From the NCBI RefSeq assembly GCF_021535135.1, contig NZ_CP091036.1, positions 2,542,001 through 2,606,000 on the forward strand: 64,000 bases of DNA, written 5' to 3'. Each line of letters starts with the position of its first letter. The first letter of the stretch is position 1. This document shows positions 1-64,000 of this stretch, one piece after another. Below the pieces are notes generated by a model. The model made no database searches, was not told where the DNA came from, and saw only the letters and a program-made list of their open reading frames with translations. The position numbers were made by a program, and so were the translations under genes. This DNA comes from Antarcticibacterium sp. 1MA-6-2. Its GTDB lineage: Bacteria > Bacteroidota > Bacteroidia > Flavobacteriales > Flavobacteriaceae.

Positions 1-896
1 TCATATGACATTACCCATGACATACTCATCGAAGTGGCTATTAGCAACATCACTATTGCAGTAGTACCTACAGAACTAATGAAAACCCCGTAAAGCTCAC
101 TTATTTTTAATTCTTTGTTTATAAAGGAAAGTACAAGACAATATAAAACAGCTATTCCTGAAGCTTCAGTTGCTGTAAATATTCCCGAAACAATACCGCC
201 AATGACAACCACCAGCAACAGAAGACTCGGCAGTGCCTGTAGAAAAGTTGTGACGATGCTTTTAAGGCTGCTTCTTTCTCCGGGAGGATATTTTTTCTTT
301 TTGATCCAGGCTGCAGCCACCAGCATCAACGCCAAACCCATTAGTATTCCCGGAATATATCCTGCCAAAAATAAGGAAGCAATAGACACACCTCCACTTG
401 CCAAAGAATACACTATAAGCACATTAGAAGGCGGAATTACTAATCCTGTTGTGGATGCAGTAATATTAACAGCAGCTCCAAATTCTTTTGAATAATTTTC
501 CCTTTGCATTGCAGGCCCTAAAATTCCCCCGATAGCTGAAGTCGCAGCAACAGCCGATCCAGAAATAGCGCCAAAAAGCATGGCCGCAATGACATTTACA
601 TAAATCAATCCGCCTGGGAGAGCCCCCATGAGGGCTTTGGCAAAGGCAATAAGCCTATTTGCTATTCCTCCCTGGTTCATAATTTGGCCCGCCAGTATAA
701 ACAAAGGAATTGCTAAAAGAGAAAAACTGTCTAATCCGGTAGCCATACGTTGGGCAACAGTTGTAAATGCAGCTAAGGAATCAATAGAAGCAAGTATAGT
801 AACAGTACAGGAGATTCCAATAGACCAGGCAACCGGAACTCCTACTCCCAAAAGAATAATAAAGGAAATTATGAGAATTAAGACTTCTGTCATCAT
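1..896 (-). CDS. dctM: TRAP transporter large permease DctM (3' end outside window)
   Basis: Large membrane subunit of a tripartite ATP-independent periplasmic transporter, the secondary carrier that moves an organic acid or sugar acid across the inner membrane using a sodium gradient. About 298 residues are present of the roughly 425 usual for the family; the gene leaves the window on the left. Reading begins MMTEVLILIISF and continues as hydrophobic helices with the typical segments LFILAGQIMN, MLFGAISGSAVA and VIPPSNVLIVY. The start ATG overlaps the dctQ stop in an ATGA arrangement (893-896), so the two are translationally coupled. Family assignment is firm; the substrate is not visible in the sequence. 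Confidence 0.93.
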   Translation of the reverse strand, partial: MMTEVLILIISFIILLGVGVPVAWSIGISCTVTILASIDSLAAFTTVAQRMATGLDSFSLLAIPLFILAGQIMNQGGIANRLIAFAKALMGALPGGLIYVNVIAAMLFGAISGSAVAATSAIGGILGPAMQRENYSKEFGAAVNITASTTGLVIPPSNVLIVYSLASGGVSIASLFLAGYIPGILMGLALMLVAAAWIKKKKYPPGERSSLKSIVTTFLQALPSLLLLVVVIGGIVSGIFTATEASGIAVLYCLVLSFINKELKISELYGVFISSVGTTAIVMLLIATSMSMSWVMSY

Positions 897-1360
897 ACCA
901 AATACTTTTTAGAATGGATGATTTCATTTAACTTATAAAATATAACCAGCACCCCACTAATGGGGACAACCATATAAACATAAGATAGCGGGAGATGTAA
1001 AGCTGCGGAAGATTGTCCTAAAATGTGATTAACATAAACCAGGTTTCCCCCTCCAATTACCAGAACTGTAAGGCTAAACAGAATAATTAGAATATTTATT
1101 ACTATTCTAAGTTTGATTCGGTTTGAGGGATTTAGTTTGGGAGGTAATATGTCTATGGCTAAATGAGCCTGTTGACCAGAGGCATATGCGGCACCTAGTA
1201 TTCCTATCCATATCAATAAATATCTGGCAATTTCTTCAGTAACTGAGCTTGGACTTTGTAAAACATATCTTGAAAACACCTGCCATAAAACCGCTGTTAC
1301 AATTAAAGCCATTGAAAGCACTAAAAATCCGCCCAGGAGTTTATCAATAATTTTTTTCAT
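893..1360 (-). CDS. dctQ: TRAP transporter small permease DctQ
   Basis: Small four-helix membrane subunit of the TRAP carrier, 155 residues as usual. It opens with a short basic N-terminus (MKKIIDKLLGG) and a first membrane helix, then the family-typical stretch VFSRYVLQSPSSVTEEIARY with the conserved R-Y/E-E pattern and LLIWIGILGAAYASGQ. It lies between dctP (1 bp gap) and dctM (4 bp overlap) in the order P-Q-M, so the three are one transcription unit. Confidence 0.93.
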   Translation of the reverse strand: MKKIIDKLLGGFLVLSMALIVTAVLWQVFSRYVLQSPSSVTEEIARYLLIWIGILGAAYASGQQAHLAIDILPPKLNPSNRIKLRIVINILIILFSLTVLVIGGGNLVYVNHILGQSSAALHLPLSYVYMVVPISGVLVIFYKLNEIIHSKKYLV

Positions 1361-1361
1361 T

Positions 1362-2345
1362 CTATTCTACTGCCTGAATTGCTTCTATTGTTCTTTTCAT
1401 TAAAGGATCCCTGCGGAATTCCTCATACATTGGCCCCACCAATTCCCTAAACTTTTCTTTATCGGGATGTATAATTTTAACTCCTGCCTCTTTCATTCCT
1501 TCTAATGCCTCTTGTTCAGATTCCTGCCACAGCTTTTTTTGATAGATTGATGATTCTTCAGCCGCTTCTTTTAGCCATTGTTTTTGCTGATCATTAAGTT
1601 TGTTCCAGACAATGGTACTAATTATTAATTCATCCGGTACAGCAGTATGTTCATCCATAGAATAGTACTGGCATACTTCGTAATGATTGTTCAGGTAGTA
1701 ACTGGGTAAATTGTTTTCGGCCCCATCAACAATTCCCTGTTGCAGTGCAGTATAGAGTTCGCCCCAGCTAATTGGTGTAGGAGAACCTCCTAAATGTTTA
1801 ACCATATTAATAGCGCTCTGGCTGGGCATTACCCTAAGCTTTAGCCCCTTTAGATCGTCTGGAGTTTCAATAGGAATATCTGCATAAAAATTACGGGTCC
1901 CCGAATCATAGAAAGTGAGTCCTATAAGCCTTTTACTTTCGCTACTCTTCAATAAAGTTTGACCAATTGCCCCCTCTAAAACTTTATACCGATGTGCGCT
2001 GTCACGAAATAAATAAGGAAGATTCAACACTTTAAATTCGGGTGCGAAATTTTCCATAGTTGCTGCAGAAACCTTTGTCATTCCCAAACTTCCTATTTGC
2101 AATAATTCAAGACATTCCCTCTCTGATCCCAATTGCTGATTGGGATAAATTTTAATACTTAAGCTCCCTCCAGATTTTTCCTCTACCTTTTCTGCCATAT
2201 ACACCATGGCTTTATGAACAGAGTGAGAGGTGTCTAAACCATGGCCTAACCTAATAATTTGAGTTTCTTCTTCAGTATTACAAGAAGCGCACAGGAACAC
2301 CAGACATAATAGAAATTTGCTATATGTAATTAATCTTGATTTCAT
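1362..2345 (-). CDS. dctP: TRAP transporter substrate-binding protein DctP, predicted lipoprotein
   Basis: Periplasmic solute receptor of the TRAP system. I place the start at 2345 (MKSRLITYSK) rather than the longer 2387 reading, because the shorter form begins directly with a basic signal sequence and a lipobox-like end (FLCASC), implying a membrane-anchored receptor. DctP-family landmarks are RLGHGLDTSHSVHKA at the mature N-terminus, GLKLRVMPSQ with the conserved ligand-binding arginine near the middle, and QQGIVDGAENN. About 327 residues. In Bacteroidetes such PQM operons often serve hexuronates, but nothing here fixes the substrate. Confidence 0.92.
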   Translation of the reverse strand: MKSRLITYSKFLLCLVFLCASCNTEEETQIIRLGHGLDTSHSVHKAMVYMAEKVEEKSGGSLSIKIYPNQQLGSERECLELLQIGSLGMTKVSAATMENFAPEFKVLNLPYLFRDSAHRYKVLEGAIGQTLLKSSESKRLIGLTFYDSGTRNFYADIPIETPDDLKGLKLRVMPSQSAINMVKHLGGSPTPISWGELYTALQQGIVDGAENNLPSYYLNNHYEVCQYYSMDEHTAVPDELIISTIVWNKLNDQQKQWLKEAAEESSIYQKKLWQESEQEALEGMKEAGVKIIHPDKEKFRELVGPMYEEFRRDPLMKRTIEAIQAVE

Positions 2346-2705
2346 GTTTTTAGTGCTTCCCGAAAAAGAAGGTTCATTTTCCGTCAATTCTTCGGAAAAA
2401 TATTAATTCGAAAAATTAGTACTTATAAATAGTTAATACAAGACTCTTTATGGTATACTTTTTCTAATTAAAGCTTCTTTGCAGGTTCCAATGTAATCAA
2501 GTTTTAGCAAACCTAAGATTCAATTTTAGAGTTCCACTGCAAAATTTAAAAATTATATCAGGTAGCCAGTGCCATTTGTACAGCAACAGCGGTTTTGATT
2601 TTTATAACTAAATCTCCTCTTCTCAAATTAAGAAGGACACCTTCATAAAGTTTGATTTTTCCGTAGGTAAGAATCTATAAGCGGAAGTGAAAAACGGAGA
2701 TCTGG
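2346..2705. other. Intergenic region upstream of dctP
   Basis: About 360 AT-rich bases between the dctP start and the end of the next leftward gene. I see no convincing open frame, RNA fold or repeat here. It should hold the promoter of the TRAP operon, but no clear TAnnTTTG box stands out. Confidence 0.4.
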
Positions 2706-3167
2706 CTATATCTTTACTCCCATCCCTACAAATCCTGAATTTACCACTATATCCCAGTCTGTCCTTACTTTTCTTTCAGCTCTGGCAGTTACAAAAAACA
2801 TCCCCAGATGATATTCGAGAATGGCATTTAGACCTATGGAAGGAGTCAATTTTTTCGGTTTATCTATGAGGCTCATTTGAACTCCAAGCCCTTGTTTAAA
2901 TGCTCTTTTATAGTGAAAAATATGGGTAAGATTTAAACCCGCAGTTTTATATTTTAAATCTCTGAAAGTTTCATAGAAAACATCAGCTCTAAACCATTGT
3001 GCTGAAAATCCTGCTTTCCATACTCCATTGTAGCCTTTTTCATTTACGGTACCACCAAAAATTGCATTACGGGCGTCAATTTCAGTTTGTATTGTGAAAT
3101 ATTGATCAGGTTCAAACTGAGCAGTAGCCATTAGCGGAAACATTAAAGCCAGGAGGAGGGATTTCAT
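2706..3167 (-). CDS. Secreted or outer-membrane beta-strand protein, function unknown
   Basis: 153 residues. A short cleavable signal peptide (MKSLLLALMFPLMATAQ) precedes a body of alternating polar/hydrophobic strands rich in aromatic residues (WKAGFSAQWFRADVFYETF, ILEYHLGMFFVTARAER). It ends in a glycine/hydrophobic strand (GFVGMGVKI), as small outer-membrane beta-barrels do. No enzyme motif is visible. It stands alone, 104 bp from the downstream short-chain dehydrogenase gene. Confidence 0.75.
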   Translation of the reverse strand: MKSLLLALMFPLMATAQFEPDQYFTIQTEIDARNAIFGGTVNEKGYNGVWKAGFSAQWFRADVFYETFRDLKYKTAGLNLTHIFHYKRAFKQGLGVQMSLIDKPKKLTPSIGLNAILEYHLGMFFVTARAERKVRTDWDIVVNSGFVGMGVKI

Positions 3168-3271
3168 TTCCGCAGAAATTATTTATTTATAATAGTTAAA
3201 TTACTGTTGACATCTATAACTTTAATTGTTGACACCTAAAACTTTAAGTCGACGATAAGAACAACTCTCTG

Positions 3272-4048
3272 CTAAGCTCCCTGTCCTACGGCTCTCATTA
3301 AGCCACCATCCATAAAATATGTAGAACCCGTGACGTAATCTGAATCTGAAGAAGCCAGAAACACGGCCAGTTTGCCTATCTCCTCCGGGCGACCCGCTCT
3401 TTTCATAGGAATATTCTGTGTCTTTTCCTCTCTTTCTTCCTTATTATCTTTTGCTTCCTGATTCATTGGAGTAAGAATCATTCCAGGGGCTATATTGTTA
3501 ACATTAATTCCTTCTTCGGCAAGCTCCAGAGCAAGGGTGCGGGTAAGCATTTTTATAGCTCCTTTTGAACTGCAATATTCTCCCGTTCCCGCCGCAGCAA
3601 TTTCCTCATGAACAGAACTCACATTTAAAATTTTTCCCTTTCCACCATTTTCTCTCCTTATTTTAATAAATCTCCTAACACAGAAAAAGTATCCATATAA
3701 GTTAGTTTTAATTGCTTTATCCCATTTTTCGGTAGACAAATCGGCAATTTCTATTCCCAGGCCATTCACTGCGGCGTTGTTCATAAGGATGTCAATTGTT
3801 CCAAATTCAGCCAGTGCACTATCAAACATTTGTTCTACTGCCTGTTCATTACTCACATCTACCTGAAGCACCAGTCCTTTTGCACCTTCATTCTCGACTT
3901 TTTTAAGCGTCTCTTTTCCTCCTTCTTCATCTGAATGGTAAGTGATTACCACATTCGCTCCTTCTTTGGCAAATTCTATGGCAGTTGCCTGTCCTATTCC
4001 GGAATCGGAACCTGTAATTAGTGCTGTTTTTCCATTCAATTTTCCCAT
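3272..4048 (-). CDS. Short-chain dehydrogenase/reductase (glucose 1-dehydrogenase-like)
   Basis: Classical NAD(P)-dependent SDR of 258 residues with a Rossmann fold. The dinucleotide motif is TGSDSGIG near residue 12, followed by NNAA, and the catalytic Ser...Tyr-x3-Lys appears as SSVHEE... then YCSSK. The C-terminal DGGLMRAVGQGA matches glucose-1-dehydrogenase-like SDRs. Substrate is uncertain. The stop lies inside GCTTAGC (plus-strand GCTAAGC, 3271-3277), a string that elsewhere in this window replaces GCCGGC. A ten-residue longer C-terminus is therefore possible, but the GQGA ending looks natural. Confidence 0.92.
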   Translation of the reverse strand: MGKLNGKTALITGSDSGIGQATAIEFAKEGANVVITYHSDEEGGKETLKKVENEGAKGLVLQVDVSNEQAVEQMFDSALAEFGTIDILMNNAAVNGLGIEIADLSTEKWDKAIKTNLYGYFFCVRRFIKIRRENGGKGKILNVSSVHEEIAAAGTGEYCSSKGAIKMLTRTLALELAEEGINVNNIAPGMILTPMNQEAKDNKEEREEKTQNIPMKRAGRPEEIGKLAVFLASSDSDYVTGSTYFMDGGLMRAVGQGA

Positions 4049-4335
4049 ATCAATAAATATTATGTTATTCTTCGGATTAAAAGCTACTTAAAACCTTCTG
4101 ACTTTCCTGTTAATGAAAAGGTAATACTACAAGAATTTATCTTTTACTACCAGGATTCAGAAATTCGAATAGCCTTCAGAAGAGTCAGAAAGATTATTAT
4201 TTAGTTTTTGCCTGCCATAAACAACAGCATTTTCTTTTCCAAAAATAAATTATGGAAAATCAGAAAAAATTGTAATCTTAGACGCCATATTGCCCTACAT
4301 TAAAAACCGCCTTAGAACTTTAACCATCCCCTACG

Positions 4336-4839
4336 ATGAAACAAAGTAAATCGATTAGATTGTTAGAAAATCAAATCGAAAATATTCAGAATAAAGCTAT
4401 TAACAGAGATGAATGGCTTACCTCGACAGCTTCAGTCCTTCTCAGAGTTTTCCCATTATCCGCACAAATTAAAATAGATCAATTAAAAAACATTGAGAAG
4501 AATCCGCAGTACTTTGAAGATATTAGTGCAGAAGAAAAGATCGCAGTGAGAAAAAGCAAGGCTAAGCGGTACCTGCAAAATTACATAGAAGAAATAGAGT
4601 TGTTAGGATTAGAAAGCAACGGTAGTAAACTGGAACTTTTCTTTGGAAGTTTAAGATTCTGGCTTTTGGTGATCGCTCTTTGCGGTGTGAGTTTTCTTGC
4701 GGGGAATACTGCGTCCGGTAAGGTTTTCAGGCAATCCCACATACAGGAATATCATGAGCTGGAACAACAAATTGACAGCCAGAAAAAGGAGATCGATTCT
4801 TTAAACACGGAACTTAGAAGTAATAGAATTTTAGGATAA
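4336..4839 (+). CDS. Single-pass membrane protein with coiled-coil ends, unknown function
   Basis: 167 residues. A polar, helical N-terminal half (MKQSKSIRLLENQIENIQNK) leads to one predicted membrane helix at about residues 114-131 (FWLLVIALCGVSFLAGN). A short coiled coil (HELEQQIDSQKKEIDSLNTE) ends the protein. I do not recognise a family. It precedes terC by about 100 bp on the same strand and could be cotranscribed with it. Confidence 0.7.
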   Translation: MKQSKSIRLLENQIENIQNKAINRDEWLTSTASVLLRVFPLSAQIKIDQLKNIEKNPQYFEDISAEEKIAVRKSKAKRYLQNYIEEIELLGLESNGSKLELFFGSLRFWLLVIALCGVSFLAGNTASGKVFRQSHIQEYHELEQQIDSQKKEIDSLNTELRSNRILG

Positions 4840-4936
4840 TTATAACCTATTACTACCCTATTAAGCTGCTTTTGTACATTGAAAATTCCTAATTTTAAAT
4901 CTTTACAACCAGCTCAATAAAAACTAATAAGTAGTT

Positions 4937-5678
4937 ATGGAAATATTTTTAAATGCCGACACCTGGATAGCATTGGTAACTTTGACATTTATGGAGATAG
5001 TGCTGGGCATTGATAACATAATATTTATTTCCCTCGTTGCAGGAAAGTTACCTGAAGATCAACAGAAAAAAGCCAGGTTAGGCGGTCTTGGACTGGCTTT
5101 GGTAATGAGAATCCTTTTACTACTAAGTATTACCTGGATCGTAGGTCTTACAGAACTAGGTGATGACATTTGGTGACTTTGCCTTAAGCTGGAGAGATAT
5201 TATCCTGGTAGGTGGTGGTATTTTCCTGCTCGTTAAAAGTACGCTTGAAATTCATCATAAAGTTGAGGGACAGGAACAAAGCAAAGAAGTTAAAAAGGTC
5301 AGCTCATTTGGTTATGCTATCTTACAAATTGTCTTATTGGATATAATATTTTCTTTTGATTCGATACTTACAGCAATTGGATTAACAGATGAACTTATCC
5401 TGATGTTTATTGCAGTGACAGTTTCCATTATTGTAATGATGGTTTTTGCCAAAGCTGTTGGTGAGTTTGTAAATAAGCATCCTACAATTCAAATCCTTGC
5501 TTTATCATTTTTGATCTTAATTGGTGTAATGCTTATTGTTGAAGGTGCACACGCACACGTTCCCAAAGGCTATATCTACTTCGCGATCTTCTTCTCTCTT
5601 GCCATCGAAATGCTAAATATGAGATACAGGAAGAAAGCAGACTCTGTAACGCCGGAAGATCAATCTACAATCTCGTAG
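4937..5678 (+). CDS. terC: TerC family integral membrane protein (reading frame broken at 5155-5161)
   Basis: Multi-helix TerC protein, a family linked to metal (Mn2+) export and tellurium resistance. The N-terminal part carries the signature [19 protein letters not shown] with acidic residues in the membrane. After the break the frame resumes with [19 protein letters not shown], and the second repeat [15 protein letters not shown] is intact. Reading ACTAGGT at 5155 as ACCGGT gives LTEPVMTFGD, matching the family, so I treat it as one gene of about 247 residues. Its 3' end overlaps the convergent gene by 19 bp. Confidence 0.9.
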
Positions 5679-6241
5679 TGGATAGGCTTAAAACTACCGT
5701 TATTACTATCCTCAGCCGAACAGGCGGTAAGGCCTACTACAAGATCCATTTGAGCTTCAAATAGAACATAATCCCCTGCCTTACTCATAGGTGGATCTAC
5801 ACTCAGTTTCCCGTCGGGTTGAAACTGTACGTTCATAAAGATATTGAAAGCGGTGGGTATATCATCTGGTTCAATACCAAACTGCTCCAGGTTGGTATAG
5901 AGATTTTCAAAGCAACTCGGGTGATATTCCGGGTTCTTATACATAATTTGAAAAGTCTCCGGGCTGCAGGGAGCAAGAAGGAAATCATTTCTCCCATTGG
6001 TGTCTTCCAGGATCTCCATCATTTTATTGCTGCGGTTACTCCATAAAAAGTCGCCTTTGGTAATAAGGAGATTTTCCTCAAAATCTAATGTTTTACCAGA
6101 TGATATTTTCTCCCGAAGATCTTCAGCATTAAAAAGAACCATATCACTAACCTGTTCTCCCTGTGGATCTATAACCTTTAATCTCTGACCCTTTTTTAGT
6201 TTAAATGCGGCACCAGATTGTTTTTCAATTTTATAAACCAT
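5660..6241 (-). CDS. DUF1989 / urea carboxylase-associated family protein
   Basis: 193 residues of the DUF1989 family, whose members sit beside urea carboxylase or guanidine-degrading enzymes and bind metal. Visible features include QGEQVSDMVLFNAED near residue 30, NDFLLAPCSPE and a late SVDPPMSKAGDYV segment. It is the third gene of an operon: its ATG lies 11 bp inside the end of the upstream paiB frame. It follows a GntA-like N-hydroxylase, which fits guanidino or urea chemistry, but the reaction is unknown. Confidence 0.85.
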   Translation of the reverse strand: MVYKIEKQSGAAFKLKKGQRLKVIDPQGEQVSDMVLFNAEDLREKISSGKTLDFEENLLITKGDFLWSNRSNKMMEILEDTNGRNDFLLAPCSPETFQIMYKNPEYHPSCFENLYTNLEQFGIEPDDIPTAFNIFMNVQFQPDGKLSVDPPMSKAGDYVLFEAQMDLVVGLTACSAEDSNNGSFKPIHYEIVD

Positions 6242-6848
6242 GTTCTTCTTTTATATTTTTACTTAAAGGGCAGCTCATAAAGTCATTCTTTTTTTCGAGA
6301 TGGTCTACGACACTTTGGACATCTTCCTTATCACTACCCTGGTGTAGTTTAGCAATTGCTTCTACTTTAATCAGGATTGTAACCAAAACCCCGTAATATA
6401 AGGCAGGTGGTCCCTAATAATATCTTCCGGAATATCCTGGTAGTATAAAGGTTTATCCTGATCTCTTTCAAATCTTGCGATAAGTTTTTGAAGAGATTCC
6501 TCCAGCTCCCAATCTGTTTGAACAGCAATTTTTGCATTTACATGAACTGCGGAATAATCCCAGGTGCTAATGTCTTTTTCTTTATACCAGGAAGATGAAA
6601 CATAAGAATGAGGGCCCTGAAAAACAATTAGAGCCTCTGCACCATCTTTAAGATGGTGTAGTTGTTCATTGTGATTTGCTATATGCGCAAATAGGTAGAA
6701 ATCATCTGGAGATCCTATAGCCAAAACCGGAATATGAGTTGCAAGCAGGCGCTCCCCCTGTACCACAAATGTTGCAAAAGGATGCTCTTCTATAAACCTG
6801 AAAAATGTAATCCTTCTCCCGTTTTAGGTATTTCTTAGGTTGATACAT
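6231..6848 (-). CDS. PaiB-like FMN-binding split-barrel protein (two frame breaks)
   Basis: Member of the PaiB family, flavin-binding split-barrel proteins sometimes annotated as negative regulators. Start MYQPKKYLKREKDY at 6848; then, in a second frame, ATHIPVLAIG, LFAHIANHNEQ, YVSSSWYKEKDISTWDYSAVH, the family core. In a third frame IKVEAIAKLHQGSDKED reaches a stop at 6231. The breaks are near 6796 (an extra G after CAG) and 6375. Unlike the other breaks in this window, the first does not fit an RCCGGY site; the second fits only loosely as GCCGGT. It starts 2 bp after the gntA-like stop codon. Confidence 0.83.
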
Positions 6849-6849
6849 C

Positions 6850-7551
6850 TTATTTTTGAGCCTGAAGAAACGGACATTTCCATTCTTCTCCAACTTTTCT
6901 TCCACTATATTGTTTAGCCTCGCTGCTCGCCCCAAAATCCTCAAGCATAGGATTTGTACTTCCCTGCAGTTCGGTATCACGTTCCCTAATCTTATCCCTT
7001 ACAGTTTGATAAGTTCCCATTTCCCGTAATCTTTCAAACTGCCAGTGTAAATTAAAAGCCAAAGCAGGATAAGGACTTTGTCTCGCCATCCTGGAGCTGT
7101 TTGGATGCAGGCCAACCATATAAAAGGCTTTCCCGTTTATACTGAAACTAAAATCCTTATTAGCAGGATCTGAACTTACTGCAGGATCCCAAGGCTGCTC
7201 ATCCAACTCGTGCAGAAACTGAAGTTGCTTCCACAACAACTCTTCGAATTGTTCCTCCGTATACTTTTTTCGATCCTTAAATACTGCAAAGAAGGTAAGA
7301 AAGTCATTAGACTCAAAATCATACCGGGAGAGATATGTCTTAATATCTCTTAATATCTTTGCTGATGTATTTTTAGATCCAAAGTTCTCGTAGACGTGAA
7401 AATCTACTTTATCCATGGTAAAAACCGTTTGTGCCATTACACAGGGATGGTTTTTTTCAAGGATAAAATTTTTAAATTCGTTATGGATTTCTTTATTTTC
7501 CGGAGAAACTTTTGTTTTCTCAGCAGAAAGTTTTTTAGTACTTACTTTCAT
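6850..7551 (-). CDS. GntA-like heme-dependent N-hydroxylase (YqcI/YcgG family)
   Basis: About 233 residues from the start MKVSTKKLSAEK at 7551. A longer upstream reading exists, but it would run into the divergent promoter region. The family hallmarks are all present: NHPCVMAQ, WKQLQFLHELDEQPWDP, the histidine-containing VGLHPNSSRMARQ, then IRERDTELQGS, TNPMLEDFG, SEAKQYSGR and EEWKCPF. Characterised relatives (GntA of guanitoxin synthesis, RohS of azomycin synthesis) oxidise nitrogen of amino or guanidino groups using heme. It is the first gene of an operon with a PaiB-like flavoprotein and a DUF1989 protein. Actual substrate unknown. Confidence 0.85.
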   Translation of the reverse strand: MKVSTKKLSAEKTKVSPENKEIHNEFKNFILEKNHPCVMAQTVFTMDKVDFHVYENFGSKNTSAKILRDIKTYLSRYDFESNDFLTFFAVFKDRKKYTEEQFEELLWKQLQFLHELDEQPWDPAVSSDPANKDFSFSINGKAFYMVGLHPNSSRMARQSPYPALAFNLHWQFERLREMGTYQTVRDKIRERDTELQGSTNPMLEDFGASSEAKQYSGRKVGEEWKCPFLQAQK

Positions 7552-7655
7552 ATAAATTGTTGAATACTCAAAAATAACCCCATAAATGTCTCTGGGATTT
7601 GAGTTTAAGAATAAATTAGGTGTATTTTTAATGAAGATTAACAGCTGTGGACGTG

Positions 7656-8078
7656 ATGAAGATTTTCTTAAGTGCAATTATAACTACTTCTCTAATGACC
7701 CTTTTCAGCTATATAGTCTCCGCTTTCAGCCATTCCCAGTTTAGAGAACCTCAACTTTTAAACGAACTGATAAATAGGTCAACAGCACTTGCCTTTAAAC
7801 CGGGCCAAAAGAATTTAAGCGGGTGGATTATTCATTATTCTATAGGATTATTATTTGTGGTAATCTTTAGAATGATCTGGAATTTCACAATAATTGAACC
7901 TACCTATCTTTCTGGTGCCTCACTGGGATTTATCTTTGGTTTTATAGGAATAACAGGCTGGAAGATCATGTTCAGCTTAAGTCCAAATCCTCCAGAAATT
8001 AAGTTTAAAAGTTTTTATCTTCAGCTTATTGCTGCACATATCATTTTTGGAATAGGTGCTACGCTGCCTTTTTTATAA
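7656..8078 (+). CDS. Small integral membrane protein, unknown function
   Basis: About 140 residues from MKIFLSAIITT with four predicted membrane helices (LSAIITTSLMTLFSYIV; IIHYSIGLLFVVIF; GASLGFIFGFIGITGW; LIAAHIIFGIGATLPFL). A conserved-looking GWIIHYSIG loop sits between helices one and two. It is divergent from the GntA-like operon with about 105 bp between starts. I do not recognise a named family. Confidence 0.7.
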   Translation: MKIFLSAIITTSLMTLFSYIVSAFSHSQFREPQLLNELINRSTALAFKPGQKNLSGWIIHYSIGLLFVVIFRMIWNFTIIEPTYLSGASLGFIFGFIGITGWKIMFSLSPNPPEIKFKSFYLQLIAAHIIFGIGATLPFL

Positions 8079-8100
8079 TATTTCCTAATCTGTATTGTGC

Positions 8101-8358
8101 TTAGTAGCGAACCATTAGAAAAAGCATAAACCCGTTTAGGCATAATGCCAAACCATTTGTTGCAATAATAGGCATATCCTTTTTAGTTACTCCATACACC
8201 ACCCACAAGGCCAGGCCTACGAGAAGCACGATAAACATTCCCGGAGAAACATCTTTAACTTTTTTTGTTTTCCACGCCTTCCAAATTTGTGGAATAACAG
8301 CAACTGTAGTACAAATACCCGCAATCAATCCCAAGATGTCTGTCCAACCTAATGCCAT
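8101..8358 (-). CDS. SemiSWEET sugar transporter
   Basis: 85-residue, three-helix PQ-loop protein: a bacterial half-SWEET that dimerises to carry sugars across the inner membrane. The PQ motif (TVAVIPQIWKAWKTK) is in helix one and a second polar segment DVSPGMFIVLLVGLALWVVYG follows. It ends IATNGLALCLNGFMLF, with the helix-3 asparagine typical of the substrate site. Length matches the family. It is convergent with the upstream membrane protein gene. Confidence 0.9.
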   Translation of the reverse strand: MALGWTDILGLIAGICTTVAVIPQIWKAWKTKKVKDVSPGMFIVLLVGLALWVVYGVTKKDMPIIATNGLALCLNGFMLFLMVRY

Positions 8359-8428
8359 TTTTATTTTATTAATTATTCGGTTTTAATTCTGAATCTTATC
8401 TTTCTCCATTACCATATTAGGAAAAAGT

Positions 8429-9283
8429 CTAACCTCCTATAAAGTCTCCCCCGTTCACATGGATTATTTGTCCTGTAATATAGCTACTGTCTTCACTTGC
8501 CAAAAACACGAAAGCAGGAGCTACTTCGCTGGGTTGACCTGCCCTTCCTAATGGGGTATCCTGCCCGAATTCTTCTACTTTTTTGCCACTAAAGGTCGCA
8601 GGAATTAATGGGGTCCATATGGGGCCGGGAGCCACTCCGTTAACTCTAATATTCTTATTAGCCAGCATCTTTGCAAGGGAGCGGGTAAAAGAAACGATCG
8701 CCCCTTTTGTGCTGGAATAATCTAATAAATGAGCACTTCCCCTGTATGCAGTAACAGAGGTAGTATTAATAATCGTATCGCCCTCCCTCAGGTGCTTAAG
8801 GGCTTCTTTTACTATGTTGAAATAGGGAAAAATGTTTGTATTAAAAGTTTCCTGTACCTGTTCAGCAGATATTTCCTCTACATTTTCTTTTGGAAATTGT
8901 ACTGCTGCATTATTAACCACAATATTCAGAGCTCCAAATTCCTTCACAGTTTGTTTTACTACATTTTCACAAAAGTCTTTCTCTTTAAGATCACCTTCAA
9001 TGATAAGGCACTTCCGGCCTTCCTTCTCTACCAGTCTCCTGGTTTCCTCCGCATCTTCATCTTCGGTAAGATATATAATTGCTACGTTGGCGCCTTCTCT
9101 TGCGAAACACACCGCCACACTTCTACCAATCCCACTGTCTCCCCCTGTTATTAAAGCTATTTTACCCTTAAGTTTACCGCTGCCTTTATAATTTTCCCTT
9201 ATAATTTCCGGTTCAGGATTCATTTTATACTGCTCCCCTGGTTGTGACTGGTCCTGATCCTGAAACTGTTTTGGCTTATCCAT
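8429..9283 (-). CDS. Short-chain dehydrogenase of the YghA/YhdF type
   Basis: 284 residues. The long hydrophilic N-terminal extension (MDKPKQFQDQDQSQPGEQYK) before the Rossmann domain is typical of YghA/YhdF-like SDRs, often induced in general stress. The cofactor motif is TGGDSGIG, then NNAA, and the catalytic tyrosine/lysine appears as DYSSTKGA. The C-terminus is YITGQIIHVNGGDFIGG. Substrate unknown. It is separate from the SDR at 3272, with which it shares only family-level similarity. Confidence 0.92.
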   Translation of the reverse strand: MDKPKQFQDQDQSQPGEQYKMNPEPEIIRENYKGSGKLKGKIALITGGDSGIGRSVAVCFAREGANVAIIYLTEDEDAEETRRLVEKEGRKCLIIEGDLKEKDFCENVVKQTVKEFGALNIVVNNAAVQFPKENVEEISAEQVQETFNTNIFPYFNIVKEALKHLREGDTIINTTSVTAYRGSAHLLDYSSTKGAIVSFTRSLAKMLANKNIRVNGVAPGPIWTPLIPATFSGKKVEEFGQDTPLGRAGQPSEVAPAFVFLASEDSSYITGQIIHVNGGDFIGG

Positions 9284-9440
9284 ACTTACCGCTTAACTGG
9301 TTTAAAAGATAAATGTAATGGCAGAAGTCTGAAAAAAAATGTTAACTACTCCTAAGCCTTTCTAAAGGTTTAGAAAATTGTGACAATTCTCTGTATGCAA
9401 GGCAATGCATTACTTTAAGTCTTTTGAATACCTTTACAAA

Positions 9441-10127
9441 ATGGAATTGATACAAAAAATTGGGCATCGTGGGGCCAAAGGTCATCTAGCTGAAAACACC
9501 CTGGAGAGTATTGCCAAAGCTTTGGAATTTGGAGTGGATTCTGTGGAAATAGATGTACACCGCTGCCTATCCGGGGAACTGGTTGTAATCCATGACTTCA
9601 CCCTGGATCGCACTACGAACGGAAGCGGAGATGTGGATCAAAAATCACTTTCAGAATTAAAATCTTTTCTTGTTGAAGAAAAGTATAGGATCCCTCTACT
9701 TACTGAAGTTCTTGATCTTATTGTTGGAAAATGCAAAATTAATATTGAGCTGAAGGGCTCCAACACAGCAACAGCTACCTGTGAAATTATTAAAGCAAGT
9801 GTTGACAATGGCAACTGGAAATACAGCGACGTCATTGTTTCCAGTTTTCAGCAGAAGGAACTTTTAAGAGTGTTTGAAATAAATCCTGAAGTTCCTATCG
9901 GGATCTTAAGCAAAGCAAGTATTTCTGAAGCAATTGAACTGGGTATTAAATTGAAAGCAAAAGCCATACATCCTTCTATTGGAATTATTAGCCGCAGCAA
10001 AGTGCTAGAATGCCAGGAAAAAGGTTTTGATGTAAATGTTTGGACGGTGAATGAACATAAGGCTATTTCCCGAATGAAAAAATTTGGAGTAACAGGAATA
10101 ATTTCCGATTATCCTGACTGGCTTTGA
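9441..10127 (+). CDS. Glycerophosphodiester phosphodiesterase
   Basis: TIM-barrel GDPD enzyme of about 228 residues that hydrolyses glycerophosphodiesters to glycerol-3-phosphate and an alcohol. The active-site set is complete: GHRGAKG and AENTLES, then DSVEIDVHRC (metal-binding Glu/Asp), VIHDFTLDRTTNGSG with the catalytic histidine, and CKINIELKG. The C-terminal VNVWTVNE is also diagnostic. I start at MELIQKIGHRG (9441). No signal peptide, so cytoplasmic. Confidence 0.92.
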   Translation: MELIQKIGHRGAKGHLAENTLESIAKALEFGVDSVEIDVHRCLSGELVVIHDFTLDRTTNGSGDVDQKSLSELKSFLVEEKYRIPLLTEVLDLIVGKCKINIELKGSNTATATCEIIKASVDNGNWKYSDVIVSSFQQKELLRVFEINPEVPIGILSKASISEAIELGIKLKAKAIHPSIGIISRSKVLECQEKGFDVNVWTVNEHKAISRMKKFGVTGIISDYPDWL

Positions 10128-10128
10128 T

Positions 10129-10200
10129 GTAAGGAGAAGAAAGAGAAAAGGAAACAGAGAAGAGAAAAAAGAAAATAGAGTAGAGAGAAGAGAGAAGCGA
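10129..10200. repeat. Purine-rich low-complexity tract
   Basis: About 70 bases made almost only of A and G on the plus strand, with irregular repeats of gagaag/aagaga. It lies between the GDPD gene and the HI0933-type flavoprotein gene. Such tracts are common between flavobacterial genes and I assign no function. Confidence 0.6.
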
Positions 10201-10312
10201 ATGTGGATGCAGGTTTTTATTGAACTGAAGAGTTTTGTAGAATTTGCTTCTTCTGCTGAAGAAAAATTTAATTAGATTCTCATAAATTCCGAAGAACTTC
10301 CATGGCGAAACA

Positions 10313-11524
10313 ATGAAGGGATACGATATTATCATAATTGGAGGTGGGGCTGCGGGTTTTTTTGCGGCGATAAATGCTGCCGAATTTAAGCCCGGTGCGA
10401 GTATCCTAATCCTTGAACGGGGGAAAGAAGTTCTTACCAAAGTACGCATCTCGGGAGGAGGGCGGTGCAACGTTACTCATGCCGAATTTCTTCCGGCAGA
10501 GTTGATAAAAAATTATCCGCGGGGAGAGAAAGAACTGCGCGGTCCGTTCCATACTTTTATGACAGGGGATACGATCGCTTGGTTCGAGGAGCGGGGAATA
10601 GAATTAAAAATTGAAGAAGACGGGAGAATGTTTCCGGTTTCCGATTCTTCAGAAACTATAATTGATTGTTTCCTTTCAGAAGTTAGAAGACACGGAATAA
10701 GGGTTAAGACAAATCAACCTGTGCAGGACATTCAGAAATCGGGAGATAACTGGGTAATTTCTATGGGTAAGGAAAGTTATTTTTCAGAAAAAATCCTAAT
10801 AGCAACGGGAAGCAATCCAAAGATTTGGAAGATGCTCGAAAAGTTGGGTCATACAATTACTGCTGCTGTTCCATCCCTTTTTACTTTTAATATTCGGGAC
10901 GAAAGAATAAAGGATCTTCCGGGGATTTCCACTTTTGCAGATGTAAAGGTCGAAGGTGAAAAACTGGAAAGCAGCGGCCCCTTATTGATCACACATTGGG
11001 GAATGAGCGGTCCTGCAATTTTAAAACTTTCAGCCTGGGGAGCACGAGAACTCCATAATTTGAATTACAGCTTTAAGATCATTGTCAACTGGCTTCCTGC
11101 CTATTCTTCTGAAGCAATTCTGGAGAAACTTAAAGACCTGAAATTTGAACATGCAAAACAACAGATATCCAAATATTCCCAATTTGAACTTCCGAAGAGA
11201 CTTTGGCAAAACCTCGTAAGAGCTGCAGGAATTAATGAAACCGAAATTTGGGCAGACCTGAATAAGAATCAGCTACAGAGTTTGAGTTTTCAACTTTGCG
11301 ATTCCCGGTTTCAGGTAAATGGCAAAAGCACTTTTAAAGAGGAATTCGTAACTGCCGGAGGGGTAAATTTGGAAGAGGTTAATTTTAAAACTTTTGAGAG
11401 TAAGCTTCAGAAAGATCTATATTTTGCAGGCGAGGTATTAAATATTGATGCTATAACAGGAGGATTTAATTTTCAAAATGCCTGGACCGGAGCCTTTTTA
11501 GCGGCAAAAGCTATGACAGAATAA
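10313..11524 (+). CDS. HI0933/YhiN family FAD-dependent oxidoreductase
   Basis: 403-residue flavoprotein. The N-terminal FAD-binding glycine motif is IIIIGGGAAGFFAAINAAE, followed by the family signature VRISGGGRCNVTHAE near residue 45. The middle carries LLITHWGMSGPAILKLSAWG, and the C-terminal FAD-contact segment is YFAGEVLNIDAITGGFNFQ. Members have been called aminoacetone oxidase or BaiN-like, but the physiological reaction of the family is not settled. Length is normal and the frame is intact. Confidence 0.92.
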   Translation: MKGYDIIIIGGGAAGFFAAINAAEFKPGASILILERGKEVLTKVRISGGGRCNVTHAEFLPAELIKNYPRGEKELRGPFHTFMTGDTIAWFEERGIELKIEEDGRMFPVSDSSETIIDCFLSEVRRHGIRVKTNQPVQDIQKSGDNWVISMGKESYFSEKILIATGSNPKIWKMLEKLGHTITAAVPSLFTFNIRDERIKDLPGISTFADVKVEGEKLESSGPLLITHWGMSGPAILKLSAWGARELHNLNYSFKIIVNWLPAYSSEAILEKLKDLKFEHAKQQISKYSQFELPKRLWQNLVRAAGINETEIWADLNKNQLQSLSFQLCDSRFQVNGKSTFKEEFVTAGGVNLEEVNFKTFESKLQKDLYFAGEVLNIDAITGGFNFQNAWTGAFLAAKAMTE

Positions 11525-11538
11525 CTTTTTAGTAAGTA

Positions 11539-12016
11539 TCAATTCAATCTCCAAATCTCGAAATTAAGTACAGCAGCAAAGAGCACCCACACTGCGTACG
11601 GCATTAGCAGGTAAGCAGCCCTGTCACTTACAATTTTGAACCATTTGATTGTGATAAGAAGCACAATAAAAAGCGCCACAATGTCTATTAGTGCCCAAAG
11701 CGGTTGCTTTAAACCGAAAAAAAGCAGCGACCAGCCTGCATTTAGCAAGAGCTGAAATCCAAAGTGATACAGAGCCGTTTGCACCCATTTGTGATAAAAA
11801 CCTTTGCTCCAAACGATCCCTGCAGCAATTCCCATTAAAATATACATTAACGCCCATACTAGGTCCAAATATCCAGTTGGGTGGATTAAAACTGGGCTTT
11901 TCTAATGTTGTATACCAATCGCCTATACCCACCTGGGTCGCCAGGGAGGCCATAAAGCCTACGAACAGGCAAATTCCTAAGGCCACAGAAACTCTTATGA
12001 CAATCCTTGATGACAT
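11539..12016 (-). CDS. tspO: TspO/MBR (translocator protein) family membrane protein (frame broken at 11858-11864)
   Basis: Five-helix tryptophan-rich membrane protein of the TspO family, which binds tetrapyrroles and sterol-like ligands. The N-terminal half has the signature WYTTLEKPSFNPPNWIFGP. After the break the frame continues VWALMYILMGIAAGIVW, then NAGWSLLFFGL and a C-terminal WVLFAAVLNFEIW. Reading ACCTAGT (coding strand) as ACCGGT restores FGPVWALMYI, exactly the family pattern. One gene of about 158 residues. Confidence 0.92.
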
Positions 12017-12089
12017 TCGGGTTGGTTTTATAATTCTAAAATAGCATTTTAATTTGAAAAGCAGTTTCCGGCACTGAAAAGTAAAACGG

Positions 12090-12097
12090 TATATTTG
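12090..12097 (+). promoter_or_regulatory. Candidate Bacteroidetes -7 promoter box
   Basis: TATATTTG matches the Bacteroidetes -7 consensus TAnnTTTG and lies 18 bp before the mvaD start. No clear TTTG -33 element is present at the right spacing, so this is a weak call. Confidence 0.4.
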
Positions 12098-12114
12098 TTA
12101 AAAAATTCCGCAGT

Positions 12115-13198
12115 ATGGAAACAGAAGATTTCATTTTCACATCTCAGGCTAAGGAAATTTCCCCGGGAAGTGTCACCTGGCAGTCGCCAAGCAACATTGC
12201 GCTTGTAAAATACTGGGGCAAGAAAAAAAAACAAATTCCCGCAAATCCGTCAATTAGTTTTACCCTCGATTCCTGCAGAACTACCACTACTTTAGAGTTT
12301 ACAAAAAAAGAGACTCCCGGTACTGATTACGATTTTGAACTTTATTTTGAAGGGAAGAAAAAGGAAGATTTTAAACCAAAGGTCGAAATCTTCTTTAAAA
12401 GGATTGAAGATTACTGTCCATACCTAAAAAATTTCCAGCTGGTGATAAGAACCGAAAATTCTTTTCCCCACAGTAGCGGAATTGCTTCCTCTGCCAGCGG
12501 AATGAGCGCTCTGGCCCTCACCGTGATGAGTCTTGAAAAAGAATTAAATCCCGATATTACTGAAGATTTTTTTCAGAAAAAAGCCTCCTTCCTTGCCCGG
12601 CTGGGATCGGGGAGTGCCTGCAGGAGTATAGAAGGCCCGCTGGTGGTATGGGGAGAACATTCTGCCGTTGATAATAGCAATGATCTCTTTGGAACTCTTT
12701 ATCCTCACAAGGTACACAAGGTGTTTGAGAATTATCAGGACACTATTCTATTGGTTGACAAAGGATCAAAGCTTAGTGAGCAGTACCCTGGGACACAATT
12801 TGATGCACGACCATCCGTATGCAAAAGCCAGGTTCATGCAGGCTCATGATAATCTTGAAAGACTGGTAAAGATTTTAGAAAAGGGAGATTTACAAGGCTT
12901 TATGGAAATAGTGGAAAGTGAGGCTTTAAGCCTCCACGCAATGATGATGAGCAGCAATCCTTACTTCATCCTAATGAAACCAAATACCCTGGAGATCATT
13001 AACGCGATATGGCATTTTAGGAAAGAAACTCACCTCCCGGTTTGTTTTACACTTGATGCAGGAGCCAATGTTCACGTACTGTACCCGGAAAAAGACCGGG
13101 AACTAATTTTAGAATTCATTAAGGATGAGTTAGTTGTGTATTGTGAAAAGGAACAGTATCTTTGCGACGCTATTGGAATGGGCGCAAAAATGTTGTAG
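12115..13198 (+). CDS. mvaD: Diphosphomevalonate decarboxylase (frame broken at 12771-12777)
   Basis: GHMP-superfamily enzyme converting mevalonate diphosphate to isopentenyl diphosphate, the last step of the mevalonate pathway. The N-terminus has SPSNIALVKYWGKK and SISFTLDSCRTTT. The ATP/substrate region is NSFPHSSGIASSASGMSALAL followed by RLGSGSACRS. After the break come STLGHNLMHDHPYAKARF and FTLDAGANVHVLY. Reading GCTTAGT as GCCGGT restores SKPVSSTLGHN. About 360 residues, the usual length. Followed by mevalonate kinase and UbiA. Confidence 0.93.
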
Positions 13199-13253
13199 CT
13201 TTACTAAGTTTGATCCCGCCCCTGAAACTGCAGCACTTAATTCTATAAAACTG

Positions 13254-14192
13254 ATGAAAGGACCATTATTTTATTCTAAGATTCTTCTTTTTGGAGAATA
13301 TGGAATTATTAAAGATTCCAAAGGTTTATCAATTCCTTATAATTTTTACAACGGTGCTTTAAAAGTGGATGAAAATCCAGATGAAGCTGCGCAAAAATCA
13401 AATCAAAGTCTTCAGCGCTTTGCTGCTTATCTTGAAGATCTTCAAAAAAAGAATCCGGAGCTGGTCTCTTTTGATCTGGAATCACTCAATAGCGATATTG
13501 CCAAAGGCATGTATTTTGACTCCAGCATTCCACAGGGATATGGCGTGGGAAGCAGTGGAGCTTTAGTAGCAGCAATTTATGATGAATACGCCCAGGATAA
13601 AATTACAGTTCTTGAAAATCTTACAAGGGATAAACTGTTAAAGCTGAAAAAGATCTTTGGGGAAATGGAATCTTTTTTTCACGGAAAATCTTCGGGCCTT
13701 GATCCTCTTAACAGTTACCTAAGCATTCCAATCCTTATCAATTCAAAAGATAATATTGAACCTGCAGGCATACCTTCCCAAACTGAAAATGGGAAAGGAG
13801 CAGTATTCCTTCTTGACAGCGGCACGATTGGAGAAACCGCACCAATGGTACAGATCTTTATGGAAAATATGCAGCAGGAACCTTTTAGAAAAATGCTGAA
13901 AGAGCAGTTTGTAAAGCATACTGATGCCTGTGTAGATGATTTCCTGAAGGGTGATGTAAAATCCCTGTTCGGCAATATTAAAAAACTTTCCCACGTCGTC
14001 CTCGACAACTTTAAGCCAATGATTCCCGCACAATTTCACAATTTGTGGAAGAATGGTATTGAGACTAATGAATATTATCTCAAACTCTGCGGCTCAGGAG
14101 GAGGAGGATATATCCTGGGGTTTACAGAGGATATTGACAAAGCCCGGCTGGCACTGAAAGATTACAGGTTAGAAGTAGTGTACAACTTCTAG
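13254..14192 (+). CDS. mvk: Mevalonate kinase (GHMP kinase)
   Basis: About 312 residues from MKGPLFYSKILLFGEYG at 13254; the longer upstream reading overlaps mvaD in another frame and is not conserved. GHMP motifs are LFGEYGIIKDSKGLSIPY (motif 1), SSIPQGYGVGSSGALVAAI (ATP loop, motif 2), GKSSGLDPLNS (catalytic aspartate) and KLCGSGGGGYILGF (motif 3). It phosphorylates mevalonate and works directly upstream in the pathway of MvaD, encoded 56 bp before it. Confidence 0.9.
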   Translation: MKGPLFYSKILLFGEYGIIKDSKGLSIPYNFYNGALKVDENPDEAAQKSNQSLQRFAAYLEDLQKKNPELVSFDLESLNSDIAKGMYFDSSIPQGYGVGSSGALVAAIYDEYAQDKITVLENLTRDKLLKLKKIFGEMESFFHGKSSGLDPLNSYLSIPILINSKDNIEPAGIPSQTENGKGAVFLLDSGTIGETAPMVQIFMENMQQEPFRKMLKEQFVKHTDACVDDFLKGDVKSLFGNIKKLSHVVLDNFKPMIPAQFHNLWKNGIETNEYYLKLCGSGGGGYILGFTEDIDKARLALKDYRLEVVYNF

Positions 14193-14205
14193 ATCCTTAT
14201 TCTAC

Positions 14206-15112
14206 ATGGCGGCAGCTAGAAACAAACGTTTGATGCTCAAAATGCTGAGTTTGTTTTCAGTTGTGAGAGGTTACAATATCCTGGTCTTAATAGTTGCACA
14301 GTACCTTACCTCTGCTTTTATTCTTGCTCCGGAATTACCGCTGCGACGGGTATTATTTGATGATAATTTATTTTTCCTTATTCTGTCCTCTGCCACTGTA
14401 ATTGCATCCGGCTACATCGTCAATAACTTTTACGACAGCGAAAAAGACCTTATTAACAGGCCCAGAAAAACTATGCTGGACAGGTTTATTAGCCAGCGCA
14501 CAAAGCTATCAGTATATTTTCTTCTGAATTTCGCAGCCATTTTCTTTGCGAGTTACGTTTCTTTTAGAGCGGTGGTTTTCTTTTCTATTTACATTTTTGC
14601 TATTTGGGTTTATTCCTATAGATTAAAAAGGGTCCTCTTTTTGGGTAATCTGGTAGCAAGTATACTTACAATTACTCCCTTCTTTGTGATTTTTGTCTAT
14701 TACAGGAATTTTGAAACCGTAATTTTTATTCACGCTACCTTCCTGTACCTGATGATAGTAATGAGGGAACTGGTAAAAGATCTGGAAAATTTAAAAGGAG
14801 ATCTTATCCAGAATTATAAAACTATACCTGGTCGTGTACGGGGAAAAACTCAGCAAATTCTTCCTCTCCATACTCACTGTGGTAGCTGTTATTCCTATCC
14901 TGCTGCTAATTACCAGGTTTGACATTGGTTTAATGGATTATTACTTTTATGTATCTCTGGTTATGCTTCTCTTTTTTCTACTGTTTCTATATTTCAGCAA
15001 TGCCAAATGGCAATATCTCCTGCTTCACAATATTCTAAAGTTTATAATAGTGGCCGGGGTACTAAGCATCCTCCTCATTGATCCTTCTGAGGTGTGGAAC
15101 AGAGTGTTTTAA
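14206..15112 (+). CDS. UbiA-family prenyltransferase, geranylgeranylglycerol-phosphate type (frame broken at 14826-14832)
   Basis: Nine-helix membrane prenyltransferase. The two Asp-rich motifs are NNFYDSEKD (first) and RELVKDLENLKGD (second), as in archaeal-type digeranylgeranylglyceryl phosphate synthase homologues found in Bacteroidetes. The start lies 13 bp after mevalonate kinase, in one unit with the mevalonate genes. Reading ACCTGGT as ACCGGT restores KTIPVVYGEKLSKF and joins both halves, about 302 residues. A PcrB-type prenylglyceryl phosphate synthase is encoded at 49075-49807, so both ether-lipid steps exist in this genome. Confidence 0.88.
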
Positions 15113-15381
15113 AGTTCAATAATTCAAAGTTTAAAATTGCAGGTTCAAAAATTTTGTTCGTTCTATGTACTCTGTACTTTTTCTTATTAAATAGAGTGAC
15201 TTTGGTAATAAAGAAATGTTTGATTTGAGGACAAAATAACTCCCATATTCCATCTTCTTTTTCCCTGTCTTGGCTCTTGACTCTTGTTTCTTGATTCAAG
15301 ACTCTAATTTCTCTGAACCAATCTTTTTCCATTAATTCTCAATGTTCTAATTATCCAGTATCTTTGCAAAAAAGATAAGGT
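15113..15381. other. Intergenic low-complexity region
   Basis: About 270 bases between the UbiA gene and the rluB-type gene. The left part has short A/T repeats of the type ttcaaagtt. The middle has a degenerate run of tcttgactc-like units (about 15240-15310), a style of low-complexity spacer seen between flavobacterial genes. No coding frame or RNA fold is convincing. Confidence 0.5.
15359..15366 (+). promoter_or_regulatory. Candidate -7 promoter box for the RluB-type gene
   Basis: TATCTTTG fits TAnnTTTG and ends 15 bp before the start codon at 15382. I see no good -33 partner. Confidence 0.4.
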
Positions 15382-16290
15382 ATGAGCAGACAAGATAATT
15401 CTTCAGGAGGAAAAACCTATAGCGGAAGACAAGGTGGTGGGGAAAGGAAAAAATCTCCTTCAACTCGTGGAAATTCCCCGGTACGAAGTGAGTCATCTTC
15501 AGACTTTAATAAAAAGGGATCAACCCGTCGGAATTCTTCTCCGGCCACTAAATCAGATGCAAAACCTGCTGTTAAAAAAGACAACGGAATCCGTTTAAAT
15601 AAATATTTATCGAATTCCGGAGTTTGCTCACGCCGAGATGCAGACATTTATATAGCGGCCGGAAATGTGACCGTCAATGGTAAACCTATTACTGAAATGG
15701 GTTACAAAGTTCAACCAGGCGATGAGGTGAAATTTGACGGGCAGAAGCTTAATCCAGAAAAACCCGAATATATTTTACTTAATAAACCCCGCGGATTTTA
15801 TACTACCGGAAGTACAGAAAAAGGTTCAAAAACAGTAATGGACCTTATTTCTAATGCAACAAAGTCTAAAGTGGTACCCGTAGGAAAATTGGATAGACAG
15901 GCAAGTGGTTTATTGCTATTTACCAATGATGGTACGCTGGAGAAACAACTGGGAAAACCAAAAAATGGAATTAGACAGATCTACCATGTTGAATTAACCA
16001 AACCTGTTTCCCCGGAGGACCTTGATAAAATAAGAGATGGTGTTACTTTGGAAGATGGAAAAGTAAAGGTCCAGGACGTAAGTTTTATTGATGGCCGCCC
16101 TAAAAATGAAGTTGGAATTGAGACAAACAGTGTTAAGCAGCACGTGGTACAAAGGCTGTTCAAAAGTCTTGGATACGAAGTTGAAAAGCTGGACAGAGTG
16201 GTATTTGGCGGACTCACTAAAAAGGATCTTCCAAGAGGGAACTGGAGAGTACTTACTAAACAGGAACTCATCAACATAAAAATGTTATAA
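15382..16290 (+). CDS. rluB: Ribosomal large-subunit pseudouridine synthase, RluB/RsuA family
   Basis: 302 residues. A basic, Ser/Gly-rich disordered N-terminus of about 65 residues precedes an S4 RNA-binding domain (IRLNKYLSNSGVCSRRDADI). The catalytic domain follows: VPVGKLDRQASGLLLFTNDG carries the catalytic aspartate. The end NWRVLTKQEL is typical. It isomerises a uridine in 23S rRNA. The long tail before S4 is usual in Bacteroidetes RluB homologues. Confidence 0.92.
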   Translation: MSRQDNSSGGKTYSGRQGGGERKKSPSTRGNSPVRSESSSDFNKKGSTRRNSSPATKSDAKPAVKKDNGIRLNKYLSNSGVCSRRDADIYIAAGNVTVNGKPITEMGYKVQPGDEVKFDGQKLNPEKPEYILLNKPRGFYTTGSTEKGSKTVMDLISNATKSKVVPVGKLDRQASGLLLFTNDGTLEKQLGKPKNGIRQIYHVELTKPVSPEDLDKIRDGVTLEDGKVKVQDVSFIDGRPKNEVGIETNSVKQHVVQRLFKSLGYEVEKLDRVVFGGLTKKDLPRGNWRVLTKQELINIKML

Positions 16291-16612
16291 TCTGCACATT
16301 AGATTTAAAATAATTCTACAATTTGTTATACTTTTGCTTGTAATAGTACTTAAAAAACAGATTAGGATTACTATTTAAATAAGAATTTCAGTAACGATTT
16401 TTCAGAATCCTACGCGGTTGACAAAACTGATTTTATTTTCTAATGCAGCTTTAGCTGCACCCGGGTCCGGCAAAAATGTTTCAAAACCCTATGCCCGCCT
16501 ATCCTTCTATTTACCCGAACTTTTTATCTTAACAATAATTTACCAGTCATTATTTTTGACGCTTTAAATTAATACCTAATTTTTCACCCTTAACAAGATA
16601 TAATCTAAAGAA
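16291..16612. other. Long leader region upstream of arginine decarboxylase
   Basis: 322 bases with no coding frame I trust. A TAnnTTTG box (TACTTTTG, 16329-16336) could start a long leader. A perfect inverted repeat GCAGCTttAGCTGC sits at 16445-16458. Neither matches a known riboswitch class that I recognise. Confidence 0.45.
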
Positions 16613-18015
16613 TTGAATACTAAATACAGCGATTTAATAGACCAAACATATTATTTTCCTCAGGAAGAATTTAAACTGGAGAACAACGAATTACAATTCC
16701 ACAATATCGATTTGATGGAGTTAGTTGAAAAATATGGTGCCCCCTTAAAATTTACATATCTTCCTAAAATTTCTCAGAATATAAGTCGGGCAAAAGCCTG
16801 GTTTAAAAATGCAATTGAAAAACATAATTATAAAGGAACTTATAATTATTGTTACTGCACAAAAAGCTCTCATTTTGAACACGTTCTTAATGAAGCGCTT
16901 AAGAATGATATTCATATTGAAACATCTGCAGCTTTTGATATTAATATCGTAAAAGCCTTAAAAGAATCTGGAAAAATAACCGATGAGACTTACGTGATCT
17001 GTAACGGATTCAAACGTGACGTTTATGTAAGCAATATTGCAGACCTTCTTAATAGCGGTCATAAGAACTGCATACCAATTATTGATAATTATGAAGAAGT
17101 TGACCTTCTTTCTGAAGCTATTGAAGGCAATTACAAAATAGGAATTAGGATCGCCTCTGAGGAAGAACCAAAATTTGAATTTTATACCTCAAGATTAGGT
17201 ATTGGTTACAAGAACATTGTTCCTTTTTATAACAAAAAAGTAAAGGATAATGAGCAGGTAGAATTAAAAATGCTCCACTTCTTTATTAATACGGTATTCG
17301 GGATACTGCTTACTACTGGAACGAACTTAATAAGTGTCTCCAGGTATATATAGACCTGAAGAAGGTTTGTCCCAGCCTTGACAGTTTAAATATAGGCGGA
17401 GGTTTTCCAATAAAAAATTCACTTCATTTTGATTATGACTACCAGTACATGGTAGAGGAAATAATAAACCAGATTAAACTCGCTTGTGAAGAAGCTGAAG
17501 TAGAAGTTCCACACATTTTTACTGAATTTGGATCCTTTACAGTTGGTGAAAGCGGTGGAGCGATTTATGAAATTCTTTACCAGAAACAACAGAATGACCG
17601 TGAAAAGTGGAATATGATCAATTCATCCTTTATCACCACTTTACCGGACACCTGGGCAATAAGTAAAAAATTCCTCATGCTGGCGGTTAACCGCTGGAAT
17701 GATGAATATGAAAGGGTTTTGCTGGGAGGACTTACCTGCGACAGTGATGACTATTATAATTCTGAACAGCACACGAACGCCATTTACCTTCCAAAGTACA
17801 GGAGAGACAGACCGCTTTATATTGGCTTTTTTAATACAGGTGCTTACCAGGAAACCATTGGAGGATTTGGAGGTTTACAACATTGCCTAATCCCACAACC
17901 AAAGCACATATTAATAGATAAGGATGCTGATGGTAACATTACCACAGAGCTTTTCCGCGAGCAGCAAACATCAAAGGAGCTGTTGAGCATCCTTGGATAC
18001 AGCGAAGCCAATTAA
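16613..18015 (+). CDS. speA: Biosynthetic arginine decarboxylase, PLP-dependent (frame broken at 17291-17295)
   Basis: Fold-III PLP decarboxylase making agmatine from arginine. It starts at TTG (16613), NTKYSDLIDQTYYFPQ, as in flavobacterial homologues. The PLP-binding lysine lies in YNYCYCTKSSHFEHV. After the break come SLNIGGGFPIKNS, the FTEFGSFTVGESG region and a late GGLTCDSDDYY with the substrate-binding cysteine/aspartate. Reading ACGGT as ACCGGT restores HFFINTGIRDTAYYWNELN. About 467 residues. It is followed by agmatinase and a deoxyhypusine-synthase-like gene, so it belongs to polyamine synthesis. Confidence 0.92.
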
Positions 18016-18083
18016 TTGAAAAAAAATTATAACTTTAACGATAACACTAATTTTTTCCAATCTAAAACTATTAAAATCAAGCA

Positions 18084-18962
18084 ATGAGCAAAAAGAATTA
18101 CGCCGGGATACCAGACAAGTATGCACGCATAGACGAGGCAAAAGTGGTATTGATTCCGGTTCCTTATGATGGAACCAGTTCCTGGCAAAAAGGTGCAGAT
18201 AAAGGTCCTGATGCTTTTCTAGAAGCTTCAGAGAATATGGAGCTTTACGATATCGAAACCCGCTCTGAGGTTTATAAAAAAGGTATCTACCTCGCCCCGG
18301 CAGTAACTGAAAATTCTTCTCCGGAAAAGATGGTGGAGGTGGTTCATAAGACTACCAAAAACTACATAAAACAGGAAAAGTTTGTAACTGTATTTGGTGG
18401 TGAACATTCTGTTTCTATAGGTACTATACGTGCTTTTAATGAATCTTTTGAAGATCTAACAGTTGTTCAAATTGATGCTCATGCTGATTTAAGGCCGGAA
18501 TATGAAGGTTCTAAATGCAACCACGCCTGCGCTATTTACGAAGCAAGTAAAACCACCAACCTCATTCAGGTAGGAATACGATCAATGGATGTTTCTGAAG
18601 TTGATAATATGGATGAAAATCAGGTTTATTTTGCTCACAATTTGTATGAAGACTGGATGGATGACGCGATTGGCCAAATGACGCCCAATGTATTTATTAC
18701 TATAGATCTGGACGCGTTTGATCCTTCCATTATGCCATCTACAGGAACTCCGGAACCAGGAGGATTGTTCTGGTATGAAACCCTGGAATTCCTGAAATTA
18801 ATGTTCAAAAAGAAAAATGTAGTAGGATTTGACATTGTTGAACTTTGTCCAAATGAAAATGAAAGATCATCAGATTTTCTTGCTGCAAAACTGTACTATA
18901 AAATGTTGAGCTATAAGTTCAAATATTTAAATCATAATCCAGACGAAGACGAAGATGAGTAA
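18084..18962 (+). CDS. speB: Agmatinase (ureohydrolase)
   Basis: 292-residue binuclear-manganese ureohydrolase that splits agmatine to putrescine and urea. Metal ligands are all visible: GGEHSVSIG, DAHADLRPEYEG with NHACA, and ITIDLDAFDPSIMPSTGTPEPGG. An acidic tail (DEDEDE) closes the protein. It sits 69 bp after speA and overlaps the next start by 8 bp, so the two downstream genes are coupled. Confidence 0.94.
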   Translation: MSKKNYAGIPDKYARIDEAKVVLIPVPYDGTSSWQKGADKGPDAFLEASENMELYDIETRSEVYKKGIYLAPAVTENSSPEKMVEVVHKTTKNYIKQEKFVTVFGGEHSVSIGTIRAFNESFEDLTVVQIDAHADLRPEYEGSKCNHACAIYEASKTTNLIQVGIRSMDVSEVDNMDENQVYFAHNLYEDWMDDAIGQMTPNVFITIDLDAFDPSIMPSTGTPEPGGLFWYETLEFLKLMFKKKNVVGFDIVELCPNENERSSDFLAAKLYYKMLSYKFKYLNHNPDEDEDE

Positions 18963-19926
18963 AGGAGAAATTTCCAATTTTTTAGAAAAATATTATAAAC
19001 ACTTTAATGCCGCTGCTCTTGTAGATGCAGCCAAAGGTTACGAAAAACAATTGCAGGACGGTAACAAAATGCTGGTTACCCTTGCAGGCGCGATGAGTAC
19101 TGCAGAGATAGGAAAGATCTTTGCCGAAATGATCCGTCAGGACAAGGTACAATTCATTTCCTGTACAGGTGCAAACCTTGAGGAGGACGTAATGAACCTG
19201 GTGGCGCACACCCACTACGAAAGATTACCACATTACCGTGACCTTACGGCGCAGGATGAGTGGGATCTTCTGGAAAGAGGACTAAACCGGGTAACCGATA
19301 CTGCTATTCCCGAAGAAGAGGCCTTTAGAAGGATTCAAAAGCACATCGTGAAGATTTGGAAAGATGCTGAAGCTAAAGGTGAAAGATACTTTCCACACGA
19401 ATTCATGTACAAACTCCTACTCTCCGGGGTTATGGAGGAGCACTATGAAATCGATCTAAAGGATTCCTGGGTTTATGCTGCAGCCGAAAAGAACTTACCT
19501 ATTGTAGTTCCCGGTTGGGAAGACAGTACTATGGGAAATATTTTTGCTTCCTATGTAATGAAAGGAGAATTAAAAGCCAGCACAATGAAATCTGGAATTG
19601 AATATATGGGATATCTGGCGGACTGGTATACCAAAAATTCTGATACCGGAGTAGGTTTCTTCCAGATTGGTGGAGGAATTGCAGGAGATTTCCCCATATG
19701 CGTGGTGCCAATGCTCTACCAGGATATGGAAATGACTGATACTCCTTTCTGGAGTTATTTCTGTCAGATTTCAGATTCCACTACAAGTTATGGTTCTTAT
19801 TCAGGAGCTGTTCCAAATGAAAAGATCACCTGGGGCAAGCTAGATAAGGATACCCCGAAATTCGTAATAGAAAGTGATGCTACTATTGTTGCGCCACTAA
19901 TATTTGCTTACCTCCTTGATATGTAA
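18955..19926 (+). CDS. Deoxyhypusine synthase-like protein (possible homospermidine synthase)
   Basis: 323 residues. NAD-dependent deoxyhypusine-synthase fold: LVTLAGAMSTAEIG near the N-terminus, FISCTGANLEEDV, VPGWEDSTMGN, FQIGGGIAGDFP and a C-terminal TWGKLDKDTPKFVIESDAT. The lysine in WGK aligns with the one that carries the aminobutyl intermediate in eukaryotic enzymes. Bacteria lack eIF5A, so a polyamine acceptor is more likely; linkage to speA-speB, which make putrescine, suggests homospermidine synthesis. That role is inference. Confidence 0.88.
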   Translation: MSKGEISNFLEKYYKHFNAAALVDAAKGYEKQLQDGNKMLVTLAGAMSTAEIGKIFAEMIRQDKVQFISCTGANLEEDVMNLVAHTHYERLPHYRDLTAQDEWDLLERGLNRVTDTAIPEEEAFRRIQKHIVKIWKDAEAKGERYFPHEFMYKLLLSGVMEEHYEIDLKDSWVYAAAEKNLPIVVPGWEDSTMGNIFASYVMKGELKASTMKSGIEYMGYLADWYTKNSDTGVGFFQIGGGIAGDFPICVVPMLYQDMEMTDTPFWSYFCQISDSTTSYGSYSGAVPNEKITWGKLDKDTPKFVIESDATIVAPLIFAYLLDM

Positions 19927-19943
19927 TTTGAAAAAACATTCTA

Positions 19944-19976
19944 AAAAAAGGGCTGCAACAACAACAGCCCTTTTTA
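19944..19976 (+). terminator. Intrinsic terminator after the polyamine operon
   Basis: AAAGGGCTG and CAGCCCTTT arms flank a short A/C-rich loop, followed by a T run. It lies about 20 bp after the deoxyhypusine-synthase-like stop codon. Confidence 0.85.
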
Positions 19977-20022
19977 ATTTTCCTAATTTTGCTCACTACA
20001 AAGGACTACCAAATTACATTTC

Positions 20023-20661
20023 ATGAGCAATTGGCTTATTTATAGCATAGGGTTTTTTGCCCAGTTTTTTTTTGCAGCCAGATTAATTACCCAATGGATC
20101 CTTTCAGAAAAAGCAAAGAAAGTTGAAACTCCCACTGCATTCTGGAAATTCAGCTTACTAGCGGCAATCCTCATGTTTGTTTATGGTTATTTAAGACAGG
20201 ATCTTGCAATCATGCTCGGCCAGGTTTTTATTTACACCGTCTATATTAGAAATTTACAGCTACAGGACCAATGGTCAGGTTCCAATAGGTTGTTGCGGGT
20301 CATATATATAGGCGCTCCTCTGGTTATTGCCTCCTACCTTATTTTTATTTCAGAAGTACGCCTGAGTCAGCTAATTAACCAGGAAACTATTTCGCCTTTT
20401 TTGCTGGTATTTGGTATTATTGGTCAGGTTATATTTAATGGAAGATTCTTTTATCAGTGGATTTATTCAGAAAAAAATAAAGCCTCTTCCCTCCCTCGTG
20501 GATTCTGGATAATCAGTCTTATTGGGGCGAGCCTCATTCTTACTTACGGCATTCTACGGAAGGACCCGGTTTTGATCGCATCCCACTGCTTTGGAGGATT
20601 TGTCTATTTCCGAAATTTGTATTTGCTAAAGAATGAAGACACTATGGAAAGTGTAAGTTAA
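20023..20661 (+). CDS. Lipid A biosynthesis N-terminal (LpxB-N) domain membrane protein
   Basis: 212 residues containing two copies of the small LAB_N module. Each copy has paired helices and the motif F-x-R-x-x-x-Q-W: FFAARLITQWILSEKAKK near residue 16 and FNGRFFYQWIYSEKNKAS near residue 140. In other bacteria this domain is fused to or sits beside lipid-A or dolichyl-phosphate-mannose type glycosyltransferases. Here it is convergent with a mannosyltransferase-like gene, overlapping it by 4 bp. Exact role unknown. Confidence 0.85.
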   Translation: MSNWLIYSIGFFAQFFFAARLITQWILSEKAKKVETPTAFWKFSLLAAILMFVYGYLRQDLAIMLGQVFIYTVYIRNLQLQDQWSGSNRLLRVIYIGAPLVIASYLIFISEVRLSQLINQETISPFLLVFGIIGQVIFNGRFFYQWIYSEKNKASSLPRGFWIISLIGASLILTYGILRKDPVLIASHCFGGFVYFRNLYLLKNEDTMESVS

Positions 20662-22030
20662 TCCACCGCACTTAAAGTTGCTCTTCGATTTTCCTGATAA
20701 ACTTCTGATATAAAATATCCTATTACGACAATATATTCCAGTGCTACCAGCCAGAGGTTTTCCCGGTACCCGGGGTTGGAATAAGCATAATAGCTCAAAA
20801 CAACTAGTAAGGACCACACCATAACAAATTTGAAACGGGTAAAGATACTTAGCAGCAAGGGTGTGGCAACATACCAGGGATGAACGGTGGTTGAGAGAAA
20901 AAAGTAAATACTAACGCCAAACAGCAACGTGCTTAAAAGCTGTTGTTTAGAAGAATTTTTTCTGAAGAAGGATAGACCCAGCAGAATAACCACAACCAAT
21001 ACAAGCAGTACTTTTCCTAGCGTTCCTATCGTATTATATCCTTTTAGCTCAAAACCAATCCACCTCAGCACGTAATAAAAACTTGCATTGAACTCAAATT
21101 GCTGAAACCATAACCCAATACTGGAGCTAAAATTTGACAGGAATTCTGCAGATAAAAAAGGTATAAAACCTGCTATAACAACTCCAATTATAAGTAGGTA
21201 ATACAATATTAATTTTTTCACCCCTAAGTTATTTTCTGTTTTATTTCTTCGGAAGAAATAGCCAAAAAACAACGGTAGAAGCATTATCGGAAGCAATTTT
21301 ACTAAAACTGAAAGTGCAAATGCCATCGCACTTAGGAGCCACTTATAAGTGAAAAGCAAATAAAAAGACATCACAAGGAAGAACAGCATAATTCCCTCAA
21401 AATGTAAATTTCCGGTTAGTTCAATTATCACAAAGGGATTAAGAATAAACCAAAAGATCCTGTGTACAACAGCTGCATCTTTTCAAGGATCTTTTTTCCG
21501 AAGTATAAAATTCCAAAATCGGCAGCAATAATGACGACCCTCATTACGATTATAGATCCTATTATGCTTTTGCCTCCAATGATTGCTGATAAAGCAAATA
21601 TTAGCTGATGAAGTGGCGGGTAATTGGTGTAATTCCCGGCATTGAGTTCTCCCATTCCTCGGTATAGTTCTTTCGCCTGTGAGACAGGTGCTTCTCCTGC
21701 GGTAATAAATTCTGCAGGGACTGAGAGAAAAGGATTAAAACCATTGAGCAACATTCTCCCGTCCCAAATGAACCTGTAGAAATCCTGCGAGAGATTGGGG
21801 ATGCTTCCAATGAAAATAAATCTGAAGATTAATGCCACTCCCGCAAGAAACCAGAAACTATTCTTCTTCAGCTGGATTAATTTCCAGCTCAAAAAGAACA
21901 ATCCGGCATAGAGAGAAACGAGTTTTAGAAAGTCGCCCCGATCAAGATCATAAGCAAAAGACCAATAAAAAAGAAACGCTGAAATAGTGAGTAATAGCGG
22001 TATCCTGTTCAACTGAAGAAATTTTTTCAT
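20658..22030 (-). CDS. Mannosyltransferase-like polytopic glycosyltransferase (frame broken at 21469-21473)
   Basis: About 458-residue multi-helix membrane protein of the GT87/DUF2029 mannosyltransferase type, using a lipid-linked sugar donor. The N-terminal half has the acidic first loop YDLDRGDF and the segment DFYRFIWDGRMLLNGFNPFL. The second half has IELTGNLHFEG and VKLLPIMLLPLFFGYF. The two halves join when GCTGT (coding strand) is read as GCCGGT, giving KMQPVVHRIFWFILNPFVII. No partner gene on the same strand is close enough to define a pathway. Confidence 0.82.
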
Positions 22031-22059
22031 TGAGCTATAGACCTTTTCCTGATACTACC

Positions 22060-23829
22060 TTAATCGACAATCTGCATTTTCTTCAGCAAAAATGAGGCAT
22101 TCATATTTTGACAGACTCCGTTCTTAAACCTGTAATCAAAGTTGAGTTCATCATTAATAATTTCAGCATCGAAATAGTAATTTTTAACCTGTGGCAATTC
22201 CTCAGCCACCTCACAGAGGCTAAGATCGTGCGTGGCAATTATTCCGGTTGACTGGGAGCCTACCAGCTTTTGGATAAATTTGCGGCTCCCTATAGCCTTG
22301 TCTGTACTGTTTGTACCTTTCAGGATCTCATCGAGAATGATAAAATATTTATCGGTTTTAATTTCGCCTACTATATACTGCAGGCGTTTAAGTTCAGAAA
22401 AGAAGTAGGATTCATCATCACTTAAAGAATCTGTGGTTCTCATACTGGTAATAAGCTTGATTGGGCTGTAATCACAGGAACTCGCACAAACAGGGAGGCC
22501 CATATTTGCCATTACTATTTGCAGGGAAACTGTACGTAAAAATGTGCTTTTTCCCGCCATATTGGCTCCGGTGATAATAAAGAAATTTTCCTTCTTTATT
22601 TCAAAATCATTCGCAATCCGCTTTTTGGGATCCAGCAAAGGGTGAGCAAGATCTTTAGCTTTTACCGTATGCACTTCGTGTACAAGTACAGGATAGGTGT
22701 AATCCTGATGGTTAAAAGCAAAATTCCCCAGGCTGTTATAAGCATCAAAGAATTCAATTACCTCAAACCAGTTCTCCACGTGATGCCTGTTCTTTACAAT
22801 CCATTTTTCCAGCCTGTAGGATTGCTGAAGATCCCACAGTAAAAATCCGTTGAGGAATACCCCTAGCAGAAAGTTATTTCGTTGCTCCAGGGAATCAATG
22901 GAACGGGAGAATTTCTTGAAAATTTTTGAAGCTTTCCCTTCAACTTCGGTAATAGGTCGTATTTTTTCAAGCAAAACTTCCGAAGAAAATTTGGTGTTCT
23001 CCAACAAGTCCAACAATTGATGGTATTGATGAAAAGTATCCTGCACTTTATTTACACTTTCAGAGAGAAGATTGACCTTTTTTATAAAAATACCTGTGAT
23101 CATCAACCCCACCAAGAACCAAAGAAAAAGTTGCATTCCTGTGACAAATCCAATTATATAACCCGTAATTACCAGCAGAGAAATTATGCTAAAAACGATT
23201 GGCACCCACTTCATCATTTGTGGAACGAAAGGTTTATAGGTAAGAAACCATCTTAGTACCTGGCGTGAGTTAGTTTCTGTTCTCACTAATTTTGCAACAG
23301 CAGTAAACTCCTGCCTCCACTTTCCCATTGAAGAGAGCTCTTTTATTGCCTCCTGCTTTTCAAGAATTTCGTCTATTGAATTTTCAGTTAACAAATCTGC
23401 CAACCTATCTGTTCCCTCCTTTAATGCTGTGCGGTTTAAATATTGAAAAAAAGAACCCTTCCCAAAAAGATCAATATCCTGACTGTAGGGATGCAGCGGA
23501 TCCTCATATTCCTTACCTGTTGGCAGATCGTGGAAGTCCCGGCCAAGAACCCTTAACTCCAGCTCATTTAATTTTACCAGTTCCTGGATCTTATCTCTCT
23601 CATACTTAAGGTCTGTATGACGGGAAACAAGGAACAGGAAAATTCCAATTCCCACAAAAGCAATAAGGGCAACTATTCTCGTTTCCCCAAAAAAATAATA
23701 AATTCCGTAAGCAACGAGAAGAAAAACCAGAAGCCGCAATGTGCTTGCAATATTGAGTTGCCTGTTCGCTTTTTGTAAATGTTGTTCCTGAAGATCTTTT
23801 TCAGAAGTATAAAAATTATTTGCTGTCAT
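22060..23829 (-). CDS. Membrane-anchored MutS-like ATPase
   Basis: 589 residues. Two membrane helices near the N-terminus (TLRLLVFLLVAYGIYYF; VALIAFVGIGIFLFLVS) and another pair near residues 210-250 precede a coiled lever region and a MutS-type ABC ATPase. Walker A is GANMAGKSTFLRTVSLQ; Walker B and signature are FIILDEILKGTNSTDKA. The N-terminal mismatch-recognition domain is absent, so this is the Bacteroidetes membrane MutS-related family rather than repair MutS. Function unknown. Confidence 0.88.
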   Translation of the reverse strand: MTANNFYTSEKDLQEQHLQKANRQLNIASTLRLLVFLLVAYGIYYFFGETRIVALIAFVGIGIFLFLVSRHTDLKYERDKIQELVKLNELELRVLGRDFHDLPTGKEYEDPLHPYSQDIDLFGKGSFFQYLNRTALKEGTDRLADLLTENSIDEILEKQEAIKELSSMGKWRQEFTAVAKLVRTETNSRQVLRWFLTYKPFVPQMMKWVPIVFSIISLLVITGYIIGFVTGMQLFLWFLVGLMITGIFIKKVNLLSESVNKVQDTFHQYHQLLDLLENTKFSSEVLLEKIRPITEVEGKASKIFKKFSRSIDSLEQRNNFLLGVFLNGFLLWDLQQSYRLEKWIVKNRHHVENWFEVIEFFDAYNSLGNFAFNHQDYTYPVLVHEVHTVKAKDLAHPLLDPKKRIANDFEIKKENFFIITGANMAGKSTFLRTVSLQIVMANMGLPVCASSCDYSPIKLITSMRTTDSLSDDESYFFSELKRLQYIVGEIKTDKYFIILDEILKGTNSTDKAIGSRKFIQKLVGSQSTGIIATHDLSLCEVAEELPQVKNYYFDAEIINDELNFDYRFKNGVCQNMNASFLLKKMQIVD

Positions 23830-23845
23830 TAATCGAATTCAAATA

Positions 23846-24205
23846 TTATAAGCTTTCAAGCTCCTCCCGAACCTTTTTCGGAAGTCCCTTTACCACCAAT
23901 CGATAAGAATGGTCTATAAGCTCAAAGATAAGCGAATTGGGTAAACTACCCTCCACGACCACTGTATTCCAATGCTTCTTGTTCATATGATAACCCGGCA
24001 GAATAGCCTCAGGATTTTCTGCCCGAAGATCTACAGCTTTCTCGGGATCACACTTGAGATTCACCCGCAACGGTACCTCATCAAGACCCGCACTTGCAAA
24101 CATTTTTCCCATGACTTTTAAAACTAAAGTATCAGGACCAAAAGGAAGTTCTTCGGTTACTCCTTTTTTCTCGAGGCAGTAGTTTCTGAAAATTTCTATG
24201 TTCAT
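23846..24205 (-). CDS. MmcQ/YjbR family protein
   Basis: 119 residues of the YjbR family, which has a CyaY-like fold and binds DNA in some members. Signature pieces are VTEELPFGPDTLVLKVMGKMFA, NLKCDPEKAVDLR and the late GYHMNKKHWNTV. Length is normal. The gene follows the same-strand toxin-antitoxin pair but is separate from it. Confidence 0.85.
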   Translation of the reverse strand: MNIEIFRNYCLEKKGVTEELPFGPDTLVLKVMGKMFASAGLDEVPLRVNLKCDPEKAVDLRAENPEAILPGYHMNKKHWNTVVVEGSLPNSLIFELIDHSYRLVVKGLPKKVREELESL

Positions 24206-24250
24206 ACGAAGGAATAAAACGGCAGGTTTTAAAGTATGGAAATTAGGTGT

Positions 24251-24562
24251 TTAATAATTTCTTTCAAGTTTATCAGGATTTTGTCTGGTGTCGAAAATAT
24301 CCAGAATTTCTACCTGATCCTTGGTCTGATTAATTACATAAATAATCTTATAATTACTTACTACGAGATAATGAAAATTTCGTTCCGAAATTAAAAGAAG
24401 TTTCTCTACCTGACCAATTCCCGGTTGGCTTTGCAACACCAAAGTATTTTGAATAATTTTATTAACCAACTTCCTTGCTAATGAAGTACCTGCTGCCTCA
24501 TTGTAATAGAGAAAAATTTTGCGGAGCTCATTTTTCGCAAAATTAGTCCATACAATTTTCAT
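24251..24562 (-). CDS. RelE/ParE superfamily toxin
   Basis: About 103 residues from MKIVWTNFAKNELRKIF. The ParE/RelE pattern is clear: an N-terminal strand, the helix FAKNELRKIFLYYNEAA, then IIQNTLVLQSQPGIGQVEK, RNFHYLVVSNYKIIYVI and a closing VEILDIFDTRQNPDKL with the R-x-x-P motif. The gene overlaps the preceding antitoxin by a few bases, as toxin-antitoxin pairs do. Gyrase poisoning versus ribosome-dependent RNA cleavage cannot be decided from sequence. Confidence 0.85.
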   Translation of the reverse strand: MKIVWTNFAKNELRKIFLYYNEAAGTSLARKLVNKIIQNTLVLQSQPGIGQVEKLLLISERNFHYLVVSNYKIIYVINQTKDQVEILDIFDTRQNPDKLERNY

Positions 24563-24798
24563 CTCCATTTCTCTATTTCCAGCAACAAATCATTAACCTC
24601 AGTAACCTGCCCGGCGTGTGAATCTTCAAGAGATTTTCCTATTCTCTCTCTTAGTTCTTCAATAGACATTGGTTTAAGTTCCTGGTTAATTTTCAACTTT
24701 TCCTTCAACAATAATTCTTCAAATCTGGAAATCGATTCTTCGCTTTCCAGCCTAAAGAATTCCTGAACAAAGGATATTTTTCGAGCTTTTAAGTCCAT
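24559..24798 (-). CDS. Antitoxin of the RelE/ParE pair
   Basis: About 79 residues from MDLKARKISFVQEFF. It is a predominantly helical, charged small protein (LESEESISRFEELLLKEKL...IEELRERIGKSLEDS) with no enzyme motif, of the size and position expected for a ParD-like or addiction-module antitoxin. It is placed before the toxin with overlapping ends. Sequence match to a named antitoxin family is not clear to me. Confidence 0.78.
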   Translation of the reverse strand: MDLKARKISFVQEFFRLESEESISRFEELLLKEKLKINQELKPMSIEELRERIGKSLEDSHAGQVTEVNDLLLEIEKWR

Positions 24799-24954
24799 TT
24801 TAATCAATTTTAATTAAATGTACGACTTCCTTTTAAGTTTGTTGACAATGTCTTCTGTAAAACAATTCGACTATTAAAATTGCATATCATAACAGAGGAA
24901 TGAATTGATATAAATCTTTGGTTTCTTTATAAGGCTGGATGAATTAGAGACTTT

Positions 24955-25566
24955 TTAATGCAGCTTCGGCTGATCCTTTACATCTGTAGTAAGAGCAGTG
25001 TAATCCAGCTTCCAGCCAATAGTCTCTACAATTTTTTCAATGAGCAGGATGGTTGTAAGAGCTTCATTCCTCGCTTTTTCAATGAGTCCGCTTTGTGGGA
25101 CCTTATCTACGATATGTTTCTTAGCATCCCGGTTAATATCAGTAAGATCTGAAGTTGTAAAAGGATTGGCCCAGCCTTCTCTCTTGTCGTAATATTTAAA
25201 ATCGGTTTCCACAGTAAGCAGTTCGGGCTGCGGGAAATTAGTCAGGATGATCTTTTTCGCTTCATTGTCACTTTCCATTCTGATTTTGCTAAGATCAAAA
25301 CCTATATGTGCTTTAGCATTAATAAGAACAATGGCCTTCTTCTTTCCCAGAATAAGGCTCATATACTTCTCCTTCAGATTTTCGTAATGGTAGATTTCAG
25401 AAAAATCTCCTTCTACAGTAATGAATTTACATACACTGCGGATCTTGTCCATCAGGATAACAGATTGCTCATCGGCACGTTCTTTACTGCGATACTTGTT
25501 AAACCTCGCAAATATGAAATATGCCACAATAGCCCCCGCGCCAAGACCAATAAAAAGTAACTCCAT
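24955..25566 (-). CDS. DUF4230 domain protein, membrane anchored
   Basis: 203 residues with one N-terminal membrane helix (LLFIGLGAGAIVAYFIFARF). A soluble domain follows: RSVCKFITVEGDFSEIYHY, KKAIVLINAKAHIGFDLSKI and the late KARNEALTTILLIEKIVETIGWKLDY. This arrangement is the DUF4230 family, of unknown function. It probably sits in the inner membrane with the domain outside. Confidence 0.85.
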   Translation of the reverse strand: MELLFIGLGAGAIVAYFIFARFNKYRSKERADEQSVILMDKIRSVCKFITVEGDFSEIYHYENLKEKYMSLILGKKKAIVLINAKAHIGFDLSKIRMESDNEAKKIILTNFPQPELLTVETDFKYYDKREGWANPFTTSDLTDINRDAKKHIVDKVPQSGLIEKARNEALTTILLIEKIVETIGWKLDYTALTTDVKDQPKLH

Positions 25567-25625
25567 ATATCAAATATAAAAAAAGCTTTAAAGGGCAGCT
25601 GCCTCTCCCGCTAATTTACTGCAAA

Positions 25626-28449
25626 TCACCCGACAATATTTACGATCTTTCCCGGTACTACAATAATCTTCTTTGGCGTCCTTCCTTCCAGTTGCTTTTG
25701 TGTCTTCTCATTCTGCATAACTTCCTTTTCGATCTCATCTTTACTTAAATCGAGTGGTAGCTCCAATGTAAAGCGCGTTTTCCCATTAAATGAAATTGGA
25801 TATTCCTTAGTGCTTTCTACTAAGTACTTCTCGTCGTAAACAGGATATTCCGCAGTAGTTATAGATTCTGAATGCCCTAATTTTTCCCACAACTCCTCTG
25901 CAATATGAGGCGCATAAGGTGCAATTAATATAGCTAATGGCTCCAAAACATCTCTCTGATTACAATTTTGGGCAGTAAGTTCATTTACACAGATCATAAA
26001 TGTAGAGACCGAAGTATTGAAGCTGAAAGCCTCGATATCCTCAGTTACTTTTTTGATCGTTTTGTGCAGGGTTTTTAAGGAATCTTTAGATGCAGATCCT
26101 TCAGAAACAACAAATGCGTCATTGTTGTGGTAGAGTTTCCAGAGTTTTTTTAGAAAACTGTGTACACCCAAGTAATTCCCGCGGTATTCCATGGTTTCGC
26201 CTGTTCCAGAGGCCCAAGGAACATTTCGTACATCCTTAAAGTATCTGCCCCGTACTGCTGACAAATCTCATCGGGATTTACAACATTGTACTTGGATTTG
26301 GACATTTTTTCAACTTCCCGGCCAACGATGTAAGCGCCATTTTCTTCGGTAATAAATTCAGAGATTTCAAACTCCGGACGCCATTTCTTAAATGCTTCTA
26401 TATCCAGTTCATCAGAAAAGTTTACCAGGGAAACATCTGCGTGAATTGGTTGCACAGCTGTATCTCCAACAAGATTTTTGGATATAAGTTTGTTTTCACC
26501 TTCAACCCGATAAACAAAAGCACTCTGACCCAGGATCATTCCCTGATTGATCAGCTTTTTAAATGGTTCTTCTACAGTCAGCTGCCCGCGGTCGTAAAGG
26601 AATTTTGTCCAGAACCTGGAATACAATAAATGCCCTGTGGCATGCTCACTTCCCCCCAATGTAGAGGTCAACATTCTCCCAGTACTGCTGTGCTTCTTTA
26701 GACACAAATCGGTCCTCATTGTGCGGATCCATATATCGGAATAAGTACCAGGAACTTCCTGCCCAACCCGGCATTGTATTAAGCTCGAGAGGATAAATAT
26801 CCTCCCCCATCCCCTCCGAAGGAGGGGAGACAATTTCATTCGTTTTGGTATTCCAATACCAGTTCTTGGCACGGCCCAATGGGGGTTCACCTTCTTCTGT
26901 AGGAAGGTATTTCTCAACATCAGGAAGACGCAAAGGCAGATACTTTTCATCTATCATTTGAGGTAATCCATTGACATAGTAAACCGGAAAAGGCTCTCCC
27001 CAATATCTTTGTCTGCTGAAAACTGCGTCTCTTAACCTATAGTTGGTTTTTCCCTTACCTGCTCCAATTTTTTCCAATTCTTCGATTACTCTTGGAAGAG
27101 CTTCTTTATACTCCAGACCGCTTAGAAAATCTGAATCTTTTATTACAGCACCTTCTTTTCCGGAAAATGCTTCTTCCGAAATATCTGCATTTGCAAATAT
27201 GTTCTTGATAGGAATATCAAAATGTTTGGCAAAATCATAATCCCTTTGATCACCACAAGGAACGGCCATTACCGCTCCTGTACCATATCCTGCCAGAACG
27301 TAATCTCCAATCCAGATTGGCACTAGGTTCTTTAGTAAAAGGATGTTCGGCATAAGCTCCTGTAAAAACACCGGAGATGGTTTTAACATCAGCCATTCTA
27401 TCCCTTTCACTTCTTTTCGCACTGGCTTTAATATATGCTTCTACCTCTTCTCTTTGTTCTTCAGTAGTGATCTTTGGAACAAGATCATGTTCCGGAGCAA
27501 GGGTCATAAATGTGACTCCAAAAATGGTATCAGGACGGGTAGTAAAAACTCCTATCTGGAATTTGGAATTTGGAACCTGGAAGTTTATGTGGGCTCCAAC
27601 AGATTTCCCTATCCAGTTGCGCTGACTCTCCTTTAAGCTTTCACTCCAGTCGATCTTATCAAGATCTGCACGCAAACGTTCGGCGTAAGCAGAGATCCTC
27701 ATGCTCCATTGTGTCATTTTCTTACGAACCACAGGATAGCCTCCTCTTTCAGAAACTCCGTTGACGATCTCATCATTGGCAAGAACAGTTCCCAGCTGCG
27801 GGCACCAGTTAACTTCAGTTTCAGCTAAGTACGTGAGCCTGTATTTCAGTAATATTCCCTGTTTCTCTTCAGAAGAAAAAGAATTCCATTGTTCCGCAGA
27901 AAATTCAGTCACATCATCATCACAAGCTGCTCTTACTTTTCTGTTTCCTTCCGCAGAAAATATTTCTTCAAGCTCAGTAATTCCACGTGCTTTGTCTGCA
28001 TCAACATCATACCAGGATTCAAATAATTGAATGAAGATCCATTGTGTCCATTTATAATAATCAGGTTCACTGGTACGTACTTCCCTGCTCCAGTCAAAGG
28101 AAAAACCAATTTTATCAAGCTGCTCCCGGTATCTCTTTATGTTTTCTTCAGTTGTTAAAGCGGGATGCTGTCCTGTCTGGATCGCATATTGCTCGGCGGG
28201 AAGACCAAAACTGTCATAGCCTTGAGGATGCAACACGTTAAAACCTTTGTGGCGTTTGTATCTGGCATAAATATCACTGGCAATATATCCCAGCGGATGA
28301 CCCACGTGTAAACCTGCTCCGGAAGGGTAAGGAAACATATCCAGCACATAAAACTTTTCTTTTGAGGAAGAGTTTGACGCTTTATAAGTTTGATTTTGGG
28401 CCCAATACCGCTGCCACTTCTCCTCTATTTTATTAAAATGGTAATTCAT
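25626..28449 (-). CDS. leuS: Leucyl-tRNA synthetase (three frame breaks)
   Basis: Essential class I synthetase charging tRNA-Leu. The HIGH motif is in [20 protein letters not shown] and the KMSKS motif in [20 protein letters not shown]. The editing domain includes [20 protein letters not shown]. Breaks: 27322-27328 (coding ACCTAGT for ACCGGT, restoring [13 protein letters not shown]), 26166-26173 (ACTTGGGT for ACCGGT, restoring NTAGITGVHSFL) and a six-G run at 26652-26657 where five are needed. The repaired protein is about 940 residues. A palindromic repeat and a NSKFQ-type insert lie in frame inside it. Confidence 0.95.
26811..26827. repeat. Palindromic GC-rich repeat inserted in leuS
   Basis: CCCCTCCGAAGGAGGGG, two 7-bp arms around GAA, flanked by further CCTCCCCC. 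It resembles the CCCTCC...GGAGGGG interspersed palindromes of flavobacterial intergenic regions. Here it is within the leuS frame and encodes [10 protein letters not shown] between two conserved segments. Confidence 0.65.
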
Positions 28450-28624
28450 TATGGAATTTATTTCTTAACTGAAATCTTCAACTTTATATTTTCGCTCTAA
28501 ACCCCTAAATTCGGGGATGTTGGCGCAAAAATACGTTTAATGTACGAAAGTGAAAAGTTTGAGCGTTTTAAAGAAAGGGATTGTATAACTTTCTTATTTT
28601 TACAAAAAAATCTGACCCCACTCT

Positions 28625-29503
28625 ATGAGTACATCTTTTGAAAAGTATCAAAAACGCCGATTGATCTCTTCTTATTTTTCTGTTGTTATAAGTATTTCTC
28701 TCGTGCTTTTTTTGCTGGGTCTGCTGGGGCTTTTGGTCCTGAACACCAAAAAAGTAGCCGACCATTTTAAGGAACAAATTGCCCTCACTGTTTACCTGAA
28801 GGACACTGCCAAGGAAGTAGAAATAGAGCAGTTAAAGAAAAGCCTTGCTATGGCTGAATATACCAAATCCAGCACGTTTATTTCTAAAGAACAAGCTGCG
28901 GAAGAACACAGTAAGGAAATTGGAGAGGATTTTATGGAATTCCTGGGATACAACCCGCTACAGAATTCTATAGATGTCTATATGAAGGCAGATTATGTTT
29001 CTCCGGAGCAAATAGATACCATTGCGACAGAACTTACATCTAAAAATTTTGTGGATGAAGTGGTTTATGATAAGCCTTTAATTGCCCTGCTCAACGACAA
29101 CGTAAAGAAAATAAGTTTCTGGATCCTCATTGTAAGCGGGATATTTACCTTTATTGCCGTTCTCTTAATAAACAGTTCCATAAGACTCGCCGTTTATTCA
29201 AAACGCTTTATTATTAAAACAATGCAAATGGTTGGGGCAACCAAAAATTTTATCAGGAGCCCCTTTATCTGGCAAAGTGTGAAACTGGGAATTATAGGTG
29301 CCGTTCTCGCACTTATAGGGATGGCAATAGTTTTATATTATCTTAACTCCACATTTCCTGAACTTGAATTACTAAAAGATATTTCCCTGCTTTCCGCATT
29401 GTTTATTGGGATCTTTTTAATGGGGATCTTAATTACCTGGTTAAGTACCTTTTTTGCAACCTCAAGGTTTCTTAACCTAAAGACAGATGAGTTGTATTAT
29501 TAA
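28625..29503 (+). CDS. ftsX: Cell division protein FtsX
   Basis: 292-residue ABC-type permease of the FtsEX complex, which activates cell-wall hydrolases at the septum. One N-terminal helix (VISISLVLFLLGLLGLLVL), an extracytoplasmic domain of about 130 residues (EQIALTVYLKDTAKEVEIEQ...), and three C-terminal helices (FWILIVSGIFTFIAVLLIN; GIIGAVLALIGMAIVLYYL; LFIGIFLMGILITWLSTFF). First of a run of forward genes through tag. Confidence 0.92.
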   Translation: MSTSFEKYQKRRLISSYFSVVISISLVLFLLGLLGLLVLNTKKVADHFKEQIALTVYLKDTAKEVEIEQLKKSLAMAEYTKSSTFISKEQAAEEHSKEIGEDFMEFLGYNPLQNSIDVYMKADYVSPEQIDTIATELTSKNFVDEVVYDKPLIALLNDNVKKISFWILIVSGIFTFIAVLLINSSIRLAVYSKRFIIKTMQMVGATKNFIRSPFIWQSVKLGIIGAVLALIGMAIVLYYLNSTFPELELLKDISLLSALFIGIFLMGILITWLSTFFATSRFLNLKTDELYY

Positions 29504-29526
29504 TAGTAGTTGTATTATTAATAGTA
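29491..29526 (+). repeat. Perfect 18-bp tandem duplication across the ftsX stop codon
   Basis: GTTGTATTATTAATAGTA is present twice head to tail (29491-29508 and 29509-29526). The first copy contains the ftsX stop codon at 29501-29503, so the duplication leaves the protein unchanged. Confidence 0.85.
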
Positions 29527-29589
29527 AAAGAGGAAAAGATTGAAGAAAATTTGAGCAGTACATCTACTGCAAAAATACTCTTGATTGTA

Positions 29590-29597
29590 TAACTTTG
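29590..29597 (+). promoter_or_regulatory. Candidate -7 promoter box for the DUF3098-uppP-truB run
   Basis: TAACTTTG fits TAnnTTTG, 27 bp before the DUF3098 start. A very similar string (attgtataactttctt) lies about 50 bp before ftsX, suggesting related promoters. Confidence 0.4.
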
Positions 29598-29624
29598 TTG
29601 TTTTAATTAAAATTACCTTTTGCC

Positions 29625-29903
29625 ATGGCCAGACCACAAGGATTAAATCAAGATAAAAAACCGTTGCACAGGCAGGACCTTAATTTCGTCTTCGGAAAAA
29701 GAAATTATATGTTCATGTTCATTGGTCTTGGCGTAATTGCACTTGGGTTTATTCTTATGGCAGGTGGTGGTAGTGAGGATCCTAATGTTTTTAATGAGGA
29801 GATCTACAATTTTCGAAGAATTCGCCTGGCTCCTGCCCTTGTTCTCATAGGGTTTGCAATAGAAGCTTATGCGATTTTACTAAACCCCAAAAAGAATAAA
29901 TAA
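29625..29903 (+). CDS. DUF3098 two-helix membrane protein
   Basis: 92 residues. A hydrophilic N-terminus (ARPQGLNQDKKPLHRQDLNF) is followed by two membrane helices (YMFMFIGLGVIALGFILMAGG; RLAPALVLIGFAIEAYAILL) with the conserved GGGSEDPNVFNEEIYNFRRI loop between them. This is the Bacteroidetes DUF3098 family, consistently placed between ftsX and uppP as here. Function unknown. Confidence 0.9.
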   Translation: MARPQGLNQDKKPLHRQDLNFVFGKRNYMFMFIGLGVIALGFILMAGGGSEDPNVFNEEIYNFRRIRLAPALVLIGFAIEAYAILLNPKKNK

Positions 29904-29905
29904 AA

Positions 29906-30705
29906 TTGAACGAATTTGATGCAGCGATCCTGGGTATTGTTCAGGGTCTTACCGAATTTTTACCTGTTTCCTCCAGCGGCCATTTGGAACTTGGAAAAGC
30001 TATTTTGGGCGACAACAGTATTCCAAGTGAATCTTTAATGTTTACAGTAGTACTTCACGCGGCAACGGCTCTTAGTACAATTGTGGTTTTTAGAAAAGAT
30101 ATTTGGGAAATCCTAACCTAAGCCTTTTTCAATTTAAATGGAATAACGAGACAGAATTTTCCCTGAAGATCATCCTTTCAATGATCCCGGCTGTTTTTAT
30201 AGGTTTGTTCTTTGAAGAAGAACTGGAACAGCTTTTTGGAGGTAATATTTTATTTGTAGGCTTCATGCTCCTTATTACCGCAGCGCTTTTATGGCTGGCA
30301 GATAAAGCTAAAGACACCCAAAAACCTGTGAGCTATAAAAACGCTGTAGTTATTGGAATTGCCCAGGCTATTGCAATGCTTCCCGGTATTTCCAGAAGTG
30401 GAGCCACCATTTCAACTTCAGTTTTATTGGGCAATGATAAAAGTAAGGCAGCGAGATTTTCCTTTTTAATGGTCGTACCATTGATCCTTGGAAAGATTGC
30501 CAAGGATATTTTAAATGGGGATCTTGCAGAAAGCACTACAGAACCCTCTATTTTAATCATTGGATTCATAGCGGCATTTATAGCAGGAATAGTTGCCTGT
30601 ACCTGGATGATTCAATTGGTGAAAAAGAGTAAATTATCTTATTTTGCCATTTACTGTTTTATCGCAGGAGTCCTGGCTATTTTGTTTGGATATTATAATC
30701 AATAA
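29906..30705 (+). CDS. uppP: Undecaprenyl-diphosphatase UppP/BacA (frame broken at 30116-30123)
   Basis: Membrane phosphatase that recycles undecaprenyl diphosphate for peptidoglycan and lipopolysaccharide synthesis. It starts at TTG (29906) 2 bp after the DUF3098 stop. Both catalytic motifs are present: EFLPVSSSGHLELG near the N-terminus and MLPGISRSGATIST after the break. Reading ACCTAAGC as ACCGGC restores EILTGLFQFKW. About 266 residues, the normal length. Confidence 0.94.
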
Positions 30706-30760
30706 ACAGTGAGGGGCCTGAGACAACAGTCTTAGTTCTTCCTTTTTCAACGTGTAAAGA

Positions 30761-31462
30761 TTGGAACAAAACGTTTTTACTCCTGATGATTTCAAAGAAG
30801 GTCAAATTCTCCTGTTTGACAAACCTCTGGGCTGGACCTCTTTTCAGCTGGTAAATAAAGTTCGGTGGCTAATAAGACAGAGCTGCAAAATAAAAAAGAT
30901 CAAAGTTGGGCACGCAGGAACCTTAGATCCTTTGGCAACGGGACTATTAATTATATGCACCGGAAAATTCACCAAAAGAATTGAAGAACTGCAGGGGCAG
31001 GAAAAAGAATATACAGGGACTTTTACGCTTGGCGCAACAACCCCTTCTTACGACCTGGAAACAGAGATTGACAAAGAATATCCTGTTGATCATCTTATAA
31101 ATGAGAAGCTGCATCAAGCTACATCCAATTTTATTGGAGAAATAGACCAGGTTCCCCCTGTTTTTTCAGCTCTTAAAAAGGATGGAAAACGCCTGTATGA
31201 ATATGCCCGCAGTGGAGAGGAAGTTGAAGTAAAATCCAGAAAGGTTGTCATTCATGATTTTGAAATAACTGCAAACAGGTTACCTGAAATAGATTTTCTT
31301 ACAGTGTGCAGCAAAGGAACCTACATAAGAAGCCTTGCAAATGACTTCGGGAAAGCAGTTGGGAGTGGTGCACACCTCTCCTCTTTACGCAGAACCAAAA
31401 TTGGAGACTTTAAGGTTGAGGATGCTTTTGATATTGAGGGCTTTGAAAATTTGCTACCTTAA
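30761..31462 (+). CDS. truB: tRNA pseudouridine(55) synthase TruB
   Basis: 233 residues from a TTG start at 30761. It makes pseudouridine 55 in the T-loop of tRNAs. The catalytic aspartate is in VGHAGTLDPLATGLLIICTG; other family segments are LLFDKPLGWTSF, EYTGTFTLGATTPSYDLE, VPPVFSALKKDGKRLYEYAR and CSKGTYIRSLANDFG. Follows uppP in the usual Bacteroidetes order. Confidence 0.94.
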   Translation: MEQNVFTPDDFKEGQILLFDKPLGWTSFQLVNKVRWLIRQSCKIKKIKVGHAGTLDPLATGLLIICTGKFTKRIEELQGQEKEYTGTFTLGATTPSYDLETEIDKEYPVDHLINEKLHQATSNFIGEIDQVPPVFSALKKDGKRLYEYARSGEEVEVKSRKVVIHDFEITANRLPEIDFLTVCSKGTYIRSLANDFGKAVGSGAHLSSLRRTKIGDFKVEDAFDIEGFENLLP

Positions 31463-31498
31463 GCAAGAATAAATTCCTTTTTTGGTAGTTTTACTTCT

Positions 31499-32218
31499 AT
31501 GGATTTTTTTGATCGACATAAAGCCCTTATCATAACTCTCCTCATATTTGGAATCATTGTTTTGGGACTTTACAATTTTACTCTTTCGAGCAATAATCAA
31601 AAGACGAAGGAATTACTGGTAGATCTTGAAAGCTTTAAAACCCTGGAACAGGAAAAACCGGAACAGGAACCCGAAGAAGTGCCCGAGCAGCGACAAACCC
31701 GTCCCAATGTTCAAACCCATCGGGCCTTTAATGAAAATGAGAAGGCACGAAGTACTAATTTTGACCAGCAATTAAACGAGATCTTTGAGAGAAACAGTGC
31801 TGCCCGGGAAGAAACTTCAGAAAGTGATCCAACTGCATCAACAGGTACTGTAAATCTTCCATCCTCAAAAAAGGAGCAACCTAAAAAAAGATCAGACGGA
31901 AATAATACTTCTCAACAAACCTCCACTCAAAGCGGGGGAATGGACGATAGCTCCATTACCTTTTCACTTCAGGGAAGAACAGCAGTTAACATTCCAAATC
32001 CTATCTATACCTGTGACGTGGCAGGAAAAATAGTCATTAATATTAAGGTCAATTCCCTGGGGAGGGTAACCTCTACCAGCTACAACAAGGCCAGCTCTAC
32101 TTCATCCAATGAGTGCCTCATCGAGAATGCACAGAATTATGCAGCTCAGGCTGTTTTCAGCGATTTAGCCGGAAGGGAATCCCAGCCGGGAACTATTACT
32201 TATCAATTTCAGCGTTAG
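31499..32218 (+). CDS. TonB-like periplasm-spanning protein
   Basis: 239 residues. A single N-terminal membrane anchor (LIITLLIFGIIVLGLYNFTL) is followed by a Pro/Glu/Gln-rich linker (EQEPEEVPEQRQTRPN) and a C-terminal domain of about 70 residues (GKIVINIKVNSLGRVTS...CLIENAQNYAAQAVF). Architecture matches energy transducers of the TonB family, although the terminal domain is divergent. It overlaps neither neighbour but is only 3 bp from tag. Confidence 0.72.
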   Translation: MDFFDRHKALIITLLIFGIIVLGLYNFTLSSNNQKTKELLVDLESFKTLEQEKPEQEPEEVPEQRQTRPNVQTHRAFNENEKARSTNFDQQLNEIFERNSAAREETSESDPTASTGTVNLPSSKKEQPKKRSDGNNTSQQTSTQSGGMDDSSITFSLQGRTAVNIPNPIYTCDVAGKIVINIKVNSLGRVTSTSYNKASSTSSNECLIENAQNYAAQAVFSDLAGRESQPGTITYQFQR

Positions 32219-32221
32219 TTT

Positions 32222-32809
32222 ATGAAAGAAAAGAACCGTTGCGGCTGGTGTGTTGGAGACGCTCTTTATGAGGAGTATCACGATACTGAATGGGGAGTAC
32301 CCGTCTATGATGATGAAAAACTCTTCGAATTTTTAGTGCTCGAAACCTTTCAGGCGGGATTGAGCTGGATCACTATCCTTCGGAAGCGGGAAAACTTCAG
32401 AAGAGCTTTGGACGATTTCAACTATCGGAAAATAGCAGAATATTCCGAAGAAAAACTGGAAAGCTTACTGCAGGATACCGGAATCATCAGAAACAAGCTG
32501 AAGGTCAAAGCCACAGTGAGCAATGCGCGGGCCTTTATGCAGATACAGGAAGAATTTGGAAGTTTCAGCAAATACATCTGGGGATTTGTAGATCATTCCC
32601 CTATCCAGAATAAGGTCGAAAATTACAAACAGGCTCCTGCTACCACTTCCCTGAGTGATAACCTTAGCAAAGATTTGAAAAAGCGTGGGTTTAAATTTGT
32701 GGGTTCGACAGTGATGTACGCACATATGCAGGCAACGGGAATGGTAAACGACCACGAATTGAGTTGTTTTAGATTTAAAGAGGTGAAGAAGTTTTCTGAA
32801 GAAAGTTAA
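32222..32809 (+). CDS. tag: DNA-3-methyladenine glycosylase I
   Basis: 195-residue base-excision repair enzyme that removes 3-methyladenine. Zinc-binding and catalytic elements are present: NRCGWCVGDALYEEYHDTEWG at the N-terminus (cysteine and histidine ligands), LETFQAGLSWITILRKRENFR in the core, and YAHMQATGMVNDHELSCF at the end. Length normal and frame intact. Confidence 0.94.
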   Translation: MKEKNRCGWCVGDALYEEYHDTEWGVPVYDDEKLFEFLVLETFQAGLSWITILRKRENFRRALDDFNYRKIAEYSEEKLESLLQDTGIIRNKLKVKATVSNARAFMQIQEEFGSFSKYIWGFVDHSPIQNKVENYKQAPATTSLSDNLSKDLKKRGFKFVGSTVMYAHMQATGMVNDHELSCFRFKEVKKFSEES

Positions 32810-32838
32810 TAAACACACTTAAACTTCCCCCGCTACAA

Positions 32839-33478
32839 CTACTTCAGGAATTCTTTAAACTTTTCGCGTGAGATTTCCTCGGCGCCCAGGCTCGATAAAT
32901 GTTCTGTATAAACCTGGCAGTCTATTAATTTAACGCCTTCCTTCCGCAGTTTTTCAACAAGATAAATAAAACCATATTTCGAAGCATTACTCACTTTTGA
33001 AAACATACTTTCCCCGCAAAATAAGTTCTTTTCCTTTAGGTATAATCCGTAAAGGCCTCCAACAAGTTCATCATTCTGCCACACCTCAATAGATTGGGCA
33101 ATACCCAATTTATAAAGTACCAAAAAAGCATCCTGAAGTTCAGAAGTAATCCAGGTTCCTACCTGCCCCTCCCGCTCCATTTGAGCACAATTTTCAATAA
33201 CAGCTTTAAAATCCCGGTTCATAGTAACTTTAAAAGCATTTTTCTTAAATAAGCGTTTCATGCTTTTAGATACTTTTAACTTTTCTGGAAACAACACCAT
33301 CCTGGGATCGGGACTCCACCAAAGCACTAAGCTGTGAGGCATCATACCAGGGAAATATACCTAGGTTGTATGCTTCCAGCAAACGTTTAACAGTTATAGT
33401 CCCGCCTATAGCGAGCAAACCATCATTACGTGCGGCCTCAATAGGCGGAAAATCCTGATGTTTATCTATGGAATTCAA
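32839..33478 (-). CDS. aat: Leucyl/phenylalanyl-tRNA--protein transferase (frame broken at 33326-33332)
   Basis: Enzyme of the N-degron pathway adding Leu or Phe to proteins with N-terminal Arg or Lys. It starts at TTG (33478). N-terminal half: FPPIEAARNDGLLAIGG and AYNLGIFPWYDASQ. After the break: LWWSPDPRMVLFPEKLKVS, then QVGTWITSELQDAFLVLYKLG and GGLYGLYLKEKNLFCGESMFS. Reading GCTTAGT as GCCGGT restores ASQPVLWWSPDPR. About 213 residues. Confidence 0.93.
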
Positions 33479-33602
33479 TTTTGTCTCTTTTCTTTAAAAT
33501 TACAAGAAACCCAGAAACAACAAAAGCCCGGCATCATAAATAGATACCAAGCTTTTATTAAATAATTATAAATTTGATTAGACTTTGCAGTACCGTCTTT
33601 AC

Positions 33603-33977
33603 TTAAAACGGAAGATCATCATAGTCCTCGTCGTTAAGATCTTGCGCTGGTTCAAATTGATCTGAAGGTGGCGGAACGTTTTGTCCTCCAGAAGCTCCCT
33701 GCTGCAGATTTTCAATTCTCCATCCTTGGATTGAATTAAAATATTTTGTTTCGCCCTGAGGATTTACCCATTCCCTACCTCTTAGGTTTACTCCTATTTT
33801 CACAGGTTGCCCCACCTGGAAATTGTTTAAAAGGTCTGTTTTATCCTGTACAAATTCAACCATTATATGTTGTGGATATTGCTCTTCTGTAGTTACAACA
33901 ACCTCTCTTTTTCTAAACCCGTTACTACCAAAAGTTTGGGTTTCACCAATCATTTTAATTTTTCCTTGTACTTCCAT
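33603..33977 (-). CDS. DUF3127 domain protein
   Basis: About 124 residues. OB-like strands (VQGKIKMIGETQTFGSNGFRKR, QHIMVEFVQDKTDLLNNFQVG, VNPQGETKYFNSIQGWRIEN) are followed by a disordered acidic tail ending DLNDEDYDDLPF. The tail closely resembles that of single-stranded-DNA-binding proteins, including the Ssb in this window (DDEDDLPF). This suggests a DNA-replication partner role, but the family is uncharacterised. Confidence 0.85.
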   Translation of the reverse strand: MEVQGKIKMIGETQTFGSNGFRKREVVVTTEEQYPQHIMVEFVQDKTDLLNNFQVGQPVKIGVNLRGREWVNPQGETKYFNSIQGWRIENLQQGASGGQNVPPPSDQFEPAQDLNDEDYDDLPF

Positions 33978-33989
33978 CATTTAATATTT

Positions 33990-34859
33990 TTAGCTAATAA
34001 TAATTTCCAGGCTTCTGGCAATGTTTTCCTGTTTTAGATATCTTTGTGCTTCCTTATGGATCTCTTCAGTTTCACCATTTTCTACCAGTTCTGCCACAGC
34101 AGTTTCTTCCATCAAAAATTGCTCAATTTCCTCACGGGTCGGAAGGGATTCAATATTTCCTAATTTTCCGTAGTCATTTCCAGTCAAAACATTGCTGTTT
34201 CGAATTTCATCGGGAATACTGTCTACACCTATCCCCAAGGTAGTCAAAGGTTTTGGAACCTCAAACATTCCCATGTTGGCACGAGTATACCAATTACCTC
34301 CCATTCTTGCAACCTGATCTATTTTTGATTGATCTATTGCCCCTGATTCATCGAGAATTGAATCGTGAAAATGCATTTTTACCACTTCACAAATTACAAG
34401 ATTCCCTGCCCCGCCCTGGGTTCCCAGTTCTATTACTTCATTGATCTTACACTCAAATTGTGCCGGAGACTCAGCAACCCTGTAGGGTAAAACAAGATCT
34501 GATTTCAACATCGTAAATCCCGCTTTTTCAAATTCATTAATACCTTCGGCATATTCTGAACTCGCAAGCGACATTTGTTGCACCATTTCAAAATTGACAA
34601 TATTTATCACTACCTCTTTCGTGGCTTTAGCATTAAGATAAGTGTGCTTCACCGTGTTATCTCTTCCTCTCCTGGCAGGTGAAAAAATTAGAATAGGAGG
34701 ATTGGCACTAAAGACATTAAAAAAACTAAAGGGGGACAGGTTGGGCCTGCCATCTTTATCTACAGTGCTGGCGAAAGCAATAGGCCTTGGCCCTACTGCT
34801 CCCAGCAAATACTGGTGAGTTTTCCCTGTGCTAATTTCTTTGGGATCAAGAGAAAGCAT
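33990..34859 (-). CDS. Flavin reductase-like (split-barrel FMN-binding) protein
   Basis: About 289 residues from MLSLDPKEISTGKTHQYL (34859). The flavin-reductase core is clear: LLGAVGPRPIAFASTVDKDG, NLSPFSFFNVFSANPPILIFSPARRG, VINIVNFEMVQQMS and AGNLVICEVVKMHFHD. A C-terminal extension of about 80 residues follows. It probably binds FMN; physiological partner unknown. 10 bp upstream of the DUF3127 gene on the same strand. Confidence 0.87.
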   Translation of the reverse strand: MLSLDPKEISTGKTHQYLLGAVGPRPIAFASTVDKDGRPNLSPFSFFNVFSANPPILIFSPARRGRDNTVKHTYLNAKATKEVVINIVNFEMVQQMSLASSEYAEGINEFEKAGFTMLKSDLVLPYRVAESPAQFECKINEVIELGTQGGAGNLVICEVVKMHFHDSILDESGAIDQSKIDQVARMGGNWYTRANMGMFEVPKPLTTLGIGVDSIPDEIRNSNVLTGNDYGKLGNIESLPTREEIEQFLMEETAVAELVENGETEEIHKEAQRYLKQENIARSLEIIIS

Positions 34860-34967
34860 TATCGATTTTTCACAAAGATAACGAATAGGGGCAGTAATGA
34901 AAAACCTCACTCCAACAATAATATTAACAGAAAGTGGTTATCTTTAAATCTACTATAAATCGGTTTC

Positions 34968-36143
34968 ATGAATTTTACTGACGAACGAAACTTAGCCCGT
35001 TGGTTCATTATAATTTCCTCTTTATTTATCGTCGCCCTTATCCTGTGGAACACTTCTATATTTTTTGAGCGCCTTAAGGAGGATGAACGCGGTAAGATGG
35101 AAATATGGGCATCTGCCCAGGAATTTCTGGATCAAACCGATAATGAAACGGAGATTGCTCTTACTCTACAGGTTCTTAACAGTAACACTACTATTCCAAC
35201 AATTTGGGTAGATGAGAATGAGAGTATTATTGATGGGCTTAATTTGCCGGACGGAATAGAGGGAAATGAAGAAAAGCTTAGTAGCTACCTTAAAAAACTA
35301 AAATCGGAAAATGAACCCATAGAAATGGTCCTGGGGCAAAATCAAGTTCAAAAGATCTATTATGGCGATTCCCCCTTACTTACTAAAATAAAGTATTATC
35401 CTATTGGTCTATTGCTTATCATCTTTTTATTTATAGGTGTTGTTTATTTCTTCTATACTACCACAAAATCGAGTGAGCAAAATAAATTATGGGCGGGAAT
35501 GGCAAAAGAAACAGCTCATCAAATAGGCACCCCTCTTTCCTCACTTATTGGCTGGACCGAAATCTTAAAGGAAGAAAACATTGATAAAACCTATATAGCG
35601 GAAATTGAAAAAGACGTGGACTAGCTTCGAACCATTACTGAAAGATTTTCAAAAATAGGCTCAGCCCCTATTCTTTCTACTACTGAACTTGTAGAAGCAA
35701 CCCTGGAAAGCTATACTTATTTAAAGGTTAGAAGTTCTGAGCTTATAGAATTTCAACTCATTACCCCGCATTCTCCAATTTATGCAAAGCTTAACCCATC
35801 TCTATACAGCTGGACCATAGAAAACCTGGTGAAAAATGCTGTTGATGCCATGCGTGGCAAAGGAAAGCTGATAATCGAAATAAAGCAGGATTCAAAATGG
35901 GTCTACATTTATATAAAGGACACAGGAAAAGGAATTCCCAAACACAAGTTTAACCTCGTATTTGAACCGGGCTACACATCAAAAAAGCGCGGATGGGGAC
36001 TAGGACTCTCCCTGGCTAAAAGAATTATTGAACAATATCACAAGGGCAAAATAAAAGTATTCCATAGTGAGCTGAATAAAGGAACGACTTTTCAAATTGC
36101 GCTAAGGAAGATTAATGAAGAGGGGCAGCTAAGTATAACTTAA
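34968..36143 (+). CDS. Membrane sensor histidine kinase (in-frame TAG at 35622-35624)
   Basis: About 391 residues. Two membrane helices (WFIIISSLFIVALILWN; YYPIGLLLIIFLFIGVVYFFY) flank an extracytoplasmic sensor of about 115 residues. The phosphoacceptor region is KETAHQIGTPLSSLIGWTEIL. The ATPase domain has IENLVKNAVDAM, YIKDTGKGIP and RGWGLGLSLAKRII. A TAG stop interrupts EKDVD*LRTITERFSK without a frame change; reading ACTAGC as ACCGGC gives DVDRLRTITERF. No response regulator is adjacent. Confidence 0.9.
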
Positions 36144-36805
36144 TCCTTTTCTTCAGATTTATTGTAAGGTTTAATTTCTCCATCATCCAACAAATAAGCC
36201 TTTTCTGCCCGTTTTAAAATTTCTTCCTTACTGTCAGAATACGCCTCAATTATTCTGTATGGTCTTCCCTTAAGAAATTTACTTAGACGCTCGAGTTTTT
36301 CCTCTTCTTTACAGGCTAAACCTTCAACAACATAGGTTTTTCCATTATATTTAACCTGGGTGCCTGCAAAACCGTCAATGGGATAGAGATCGAAAAGTGG
36401 TTTTACATATAATTCCAACCCTCCTGTTGCACAATAAAGAACCACATCTTTACGATCTCTAAAAGTGTCAAACTTTTGAAGAAGTTCTTTATTGAACTTA
36501 TCGGGAAACTCCTGTTGCCAATAAGCTTTCGCATATTCCTTTACCTGTGCGGGCGGAAACTCATCAAGATAATTGAAGAAATTTTCTTTAAATTCTGTCT
36601 CGTTAATTTTGTTCAGCTTTTTTCTCACATAGTAGTACGTCATTTCAAAAATGTACTTTATGCGATTAGGCCTTTTAGAAAGAATAAACTTATAAAATTC
36701 TTCTTTAGAACTTTCGTGGTAAAAGGTGCCGTTAAGGTCAAATATTACAACCTTTACCACATCCTCCTCTTGCTTTCCCCCACTTTCGGTTGCATTGTTT
36801 TCCAT
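36140..36805 (-). CDS. HAD superfamily hydrolase (phosphatase-like)
   Basis: 221 residues. Motif I is VVIFDLNGTFYH: the nucleophilic aspartate is kept but the usual second aspartate (DxD) is asparagine. Motif II is VVLYCATGG. The cap region is helical, and motif III/IV are at the C-terminal GRPYRIIEAYSDSKEE and KAYLLDDGE. Overall layout resembles HAD-IB phosphoserine-phosphatase-like proteins. Substrate unknown. It overlaps the convergent kinase gene by 4 bp. Confidence 0.82.
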   Translation of the reverse strand: MENNATESGGKQEEDVVKVVIFDLNGTFYHESSKEEFYKFILSKRPNRIKYIFEMTYYYVRKKLNKINETEFKENFFNYLDEFPPAQVKEYAKAYWQQEFPDKFNKELLQKFDTFRDRKDVVLYCATGGLELYVKPLFDLYPIDGFAGTQVKYNGKTYVVEGLACKEEEKLERLSKFLKGRPYRIIEAYSDSKEEILKRAEKAYLLDDGEIKPYNKSEEKD

Positions 36806-36945
36806 AACCTCTGCTTATAGTAAACAAAGCTAAAGAAAAGTTCTACTTCCCGGGTGAAGCCAAAGATTTTCTTAACTTAAATAAAAGCCAATTTTTAAAT
36901 TGATTTGACTACAGTAATCTAATCCACTACTTACTCAGGACAGTT

Positions 36946-37338
36946 CTATTCAAAATTTGACTGTATCTCAGCTGCCAGCTGTTCAAATTCTTCTTTAGAC
37001 ATATTTACTTTTTTACCAAAGTCCATATTCCCCATAGAATTTAAAGGTATGAGATGTACGTGCACGTGAGGAACTTCAAGGCCTATTACCGTCATTCCCA
37101 CTCTTTTACAGGGCACCGTCTTTTCCAGGGCAATGGCAACTTTTCTTGAAAACTGCATCAACCGGGTATATGTATTTTCGTCAAGATCAAAAATTTTGTT
37201 CACCTCTTTTTTAGGAATACAAAGGGTGTGGCCTTGGGTATTAGGATTTATATCCAGGAAAGCGAGAAATTCTTCTGTTTCCGCTACTTTGTAAGAGGGA
37301 ATCTCTCCACTTATTATTTTTGAAAAAATTGTTGCCAT
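36946..37338 (-). CDS. HIT family nucleotide-binding protein
   Basis: 130-residue histidine-triad hydrolase of the HINT branch. Core segments are TIFSKIISGEIPSYKVAE, FLDINPNTQGHTLCIPKKE and the triad HVHVHLIPL. Such proteins hydrolyse AMP-linked substrates. It follows greA on the same strand but a terminator separates them. Confidence 0.93.
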   Translation of the reverse strand: MATIFSKIISGEIPSYKVAETEEFLAFLDINPNTQGHTLCIPKKEVNKIFDLDENTYTRLMQFSRKVAIALEKTVPCKRVGMTVIGLEVPHVHVHLIPLNSMGNMDFGKKVNMSKEEFEQLAAEIQSNFE

Positions 37339-37373
37339 GCTGTTTTACTTAGCTGTTGATAAGGAACTAAATT

Positions 37374-37421
37374 AAAAAATCCTTTTCACTTCCGGCCTGC
37401 AGAAGGGAAAAGGATTTTTTA
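37374..37421 (-). terminator. Intrinsic terminator after greA
   Basis: Arms AAAAAATCCTTTTC and GAAAAGGATTTTTT flank a GC-rich loop. T runs on either strand could let it work in both directions. It is located just after the greA stop. Confidence 0.85.
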
Positions 37422-37437
37422 ATTTTATAGGTAAATA

Positions 37438-37914
37438 TTACTCTCTCCAGATTTTCAGGATCTCAAAATTAAGTTTTCCGTTTGGAACATTAATTTCAGC
37501 AGTATCGCCTTCTTTCTTTCCCAGCAATCCCTTACCAATAGGAGAATCAACTGAAATTTTTCCACTTTTTAGATCGGCTTCACTTTGAGCCACCAGTTTA
37601 TAGGTAACCTCCATTTTATTCGCCAGGTTCTTAATCTTCACAAGAGAATGCACCAGCACCTTAGAGGTATCTAGTTGTGATTCATCTATAAGGCGGGCAT
37701 TTGCGACAATTTCTTCCATTTTGGAAATCCTCATTTCAAGCAAACCCTGTGCTTCCTTGGCCGCATCATATTCGGCATTTTCACTTAAATCCCCTTTGTC
37801 ACGTGCTTCGGCAATTGCCTCTGAAGCTTTTGGACGTTCCACATCTCTTAGTTGATTAAGCTCGTCCTTCAGTTTTTTTAAACCTTCAGCTGTATAATAA
37901 GATACTTTGCTCAT
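37438..37914 (-). CDS. greA: Transcription elongation factor GreA
   Basis: 158 residues from MSKVSYYTAEGLKKLKDELN (37914), the usual GreA length; a six-residue upstream extension is unlikely. The N-terminal coiled coil carries the acidic tip ARDKGDLSENAEYDAAKE that reaches the polymerase active site to trigger transcript cleavage. The C-terminal FKBP-like domain includes VHSLVKIKN and VDSPIGKGLLGKKEGDTAEI. Confidence 0.95.
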   Translation of the reverse strand: MSKVSYYTAEGLKKLKDELNQLRDVERPKASEAIAEARDKGDLSENAEYDAAKEAQGLLEMRISKMEEIVANARLIDESQLDTSKVLVHSLVKIKNLANKMEVTYKLVAQSEADLKSGKISVDSPIGKGLLGKKEGDTAEINVPNGKLNFEILKIWRE

Positions 37915-38135
37915 AACTTTCTCGTTTAACATTATAGAATTAAAAGAATAATTCTTTTGATCCTGTAGCTATATATTTTTGAGTGATTTTTTAAGACCAA
38001 AACTTATTAGCCTTAAGTTTGGTGGGATCTTAAAAAGATCGATTTATTGCGAATATGATTTTTATCACTATCATTAAATACAAAAAATCCCATGCGTAAC
38101 GGGATTTGTCTAAACAAATATAATAAATTTTAATC

Positions 38136-38609
38136 TTGAAAACAATTAAAATTGCAGCCGTGAGCCTATCGGAATTCCTTAAAAAAGCGGGCTTATCATT
38201 AGTAGTTTTATCGCTGGTTTTTTCCTGTAGCCCAGATAGTGAAGTAAGGCAATCCAACCCGTTTCTTCCGGAAATCAGCTTTAGAATGGTCATTAATCTT
38301 AGCCTCCCGGAATACAATAGCCTCAACTTTCCTGGGAACAGTTACGTCACCTATAACCAAGGGCTAAATGGAGTGGTGGTTTACAATATTAATAACACCC
38401 AGTATACAGCTTTTGAATTAAGCGATCCCAACCACAGCCTTAGAGACTGTTCAAGGTTAACTGTGGAGGGAATAATTGCTACCTGTAGTTGTGAAGACAG
38501 TAATTCCTATAATATTCTTACAGGAGAATTAACTGCCGGAACAGGCCAGTATTCCTTGAAGCCATACAGGCTTAGGAAAAATGGTAATGTGCTGGAGGTT
38601 TATAATTAA
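38136..38609 (+). CDS. Rieske-like lipoprotein with degenerate cluster ligands
   Basis: 157 residues. A basic N-terminus and hydrophobic stretch end in a lipobox (SLVFSC). The soluble part looks like a Rieske fold: NNTQYTAFELSDPNH, DCSRLTVEG, then CSCEDSNSYNILTGE and QYSLKPYRLRKNGNVLEV. In a true Rieske protein the two sites read C-x-H and C-x-x-H; here the histidine positions are replaced (CSR; CSCED), so an iron-sulfur cluster is improbable. Role unknown. Alignment is by eye. Confidence 0.72.
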   Translation: MKTIKIAAVSLSEFLKKAGLSLVVLSLVFSCSPDSEVRQSNPFLPEISFRMVINLSLPEYNSLNFPGNSYVTYNQGLNGVVVYNINNTQYTAFELSDPNHSLRDCSRLTVEGIIATCSCEDSNSYNILTGELTAGTGQYSLKPYRLRKNGNVLEVYN

Positions 38610-38645
38610 CTCAGTCCTCCTGTTTAGAAGGAGAACCGGGTTTCT

Positions 38646-40834
38646 CTAAAATTTTAATGTAACCCCCGCCAGGAAATTAAATTCTGCCTGCGGGTAATAT
38701 CCGGCTCCCTCTATGGTAGTTATACTTCCTGGATTTGTCCAGTTATCTTCATAAGTGTAAAAATATCCATTGGAGATGTACTTCTCGTTAAAAATATTAT
38801 TCAGCAATGCTGAAAAAACAATGGACCTAAACACAGGAACTTCTTTTAATTCATAATAAACATTTATGTCATTGATAAAGAAGCTTTCTAAAATTGAAGC
38901 CTCACTGTCTATATTGCTCATATATTGTTCCCCTACATACTTTGAGAGCAAACTAATCTGGAAATTATCTGTTGGCTGATAAACAAACATATTGGAAGCG
39001 ACAATCCCGGGAGAAAAAGAAATATGAGTTTCTCCCAAATTTCTTAATTCACCGTCAATGGAGGCTACAAAATCTCTGTTTTTATTAGAGCTAAAAGCGA
39101 CATTTGGCCTTAAAGATAATTCCTTCAGCAGGCGAATATCAGCATCAATCTCTAATCCCACTCTATAGCTGCTACCGCTGGTCGTTCTTAGTGGAGCTCC
39201 CACATCATTCAATTCTCCCGATAGCACCAACTGGTCTTTATAATCCATATAGTACAAATTAGTATTCAGCTTAAAACCTTCAGAAGTATATCTGTATCCA
39301 AATTCAAAGTCGTTTAGTTTCTCTGCTGTAGTGATACCTTCTTCAAAATCGTTTCGTGTAGGTTCTCTGTTGGCCCTTCCGTAGTAAGCAAATAACTGAT
39401 GTGCCGGAGTCATCTGGTAACTTATTCCTGCCTTCGGATTAAAGAAACTATAATTAGCATCTACGTCTATAGGAACAATATCTGATGTTATACCGCCTGT
39501 ACTATAGTCAATAAACCTTCCCTGAAGATCTCCAAAAACCTGCCATGGATCATTGAACTTGTAGGTAACTTTCATAAATGCTGTATATTCATTTTTTGTA
39601 GCATCACTAAAATAATACCTGTCCCTAATTTCGGAAGCAGAGGCGTACCTCGCCCATATCACTTCCCCATAATGATCTCCTTTGTACTGACTAAAGAAAA
39701 GTCCGGAATTTACCTCCACCCGGTTGTTTTTATACGTGGCATTTGCATTGATCACATAGTAATCGTTGTCCAGCCAGCGGCGGCGAATTAGATCTGTTTC
39801 ATCTATTATCTCCCCTCCTATCTCTACTTACTCCAAACCATATGTTTCAAAATCATCATCTTCCCGATACTGTTCAAAGAAACCCCTCCCGTAGGTATAA
39901 TTGAGGCCAAGATTTGTGGACCAGTTATTATTGTACCGCTGGTTCCAGTGAAGTTGATAATGATCCTGTTTATAGTCATCTACCTCATTGTCATAGAATT
40001 TTGTAACTCCATCCTCATCGGTATACATTCCTGCTGAATTAAAGGTGCGGTCATTTTTAAGAACCTCTTTATCTTCTATTCCATTCCAGGCCTGATATGT
40101 TAGTTCATGCCCACCAAAGCTTATAGCCTTAATGAGGGTGTTATCATCAACATATGAACCCTGCAGGTAATAAGATTTAAGATCGGAACTCGCACGGTCA
40201 ATGTAACCATCAGATGCTATTGCTGAAAGTCTTCCGGCTATTTCAATATGGTTGTTAAGCAGTCCGGTACCAAATTTGACATTGTGCCTTCTGGTATTAA
40301 ACGAGCCGAAGGAATTTGAAATTTCTCCGTAGGCTTCAGGAGAAACAGCGTCTGTCAATAAATTAAGGCTGGCTCCAAAAGCTCCTGAACCATTTGTGGA
40401 TGTTCCCACTCCTCTTTGTAATTGCAAGTTTTCAACAGACGAAGTGAAATCCGGCAGGTTTACCCAAAAGGAGCCCTGGCTTTCAGAATCGTTGAAAGGA
40501 ATTCCGTTAAGAGTGACGTTGACCCGGGAAGCGTCGCTCCCTCTAACCCGAATATAAGTATAGCCCACTCCCGCACTTAAGCATCGGAAGTACTTACTAC
40601 AGAAGGTAAATAATTAAGCATAAAGGGAATGTCCTGGCCTAGATTTCTTCTTTCAAGTTCCTCTTCGGTGAGATTGGAATGTGTAACGGGGGAGTCGGCG
40701 TCTACGCGTACTGCTCTTACCAGTACTTCCTCCAGGACTTCAGGAGTACCTGGTAATGTATCTTTTTCTCTTTCCTGTGAAAATCCCAATGCCGAGAAAA
40801 ATAGCATTGCAGGTAATATGAATAAAGTTTTCAT
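38646..40834 (-). CDS. TonB-dependent outer-membrane receptor, TPP-riboswitch controlled (two breaks)
   Basis: About 730 residues. The signal peptide is MKTLFILPAMLFFSALGFSQ. The plug domain contains DIPFMLNYLPSVV, YIRVRGSDASRVNVTLNGIPFND and GVGTSTNGSGAFGASLNL. The C-terminal barrel ends NFLAGVTLKF with terminal phenylalanine. Breaks: 40575-40582 (coding GCTTAAGT for GCCGGT, restoring STSDAGAGVGYTYIRV) and an in-frame TAA at 39828-39830 (GTAAGT for GCCGGT, restoring YGLEPVEIGGE). A TPP aptamer lies upstream, so the cargo is probably thiamine or a precursor. Confidence 0.92.
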
Positions 40835-40983
40835 CCGTAAAAATTAATTTATACGAATAAAAGGGGCAGTTATTCTATGGTTATTAATTGGATTAAAGAT
40901 CTGCATAAAAAAACCCTATAAAAATCTTTCGAGAGATTTAAACAGGGAGTCGTATCCAGAAACTGAAACCTTTCGATTTCATT

Positions 40984-41062
40984 TTCCCTTGGCAGCATTA
41001 CCTGCCCAGGTTCTTTGGGTATAATCTCAGCTTCCTCTTTTAAGATTCCGCACCCCTTGAGA
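40984..41062 (-). promoter_or_regulatory. TPP (THI-box) riboswitch aptamer
   Basis: On the minus strand the conserved THI-box pieces appear in order: AAGGGGTGC, CTGAGATTATACCC, GAACCTGGGCAGGTAATGC and CCAAGGGAA. The GAACCTG and CTGAGA blocks are the most conserved parts of this aptamer. It lies about 150 bp upstream of the TonB receptor start and should lower its expression when thiamine pyrophosphate is plentiful. The expression-platform fold was not computed. Confidence 0.9.
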
Positions 41063-41188
41063 TGTGGCGCAAATGTAATATAGATTTTTTGAAATATCGC
41101 AAGCATTTATGATTTAAAAAGAATTGGCGTAATTTTAGCTGAAATTCCCGTTGACCTTTCAGAAGTGACCAATTGGATGAGTGAGAAT

Positions 41189-43612
41189 ATGAAAAATCCT
41201 AAAAGATCTATAACCTTCAAAGTAATAGTAGGTTATTTGCTGGTCGCTGCCCTCGCTGCAACAGCGGTTTGGTTTACGTATAACCAGGTTGTTCATTTCA
41301 CCAGGGTAACTCAATCTAATAATCTTAGTAATCAACAACTTCTTTTTGTTGGAGAAATTGCTACAGAACTTTATGAAACTGAAAGTATAGGACGAAGATT
41401 TATACAAACCGGGGACTCAACAGATCTTACAAGATATAACCTCCAAATTTCAGATATAGGAGAAAATATTGATTCTCTCCGTCAAACCTATACAGGTTCT
41501 GCAATGGCGGGAGAATTGGATAGTATTTCGGTTCTACTGGGAAAAAAGAGTGAAAACCTGCAGGAGTTACTGGAATTAAGAACACGAGACCGCAACACCA
41601 GTTACTATAAAGAGGTAATAAGGGAACTTCAAAAAGTGGACCCCTCCTTTCAAAAGCCCAGCTATGAAGGTAGATTTTCAAATTTAGAGCCACACCAGCG
41701 ACGTGTTTTTATTCAAATCCTGGAGTTTGGACAAGAGGACAATCCCGAAGAAATTTCTACAGTTCGGGCCGATTCCTTAATTCAATCTGTTAAGCAGGTT
41801 TTAAGCGAACTGGAGCGGGAAAACCAACAATTTCGGGAAGTTATTAATAAGAAGGAAAATGAACTGCTTGTTAATGATATGATCCTTAACGAGCAATTGC
41901 GTAATCTTTTGCGGGCTATTGAACGGGAAGAAAGAGAAGCCTCAATGGCCCGGGTAGAAAATTCGCAGGTTCTACTTAATGATATTTCTACCACAATTTT
42001 TGTAGTGGGGGCTGCCTGTATTTTAATAATTCTGGTATTCCTGGTGCTCATAGTAAGTGACATTAGCAGGAGCCAGCAGTACCGGGTCCAGTTGGAGGAA
42101 GCCAAATCTTTTACTGAAGCTTTAATGCAGCGAAGGGAACAGTTTATTGCAACTATTACTCATGACCTGCGTTCCCCGCTCAATACGGTCATGGGTTATA
42201 CTGAATTAATGGGAAATTCCGGCCTTACTAAGAAACAAGATCATTACCTGGGGCAGGTAAAAAAATCTACTGAATATATTTTACACCTGGTGAATGACCT
42301 GCTGGACCTTTCTAAACTGGAAGCCGGAAAAATGCTGGTGGAAAATCTTCCGTTTAATCCTAAAAAATTATTGACCGATACCTTTTATAATACCATTCCT
42401 GAAAATGACAGTAAAGGTTTAAAACTTAAAATTGAAGCTTCTCCTGAAGCCGATTGCCAGGTTCTAAGTGATCCTTTCAGGATCAAACAAATCCTGTCCA
42501 ACCTCATCAACAATGCATATAAGTTTACTGAAGAGGGTGAGATAACAGCTTCTATCTCTTTAAATAAAAAAATTGAAGACAGTTGCATTCTTATTTTTTC
42601 CATAAAAGATACCTAAGCATTGGAATATCGAAATTAAAACAGAAAGATATTTTTGAAGAGTTTTCACAGGAACATGGTGAGATTGAAAAGAAGTACGGGG
42701 GAACTAGGTTTAGGGCTTGCTATCACTAAGAGGCTTACCCAGCTCCTACAAGGTACTGTAGAACTAAAGAGTGAACCTGGAGAAGGCAGCGAATTTATAG
42801 TGAAGATTCCTGTGAGAAAAGTAAAAAGCACTACTGAAGAACCTGCATCACTTCCTATACCTAGGGTTGATCTAAAAGGCAAGAAAGTGCTTTTGGTGGA
42901 TGATGAATCTTCCCAGCTCGCGCTAAGTAAAGAGCTTATAAAATCAATTGGGCTTCAATGTGACACTGCTCCAAATGGAAAAGAAGCTTTAACCAAACTC
43001 AACCAGAATCAATATCACCTTATCCTTACTGATATACAGATGCCCATAATGGATGGTTTTGGATTGGTGGAAGCAATAAGAAAGAATCCTAAAATAGCTC
43101 ATATTCCTGTCATTGCAATCTCGGGGCGAACAAATGTTCCTGCTGAGAAGTACAACGAAGCAGGGTTTTCCGGAAATATTCTTAAGCCTTACAAACCATC
43201 AGACCTCCTTTACAGGATTAGTGAAATTCTTAAAATAGAACTGGAAAGTAAACAAAATTACAGCCGAAGATATACCACCGAACTCAGTCACTACTCCCTG
43301 GAAGAAATTTCCCTTTTTGCAGGTGACGACCAGGTTGCCCTGGACACAATTTTAACCGCTTTTATAGAAAGCACCAGGCTTAATTTAAAAGAAATGGATC
43401 TTGCTGCTGAAGAAGGAAACTGGGATAGAACCGGAAATATTGCACACAGGATGCTTCCTATGTTCAAACAACTTAAAGTAAAAGAAATAGTTCCTAAACT
43501 CCAGCAACTGGAAGAAAAACAAACAGCCGAATTTGAAAATGGTAAAATGAAAAATTTACTTGCTGAAATTGAGCAGTTCCTGCTTCAGCTGGAAACAGAA
43601 GTTAAAGCTTGA
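41189..43612 (+). CDS. Hybrid sensor histidine kinase with receiver and HPt-like C-terminus (two breaks)
   Basis: About 806 residues. Starts at 41165 (GTG), 41177 and 41189 are possible; I use MKNPKRSITFKV. Two helices (VIVGYLLVAALAATAVWF; TTIFVVGAACILIILVFLVL) bracket a helical sensor of about 240 residues. Then come HisKA (ITHDLRSPLNTVMGYTELM), HATPase (ILSNLINNAYKFTEEGEI), receiver (KVLLVDDES, LTDIQMPIMDGF) and a helical tail with AHRMLPMFKQL. Breaks: 42611-42618 (ACCTAAGC for ACCGGC, restoring KDTGIGISKL) and 42703-42709 (ACTAGGT for ACCGGT, restoring GGTGLGLAITKRL). Confidence 0.92.
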
Positions 43613-44964
43613 TATTATATTGCTTTAGTTTATTGTAGAGGGTTTTGCGATCAATAGATAAAAGTCTCGCAGCCTTACTTTTATTGCCGTTTGATTTTTC
43701 CAGGGCATCCAAAATTAGAGTTTCCTCGTTCTTATTTTTAAATAGTCCATAATTCTCCTCCATTGTGGGGGTATGGGCAATTTCGTGTGGTAAAACCCGT
43801 AAAGGTATAATAGAATCCTGTGTAAGCAGAACCGCCCTTTTAACCATATTCTTTAGTTCCCGTAGATTCCCCGGCCAATTATAATTTTTAAAAGCTTCAA
43901 TAGCTTCGTCACTAAACCCTAAAACATCTTTTTCCAGCTCCTCATTTGCTTCATCTAAAAAATGTTCAGCAAAAAGCATAAGATCTTCTCTCCTCTCCCG
44001 TAAGGCTAGGTACCTCTATAGAGAACTCGTTTAGAAGATGATAAAGATCTTCCCTAAAATTTCCTTCTCTTACAGCCTGACTAAGATCCTCATTGGTAGC
44101 AGTGACTACCCTAATGTCTACTTTAATTTCATTATTGCTGCCCACAGGTTTAATTTTTCGTTCCTGTAAAGCACGTAATAACTGCACCTGTAGATCATAA
44201 CCCAAATTCCCTATTTCATCAAGAAAAAGAGTACCACCATTAGCGGCTTCAAAATGCCCTGTCTTATCCTGGATAGCCCCGGTAAATGATCCCTTCAAAT
44301 GTCCAAAAAATTCACTGGAGGCTATTTCTTTTGGTATGGCACCACAATCAACCGCTATAAAAGGAGCCCCTCTCCTCTTACTCTTATCGTGAATACTTTT
44401 TGCAACCTGTTCTTTTCCTGTTCCGCTTTCACCAATAATTAAAACCGACATATTTGTAGGAGCCACAAGTTCAATGTAGTCTAATAATTTTCTAGCCGGA
44501 TCGCTTACCCCTTTTACAAATTCTGAAGTTTGCACCTTCTTTGGAGCTGGTTTTCTTTCAGAAGGAGCATTCTGCCTTTCAGCGCTTTCTCCACCTGATG
44601 CCGAACGCTGGCTCAAAGCATTTTGAATTGTTTGTAATATAGCTTCTGGTTGAAATGGTTTTGAAACATAATCAAAAGCCCCATTTTTCATAGCCTGTAC
44701 AGCCATATTAATTTCGGCGTAATTAGTCATAACTATGATCTGAGATTGGGGATATTTCTCTTTGACCTCAAATAAGATCTCCAGCCCGTCCTGGTCGGGC
44801 AGCCTAACATCAGTCAAAACAATATCAAAACTACGGGAACCCAGTTTTCTTAAACCTTCACTCGCCGAAAAGGCACTGTCTACATTATAATCTCTTTTTT
44901 CGAAAAAAGTTTTAAGCATGGTAGCAAACGCCACATCATCTTCGATTATAAGTATTGACACCAT
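43602..44964 (-). CDS. Sigma-54-type response regulator, NtrC family (frame broken at 44005-44011)
   Basis: About 454 residues. Receiver domain ILIIEDDVAFATMLKTFF with phospho-aspartate in LTDVRLPDQDG. The AAA+ domain has Walker A GESGTGKEQVAKSIH, the sigma-54 contact loop LKGSFTGAIQDKTG, and LFLDEIGNLGYDLQVQLLRAL. A C-terminal Fis-type helix-turn-helix follows: NKSKAARLLSIDRKTLYNKL. Reading ACCTAGC (coding strand) as ACCGGC restores EVPALRERREDLMLFA. It is convergent with, and overlaps by 11 bp, the hybrid kinase, a likely partner. Confidence 0.93.
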
Positions 44965-45020
44965 AAATTGCAAATAAAATTAAGAAGACAAATTTACAAA
45001 GAATGAACCTTTAATTAACA

Positions 45021-45053
45021 AAAAAAGCTGCCCTTTACAAGGCAGCTTTTTTA
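45021..45053 (-). terminator. Intrinsic terminator
   Basis: AAAAAAGCTGCC and GGCAGCTTTTTT arms around an 8-base loop, with T-rich tails on both sides. It lies about 20 bp after the stop of the secreted protein gene at 45072 and could also stop transcription arriving from the other direction. Confidence 0.8.
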
Positions 45054-45071
45054 TTTCCTAAGAGCAGGGTC

Positions 45072-45442
45072 CTATGACTGTTTAATCGCGTCTTTTTTCT
45101 CCTTCTTTTCTTTCATATCGATCCAGTTTCCTTCAGCATCGGCATAAACTTTTTTCTCTTCTCCGCTTACACTCAATTTGATCTTGTAAACTTTTTTACC
45201 TTCTTTTTCTTTAACCCAGGCTTCCTGAGTTCCTGCATCAGCAAAATCACGAGTTATTGCATCTGTTACAGCAGCGGTAACTCGGTGAGTTCAATCTTTT
45301 GAAAATCATCATTCGCTTCCTGAGTAATACCTACTTCAGATTGTGCTTCAGTATAAACTTCAGATGAAGTTTCGGTTTCCTGTGCTTGTGTGGTTGTAAA
45401 GAACAATCCAATTGCTGCGAATGTTAGAAATAATTTTTTCAT
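45072..45442 (-). CDS. Small secreted PepSY-like protein (frame broken at 45274-45278)
   Basis: About 123 residues after repair. The signal peptide is MKKLFLTFAAIGLFFTTTQAQ. The mature part begins with an acidic, Thr-rich linker, then IELTELPAAVTDAITRDFAD, followed by a beta hairpin region KVYKIKLSVSGEEKKVYADAEGNW. This is the PepSY-like secreted family of Bacteroidetes, of unknown function. The frame is broken where coding ACCGC must be ACCGGC to give LPAAVTDA. Neither half is long, so the gene is easily missed. Confidence 0.85.
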
Positions 45443-45678
45443 AGTTTTAAATTTTTGTTGTTTTTGTTGTTTTCATATTTGGTTATGAAGTATAGGGGAA
45501 CAATTGTACCAAATCAGCCGGAAAGTCTTTTCATAGCCAAAAACCTCCTTAAATCAGGGGTTTACGGAGTTGTACAAAATCCGTATTAACAAAATCTTAT
45601 GTAGAAGAAGACAAAATATTAGAAAAAGCTGTGGAGGGTTTCCCCAAATTTTCCTTTCAAAAAAAACTTTAAAACAAA
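45443..45678. other. Intergenic region
   Basis: 236 bases between the start of the secreted protein gene and the arfB stop. AT-rich, without a frame, repeat or hairpin I can support. It should hold the promoter of the PepSY-like gene. Confidence 0.4.
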
Positions 45679-46083
45679 CTATTGCAGAGGATTTTGTCGG
45701 TTTTGCTTTTTCTCGCCCTGAATTTTTTTCGCTCTTAGCCGTTTTAGCTTAGAGGCCTTAGAAGGTTTCGTCTTTTTTCGGGGCTTTTGCTTCTTGAGGC
45801 TATTAAGAATAATTTCCTTCAATCGTTCCAGGGTAAGTTCTTTATTCTTGTGTTGGCTGCGTGTAGAACTTCCTTCAAGAATTAGGATCCCTTCTAATGT
45901 AAGCCTCGAAGAGAGCTTTTGAAGAATAAGCTGCTTTTCTTCATCATTTAATGCTGAAGAATTAGGAACATCAAATTGGACGACAACTTTAGAAGCTGTT
46001 TTATTGACGTGCTGCCCTCCAGGGCCAGAACTTCTCACTGCTTTCCAGGTAGCTTCTGAAACTAAAGCATCAAGATCCGGCAT
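45679..46083 (-). CDS. arfB: Alternative ribosome-rescue factor ArfB (YaeJ)
   Basis: 134 residues. A codon-independent peptidyl-tRNA hydrolase that frees stalled ribosomes. The catalytic GGQ loop is VRSSGPGGQHVNKTASKV. The rest is the class-I release-factor catalytic domain (LILEGSSTRSQHKNKELTLERL) with a strongly basic C-terminal tail (KPRKKTKPSKASKLKRLRAK) that enters the mRNA channel. No stop-codon recognition domain, as expected. Confidence 0.94.
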   Translation of the reverse strand: MPDLDALVSEATWKAVRSSGPGGQHVNKTASKVVVQFDVPNSSALNDEEKQLILQKLSSRLTLEGILILEGSSTRSQHKNKELTLERLKEIILNSLKKQKPRKKTKPSKASKLKRLRAKKIQGEKKQNRQNPLQ

Positions 46084-46134
46084 TAATCTACCTGATGGGA
46101 AGGTTTAAGTAAATCGGCTACAGTTTTTACAGGA

Positions 46135-47638
46135 TTAAAAGTCTCTACTAAGCACTTCAACAAATACCGTATTCCATTGTGCCATAGCTCCGTTCCAAAG
46201 ACCGGGGAGTTCAAGGGCTTTAAGAGGCTTTCCATCTTTAGTTTTGTTTGCCACAAAACTCGTAGAAGGATCTACATAATTGGTAAGATCAAAAGTATCA
46301 CCAGTATTATCGCGTAGACCACAAACGAGATCTACGGGATTAAAATGAGTAGCTTTTTGAGCTATCTCCTTCTGCTGTGGATTTTTCTCATCTATTTGTG
46401 CACCCTCAATTATTTGAAGAGATTTAGTACCATTTTGCATATTTACAAGAAAGGGTCCTCCTCCAGGTTCACCTTCATTTTTAACCATTCCACAAACTCT
46501 CAGGGGACGATTAAGTCTTTCCCTAATTCGATTTATTCTCTCCTCTCTCGAAGCTGAATTAAAATCCTTTGCAAAAGCTGTAAACAACTCTTCCCTGATG
46601 AATTTTTCTATTTCAGCAATTTCCTCATCCGTGATCTCTTCGTTTTCCAGAGCATTTAAATGAAGAAAACATTCTTCCTGCAACTGCAACAATTTCCCGG
46701 CCAACATCTTTTTATATTTTGCAACCTCTTTTGCACGTAAAGCCACTACTACATTATCTATATTCTTGATAAAAGCAACATCAGCATCCTGTTTATTAAG
46801 ATTTTCAATTAGTGCACCGTGACCTCCCGGCCGGAAGAACAACTGGTCATCTTCTGTTCTAAAAGGTTCATTTTTATCATTAGCAGCAATGGTATCGGTT
46901 TTGGGATCCTGATGAGAATAAGTAATATCGAATGTGATTTGAGTTTTTTTCTCAACTTCCGACCTAATCTTTTCAAATTCTGCTTCAAATTTTTCCTGGT
47001 GGTCGGGAGAAACTGTGAAATGTAATTTCGCCACTCCATTAACCTCAGCATATTCTGCTGCCTCGTATAAATGCTCCTCAAAAGCAGTTGCTACATAATC
47101 TTTATAGTTATGAAAGGGAACAAGACCTTTGGGATAGTTACTAAGATCAAGTCCTGGTGAAAAGAGCATTGTTTTTACCAGGAGATATTTTCTAGCATCT
47201 TCACTCAGAGAATCAAATTCGGGTTCAATTTCCTTTGCATAGTTTAAAGCACTCTCGTAAAAAGGCAGTTTTTCAATATTATTAAAAAATGCTTTAAGAT
47301 TCGAATTCTCACTTTGAGAAAGATAATTTTCAAGATCCTCCTTTTGAGGATCAAATTTGTCCAGGAAAAGATGCAAAGCTTTAAACATACGTGTAGCTGC
47401 TCCAGATGCTAAGTACAAATTTTATTATATCCAGATCGTTCTTTCGGGACTCATAAAATTTGGCAAGGCTTTCTTTCTCTTCTTCAGAGTATTGACGAAT
47501 GCCATTACCTACAGTAGCTGCAGCCTCAATATCAACAGGAATATTACCACGTTTAAAGATATCTAACTGTTCATGAATCTTATCTTCACTTAGTCCTCTT
47601 TTATTTATCTGTTGTAAATCTTCCTGTGTTAATTTCAA
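46135..47638 (-). CDS. DUF4301 family protein (frame broken at 47408-47414)
   Basis: About 500 residues. The N-terminal part (TQEDLQQINKRGLSEDKIHEQLDIFKRG) and the glycine-rich segment SGAATRMFKALHLF look like a nucleotidyltransferase-type phosphate loop. Later segments include TKSLQIIEGAQIDEKNP and a C-terminal LWNGAMAQWNTVFVEV. Reading coding ACTTAGC as ACCGGC restores IIKFVPASGAATRMFKAL. The family is Bacteroidetes-wide and uncharacterised. It overlaps the upstream NadR-like kinase gene by 4 bp, so it is in the same operon. Confidence 0.9.
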
Positions 47639-48204
47639 TTTCGTTGTTTTAAAAGTTCGTCAATTGCTAAGACGGCTTTTTCAAAACGTTCTTCCTTATT
47701 ACCACTTAAAATGATGTAAGGTCTTTTATAAAGCTGTAGGGTGCTTTTAAACTTTTTGAACATGCCTTCCCTGTCATGAGGTTTGTCCCGAAGATCATCG
47801 GGCACCCAGGGTGTATCAATATTAGTTAAAAAGTAAAGATCATACCAATTGTTTAACGCATGTTTAAGAAGCAAAGGGTTGCAATAACCGTGGTAATAAG
47901 CCTCTGAATAAACCTTTAGCTCCAGAAGATCTGTATCACATAACAGAAGCTTACCTGCAGTTTTGGACAGTTCGTTCTCCCTGCGCATTTGACCTGCTGC
48001 AATAGGAATAAGATCTCGAGGTTCACAAACCTTTTTAAAATTATCCCATTTTAGCTGAAGATACTCCCGCATATACTCCTCTACCACAGCTGTTCTAAAA
48101 TGCTCTGCCAGTTTCACGGCAAGTGTGGTTTTACCTGTAGATTCGGGCCCAAAGAGGACTACCTTCAAACAGTCAGAGGGTTGTTGTGCAAGCTTTTCTT
48201 CCAT
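47635..48204 (-). CDS. NadR-like P-loop nucleoside/vitamin kinase
   Basis: 189 residues. P-loop VVLFGPESTGKTTLAVKLAEHF, then VVEEYMREYLQLKW, LLLCDTDLLELKVYSEAYYHG, FLTNIDTPWVPDDLRDKPHDR and a lid region. It matches the ribosylnicotinamide kinase part of NadR. Its start lies 40 bp inside the pnuC-like gene. A nicotinamide-riboside kinase is the family reading, but the operon also encodes a thiamine-binding protein, so thiamine may be the true substrate. Confidence 0.85.
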   Translation of the reverse strand: MEEKLAQQPSDCLKVVLFGPESTGKTTLAVKLAEHFRTAVVEEYMREYLQLKWDNFKKVCEPRDLIPIAAGQMRRENELSKTAGKLLLCDTDLLELKVYSEAYYHGYCNPLLLKHALNNWYDLYFLTNIDTPWVPDDLRDKPHDREGMFKKFKSTLQLYKRPYIILSGNKEERFEKAVLAIDELLKQRN

Positions 48205-48797
48205 GATTTGTAACCGTAGATCGCTATAATAGTAAATAAAAGATATTGAAAACTGGTAAAGGTAAGGCCTTTGTGAAAGTATAATGGGACAGAAATAATA
48301 TCACCTATAATCCAGTAGATCCAATTCTCAAGCTTCTTCCTTGCCATTAACCACATTCCCACAAAGAAAATTGCGGTAGTTATAGTATCCACATATGCAG
48401 TCCAGTCATTCCACTTCTCAAAATATTCGTAGATGCCATAAGTGAAAAGCCACGTGCCCACAAATATAACTACACTCCAAAGATGTTCTTTCCTGCTGGT
48501 ACTTGTTACAGGAGTAAAATGAACAGCATCCACCTTTCTGGTCCATATGTACCAGCCATAGATACTCATGCTGGAATAGTAAATATTGATCATCATATCT
48601 CCAAGCAATTGCCATTGCCACAACAGGTAAACAAATATTACCGTGCTCACTATTCCCGTGGGATAGACTAAAATGTTTTCCTGCTTTGAAAACCAGACTG
48701 AGAGAAATCCAAAAATTACTGCTACAATTTCAAGAAAAATGAACAGCGGTGGGTAATCATTATACTGCTGAAAGAAAAAATCAAAAATCGGCTGCAT
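48165..48797 (-). CDS. PnuC/PnuT-type vitamin transporter
   Basis: 210 residues with seven or so membrane helices in the PnuC (SWEET-like) fold: FLEIVAVIFGFLSVWFSKQEN, YPTGIVSTVIFVYLLWQW, then YYSSMSIYGWYIWTRK and ENWIYWIIGDIISVPLYFHKG. PnuC carriers import nicotinamide riboside and PnuT carriers import thiamine; the sequences are alike. The gene lies between a thiamine-binding-protein gene and a NadR-like kinase, so both substrates remain possible. Confidence 0.88.
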   Translation of the reverse strand: MQPIFDFFFQQYNDYPPLFIFLEIVAVIFGFLSVWFSKQENILVYPTGIVSTVIFVYLLWQWQLLGDMMINIYYSSMSIYGWYIWTRKVDAVHFTPVTSTSRKEHLWSVVIFVGTWLFTYGIYEYFEKWNDWTAYVDTITTAIFFVGMWLMARKKLENWIYWIIGDIISVPLYFHKGLTFTSFQYLLFTIIAIYGYKSWKKSLHNNPLTV

Positions 48798-49041
48798 AGT
48801 CGCTGCGATCAGATTTTACGATCTTTACATACATCAATCCCCGTTCAATGGCTTCAAAAGCAGTTTTTATCTCTTTATTCAGAAGAGCCATTACCTCATC
48901 GTAATCCCCAAAAACCTGAGTGCTTAAAGCGTTTTCTTTAACTGTCAAACCTGAAGCTCTCAGTTTTTTTATAAAATCAATAATTGCAGGCTCATAATTA
49001 TCCTGAAGGGGAGTCAATGTAAGTTCTACTGATATTTTCAT
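48781..49041 (-). CDS. MTH1187/YkoF-type thiamine-binding protein
   Basis: 86 residues of the small ferredoxin-like MTH1187/YkoF superfamily: VELTLTPLQDNYEPAIIDFIKKL, then ALSTQVFGDYDEVMALLNKE and a final YVKIVKSDRSDY. Relatives bind thiamine or hydroxymethylpyrimidine, usually near thiamine transport genes. It overlaps the PnuC-like gene by 17 bp and leads the operon. Confidence 0.85.
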   Translation of the reverse strand: MKISVELTLTPLQDNYEPAIIDFIKKLRASGLTVKENALSTQVFGDYDEVMALLNKEIKTAFEAIERGLMYVKIVKSDRSDYAADF

Positions 49042-49074
49042 AATAATCTATTTACGCTTAAAGGTACAATTTAC

Positions 49075-49807
49075 CTAATGAATCGTCTTTACTGAATGTA
49101 CCATCTTAAAATTTCCTGTTTCAAATGCTGTTCCCACAACTACTACGTCTGCCCCTGCCTCAAATGATCTGCAAAGTTGTTCCCGGGTGCGAATTCCCCC
49201 ACCCACAATAACAGGAATTTTGAGGGCAGCTTTTACTTCGGAAATAATTTCTTCGGAAACTGGTTTATCTGCTCCGCTACCTGCTTCGAGGTACACGAGT
49301 TTTTTTCCGGAAAATTGACCTGCGAGTGCTGTATTTACAATAGCTTCTATATTATCCTGAGGAAGCGGTTTAGTGTCACTAACCCTTTGCACTGCACATT
49401 CCCTGCCTCCATCAATGAGAATATAACTTAGGTGGGAATAATTTCTAATTTAGAAAATCTTAGCTGGGAGACAGATTTTACCTGTTGTTCAATGAGATAC
49501 TCCGGATTTCTCCCTGAAATGAGACTCAAAAACAGCAGCGCATCTGCTTCTTCTGAAATTTGGGTGTGATCGCCCGGAAAGAGAACGATAGGTAAGTTTG
49601 TTACTGCTCTAACACTACGAACAGTGGATTGAGTTTTGCCCGCTTCAGCCGTACTTCCTCCTATAAAAATATGAGTAATTCCCCCAGGTAATTTTTTCAG
49701 AAAAGATTCTGCTTCAGCTTCATGAAACTTCTCCGGGTCAATAAGGACTGCAAGAGATTTAATACAGCAGCTGCAGCTCTATTAAGATCTTCAAAAATTT
49801 TTGCCAT
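49075..49807 (-). CDS. Geranylgeranylglyceryl/heptaprenylglyceryl phosphate synthase, PcrB-like (two breaks)
   Basis: TIM-barrel prenyltransferase joining glycerol-1-phosphate to a prenyl diphosphate, the first step of archaeal-type ether lipids. Repaired reading: MAKIFEDLNRAAAAGIKSLAVLIDPEKF, then THIFIGGSTAEAGKT, LPIVLFPGDHTQIS, VYLEAGSGADKPV and VIVGGGIRTREQL. Breaks: 49764-49768 (coding GCTGT for GCCGGT) and 49426-49433 (ACCTAAGT for ACCGGT, restoring EIIPTGYILIDGGREC). About 244 residues. Its ATG shares a base with the upstream PPTase stop (TAATG). The UbiA gene at 14206 would act after it. Confidence 0.92.
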
Positions 49808-50460
49808 TATAGATTTTTTACCGGAGCTTCTTCTATAGGCAGAGAATACACACAGGTAAAGCCTTCAAATTCCAAAAATTCAATATAATACCGGGAGGTA
49901 CTCCCATTAAAATAAATAGTTCCGGTTGTTGTTCCTGCTTCAAACTCAAAATCGGTAATATTAATATGTTGCAGGAATCCCAGTCCCGGTTCAGCATACA
50001 TTTTATAAATAGCCTCTTTGGCTCCCCACACTATTGTGAGTTTACGAATGAGAGCATCTTCATTTGCCAGGGTATGGTATTCTTTTAATGGAGTAAATTT
50101 ATTCGCTATTCTAAGGATCTTGTCCCGCTGCATCTCAATATCTATCCCTACTTTTTTATCACTCAGGATTATTCCTGTAAAATTAAAGGAATGAGTAATG
50201 GAAATGTTCTTGCCATCGTGAAGATGTGGTTTTCCTAAATCGTCATAGTACAAATCCTTATCTTCATACCCTGCTTCTGCAAGAAGGTGCCGAATGCTCA
50301 TAAAACCCCGGCGGTGAATTTCAGATTTCATACCCTCAACCCGGCGACTACAATTATCGGTCAATTCGATCCCGCGGGAAAGCCAGTCAAAGGATTCTTC
50401 AACCTTCCAAATGAAGACTTTAGTATCTTTATCAACTGTTATTCTTTTGTAAAGGGGCAT
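49807..50460 (-). CDS. 4'-phosphopantetheinyl transferase
   Basis: 217 residues. It moves phosphopantetheine from CoA to a carrier protein serine. The two diagnostic motifs are VGIDIEMQRDKI (metal-binding Asp/Glu) and WGAKEAIYKMYAEPG; an upstream DLYYDDLGKPHL and ISITHSF complete the active site. The size puts it with Sfp/Gsp-like rather than AcpS enzymes. It is coupled to the PcrB-like gene by a TAATG junction, yet no carrier-protein pathway is adjacent. Confidence 0.9.
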   Translation of the reverse strand: MPLYKRITVDKDTKVFIWKVEESFDWLSRGIELTDNCSRRVEGMKSEIHRRGFMSIRHLLAEAGYEDKDLYYDDLGKPHLHDGKNISITHSFNFTGIILSDKKVGIDIEMQRDKILRIANKFTPLKEYHTLANEDALIRKLTIVWGAKEAIYKMYAEPGLGFLQHINITDFEFEAGTTTGTIYFNGSTSRYYIEFLEFEGFTCVYSLPIEEAPVKNL

Positions 50461-50481
50461 AAAATTTAGTTAGATAATGTT

Positions 50482-50489
50482 TACTTTTG
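50482..50489 (+). promoter_or_regulatory. Candidate -7 promoter box for ahcY
   Basis: TACTTTTG matches TAnnTTTG, 31 bp before the ahcY start. The -33 element is not obvious. Confidence 0.4.
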
Positions 50490-50520
50490 CGACTTAAAGC
50501 TATAAATCAAATATAACAAT

Positions 50521-51836
50521 ATGTCGACTAAAACAGTGCCTTATACAGCCCATAAAGTTAAAGATATTTCCCTGGCAGAGTGGGGAAGAAAAGAAATAGA
50601 ACTTGCAGAAGCAGAAATGCCAGGACTTATGTCTTTAAGGGAGGAATTTAGAAATGAGCAACCTTTAAAAGGCGCACGTATTGCAGGCTGTCTTCATATG
50701 ACCATTCAAACAGCTGTATTAATTGAAACTTTAGTGTCTCTGGGTGCTGAAGTTACGTGGAGTTCCTGTAATATTTTTTCCACTCAAGATCAGGCAGCAG
50801 CGGCTATAGCAGCAGCAGGAATCCCGGTTTATGCGTGGAAAGGAATGACTGAAGAAGAATTCAACTGGTGTATTGAACAAACTCTATTTTTTGGTGAAGA
50901 CAGAAAGCCTCTAAATATGATCCTGGATGATGGGGGAGATCTTACCAATATGGTCCTGGACAAATATCCTGAACTTGCAGAAGGAATAAGAGGACTGTCA
51001 GAAGAAACTACCACAGGTGTTCACCGTCTTTACGAAAGAATGAAAAAAGGAACTCTTCCTATGCCTGCAATTAATGTAAATGACTCCGTAACCAAGTCTA
51101 AGTTTGACAATAAGTATGGTTGCCGTGAAAGTGCTGTAGATGCGGTTAGACGTGCTACAGATATTATGCTTGCCGGAAAAAGAGTGGTGGTTTGTGGCTA
51201 CGGGGATGTGGGAAAAGGAACTGCACAGTCCTTTAAAGGAGCTTACCAATTGTTACGGTTACTGAAATTGATCCTATTTGTGCCTTACAGGCTGCAATGG
51301 ACGGTTTTGAAGTTAAAAAACTTGAAACTGTTCTGCCTAAAGCCGATATAGTTATTACTACTACAGGAAACAAAGACATAGTTCGCGGAGAGCATTTCGA
51401 AGCTATGAAAGACAAGACTATCGTTTGTAATATTGGCCATTTTGACAATGAAATAGATGTTGCCTGGTTAAATAAAAACTTCGGGGACACAAAGAATACT
51501 ATTAAACCACAGGTTGATAAATATACTATTAACGGAAAAGATATTATTCTTCTTGCTGAAGGAAGACTTGTCAATCTTGGTTGTGCCACCGGGCACCCGA
51601 GCTTTGTGATGAGTAATTCCTTTACAAACCAAACTTTGGCTCAAATTGAACTTTGGAAAAATTCAGATCAATACCAGAACGAAGTATATATGCTCCCAAA
51701 GCATTTAGATGAGAAAGTTGCAAAACTTCACCTTGAAAAAATTGGTGTTGAGCTAACAGAACTTTCCGAAGAACAAGCCGAATATATAGGAGTTACTGTT
51801 GAAGGACCTTTTAAACCTGAATACTACAGATATTAG
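50521..51836 (+). CDS. ahcY: Adenosylhomocysteinase (frame broken near 51241-51247)
   Basis: NAD-dependent hydrolase that clears S-adenosylhomocysteine after methyl-transfer reactions. About 438 residues. N-terminal half: [37 protein letters not shown] and the catalytic [13 protein letters not shown]. The NAD-binding loop is [13 protein letters not shown]. After the break: [23 protein letters not shown] and GHFDNEIDV, ending KPEYYRY. The break has GCTTACCA where GCCGGTTCA ([14 protein letters not shown]) is expected. The TAG stop is the first unit of a heptamer repeat. Confidence 0.94.
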
Positions 51837-51915
51837 ACGTTAGACGTTAGACGTTAGACGTTAGACGTTAGACGTTAGACGTTAGACGTTAGACGTTAGA
51901 CGTTAGACGTTAGAC
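51833..51915 (+). repeat. Heptanucleotide tandem repeat (TTAGACG, about 11.9 copies)
   Basis: 83 bases of perfect TTAGACG repeated head to tail, beginning inside the last codons of ahcY so that the TAG stop is part of the first unit. No interruption between copies. Copy number is likely variable between cells. It ends about 10 bp before the ahcY terminator hairpin. Confidence 0.95.
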
Positions 51916-51924
51916 AAAAATAGG

Positions 51925-51966
51925 AAGTTCCTCTTTACAAATTAAATAATGAGGAGCTTTTTTATT
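51925..51966 (+). terminator. Intrinsic terminator of ahcY
   Basis: AAGTTCCTC pairs with GAGGAGCTT (one G-U pair) around an A/T-rich loop, followed by a T run. It is on the far side of the heptamer repeat from ahcY. Confidence 0.75.
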
Positions 51967-52016
51967 TTTAGTTATCACACAAGAGTGTGAATTTGAGGAA
52001 AATTTACTTTCTTTTT

Positions 52017-52355
52017 TTAGCTAACGTTCATAAACCAGGTTATAAGTATTGCTACTATTACTAAGACAAGTGCAGCAAGAAAGACTAATATCCACTTATT
52101 CACTGTGGGTTTCCGTCGGGATGAAGAAGTACTTTTTCTATGCCCTAAAAATCCGCTCTCGATAAGGATCTCTTTTGCTTTTTCCCTATCCTCTTCCCTT
52201 ACCTGCAAGCGTACTCCTGTAACTCCTGCCCCGGCAATTACGCCTGAAGTAACCTCATCCAGAATTTTATAATCGACCCCTTTTTCCTCAAAAAGGTTTT
52301 TAATTATAGATATTTCTGAAGCGTCCGGGGTGCTATAAATTGTTACGAATTCCAT
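52017..52355 (-). CDS. DUF2007 (putative signal-transducing) protein with C-terminal membrane helix
   Basis: 112 residues. The N-terminal DUF2007 domain (FVTIYSTPDASEISIIKNLFEEKGVDYKILDE) is PII-like and ends with VREEDREKAKEILIESG. A basic linker (HRKSTSSSRRKP) leads to a C-terminal membrane helix (WILVFLAALVLVIVAILITWF). Function unknown. It follows rpmA but lies beyond its terminator. Confidence 0.85.
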   Translation of the reverse strand: MEFVTIYSTPDASEISIIKNLFEEKGVDYKILDEVTSGVIAGAGVTGVRLQVREEDREKAKEILIESGFLGHRKSTSSSRRKPTVNKWILVFLAALVLVIVAILITWFMNVS

Positions 52356-52383
52356 TTACAAGATTTCACTTTATGTAAGATAC

Positions 52384-52417
52384 AAAAAAACCCTTTCTGT
52401 TTCCAGAAAGGGTTTTT
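52384..52417 (-). terminator. Intrinsic terminator of rplU-rpmA
   Basis: AAAAACCCTTTCTG and CAGAAAGGGTTTTT arms form a long stem; A/T runs flank both sides. It lies about 22 bp after the rpmA stop codon. Confidence 0.88.
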
Positions 52418-52438
52418 AAAAGCTTATAAAGAAAAGAC

Positions 52439-52699
52439 TTATGCTTCAAACGGTTCGATAGAAACGTAGGATTTATTGTCTTTCTTTTTAGTAAATTTTA
52501 CAAGGCCATCAATTTTGGCATGTAAAGTATGGTCCTTTCCTGCATACACATTCTCTCCTGGTTTGTGCGCAGTTCCTCTTTGTCTAACGATGATATTCCC
52601 TGCAATAGCAGCCTGTCCTCCAAAAATCTTAACACCCAGGCGTTTCGATTCAGATTCTCTACCGTTCTTGGAACTACCAACTCCTTTTTTGTGAGCCAT
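52439..52699 (-). CDS. rpmA: 50S ribosomal protein bL27
   Basis: 86 residues. The N-terminus [23 protein letters not shown] is the part that reaches the peptidyl-transferase centre; then [18 protein letters not shown] and [17 protein letters not shown]. Length normal and frame intact. Follows rplU, the universal order. Confidence 0.96.
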
Positions 52700-52724
52700 T
52701 TTATTTCGTTTTTACTATTAACAA

Positions 52725-53239
52725 TTAACTTAAAGCAGCAATTAAATCTGCTTTCAACATTGAAGAGTAACCTTCAATTCCTCTTTCTTTTGCCATTTCT
52801 TTTAATTCAACAACAGTTTTGTCGTTTAAATCATTAGAATTACTGGCTTCATCTTTTGAAGAAGACGAAGCTTCTTTTTTAGCAGAGGTTGTCTCTTCTT
52901 TTTTAGCAGAAGAAGATTTTTTAGAACCTGGTAAAGAAATACCGTAATTGAAATCTCTGTTAAAGATTGACGATGACCATTTTTCTTACGGTAACCTTTT
53001 CTTCTCTTCTTTTTGAAGACAATAACTTTGTCTCCTTTTACGTGCCTGGTGATGGTTGCATCTACCGAAGCTCCGTCTATAGCTGGGGCGCCTAAAGTTA
53101 TATTGTCACCATCATAAGTAAGAAGAACATTATCAAAGGAAACGCTATCCCCTTCTTCTCCCGCTAAGCGATGTACAAATACTTTTTGGTCTTTTGCAAC
53201 CTTAAATTGCTGCCCTGCTATCTCTACAATTGCGTACAT
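52725..53239 (-). CDS. rplU: 50S ribosomal protein bL21 with long C-terminal extension (frame broken at 52941-52945)
   Basis: The canonical bL21 body occupies about residues 1-105: [19 protein letters not shown], then [20 protein letters not shown]. Reading coding ACGGT as ACCGGT restores [15 protein letters not shown] and continues into a Lys/Ser/Glu-rich linker. A terminal Rho-N/SAP-like helical module follows ([20 protein letters not shown]...). The total is about 171 residues, some 65 longer than E. coli L21. Flavobacterial bL21 proteins often carry such tails; their function is unknown. Confidence 0.94.
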
Positions 53240-53265
53240 AGCGTATTTATTAATTAATTATTTTA

Positions 53266-53301
53266 AAGAAAAACCCACCTTTCAATTTTTTGAAGGCGGG
53301 T
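53266..53301 (-). terminator. Intrinsic terminator between the DUF4199 gene and rplU
   Basis: On the minus strand ACCCGCCTTCAA pairs with TTGAAAGGTGGGT (one bulge, one G-U), followed by TTTTTCTTT. It ends transcription from the DUF4199 gene. A TATATTTG box just before it (53303-53310) also makes it a possible leader element of rplU. Confidence 0.75.
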
Positions 53302-53347
53302 GCAAATATAATTCTAATTAATTAATTGACAAACTGTTTAATGTAAT

Positions 53348-53809
53348 TTAATAAGCATGTTCCCTGCCCTCTTTAGTATTCCAGGAATCTTTAAAGATTT
53401 GCATAAATGCTAAAGTAAGCACAACTGTAGTAGCAAACCCCATTAATGCTACAGTAAAAATAACCATACCTATATTGATATACCAGTCACTGTCCCACAT
53501 TTCCAAAAGTCTGTCAAGGAAATCAGGCTCCAGCTCAGTAGCATAGAAAGCAAAAAAAGCAGTAAATACTATAGTTGATATAAAACTACGAACCAGGCCA
53601 GTCATAAATCCTTTTTGATATTTAAATTTTCCTCCTTTATGTTTTTTAAAAGCCATAATTGCTGCAAACATCCCCAAACCAACTATTACAGGATTAAATA
53701 AACTAAAGAAGGGATTGGTGTGAGCTCCAAAGAGTGAAAGAATTAAAAAATAGGCAATAAGCCCTGCCGAAATAAATAAACCGTATTTTATTGGTATAGA
53801 TAACTTCAT
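53348..53809 (-). CDS. DUF4199 membrane protein
   Basis: 153 residues with four predicted helices (YGLFISAGLIAYFLILSLF; FNPVIVGLGMFAAIMAF; LVRSFISTIVFTAFFAFYAT; IGMVIFTVALMGFATTVVLTLAFMQ). A basic cytoplasmic loop (KKHKGGKFKYQKGFMTG) separates helices two and three, the DUF4199 pattern. Function unknown. Confidence 0.87.
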   Translation of the reverse strand: MKLSIPIKYGLFISAGLIAYFLILSLFGAHTNPFFSLFNPVIVGLGMFAAIMAFKKHKGGKFKYQKGFMTGLVRSFISTIVFTAFFAFYATELEPDFLDRLLEMWDSDWYINIGMVIFTVALMGFATTVVLTLAFMQIFKDSWNTKEGREHAY

Positions 53810-53981
53810 TATTTTTTGCTTTTCACTTACAAATCTCGAAAAAAAGTATTGTTATTCACTTAATTTGCTGTTAATATTAGCTTTTGGCATCTTTTTGGTA
53901 TCTCCCGAACAGTATGTTTTTTTCTGTAACAATTCAATCAAATAGCCTACTAATCCTGTACATTAACAAAAACAAATAATA

Positions 53982-55304
53982 ATGATTAATAAATTTAATT
54001 TGTCAGCCTGTGCACTCTTCCTGTCCTTTACAGGAATTGCGCAAGAAGTTGAATTTACTGAATATGATCTTGATAATGGCCTGCACGTCATTTTACATCA
54101 GGATAAAACAGCACCAGTAGTAACCACATCTGTAATGTATCACGTGGGAGCAAAGAATGAAGATCCGGAACGTACTAGTTTTGCTCACTTTTTTGAGCAC
54201 CTCCTTTTTGAAGGCACAGAAAATATAGAGAAAGGAAGCTGGTTCAAACTCGTATCATCCAATGGTGGAAGCAATAATGCTACAACATCTGATGACAGAA
54301 CTTATTATTATGAAAACTTCCCCTCCAACAATCTTGAACTTGCATTGTGGATGGAATCAGAAAGAATGTTACATCCCGTAATAGATCAACAGGGGGTTGA
54401 CACTCAAAACGAGGTAGTAAAAGAAGAAAAACGACTTAGAGTAGACAACGCACCTTATGGACAAATCCTGTCTGAAGTAAAAAAGAATTTGTTTGAAAAA
54501 CATCCATATCGCTGGTCTCCAATAGGATCTATGGAACACCTTGATGCAGCAACTTTAGAAGAATTCCGCGCCTTCAATGAAAAATATTATGTCCCTAACA
54601 ATGCTACCCTGGTAGTTGCGGGAGATATAGATATTGAGAAGACAAAAAAGATGATCAAAGACTATTTTGGTCCTATTCCAAAAGGAGAACCTGTAGAAAG
54701 AGTTAATGTAAAGGAGGAGCCAATTACCGAGCAGATTAATGCCACTTATGAGGATCCAAATATTCAGTTACCCGCTATAGTTACTGCTTATCGCACTCCC
54801 TCTATGAAGGAGAAAGATTCTTATGTTTTGAACATGATTTCCTCTTTATTATCTGATGGTAAATCTTCCCGTTTGTACAAAAAACTTGTAGATGACCAGA
54901 AACAGGCATTACAGGTGCAGGCGATCAATCTTAGCCAGGAAGATTATGGGGCGTATGTTGTATTTGCTATTCCAATGGGAGACACTCCACTTGACACTTT
55001 AGTAGAAGAAACAGATGAGGAAATTAAAAAATTACAAAACGAGTTAATTTCTGAAAGAGAATACCAAAAGCTTCAGAATAACTTTGAAAACCAATTTGTA
55101 AATTCCAACAGCAGTGTAGAAGGAATTGCAAGCTCACTGGCTACCTACCACATGTTATATGGAGATACCAACCTCATTAATAATGAGATCGATATTTACC
55201 GTTCAATCACAAGAGAAGATATTCAAAGAGTAGCAAAGGAATACCTTCAGCCAAATCAAAGATTGGTCCTGAAGTATTTACCCAAAACTGCAGATACAGA
55301 ATAG
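53982..55304 (+). CDS. M16 family zinc peptidase, active subunit
   Basis: 440 residues. The signal peptide is FNLSACALFLSFTGIAQ. The inverted zinc motif HFFEH in SFAHFFEHLLFEGTENI, with the downstream ENEVVKEEKRL-type glutamate (TQNEVVKEEKR), marks it as catalytically competent. The second half has the inactive-like homologous domain (LQVQAINLSQEDYGAYVVFA). It is the catalytic partner of the following M16 gene, 16 bp away, as in periplasmic PqqL-like pairs. Confidence 0.92.
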   Translation: MINKFNLSACALFLSFTGIAQEVEFTEYDLDNGLHVILHQDKTAPVVTTSVMYHVGAKNEDPERTSFAHFFEHLLFEGTENIEKGSWFKLVSSNGGSNNATTSDDRTYYYENFPSNNLELALWMESERMLHPVIDQQGVDTQNEVVKEEKRLRVDNAPYGQILSEVKKNLFEKHPYRWSPIGSMEHLDAATLEEFRAFNEKYYVPNNATLVVAGDIDIEKTKKMIKDYFGPIPKGEPVERVNVKEEPITEQINATYEDPNIQLPAIVTAYRTPSMKEKDSYVLNMISSLLSDGKSSRLYKKLVDDQKQALQVQAINLSQEDYGAYVVFAIPMGDTPLDTLVEETDEEIKKLQNELISEREYQKLQNNFENQFVNSNSSVEGIASSLATYHMLYGDTNLINNEIDIYRSITREDIQRVAKEYLQPNQRLVLKYLPKTADTE

Positions 55305-55320
55305 CAAAAATTAAAAAATC

Positions 55321-57391
55321 ATGATGAAAAATAATATAAAAACATTCGCAATTTTATTTCTGATCTCCTTCGGAATTCAGGCTCAAATTGATCGCAGCAA
55401 GCAACCCCAACCGGGACCAGCTCCGGAAGTTAATCTTGGATCACCACAAACTTTCACCCTTGACAATGGGTTAAAAGTACTTTTAGTTGAAAACCACAAG
55501 TTACCCAGAGTGAGTCTTACTCTTACTTTAGACAATCCTCCATCTCCTGAAGGCACAAAGAAAGGTGTGGCATCTTTAATGGGTAGTTTATTAGGCACAG
55601 GGTCTAAAAAAACAGATAAGGATAAATTCAACGAAGAAATAGATTACTTAGGAGCCAATGTGAATTTCTTCTCTGGTGGTGCTGCAGCAAATACGCTATC
55701 TAAATATTTCCCAAGAGTTTTAGAATTGGTGGCTGAGGGTACCCTTCAACCTAATTTTACAGAGGAAGAATTTACTAAAGCAAAAGAGCGCACCCTGGAA
55801 AGTTTAAAATCTAATGAAAAGAATGTAGCCGCCAATGCCAGCAGATTACGAACCGCCCTGGCTTACGGTAAAAACCATCCTTATGGAGAAATGACTACCC
55901 AGGAAAGTGTAGAAAGTGTTACGCTTAATGATGTAAAATCATACTATAACACTTATTTCTCTCCAAAAAATGCTTATTTGGTTGTAGTTGGGGATACTAA
56001 TCTAAAGGAGGTAAAAGCTCTTGCAAAAAAATATTTTAGTAACTGGAACAAAAGTGAAATTCCTTCTTTTACACTTCCTGAGCCTAAAAATGTACAGACT
56101 ACCCAGGTTAATTTTCTAGATATGCCAAATGCAGTTCAAAGTGAAGTAGCTGTAGTGAACACTCTTAAACTTACGAAAAAGGATAAGGATTATTTCCCTG
56201 CCCTTATGGCCAATCAAATTCTTGGTGGTGGCGGTGAAGGAAGACTATTCCTTAACCTCAGAGAAGACAAAGGATATACTTACGGCGCTTATTCAAGCAC
56301 AGGTAACGATGAATATGTTTCAACATTTGTTGCTAGTGCAAGTGTTAGAAATGCAGTGACTGATAGTGCTGTAGTTGCTTTTCTTGATGAAATTCACCGT
56401 ATAAGGAATGAGAAAGTTTCTAAGGAGGAACTGGAAAATGCCAAAGCCAAGTATGTGGGTAATTTTGTTATGGCTCTTGAACAGCCCAGCACAATTGCCA
56501 GATACGCGCTTACTGTTGAAACAGAAGATCTTCCTAAAGATTTTTATCAAAACTATTTAAAAAATATTAATGCAGTTACTGCAGAAGATATCCAAAGAGT
56601 AGCTAAAAAGTATTTTATGGTAGACCAGGCAAGGATAGTAATTGCTAAGTAAAGGAAGTGAGGTTGCTGGACCTTTAGAGAACCTTACTTACAACGGGAA
56701 AAATATCCCCGTAAAATATTTCGATAAGCAGGGAAATGAAGTAAGCAGACCGGACTTCAATAAAGCAGTAGATCCTTCTGTCACTACTGAATCTATTTTC
56801 AAAAATTATATTAAAGCAATAGGTGGCAAAGAAGCTGTTGAAGACGTAGAAAGTGTGCTAATGAAAGCAGAAGCTTCTATACAGGGGCAACAACTAAGCC
56901 TTGAAACCAGGAACACCAAAGATGGAAAATCTTCGCAGATCATTGCAATGGGTGGCAACATCATAAGCAAAAACATCTATAATGGCGAAAGCGGGTTTGT
57001 AGTAGCCCAGGGTCAAAAGATGCCTTATAATGATGAGCAATTGAATGCTGCAAAAGCAGAATCAAACCCTTTTCCTGAACTTAATTCTCCTAATGCAAAA
57101 TTAAGAGGAATTGAGCAGGTGAATGGGAAAGATGCTTATGCTGTAGCTTTTGATGAAAATACTGTTGTCTACTATGATGTAGAGACAGGTTTAAAGGTGC
57201 AGGCAGTGAAAACTGTTAGCCAGGGAGGACAAACAATGACTGTTCCCACGAATTTTAGCAATTATCAGGCAGTAAAAGGAGTAAAATTCCCTTACACCAT
57301 TACACAGTCTTTTGGACCACAATCTTTTGAATTTAATGTTACTTCTATTCAGATTAACGAAGGAGTGAGTGCTGAAGATTTCATAGAGTAA
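55321..57391 (+). CDS. M16 family peptidase-like protein, non-catalytic partner with C-terminal domain (frame broken at 56644-56650)
   Basis: About 690 residues after repair. The signal peptide is TFAILFLISFGIQAQ. The first M16 domain lacks HxxEH (KKGVASLMGSLLGTGSKK). The Arg/Tyr pair of the second domain is present (REDKGYTYGAYSSTGND), as usual for the inactive half of a heterodimer. Reading GCTAAGT as GCCGGT restores RIVIAGKGSEVAGPLENLTY. It joins a C-terminal domain of about 230 residues that resembles outer-membrane lipoprotein-sorting folds (GESGFVVAQGQKMPY, TVVYYDVETGLKVQA). Confidence 0.9.
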
Positions 57392-57443
57392 TTATAAAAA
57401 GAGTATAGAAGAGACTGAGCCGAAGTGGCAAGTTTTTTTTGTT

Positions 57444-58352
57444 TTAAGCTGAAGTTTTTTTCTTTCCTGAAGATAAATTTCTCGACCGATTTACTAAAAA
57501 TACTCCCAGGAGAATCACAAAGGTAGAAAGGAGCTGAAAAATACTGAAAACTTCCCCGTCCAGGATTCCCCAAATAAGACCCACAACAGGAATTGTATAG
57601 GTAACCGAAGATGAGAAAACAGGATCTGAGATCTGAATAAGTTTATTAAAAATAATAAGCGCTATCCCGGTACCAATGACTCCTAAAATGGCAACGTAAG
57701 TTACAGATAATCCCGTTACAGGATCTGCAGTTATTGCTTCAAAATTAAATCCTGTAAAGAGTAAAACTACAACTGCAGGTAACAGTAATACCAGGAAATT
57801 GCCCGCTGCTATTCCCAAAGCAGAAATATCCTGCATATATCTTTTGATAATATTCACGTTAATTGCGTAACAAGCTGCCGCCACTACAACCAGTCCTGAA
57901 TAAAAATAATTTTGATCGGGATTTATCTGTGCACCACTAATGATTAGACCTAAGGCACCCAAGAGCCCTACAGCCACACCAATTATCTTGTTTTGAGTGA
58001 ATAACATTCTGAAGAAGAGGACTCCAAAGATCAATGTCATCAAAGGAGTTGTGGCATTTAAAATTGATGCTACTGCGCTGTCTACTTCGGTTTCAGCAAA
58101 AGCAAAAAGATATGCGGGAAAAAATGAACCATTGAACCCTGTGATTATAATCCACTTCCATTGTTCTTTTCTAATCCGCAAAATACTTTTAAAACCTACT
58201 ACAATTAAAAATATTGAAGCAAAAATTATTCTGAAAGAACCCAGTTGCAGTGGCGTAAGACCCACCAGCCCTTTCTTAATGAGGATAAAAGAACTTCCCC
58301 AAACCAGGGAAAGGAGAATAAGGTAAATCCACTTCAGGTTTTTGATTGGCAT
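57444..58352 (-). CDS. EamA/DMT family transporter
   Basis: 302 residues, ten membrane helices in two EamA repeats. Repeat one begins LIYLILLSLVWGSSFILIKKGL and the second AACYAINVNIIKRYM. Typical exporter of metabolites such as amino acids. The basic tail RSRNLSSGKKKTS is cytoplasmic. No neighbour suggests a substrate. Confidence 0.9.
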   Translation of the reverse strand: MPIKNLKWIYLILLSLVWGSSFILIKKGLVGLTPLQLGSFRIIFASIFLIVVGFKSILRIRKEQWKWIIITGFNGSFFPAYLFAFAETEVDSAVASILNATTPLMTLIFGVLFFRMLFTQNKIIGVAVGLLGALGLIISGAQINPDQNYFYSGLVVVAAACYAINVNIIKRYMQDISALGIAAGNFLVLLLPAVVVLLFTGFNFEAITADPVTGLSVTYVAILGVIGTGIALIIFNKLIQISDPVFSSSVTYTIPVVGLIWGILDGEVFSIFQLLSTFVILLGVFLVNRSRNLSSGKKKTSA

Positions 58353-58407
58353 AGCAGAACTTTAGTCCGCAAAAATGAGATAATCTATGGGAAATTCAGG
58401 AATAATT

Positions 58408-58972
58408 TTATTCCTGCCAGCGCAGTGTTTCCATCAAATGCTTCATATCTTCTTTAAGATAAGATGCAGCTAAGCATTATGGAATCAAAATTAGGTTTTT
58501 CATTGAAGTACAAAGATCCGGTGATGAAGTGCTTTACACTATCTGTCACATAAAATTGAGCTTGTGAGGCAGCATCGCCGTCTACTTCATAAAACATTCC
58601 GTAGGTTTTATTCTGCTCATTCGTATAAACATCTCCTTCAATAAAATCGGCTTTAATAGTGTGCTGCAGAGGCAATTTTTGTGCGTCCATTAAGAGAGAA
58701 TCAATGTTGTTATTAACCTGTTGATAGGTAATAAAAACGGTAGCATCCAGTAGAGGATAATTAATATTTAACCAACAGGAAACATTATTCCGGGCAGGCG
58801 CCACCCGGGAAAGATTATTTATTTCAAAGCTGTAAGAACAATCAGGCTTATATTCTGAATAAACAGCTTCGGGATAATTAAGTGCAAGAAAAGCCTTTGG
58901 CTTAGGCAAATTTTCTTCTTTGCAGGAGATTAATACGCTGCTTAGAAAAAACAGGATTAAGAATCTTTTCAT
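58408..58972 (-). CDS. gldD: Gliding motility lipoprotein GldD (frame broken at 58469-58475)
   Basis: About 187 residues from MKRFLILFFLSSVLISC (58972), a lipoprotein signal with lipobox. The body has PKAFLALNYPEAVYSEYK, CSYSFEINNLSRV, then CWLNINYPLLDATVFITYQ and YVTDSVKHFITGSLYF, the GldD family pattern. Reading coding GCTTAGC as GCCGGC restores DSIMPAASYLKEDMKHL and a normal ending TLRWQE at 58408. Needed for type IX secretion-linked gliding in relatives. It starts 4 bp after gldE. Confidence 0.93.
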
Positions 58973-58976
58973 AAGT

Positions 58977-60343
58977 TTATTTTTTCCGGTCTTCGCCATT
59001 TTCCTGTATAGCGGCCGAAGCTACAGGCTCAATACTCAACTTTATTTGTTTAAGCCTTTTGTCATCTATTACTTCTACTGTAAAGTGATAATTAAAAAAA
59101 GATATTAGCTCGTTCTTTTTAGGAAAGCCTCCCGAAATTTCAAGTAAAAATCCGGCCAGAGTTTCAGATTCTCCCCGTTTTTCTTCAAAGACCAAAGGGT
59201 CTTCTAGCTTTATGATCTTATAAAAATCTTTGAGCGGTGTTTTTCCTTCAAAAACAAAATTACTGTCATCAAGTTTTGAAAATATCAAATCTTCATCATC
59301 AAACTCATCACTAATATCTCCTACTATTTCCTCAATAATATCTTCAAGAGCAATTAATCCGCTGGTACCGCCATACTCGTCAACTACAATGGCAAGATGA
59401 ATTTTTTTGGTTTTAAACTCATTAAGCAGGTCATCAAGTTTTTTATTTTCAGGAATAAAATAAGGATCACGCACTAAGCTGGTCCAGTCAAATCTTTTCT
59501 TATCCAGGTAAGGCAACAAATCCTTCACATATAAAATGCCCACTACCTGGTCTATACTTTCCTTATATACTCAGTATACGGGAATATCCATTTTCTATAA
59601 TTTCAGGAATTATCTCTTCAAAACTGTCACTTTCGTCCAGTGCAAAGATATCCATTCGGGGACGCATGACCTGTTTGGTATCGGTATTTCCAAAGGAAAC
59701 AATACCTTTTAAGATCTTTTGTTCTTCCTTAGTAGTGTCCTCTTCCCTTGTAAGCTCAAGAGCCTGGGATAGCTGGTCTATGCTTATATAACTCTTTTGT
59801 TTACCCAGCCTTTCATGAATATATAACGTTACTGCCCTCATAGGTGTACTTAGAGGAGAAAAAAGCGTGTCCAGAACGTTCATAGGATAAGCCATAAAAT
59901 TCGAGAATTTTACGTTGTTCCTGCTGGCGTACACTTTAGGTAAGATTTCACCGAACAATAAAATTAAGAAGGTTATCACCCCCACTTCCACAACAAATTT
60001 AAAGTTGATCCCAAATAATACAGTATTCATCCTGCCAAAGAATTCATCTGTAAGCAGGTCGAAAAGCAAAACAATGGCAATGTTAATTGTATTGTTAGCC
60101 ACGAGGATGGTGGCAAGTAATTTTTTTGGCTTCTCAAGTAGCTTTACAACGATCTTTTGCGCGTTACTCCTTTTGCCGTTTTCAGTTATAAAATTTGCTA
60201 AGTGTTAGGGAAAAAAAAGCAACTTCAGCGCCTGAGATAAGGGCAGAGCATACCAGCAAAACTAACAACATAACTACGCTGAAGATCTGTGAGATATCAA
60301 TAAAGAAAAAGAGGGAAATTAAACTGGGAGGATCCGGATCCAA
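58977..60343 (-). CDS. gldE: Gliding motility-associated protein GldE, CBS/transporter-associated domain (two breaks)
   Basis: About 454 residues. TTG start (60343) reading DPDPPSLISLFFFIDISQ; four membrane helices with VCSALISGAEVAFFSL, the DUF21/CorC-like membrane region. Then two CBS domains (VMRPRMDIFALDE; KKIHLAIVVDEYGGTSGLIALEDI) and a C-terminal CorC/HlyC domain. Breaks: 60197-60203 (coding ACTTAGC for ACCGGC, restoring SLTPANFITENGK) and 59569-59575 (ACTGAGT for ACCGGT, restoring SRIPVYKESIDQ). Operon ssb-gldE-gldD. Confidence 0.92.
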
Positions 60344-60364
60344 TAGCTTTAATTTTAGTTAAAC

Positions 60365-60826
60365 TTAGAAGGGCAAATCATCTTCATCATCGTTGCCCAA
60401 CGGTTGATTGGCAAAAGTATCATTTTTTGCACTGTTAGATGGCCTTGACTGTTGCGTATTTTGGCCACCACCTCCTCCTGAAGAGGAATCTTTAGGAGTT
60501 AAAAACGTAAAGTCTGTACACTGTATTTCAACTGAATATCTTTCAATTCCTTTGTCATCTGTCCATTTACGCGACTTCAGCCTTCCTTCAACATATACCT
60601 TATCACCTTTTTTTAAATATTTTTCGCAGATTTCAGCAGCTTTATTTCTTACAACAATATTATGCCATTCAGTATTTTCTACTCTCTGGCCAGATGACTT
60701 GTTTGTGTACACCTCGTTCGTCGCCAAAGGAAATCTTCCAATAGAACCTCCACCTTCAAAATAATGCATTTTTACATCATCGCCTGTATGGCCTATTAGC
60801 ATTACCTTATTAAGTGTTCCAGTCAT
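60365..60826 (-). CDS. ssb: Single-stranded DNA-binding protein
   Basis: About 153 residues from MTGTLNKVMLIGHTGDD. OB fold with SIGRFPLATNEVYTNK, TEWHNIVVRNKAAEICEKYLKKGDKV and GIERYSVEIQCTDFTFL. A glycine/asparagine-rich linker leads to the acidic protein-interaction tip DDEDDLPF. Directly upstream of gldE (21 bp). Confidence 0.95.
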   Translation of the reverse strand: MTGTLNKVMLIGHTGDDVKMHYFEGGGSIGRFPLATNEVYTNKSSGQRVENTEWHNIVVRNKAAEICEKYLKKGDKVYVEGRLKSRKWTDDKGIERYSVEIQCTDFTFLTPKDSSSGGGGGQNTQQSRPSNSAKNDTFANQPLGNDDEDDLPF

Positions 60827-60922
60827 ATTCAAAAAATTAATCTGCTAAATTACAGCAATCTGCTCATATTTATTTAAAAATAACTAAAATTATTCACATT
60901 GCCCGCTGGTAAACAGGAAAAC

Positions 60923-61973
60923 TTAATACTGGTGAAAATCAAATTCATTCAGGAAATTGGCTATTAAAACGGGAACGGGATATTCTTTTAAACTTTCTAC
61001 AGGAATAGCTTTCTGTAAAAACTTAGGCTGTTCCAAAAGCCAAAACCTGGTAAGAATTTGTTGATGTGATAATTTATGTACGACGGGGGTATTATTATAA
61101 AGTGAGATTTCATGTTCTTCCTTTCCGGCCAGCAGAATATACTTTTCATTTTTTATTAATTCTTCGGCCGTCACTAAATCATCAGTTTCCACCAGCGGGA
61201 ATTGGTAGAGACCCTGCCATATTCCTTTTCCTATTCGCTTTTCCAACACGGTTTTATTTTCTTCGGAAAGAAAAACAAGATAATTGAAAAACCTGTTCCT
61301 TATCTTTCCCTTCTTCAGCTTTACAGGAAGTTCTTTGATTTTTCCCTCTTTTAAAGCCATACAACTATGGGAAAGTGGACAGGTATCGCAAAGCGGAAGT
61401 TGAGGCTTACATTGTGTAGCTCCAAATTCAATCATGGCCTGATTAAATAAGCCCGGTGTGGCAGGATTAAGCAATTCATTAGCCAGTTCTTTAAATTCCT
61501 TTGCTCCTGCAGTACTATTAATAGGTGTATCTATCCCAAAATACCGGGAAAGCGACCTGTAAACATTGCCGTCTACCACTGCCACTAAGCTCTTCATAAC
61601 AGGTAGAAGCTATTGCACTGGCAGTATATTCCCCTATGCCTTTTAGCTTCTTTAAGTCTTTATAGGTGTTTGGAAAAATACCATTTAAGTCTTTAGCCAC
61701 AAAATTTGCGGTTTCGTGCAGGTTTCTTGCCCGGGAGTAATAACCTAAACCCTGCCAGGTTTTAAGAACCTTTTCAAGTGGGGCTTCAGCTAAATGAAAA
61801 ACATCTGGAAACTCCTCGAGAAAGCGAAAATAATAAGGCATTCCCTGATCAACCCGGGTTTGTTGTAGGATAACTTCACTTAACCAGATGGAATAAGGAT
61901 CCTTTGTTTCCCTCCAGGGTAGATCCCTCTTATTTCTTAAATACCAGTAAATGAGAGTTTTATCAAAAGACAT
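60923..61973 (-). CDS. mutY: A/G-specific adenine glycosylase MutY (frame broken at 61584-61590)
   Basis: Base-excision glycosylase removing adenine opposite 8-oxoguanine. N-terminal half: NKRDLPWRETKDPYSIWLSE, VILQQTRVDQGMPYYFRFLE and the helix-hairpin-helix KLKGIGEYTASAIAS. After the break: VAVVDGNVYRSLSRYFGID with the catalytic aspartate, then the 4Fe-4S cysteines CKPQLPLCDTCPLSHSC. A C-terminal NUDIX-like domain follows (KGIWQGLYQFPLVE). Reading GCTTAGT as GCCGGT restores CYEEPVAVVDGNV. About 350 residues. Confidence 0.94.
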
Positions 61974-62058
61974 TAAATAAGAAGTTTGGCTGCAAGTATA
62001 AATCTTTATTTGGTTACTATTTAATGATTTAGGATTGAAATATTGGAGATTTAATTCT

Positions 62059-62066
62059 TATATTTG
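62059..62066 (+). promoter_or_regulatory. Bacteroidetes-type promoter of the HU gene
   Basis: TATATTTG fits TAnnTTTG; an ATTG at 62034-62037 sits 21 bp upstream as a near-match to the -33 TTTG element. It lies about 50 bp before the HU start in the divergent space with mutY. Confidence 0.55.
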
Positions 62067-62116
62067 CCCCCTTGAAAATTAGGAACCCCAATTATAATAT
62101 TAAAAATAGTACGAAA

Positions 62117-62407
62117 ATGACGAAAGCAGATATCGTAGCGAAAATTTCTGAAAAATTAGGAATGGAAAAAGGAGATGTTCAGGCTACTGTTGAGACCTTT
62201 ATGGAAGAGGTAAAAACTTCACTTGAAAGTGGAGATAATGTTTATTTAAGAGGATTTGGAAGCTTTGTTATAAAAACAAGAGCAGAAAAAACCGGAAGAA
62301 ACATTTCAAAAAACACAACAATTAAAATTCCGGCTCATAACATTCCGGCGTTTAAGCCTGCCAGGGTATTTGTGGATGGTGTTAAAACTAACGTTGAAGT
62401 AAAATAA
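62117..62407 (+). CDS. HU-family DNA-binding protein
   Basis: 96 residues from MTKADIVAKISEKLG (62117); an upstream in-frame ATG at 62072 would add 15 unconserved residues overlapping the promoter space. Classic HU/IHF fold: DVQATVETFMEEVKTSLESG, NVYLRGFGSFVIKTRAEKTGR and the beta-arm tip NISKNTTIKIPAHNIPAFKP. Nucleoid architecture role. Part of the conserved mutY/HU/rng neighbourhood. Confidence 0.94.
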   Translation: MTKADIVAKISEKLGMEKGDVQATVETFMEEVKTSLESGDNVYLRGFGSFVIKTRAEKTGRNISKNTTIKIPAHNIPAFKPARVFVDGVKTNVEVK

Positions 62408-62461
62408 TAACTCTTATTTATAAGAGGAACAAAATAGAATTACTAATTAAAAACTGACACT

Positions 62462-62551
62462 ATGCCAAGTGGTAAAAAAAGAAAAAGACATAAGGTAGCT
62501 ACTCACAAAAGAAAAAAGCGAAGCAGAGCTAACCGCCATAAGAAAAAGTAG
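62462..62551 (+). CDS. 29-residue highly basic protein, probable ribosome-associated
   Basis: The tiny frame MPSGKKRKRHKVATHKRKKR... has 29 codons, more than half of them Lys, Arg or His. It sits 55 bp after HU and before rng. The same composition and position recur in Flavobacteriia as far as I recall, which argues it is real. A ribosomal role, possibly the extra protein named bL38 in a flavobacterial ribosome structure, is a suggestion from memory that I cannot confirm here. Confidence 0.8.
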   Translation: MPSGKKRKRHKVATHKRKKRSRANRHKKK

Positions 62552-62667
62552 TGCTCTCACTACTTTTTTTAGTACAAGACGTTCTTTGAAATCGAAACCT
62601 GGTTTATAAACAAAAGCCGAGGTTTCTTCAGGCTTAAAAACCCTGTGATTAAAATATTGTTTAATCC

Positions 62668-62684
62668 ATCCGCCGTAGGCGGAT
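62668..62684. repeat. Palindromic repeat in the rng leader
   Basis: ATCCGCCgtaGGCGGAT, two perfect 7-bp arms around GTA, 15 bp before the rng start. Similar GGCGGAT palindromes are dispersed in flavobacterial genomes; it may instead act as an mRNA hairpin controlling rng. Confidence 0.6.
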
Positions 62685-62698
62685 AAAAATCTAATAGA

Positions 62699-64000
62699 GT
62701 GGACAAAGAGTTAATTATTAGAACTGGTTCCTCTGCTGTAGATTTTGCCTTATTAAAAGATGGAAAACTTGTTGAATTAAACAAAGAAGAAGACGACAGT
62801 AATTTTGCGGTTGGAGATATATTTCTGGCCAAAGTTAGAAAAGCTGTTCCGGGACTAAATGCCGCATTTGTTAATGTGGGCTATACTAAAGATGGTTTTT
62901 TACACTATCACGATCTTGGTCCGCAAGTCTCTTCATTGTTGAAGTTCATAAAACGTGTAAGCACAGGTAAATTAAAAGATTATTCTTTACAGAATTTTAC
63001 TTTTGAAAAAGATATTGATAAAGACGGCAGCATTGTTGACGTCTTAAAATCAAATCAGTCGCTACTGGTACAGGTGATGAAAGAACCCATCTCCACCAAA
63101 GGCCCCAGGATAAGCTCCGAGCTTTCCCTTCCCGGCCGTTATATTGTGCTGGTCCCATTTTCTAACCGCGTCTCTGTCTCACAAAAGATAGAAAGCAAAG
63201 AAGAGAAAGACCGCCTGAAAAGATTGGTGAAAAGTATAAAACCAAAAGGATTTGGAATTATAGTACGTACCGTAGCCGAAGGCAAAAAAGTAGCAGAGTT
63301 GGACAGAGATCTCCAGAATTTACTGGGTCGCTGGACAGCAATGAGCAAAAAACTTTATAAAGCGCCTCACCCTTCCAAAGTCTTGGGAGAATTAAACAGA
63401 GCTTCTTCAATATTGAGAGACATCTTTAATGATTCCTTCACCTCAATATGGGTAGATGACGAAACGCTTTATGATCAAATTAAAGATTTCGTGGCAGAGA
63501 TTGCCCCGAATAAAGAATCAATAGTAAAATTGTATCAATCAAACGTTCCCGTTTTTGAAAAATTTGGTATCGAAAGACAAATAAAAACTTCATTTGGCCG
63601 CACCGTTTCCATGAGTAAGGGTGCCTATCTCATTATAGAGCATACAGAGGCCATGCACGTTATAGACGTGAATAGTGGCAACAGGTCCAACAAAGCAAAA
63701 AATCAGGAGGATACCGCATTAGAGGTAAACCTGATTAGCGCAACCGAAATTGCCCGCCAGCTGCGACTCCGCGATATGGGAGGTATCATTGTTATAGACT
63801 TCATTGATATGAACAAAGCTGAAAACCGAAAGGCCCTCTACGATCACCTTAGAAACGAAATGAGCGATGACCGTGCAAAGCACAAAATTTTACCTCCGAG
63901 TAAATTTGGTTTGATACAAATCACAAGACAACGCGTAAGGCCGGAAACTAATATCAAGACAAGGGAAGAAAATCCTAACGGTACAGGTGAAATTGAAGCA
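62699..64000 (+). CDS. rng: Ribonuclease E/G (rng type), 3' end outside window
   Basis: 434 codons present from a GTG start (62699), beginning DKELIIRTGSSAVDFALLKDG; the gene continues past the window edge. S1 domain: FAVGDIFLAKVRKAVPGLNAAFVNVGY and DGFLHYHDLG. The RNase H-like/DNase I-like catalytic part has RTVAEGKKVAEL, AMHVIDVNSGNRSNK (first catalytic aspartate) and MGGIIVIDFIDM (second), then FGLIQITRQRVRP. It processes rRNA and mRNA. No frame break in the visible part. Confidence 0.94.
   Translation, partial: MDKELIIRTGSSAVDFALLKDGKLVELNKEEDDSNFAVGDIFLAKVRKAVPGLNAAFVNVGYTKDGFLHYHDLGPQVSSLLKFIKRVSTGKLKDYSLQNFTFEKDIDKDGSIVDVLKSNQSLLVQVMKEPISTKGPRISSELSLPGRYIVLVPFSNRVSVSQKIESKEEKDRLKRLVKSIKPKGFGIIVRTVAEGKKVAELDRDLQNLLGRWTAMSKKLYKAPHPSKVLGELNRASSILRDIFNDSFTSIWVDDETLYDQIKDFVAEIAPNKESIVKLYQSNVPVFEKFGIERQIKTSFGRTVSMSKGAYLIIEHTEAMHVIDVNSGNRSNKAKNQEDTALEVNLISATEIARQLRLRDMGGIIVIDFIDMNKAENRKALYDHLRNEMSDDRAKHKILPPSKFGLIQITRQRVRPETNIKTREENPNGTGEIEA

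What the first reader, a model, noticed from the sequence alone, without database searches (positions are those of the whole stretch)
1..64000. 27 gene breaks in 22 genes all fall on RCCGGY, and no intact RCCGGY remains in the window
For each break I compared the two frames with the expected conserved protein and asked which original bases restore it. In 27 cases the answer is RCCGGY. Sites: terC 5155, tspO 11858, mvaD 12771, UbiA 14826, speA 17291, mannosyltransferase 21469, leuS 26166 and 27322, uppP 30116, aat 33326, kinase 35620, TonB receptor 39826 and 40575, hybrid kinase 42611 and 42703, NtrC-type regulator 44005, PepSY-like 45274, DUF4301 47408, PcrB 49426 and 49764, ahcY 51241, rplU 52941, M16 56644, gldD 58469, gldE 59569 and 60197, mutY 61584. 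By my count 14 are +1, 5 are +2, 6 are -1 and 2 are in-frame stops. Reading by eye I found over one hundred CCGG tetramers flanked otherwise (TCCGGT, ACCGGA, CCCGGC and so on) and none as RCCGGY. Random indels or real decay would not choose one hexamer.
Basis: partly seen in the sequence, partly recalled or inferred. Interest (0 to 1): 0.95.

Follow-up and report, generated by a model that had tools for sequence, protein, structure and literature searches.

The report
Gene breaks from misread methylated RCCGGY
In the genome record of this flavobacterium, almost every expected copy of the DNA word RCCGGY is missing and dozens of genes look broken where it should stand; most likely the living cell marks that word chemically and nanopore sequencing misread it, so the breaks are probably errors in the record rather than real damage.

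Summary
The window has 166 CCGG, none as RCCGGY. Of 29 internal breaks shared by both relatives, 23 fall on RCCGGY-compatible residues, background 18%. An 80 kb stretch beside the window repeats this: 0 of 243 CCGG, 36 shared breaks, 29 compatible. Genome-wide ACCGGT occurs 42 times against 904 for the reversed word; fifteen congeners have 282 to 1166. Of 16 genomes of the genus only this one has a full-length endonuclease gene that overlaps its only PF00145 methyltransferase gene, with a Vsr gene nearby: the gene content reported for Neisseria NmeDI, target RCCGGY. Best explanation (inferred; no reads seen): a nanopore-only assembly in which native, probably m5C-modified RCCGGY was miscalled nearly everywhere. 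leuS, rplU and ahcY are almost certainly intact in the cell. Modification-driven nanopore errors are known; this motif, its near-total erasure and the indel-heavy spectrum are a new instance.

The parts
5150..5160 (+). break (+1) in terC
   Evidence: two adjacent Pfam TerC pieces in different frames; not covered by the fetched relatives
11855..11864 (-). break (+1) in tspO
   Evidence: both relatives; both hold RCCGGY there
12768..12776 (+). break (+1) in mvaD
   Evidence: both relatives; residues not compatible in the relatives
14824..14832 (+). break (+1) in UbiA prenyltransferase
   Evidence: both relatives
17288..17296 (+). break (-1) in speA
   Evidence: both relatives
21464..21473 (-). 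break (-1) in mannosyltransferase
   Evidence: both relatives; compatible in one
26163..26173 (-). break (+2) in leuS
   Evidence: both relatives
   Evidence: both relatives; homopolymer
27320..27327 (-). break (+1) in leuS
   Evidence: both relatives
30114..30123 (+). break (+2) in uppP
   Evidence: both relatives; residues not compatible in the relatives
33324..33333 (-). break (+1) in aat
   Evidence: both relatives
34005..34016 (-). possible break (+1) 7 residues before the aligned end of a gene; unclear
   Evidence: both relatives; not compatible
35617..35626 (+). in-frame stop in kinase gene
   Evidence: both relatives
39824..39833 (-). in-frame stop in TonB receptor gene
   Evidence: both relatives; residues not compatible in the relatives
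40573..40582 (-). break (+2) in TonB receptor gene
   Evidence: both relatives; both hold RCCGGY there
42609..42618 (+). break (+2) in hybrid kinase
   Evidence: both relatives
42701..42709 (+). break (+1) in hybrid kinase
   Evidence: both relatives
44003..44010 (-). break (+1) in NtrC-type regulator
   Evidence: both relatives
45270..45279 (-). break (-1) in PepSY-like gene
   Evidence: both relatives
   Evidence: both relatives
47406..47416 (-). break (+1) in DUF4301 gene
   Evidence: both relatives
49424..49433 (-). break (+2) in pcrB
   Evidence: both relatives; both hold RCCGGY there
   Evidence: both relatives; not compatible, 17 residues from the aligned start
51238..51248 (+). break (-1) in ahcY
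   Evidence: both relatives
52939..52948 (-). break (-1) in rplU
   Evidence: both relatives
56642..56651 (+). break (+1) in M16 peptidase gene
   Evidence: both relatives
58467..58476 (-). break (+1) in gldD
   Evidence: both relatives
59567..59574 (-). break (+1) in gldE
   Evidence: both relatives
60195..60204 (-). break (+1) in gldE
   Evidence: both relatives
61582..61591 (-). break (+1) in mutY
   Evidence: both relatives; compatible in one
6368..6382 (-). break seen with both relatives that is not RCCGGY-like; unexplained

Best explanation
The gene breaks are most likely sequencing errors: the cell is predicted to methylate RCCGGY through an NmeDI-like restriction-modification cassette, and a nanopore-only assembly made from native DNA would then miscall that word almost everywhere. 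Shown: the word is nearly gone from the assembly; relatives mostly have it, or residues compatible with it, where the breaks stand; and this genome alone among 16 congeners has the full-length endonuclease gene, which overlaps the only PF00145 methyltransferase gene found in the genome. Inferred: the mark is m5C, the methyltransferase targets RCCGGY and is active, and the platform was nanopore without short-read polishing. Inferred mechanism: modified cytosines on both strands shift the ionic current; the basecaller, not trained on this context, would settle on the same wrong string in most reads, so the consensus keeps it. Between a flanking purine and pyrimidine the assembly shows strings such as CTAG, CTAAG, CTTAG or CCTAAG, often one or two bases longer than CCGG; in genes this reads as frameshifts or stops.
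For: Motif-specific loss: 0 of 166 in the window, 6 of 1036 in 400 kb of the rest, against 217 of 808 and 213 of 943 in two congeners; the four RCCGGY words are the four most depleted of 4096 hexamers in 464 kb. ACCGGT 42 against reversed control 904; 15 congeners 282-1166 with controls 283-1207. Placement: 23 of 29 shared breaks compatible, background 18%, p 1.8e-12; in 80 kb to the right 29 of 36, p 5e-15, with 0 of 243 CCGG as RCCGGY. A break lies beside 15 of 105 RCCGGY of the relatives against 10 of 350 other NCCGGN, p 4.8e-5. Controls: the same pipeline between the two relatives gives 11 events per 45,703 aa and 8 per 45,466 aa, against 36 per 22,637 and 39 per 22,782 in the right flank. 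Error strings flanked R...Y stand at 21 of 36 right-flank breaks, Y...R at 1, background 1.6%. Cassette: methyltransferase, endonuclease and Vsr close together; full-length endonuclease in 1 of 16 congeners; a methyltransferase match in the same locus in 60 of 65 endonuclease loci. NmeDI (RCCGGY, m5C, with Vsr): PMC7973814 and PMC4081073 (passages). RCCGGG stays common (14 ACCGGG, 4 GCCGGG in the window), which fits RCCGGY rather than the wider RCCGGB also reported for M.NmeDI. Nanopore indels at 5mC: PMC12506013 (passages).
Against: No reads, platform or methylation data were available. M.NmeDI and R.NmeDI sequences were not compared; the only sequence link is a source's label 'NmeDIP' on a 65% relative of the methyltransferase. 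In 6 of 29 window and 7 of 36 right-flank breaks the relatives' residues are not compatible; 26657 is a homopolymer and 6373 is unexplained. In the 40 kb left flank few genes aligned, only 4 breaks were shared and 2 compatible (p 0.15). In the window alone the four words are depleted but not the four lowest hexamers. Of 15 error strings tested in the 400 kb sample only 4 are enriched R...Y at p below 0.05 one by one. The 42 surviving ACCGGT show a context effect that I did not predict.
Confidence: 0.93

Rival explanations
1. Another modification or writer causes the miscalls: N4-methylcytosine, phosphorothioate, a 7-deazaguanine or a bulkier cytosine mark at RCCGGY.
For: Erasure is near total, while in one nanopore paper only specific occurrences of a methylated motif were affected (PMC12392509, passages).
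Against: No PF01555 methyltransferase and no DndC (its profile passed the cut-off in none of the control genomes, so a weak test) was found in the genome; one C5 methyltransferase beside an endonuclease and near a Vsr gene is present. A gene broken by the same errors could be missed. SspBCD and Dpd genes were not searched.
Confidence: 0.06
2. Natural avoidance of RCCGGY by selection against self-restriction, with breaks from some other cause.
For: Reichenbachiella faecimaris, which carries the cassette, has only 60 ACCGGT against control 1956.
Against: There CCGG is rare in every context (44 RCCGGY among 219 CCGG in 400 kb), unlike here. Avoidance does not put frameshifts at the lost sites.
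Confidence: 0.02
3. Real gene decay or hypermutation at RCCGGY, for example through faulty Vsr repair of deaminated m5C.
For: m5C sites are mutation hotspots (established knowledge) and a Vsr gene is present.
Against: leuS, rplU and ahcY are broken in a genome rated 97% complete; such a cell should not live. Deamination gives C-to-T changes, not +1 and +2 insertions (established knowledge).
Confidence: 0.01
4. Ordinary random or homopolymer indels.
For: One of 29 shared window breaks is at a homopolymer, 3 of 36 in the right flank.
Against: The other 28 and 33 are not, and 23 of 29 and 29 of 36 breaks are RCCGGY-compatible.
Confidence: 0.005

Closest known systems
Modification-induced nanopore consensus errors (Dcm sites in Klebsiella, PMC6591954; GCAGC and GCTGG in Listeria, PMC10687267; 5mC in Neisseria, PMC12506013; passages read)
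   Same: Errors cluster at a methylation motif or methylated base and survive consensus; strain-dependent; in the Neisseria paper almost all methylation-related mismatches were 5mC, and most erroneous indels lay at or beside methylated bases.
   Different: Motif RCCGGY; near-total loss; indels dominate among the gene breaks here, while mismatches dominated in the Listeria and Neisseria cases (208 SNPs, 103 indels in the latter; but my break count cannot see silent substitutions); seen here without reads, from the assembly alone.
NmeDI restriction-modification system of Neisseria meningitidis (12/7 RCCGGY 7/12; PMC4081073, PMC7973814; passages)
   Different: Host differs; direct sequence comparison with NmeDI was not made; cleavage untested.
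Cfr10I/Bse634I family (RCCGGY, type IIF)
   Same: Same target word (PMC4081073, passages).

Membership tests
Modification-induced nanopore errors | errors concentrated at one sequence motif | tested here: met
   23 of 29 and 29 of 36 shared breaks compatible; 0 of 166 and 0 of 243 CCGG left as RCCGGY; left flank 2 of 4 and 1 of 108
Modification-induced nanopore errors | a modification enzyme with matching target in the genome | tested here: inconclusive
   one PF00145 methyltransferase, endonuclease full-length in this congener only; its target is inferred from the NmeDI-like gene content and a source label
Modification-induced nanopore errors | errors vanish in amplified DNA or short reads | not testable with these tools
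   no reads held
Modification-induced nanopore errors | data are nanopore reads of native DNA | not testable with these tools
NmeDI-like restriction-modification system | C5-cytosine methyltransferase | tested here: met
   PF00145 E 5.9e-48, TIGR00675 E 2.8e-46
NmeDI-like restriction-modification system | adjacent restriction endonuclease | tested here: met
   overlapping 359-aa gene; relatives that carry a name are called restriction enzyme, restriction endonuclease or hypothetical protein; methyltransferase match in 60 of 65 endonuclease loci, a few of them partial
NmeDI-like restriction-modification system | Vsr gene in the cassette | tested here: met
   TIGR00632 E 2.7e-46; Vsr found in only 8 of the 65 other loci
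NmeDI-like restriction-modification system | sequence homology to M.NmeDI and R.NmeDI | not tested
   no Neisseria locus among the 65 found; only the label NmeDIP on P0172
NmeDI-like restriction-modification system | cuts on both sides of RCCGGY | not testable with these tools
   needs biochemistry
Cfr10I/Bse634I family | PF07832 endonuclease in the genome | tested here: inconclusive
   no match, but nothing rang in the controls either

The most novel reading that the evidence does not exclude
The mark at RCCGGY is not plain m5C but a stronger or bulkier cytosine modification written by this NmeDI-like cassette, which is why a basecaller fails at about 95% of sites and even inserts bases; assemblies of this kind would then betray new DNA modifications by the words they lack.
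Probability: 0.07. Interest if true: 0.65.

Novelty: new member of a known kind. Interest (0 to 1): 0.42.

Why it matters
If right, a species-representative genome carries on the order of fifteen hundred to two thousand false gene breaks (65 shared breaks, 52 of them compatible, in 144 kb of window and right flank, scaled to 4.38 Mb; an extrapolation), so pseudogene counts, pathway calls and comparisons built on it are wrong. It also shows that a methyltransferase's target can be proposed from an assembly alone: a missing palindrome, breaks where relatives have it, and a fitting cassette absent from congeners. The same screen could flag other public genomes.

Tried and rejected
Rejected: real decay, random indels, natural avoidance (see rivals). 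Enrichment of 7- and 8-mers against the congeners was swamped by composition differences and told little. Reichenbachiella faecimaris looked like a second case by ACCGGT count but avoids CCGG in every context. Ferruginibacter locus L151 matches only in pieces, yet its genome is not depleted (2035 against 1900). Bse634I profile: no match, weak test. PDB by sequence: no match for the endonuclease; the best Foldseek E was 0.38 and the VIA matches are middling, on a model of mean pLDDT 74.8 and pTM 0.57. The endonuclease in plasmid records: only partial matches under 60% identity. The error-string lists were drawn up after looking at window breaks, so only the right flank and the 400 kb sample are independent tests; the sum uses 8 of the 15 strings listed there, and strings such as CCTGG, CCAGG and TAAG were not enriched. 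Paper searches: only combined RCCGGY with nanopore (3 papers, seen as a listing); general searches on nanopore motif errors listed no title naming RCCGGY. I found no report of it as a nanopore error motif, in a library that lacks most subscription papers. Rows dropped before counts: events under 20 residues from an aligned start or under 7 from an aligned end, under 20 from either end; relatives' proteins under 80 bits, or under 120 bits or spanning over 4.5 kb, and those overlapping a better one by over 30%. In one search, before these filters, 34 events were shared and 25 compatible.
Full report
Observation. In the window 0 of 166 CCGG are RCCGGY. In 20 stretches of 20 kb spread over the rest of the genome it is 6 of 1036, while two congeners, G011 and G003, give 217 of 808 and 213 of 943 in 200 kb each. 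ACCGGT, ACCGGC, GCCGGT and GCCGGC are the four most depleted of all 4096 hexamers, by a Markov expectation, in 464 kb of this genome; in the window alone they are depleted but other hexamers rank among them. Over the whole 4.38 Mb contig ACCGGT occurs 42 times and its reversed control 904 times; in 15 congeners ACCGGT occurs 282 to 1166 times against 283 to 1207. RCCGGG is not lost (14 ACCGGG and 4 GCCGGG in the window), so the word is RCCGGY and not a wider RCCGGB.

Breaks. G011 and G003 are syntenic with most of the window from about 2.7 kb on. At 22 of the 26 sites at least one relative has residues that RCCGGY could encode, and at 12 at least one relative's own DNA holds RCCGGY (background for G011 1.8%). 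The six others: a run of six G in leuS at 26657, a break at 6373, an unclear one at 34013, and three whose relatives have other residues (12772, 30119, 39830).

Replicate and controls. In 40 kb to the left 1 of 108 CCGG is RCCGGY; few genes aligned, 4 breaks were shared and 2 are compatible (p 0.15). The same pipeline run between the two relatives gives 11 events per 45,703 aa and 8 per 45,466 aa, against 36 per 22,637 and 39 per 22,782 in the right flank. A break lies beside 15 of 105 RCCGGY of the relatives and beside 10 of 350 CCGG in other contexts (p 4.8e-5).

What stands there instead. Short strings such as CTAG, CTAAG, CTTAG, CCTAG and CCTAAG sit between a purine and a pyrimidine at many breaks: 18 of 29 in the window with none in the opposite flank context, 21 of 36 with 1 in the right flank. 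In the independent 400 kb sample eight of these strings occur 302 times flanked R...Y and 268 times Y...R, against 134 and 228 in the relatives (p 1.2e-6); one by one only 4 of the 15 strings tested reach p 0.05. The 42 surviving ACCGGT are unusual: 33 have A or T on both sides against 55 of 129 in the relatives (p 6.9e-5). A context-dependent caller could leave that, though I did not predict it.

Why an artefact. leuS, rplU and ahcY are broken in a genome rated 97% complete, which a living cell could hardly afford. Modification-driven consensus errors in nanopore assemblies are documented: Dcm sites (PMC6591954, passages), two Listeria motifs (PMC10687267, passages), 5mC in Neisseria with indels at or beside methylated bases (PMC12506013, passages), and ambiguous positions that fell from 2357 to 44 after PCR (PMC11610573, passages). 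The exception, Reichenbachiella faecimaris (60), avoids CCGG in every context (44 RCCGGY of 219).

Organism. Among the 120 listed agmatinase relatives those with names include Gramella, Christiangramia, Gillisia, Salegentibacter and Zunongwangia, so this is a flavobacterium of that clade; the exact species is not known to me.

Verdict.

Noticed in passing
L006:10853-12286 and L005:2996-3974 (G000:C1 about 3940853-3947493): The restriction-modification cassette lies between a tRNA-Met with an overlapping recombinase gene (PF07508) and a tyrosine-recombinase-like gene, as if it arrived on a mobile island.
   Followed up: partly
window 26652-26660: A run of six G breaks leuS independently of RCCGGY, as a homopolymer error would.
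   Followed up: yes
window 6368-6382: A break seen with both relatives that fits neither RCCGGY nor a homopolymer.
   Followed up: no
window about 51833-51922: A short stretch matches many places in G011 and parts of it two more places in this genome; it looks like a dispersed repeat.
   Followed up: no
genome of L118 (G056, Reichenbachiella faecimaris): CCGG is rare in all contexts (219 in 400 kb) in a genome that carries the same cassette; possible true avoidance.
   Followed up: partly
genomes G044, G049, G052, G067: The reversed control word TGGCCA is almost absent (10 to 34 copies) while ACCGGT is common, which hints at avoidance of or loss at GGCC-type words.
   Followed up: no
L151 (Ferruginibacter sp. 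P-RSF-NP-03): The best matches to the endonuclease and methyltransferase cover only pieces, so the cassette may be broken there, without ACCGGT depletion.
   Followed up: partly
G000, 464 kb sample: CTAG and CATG are far below expectation (294 against 831, 676 against 1134).
   Followed up: no
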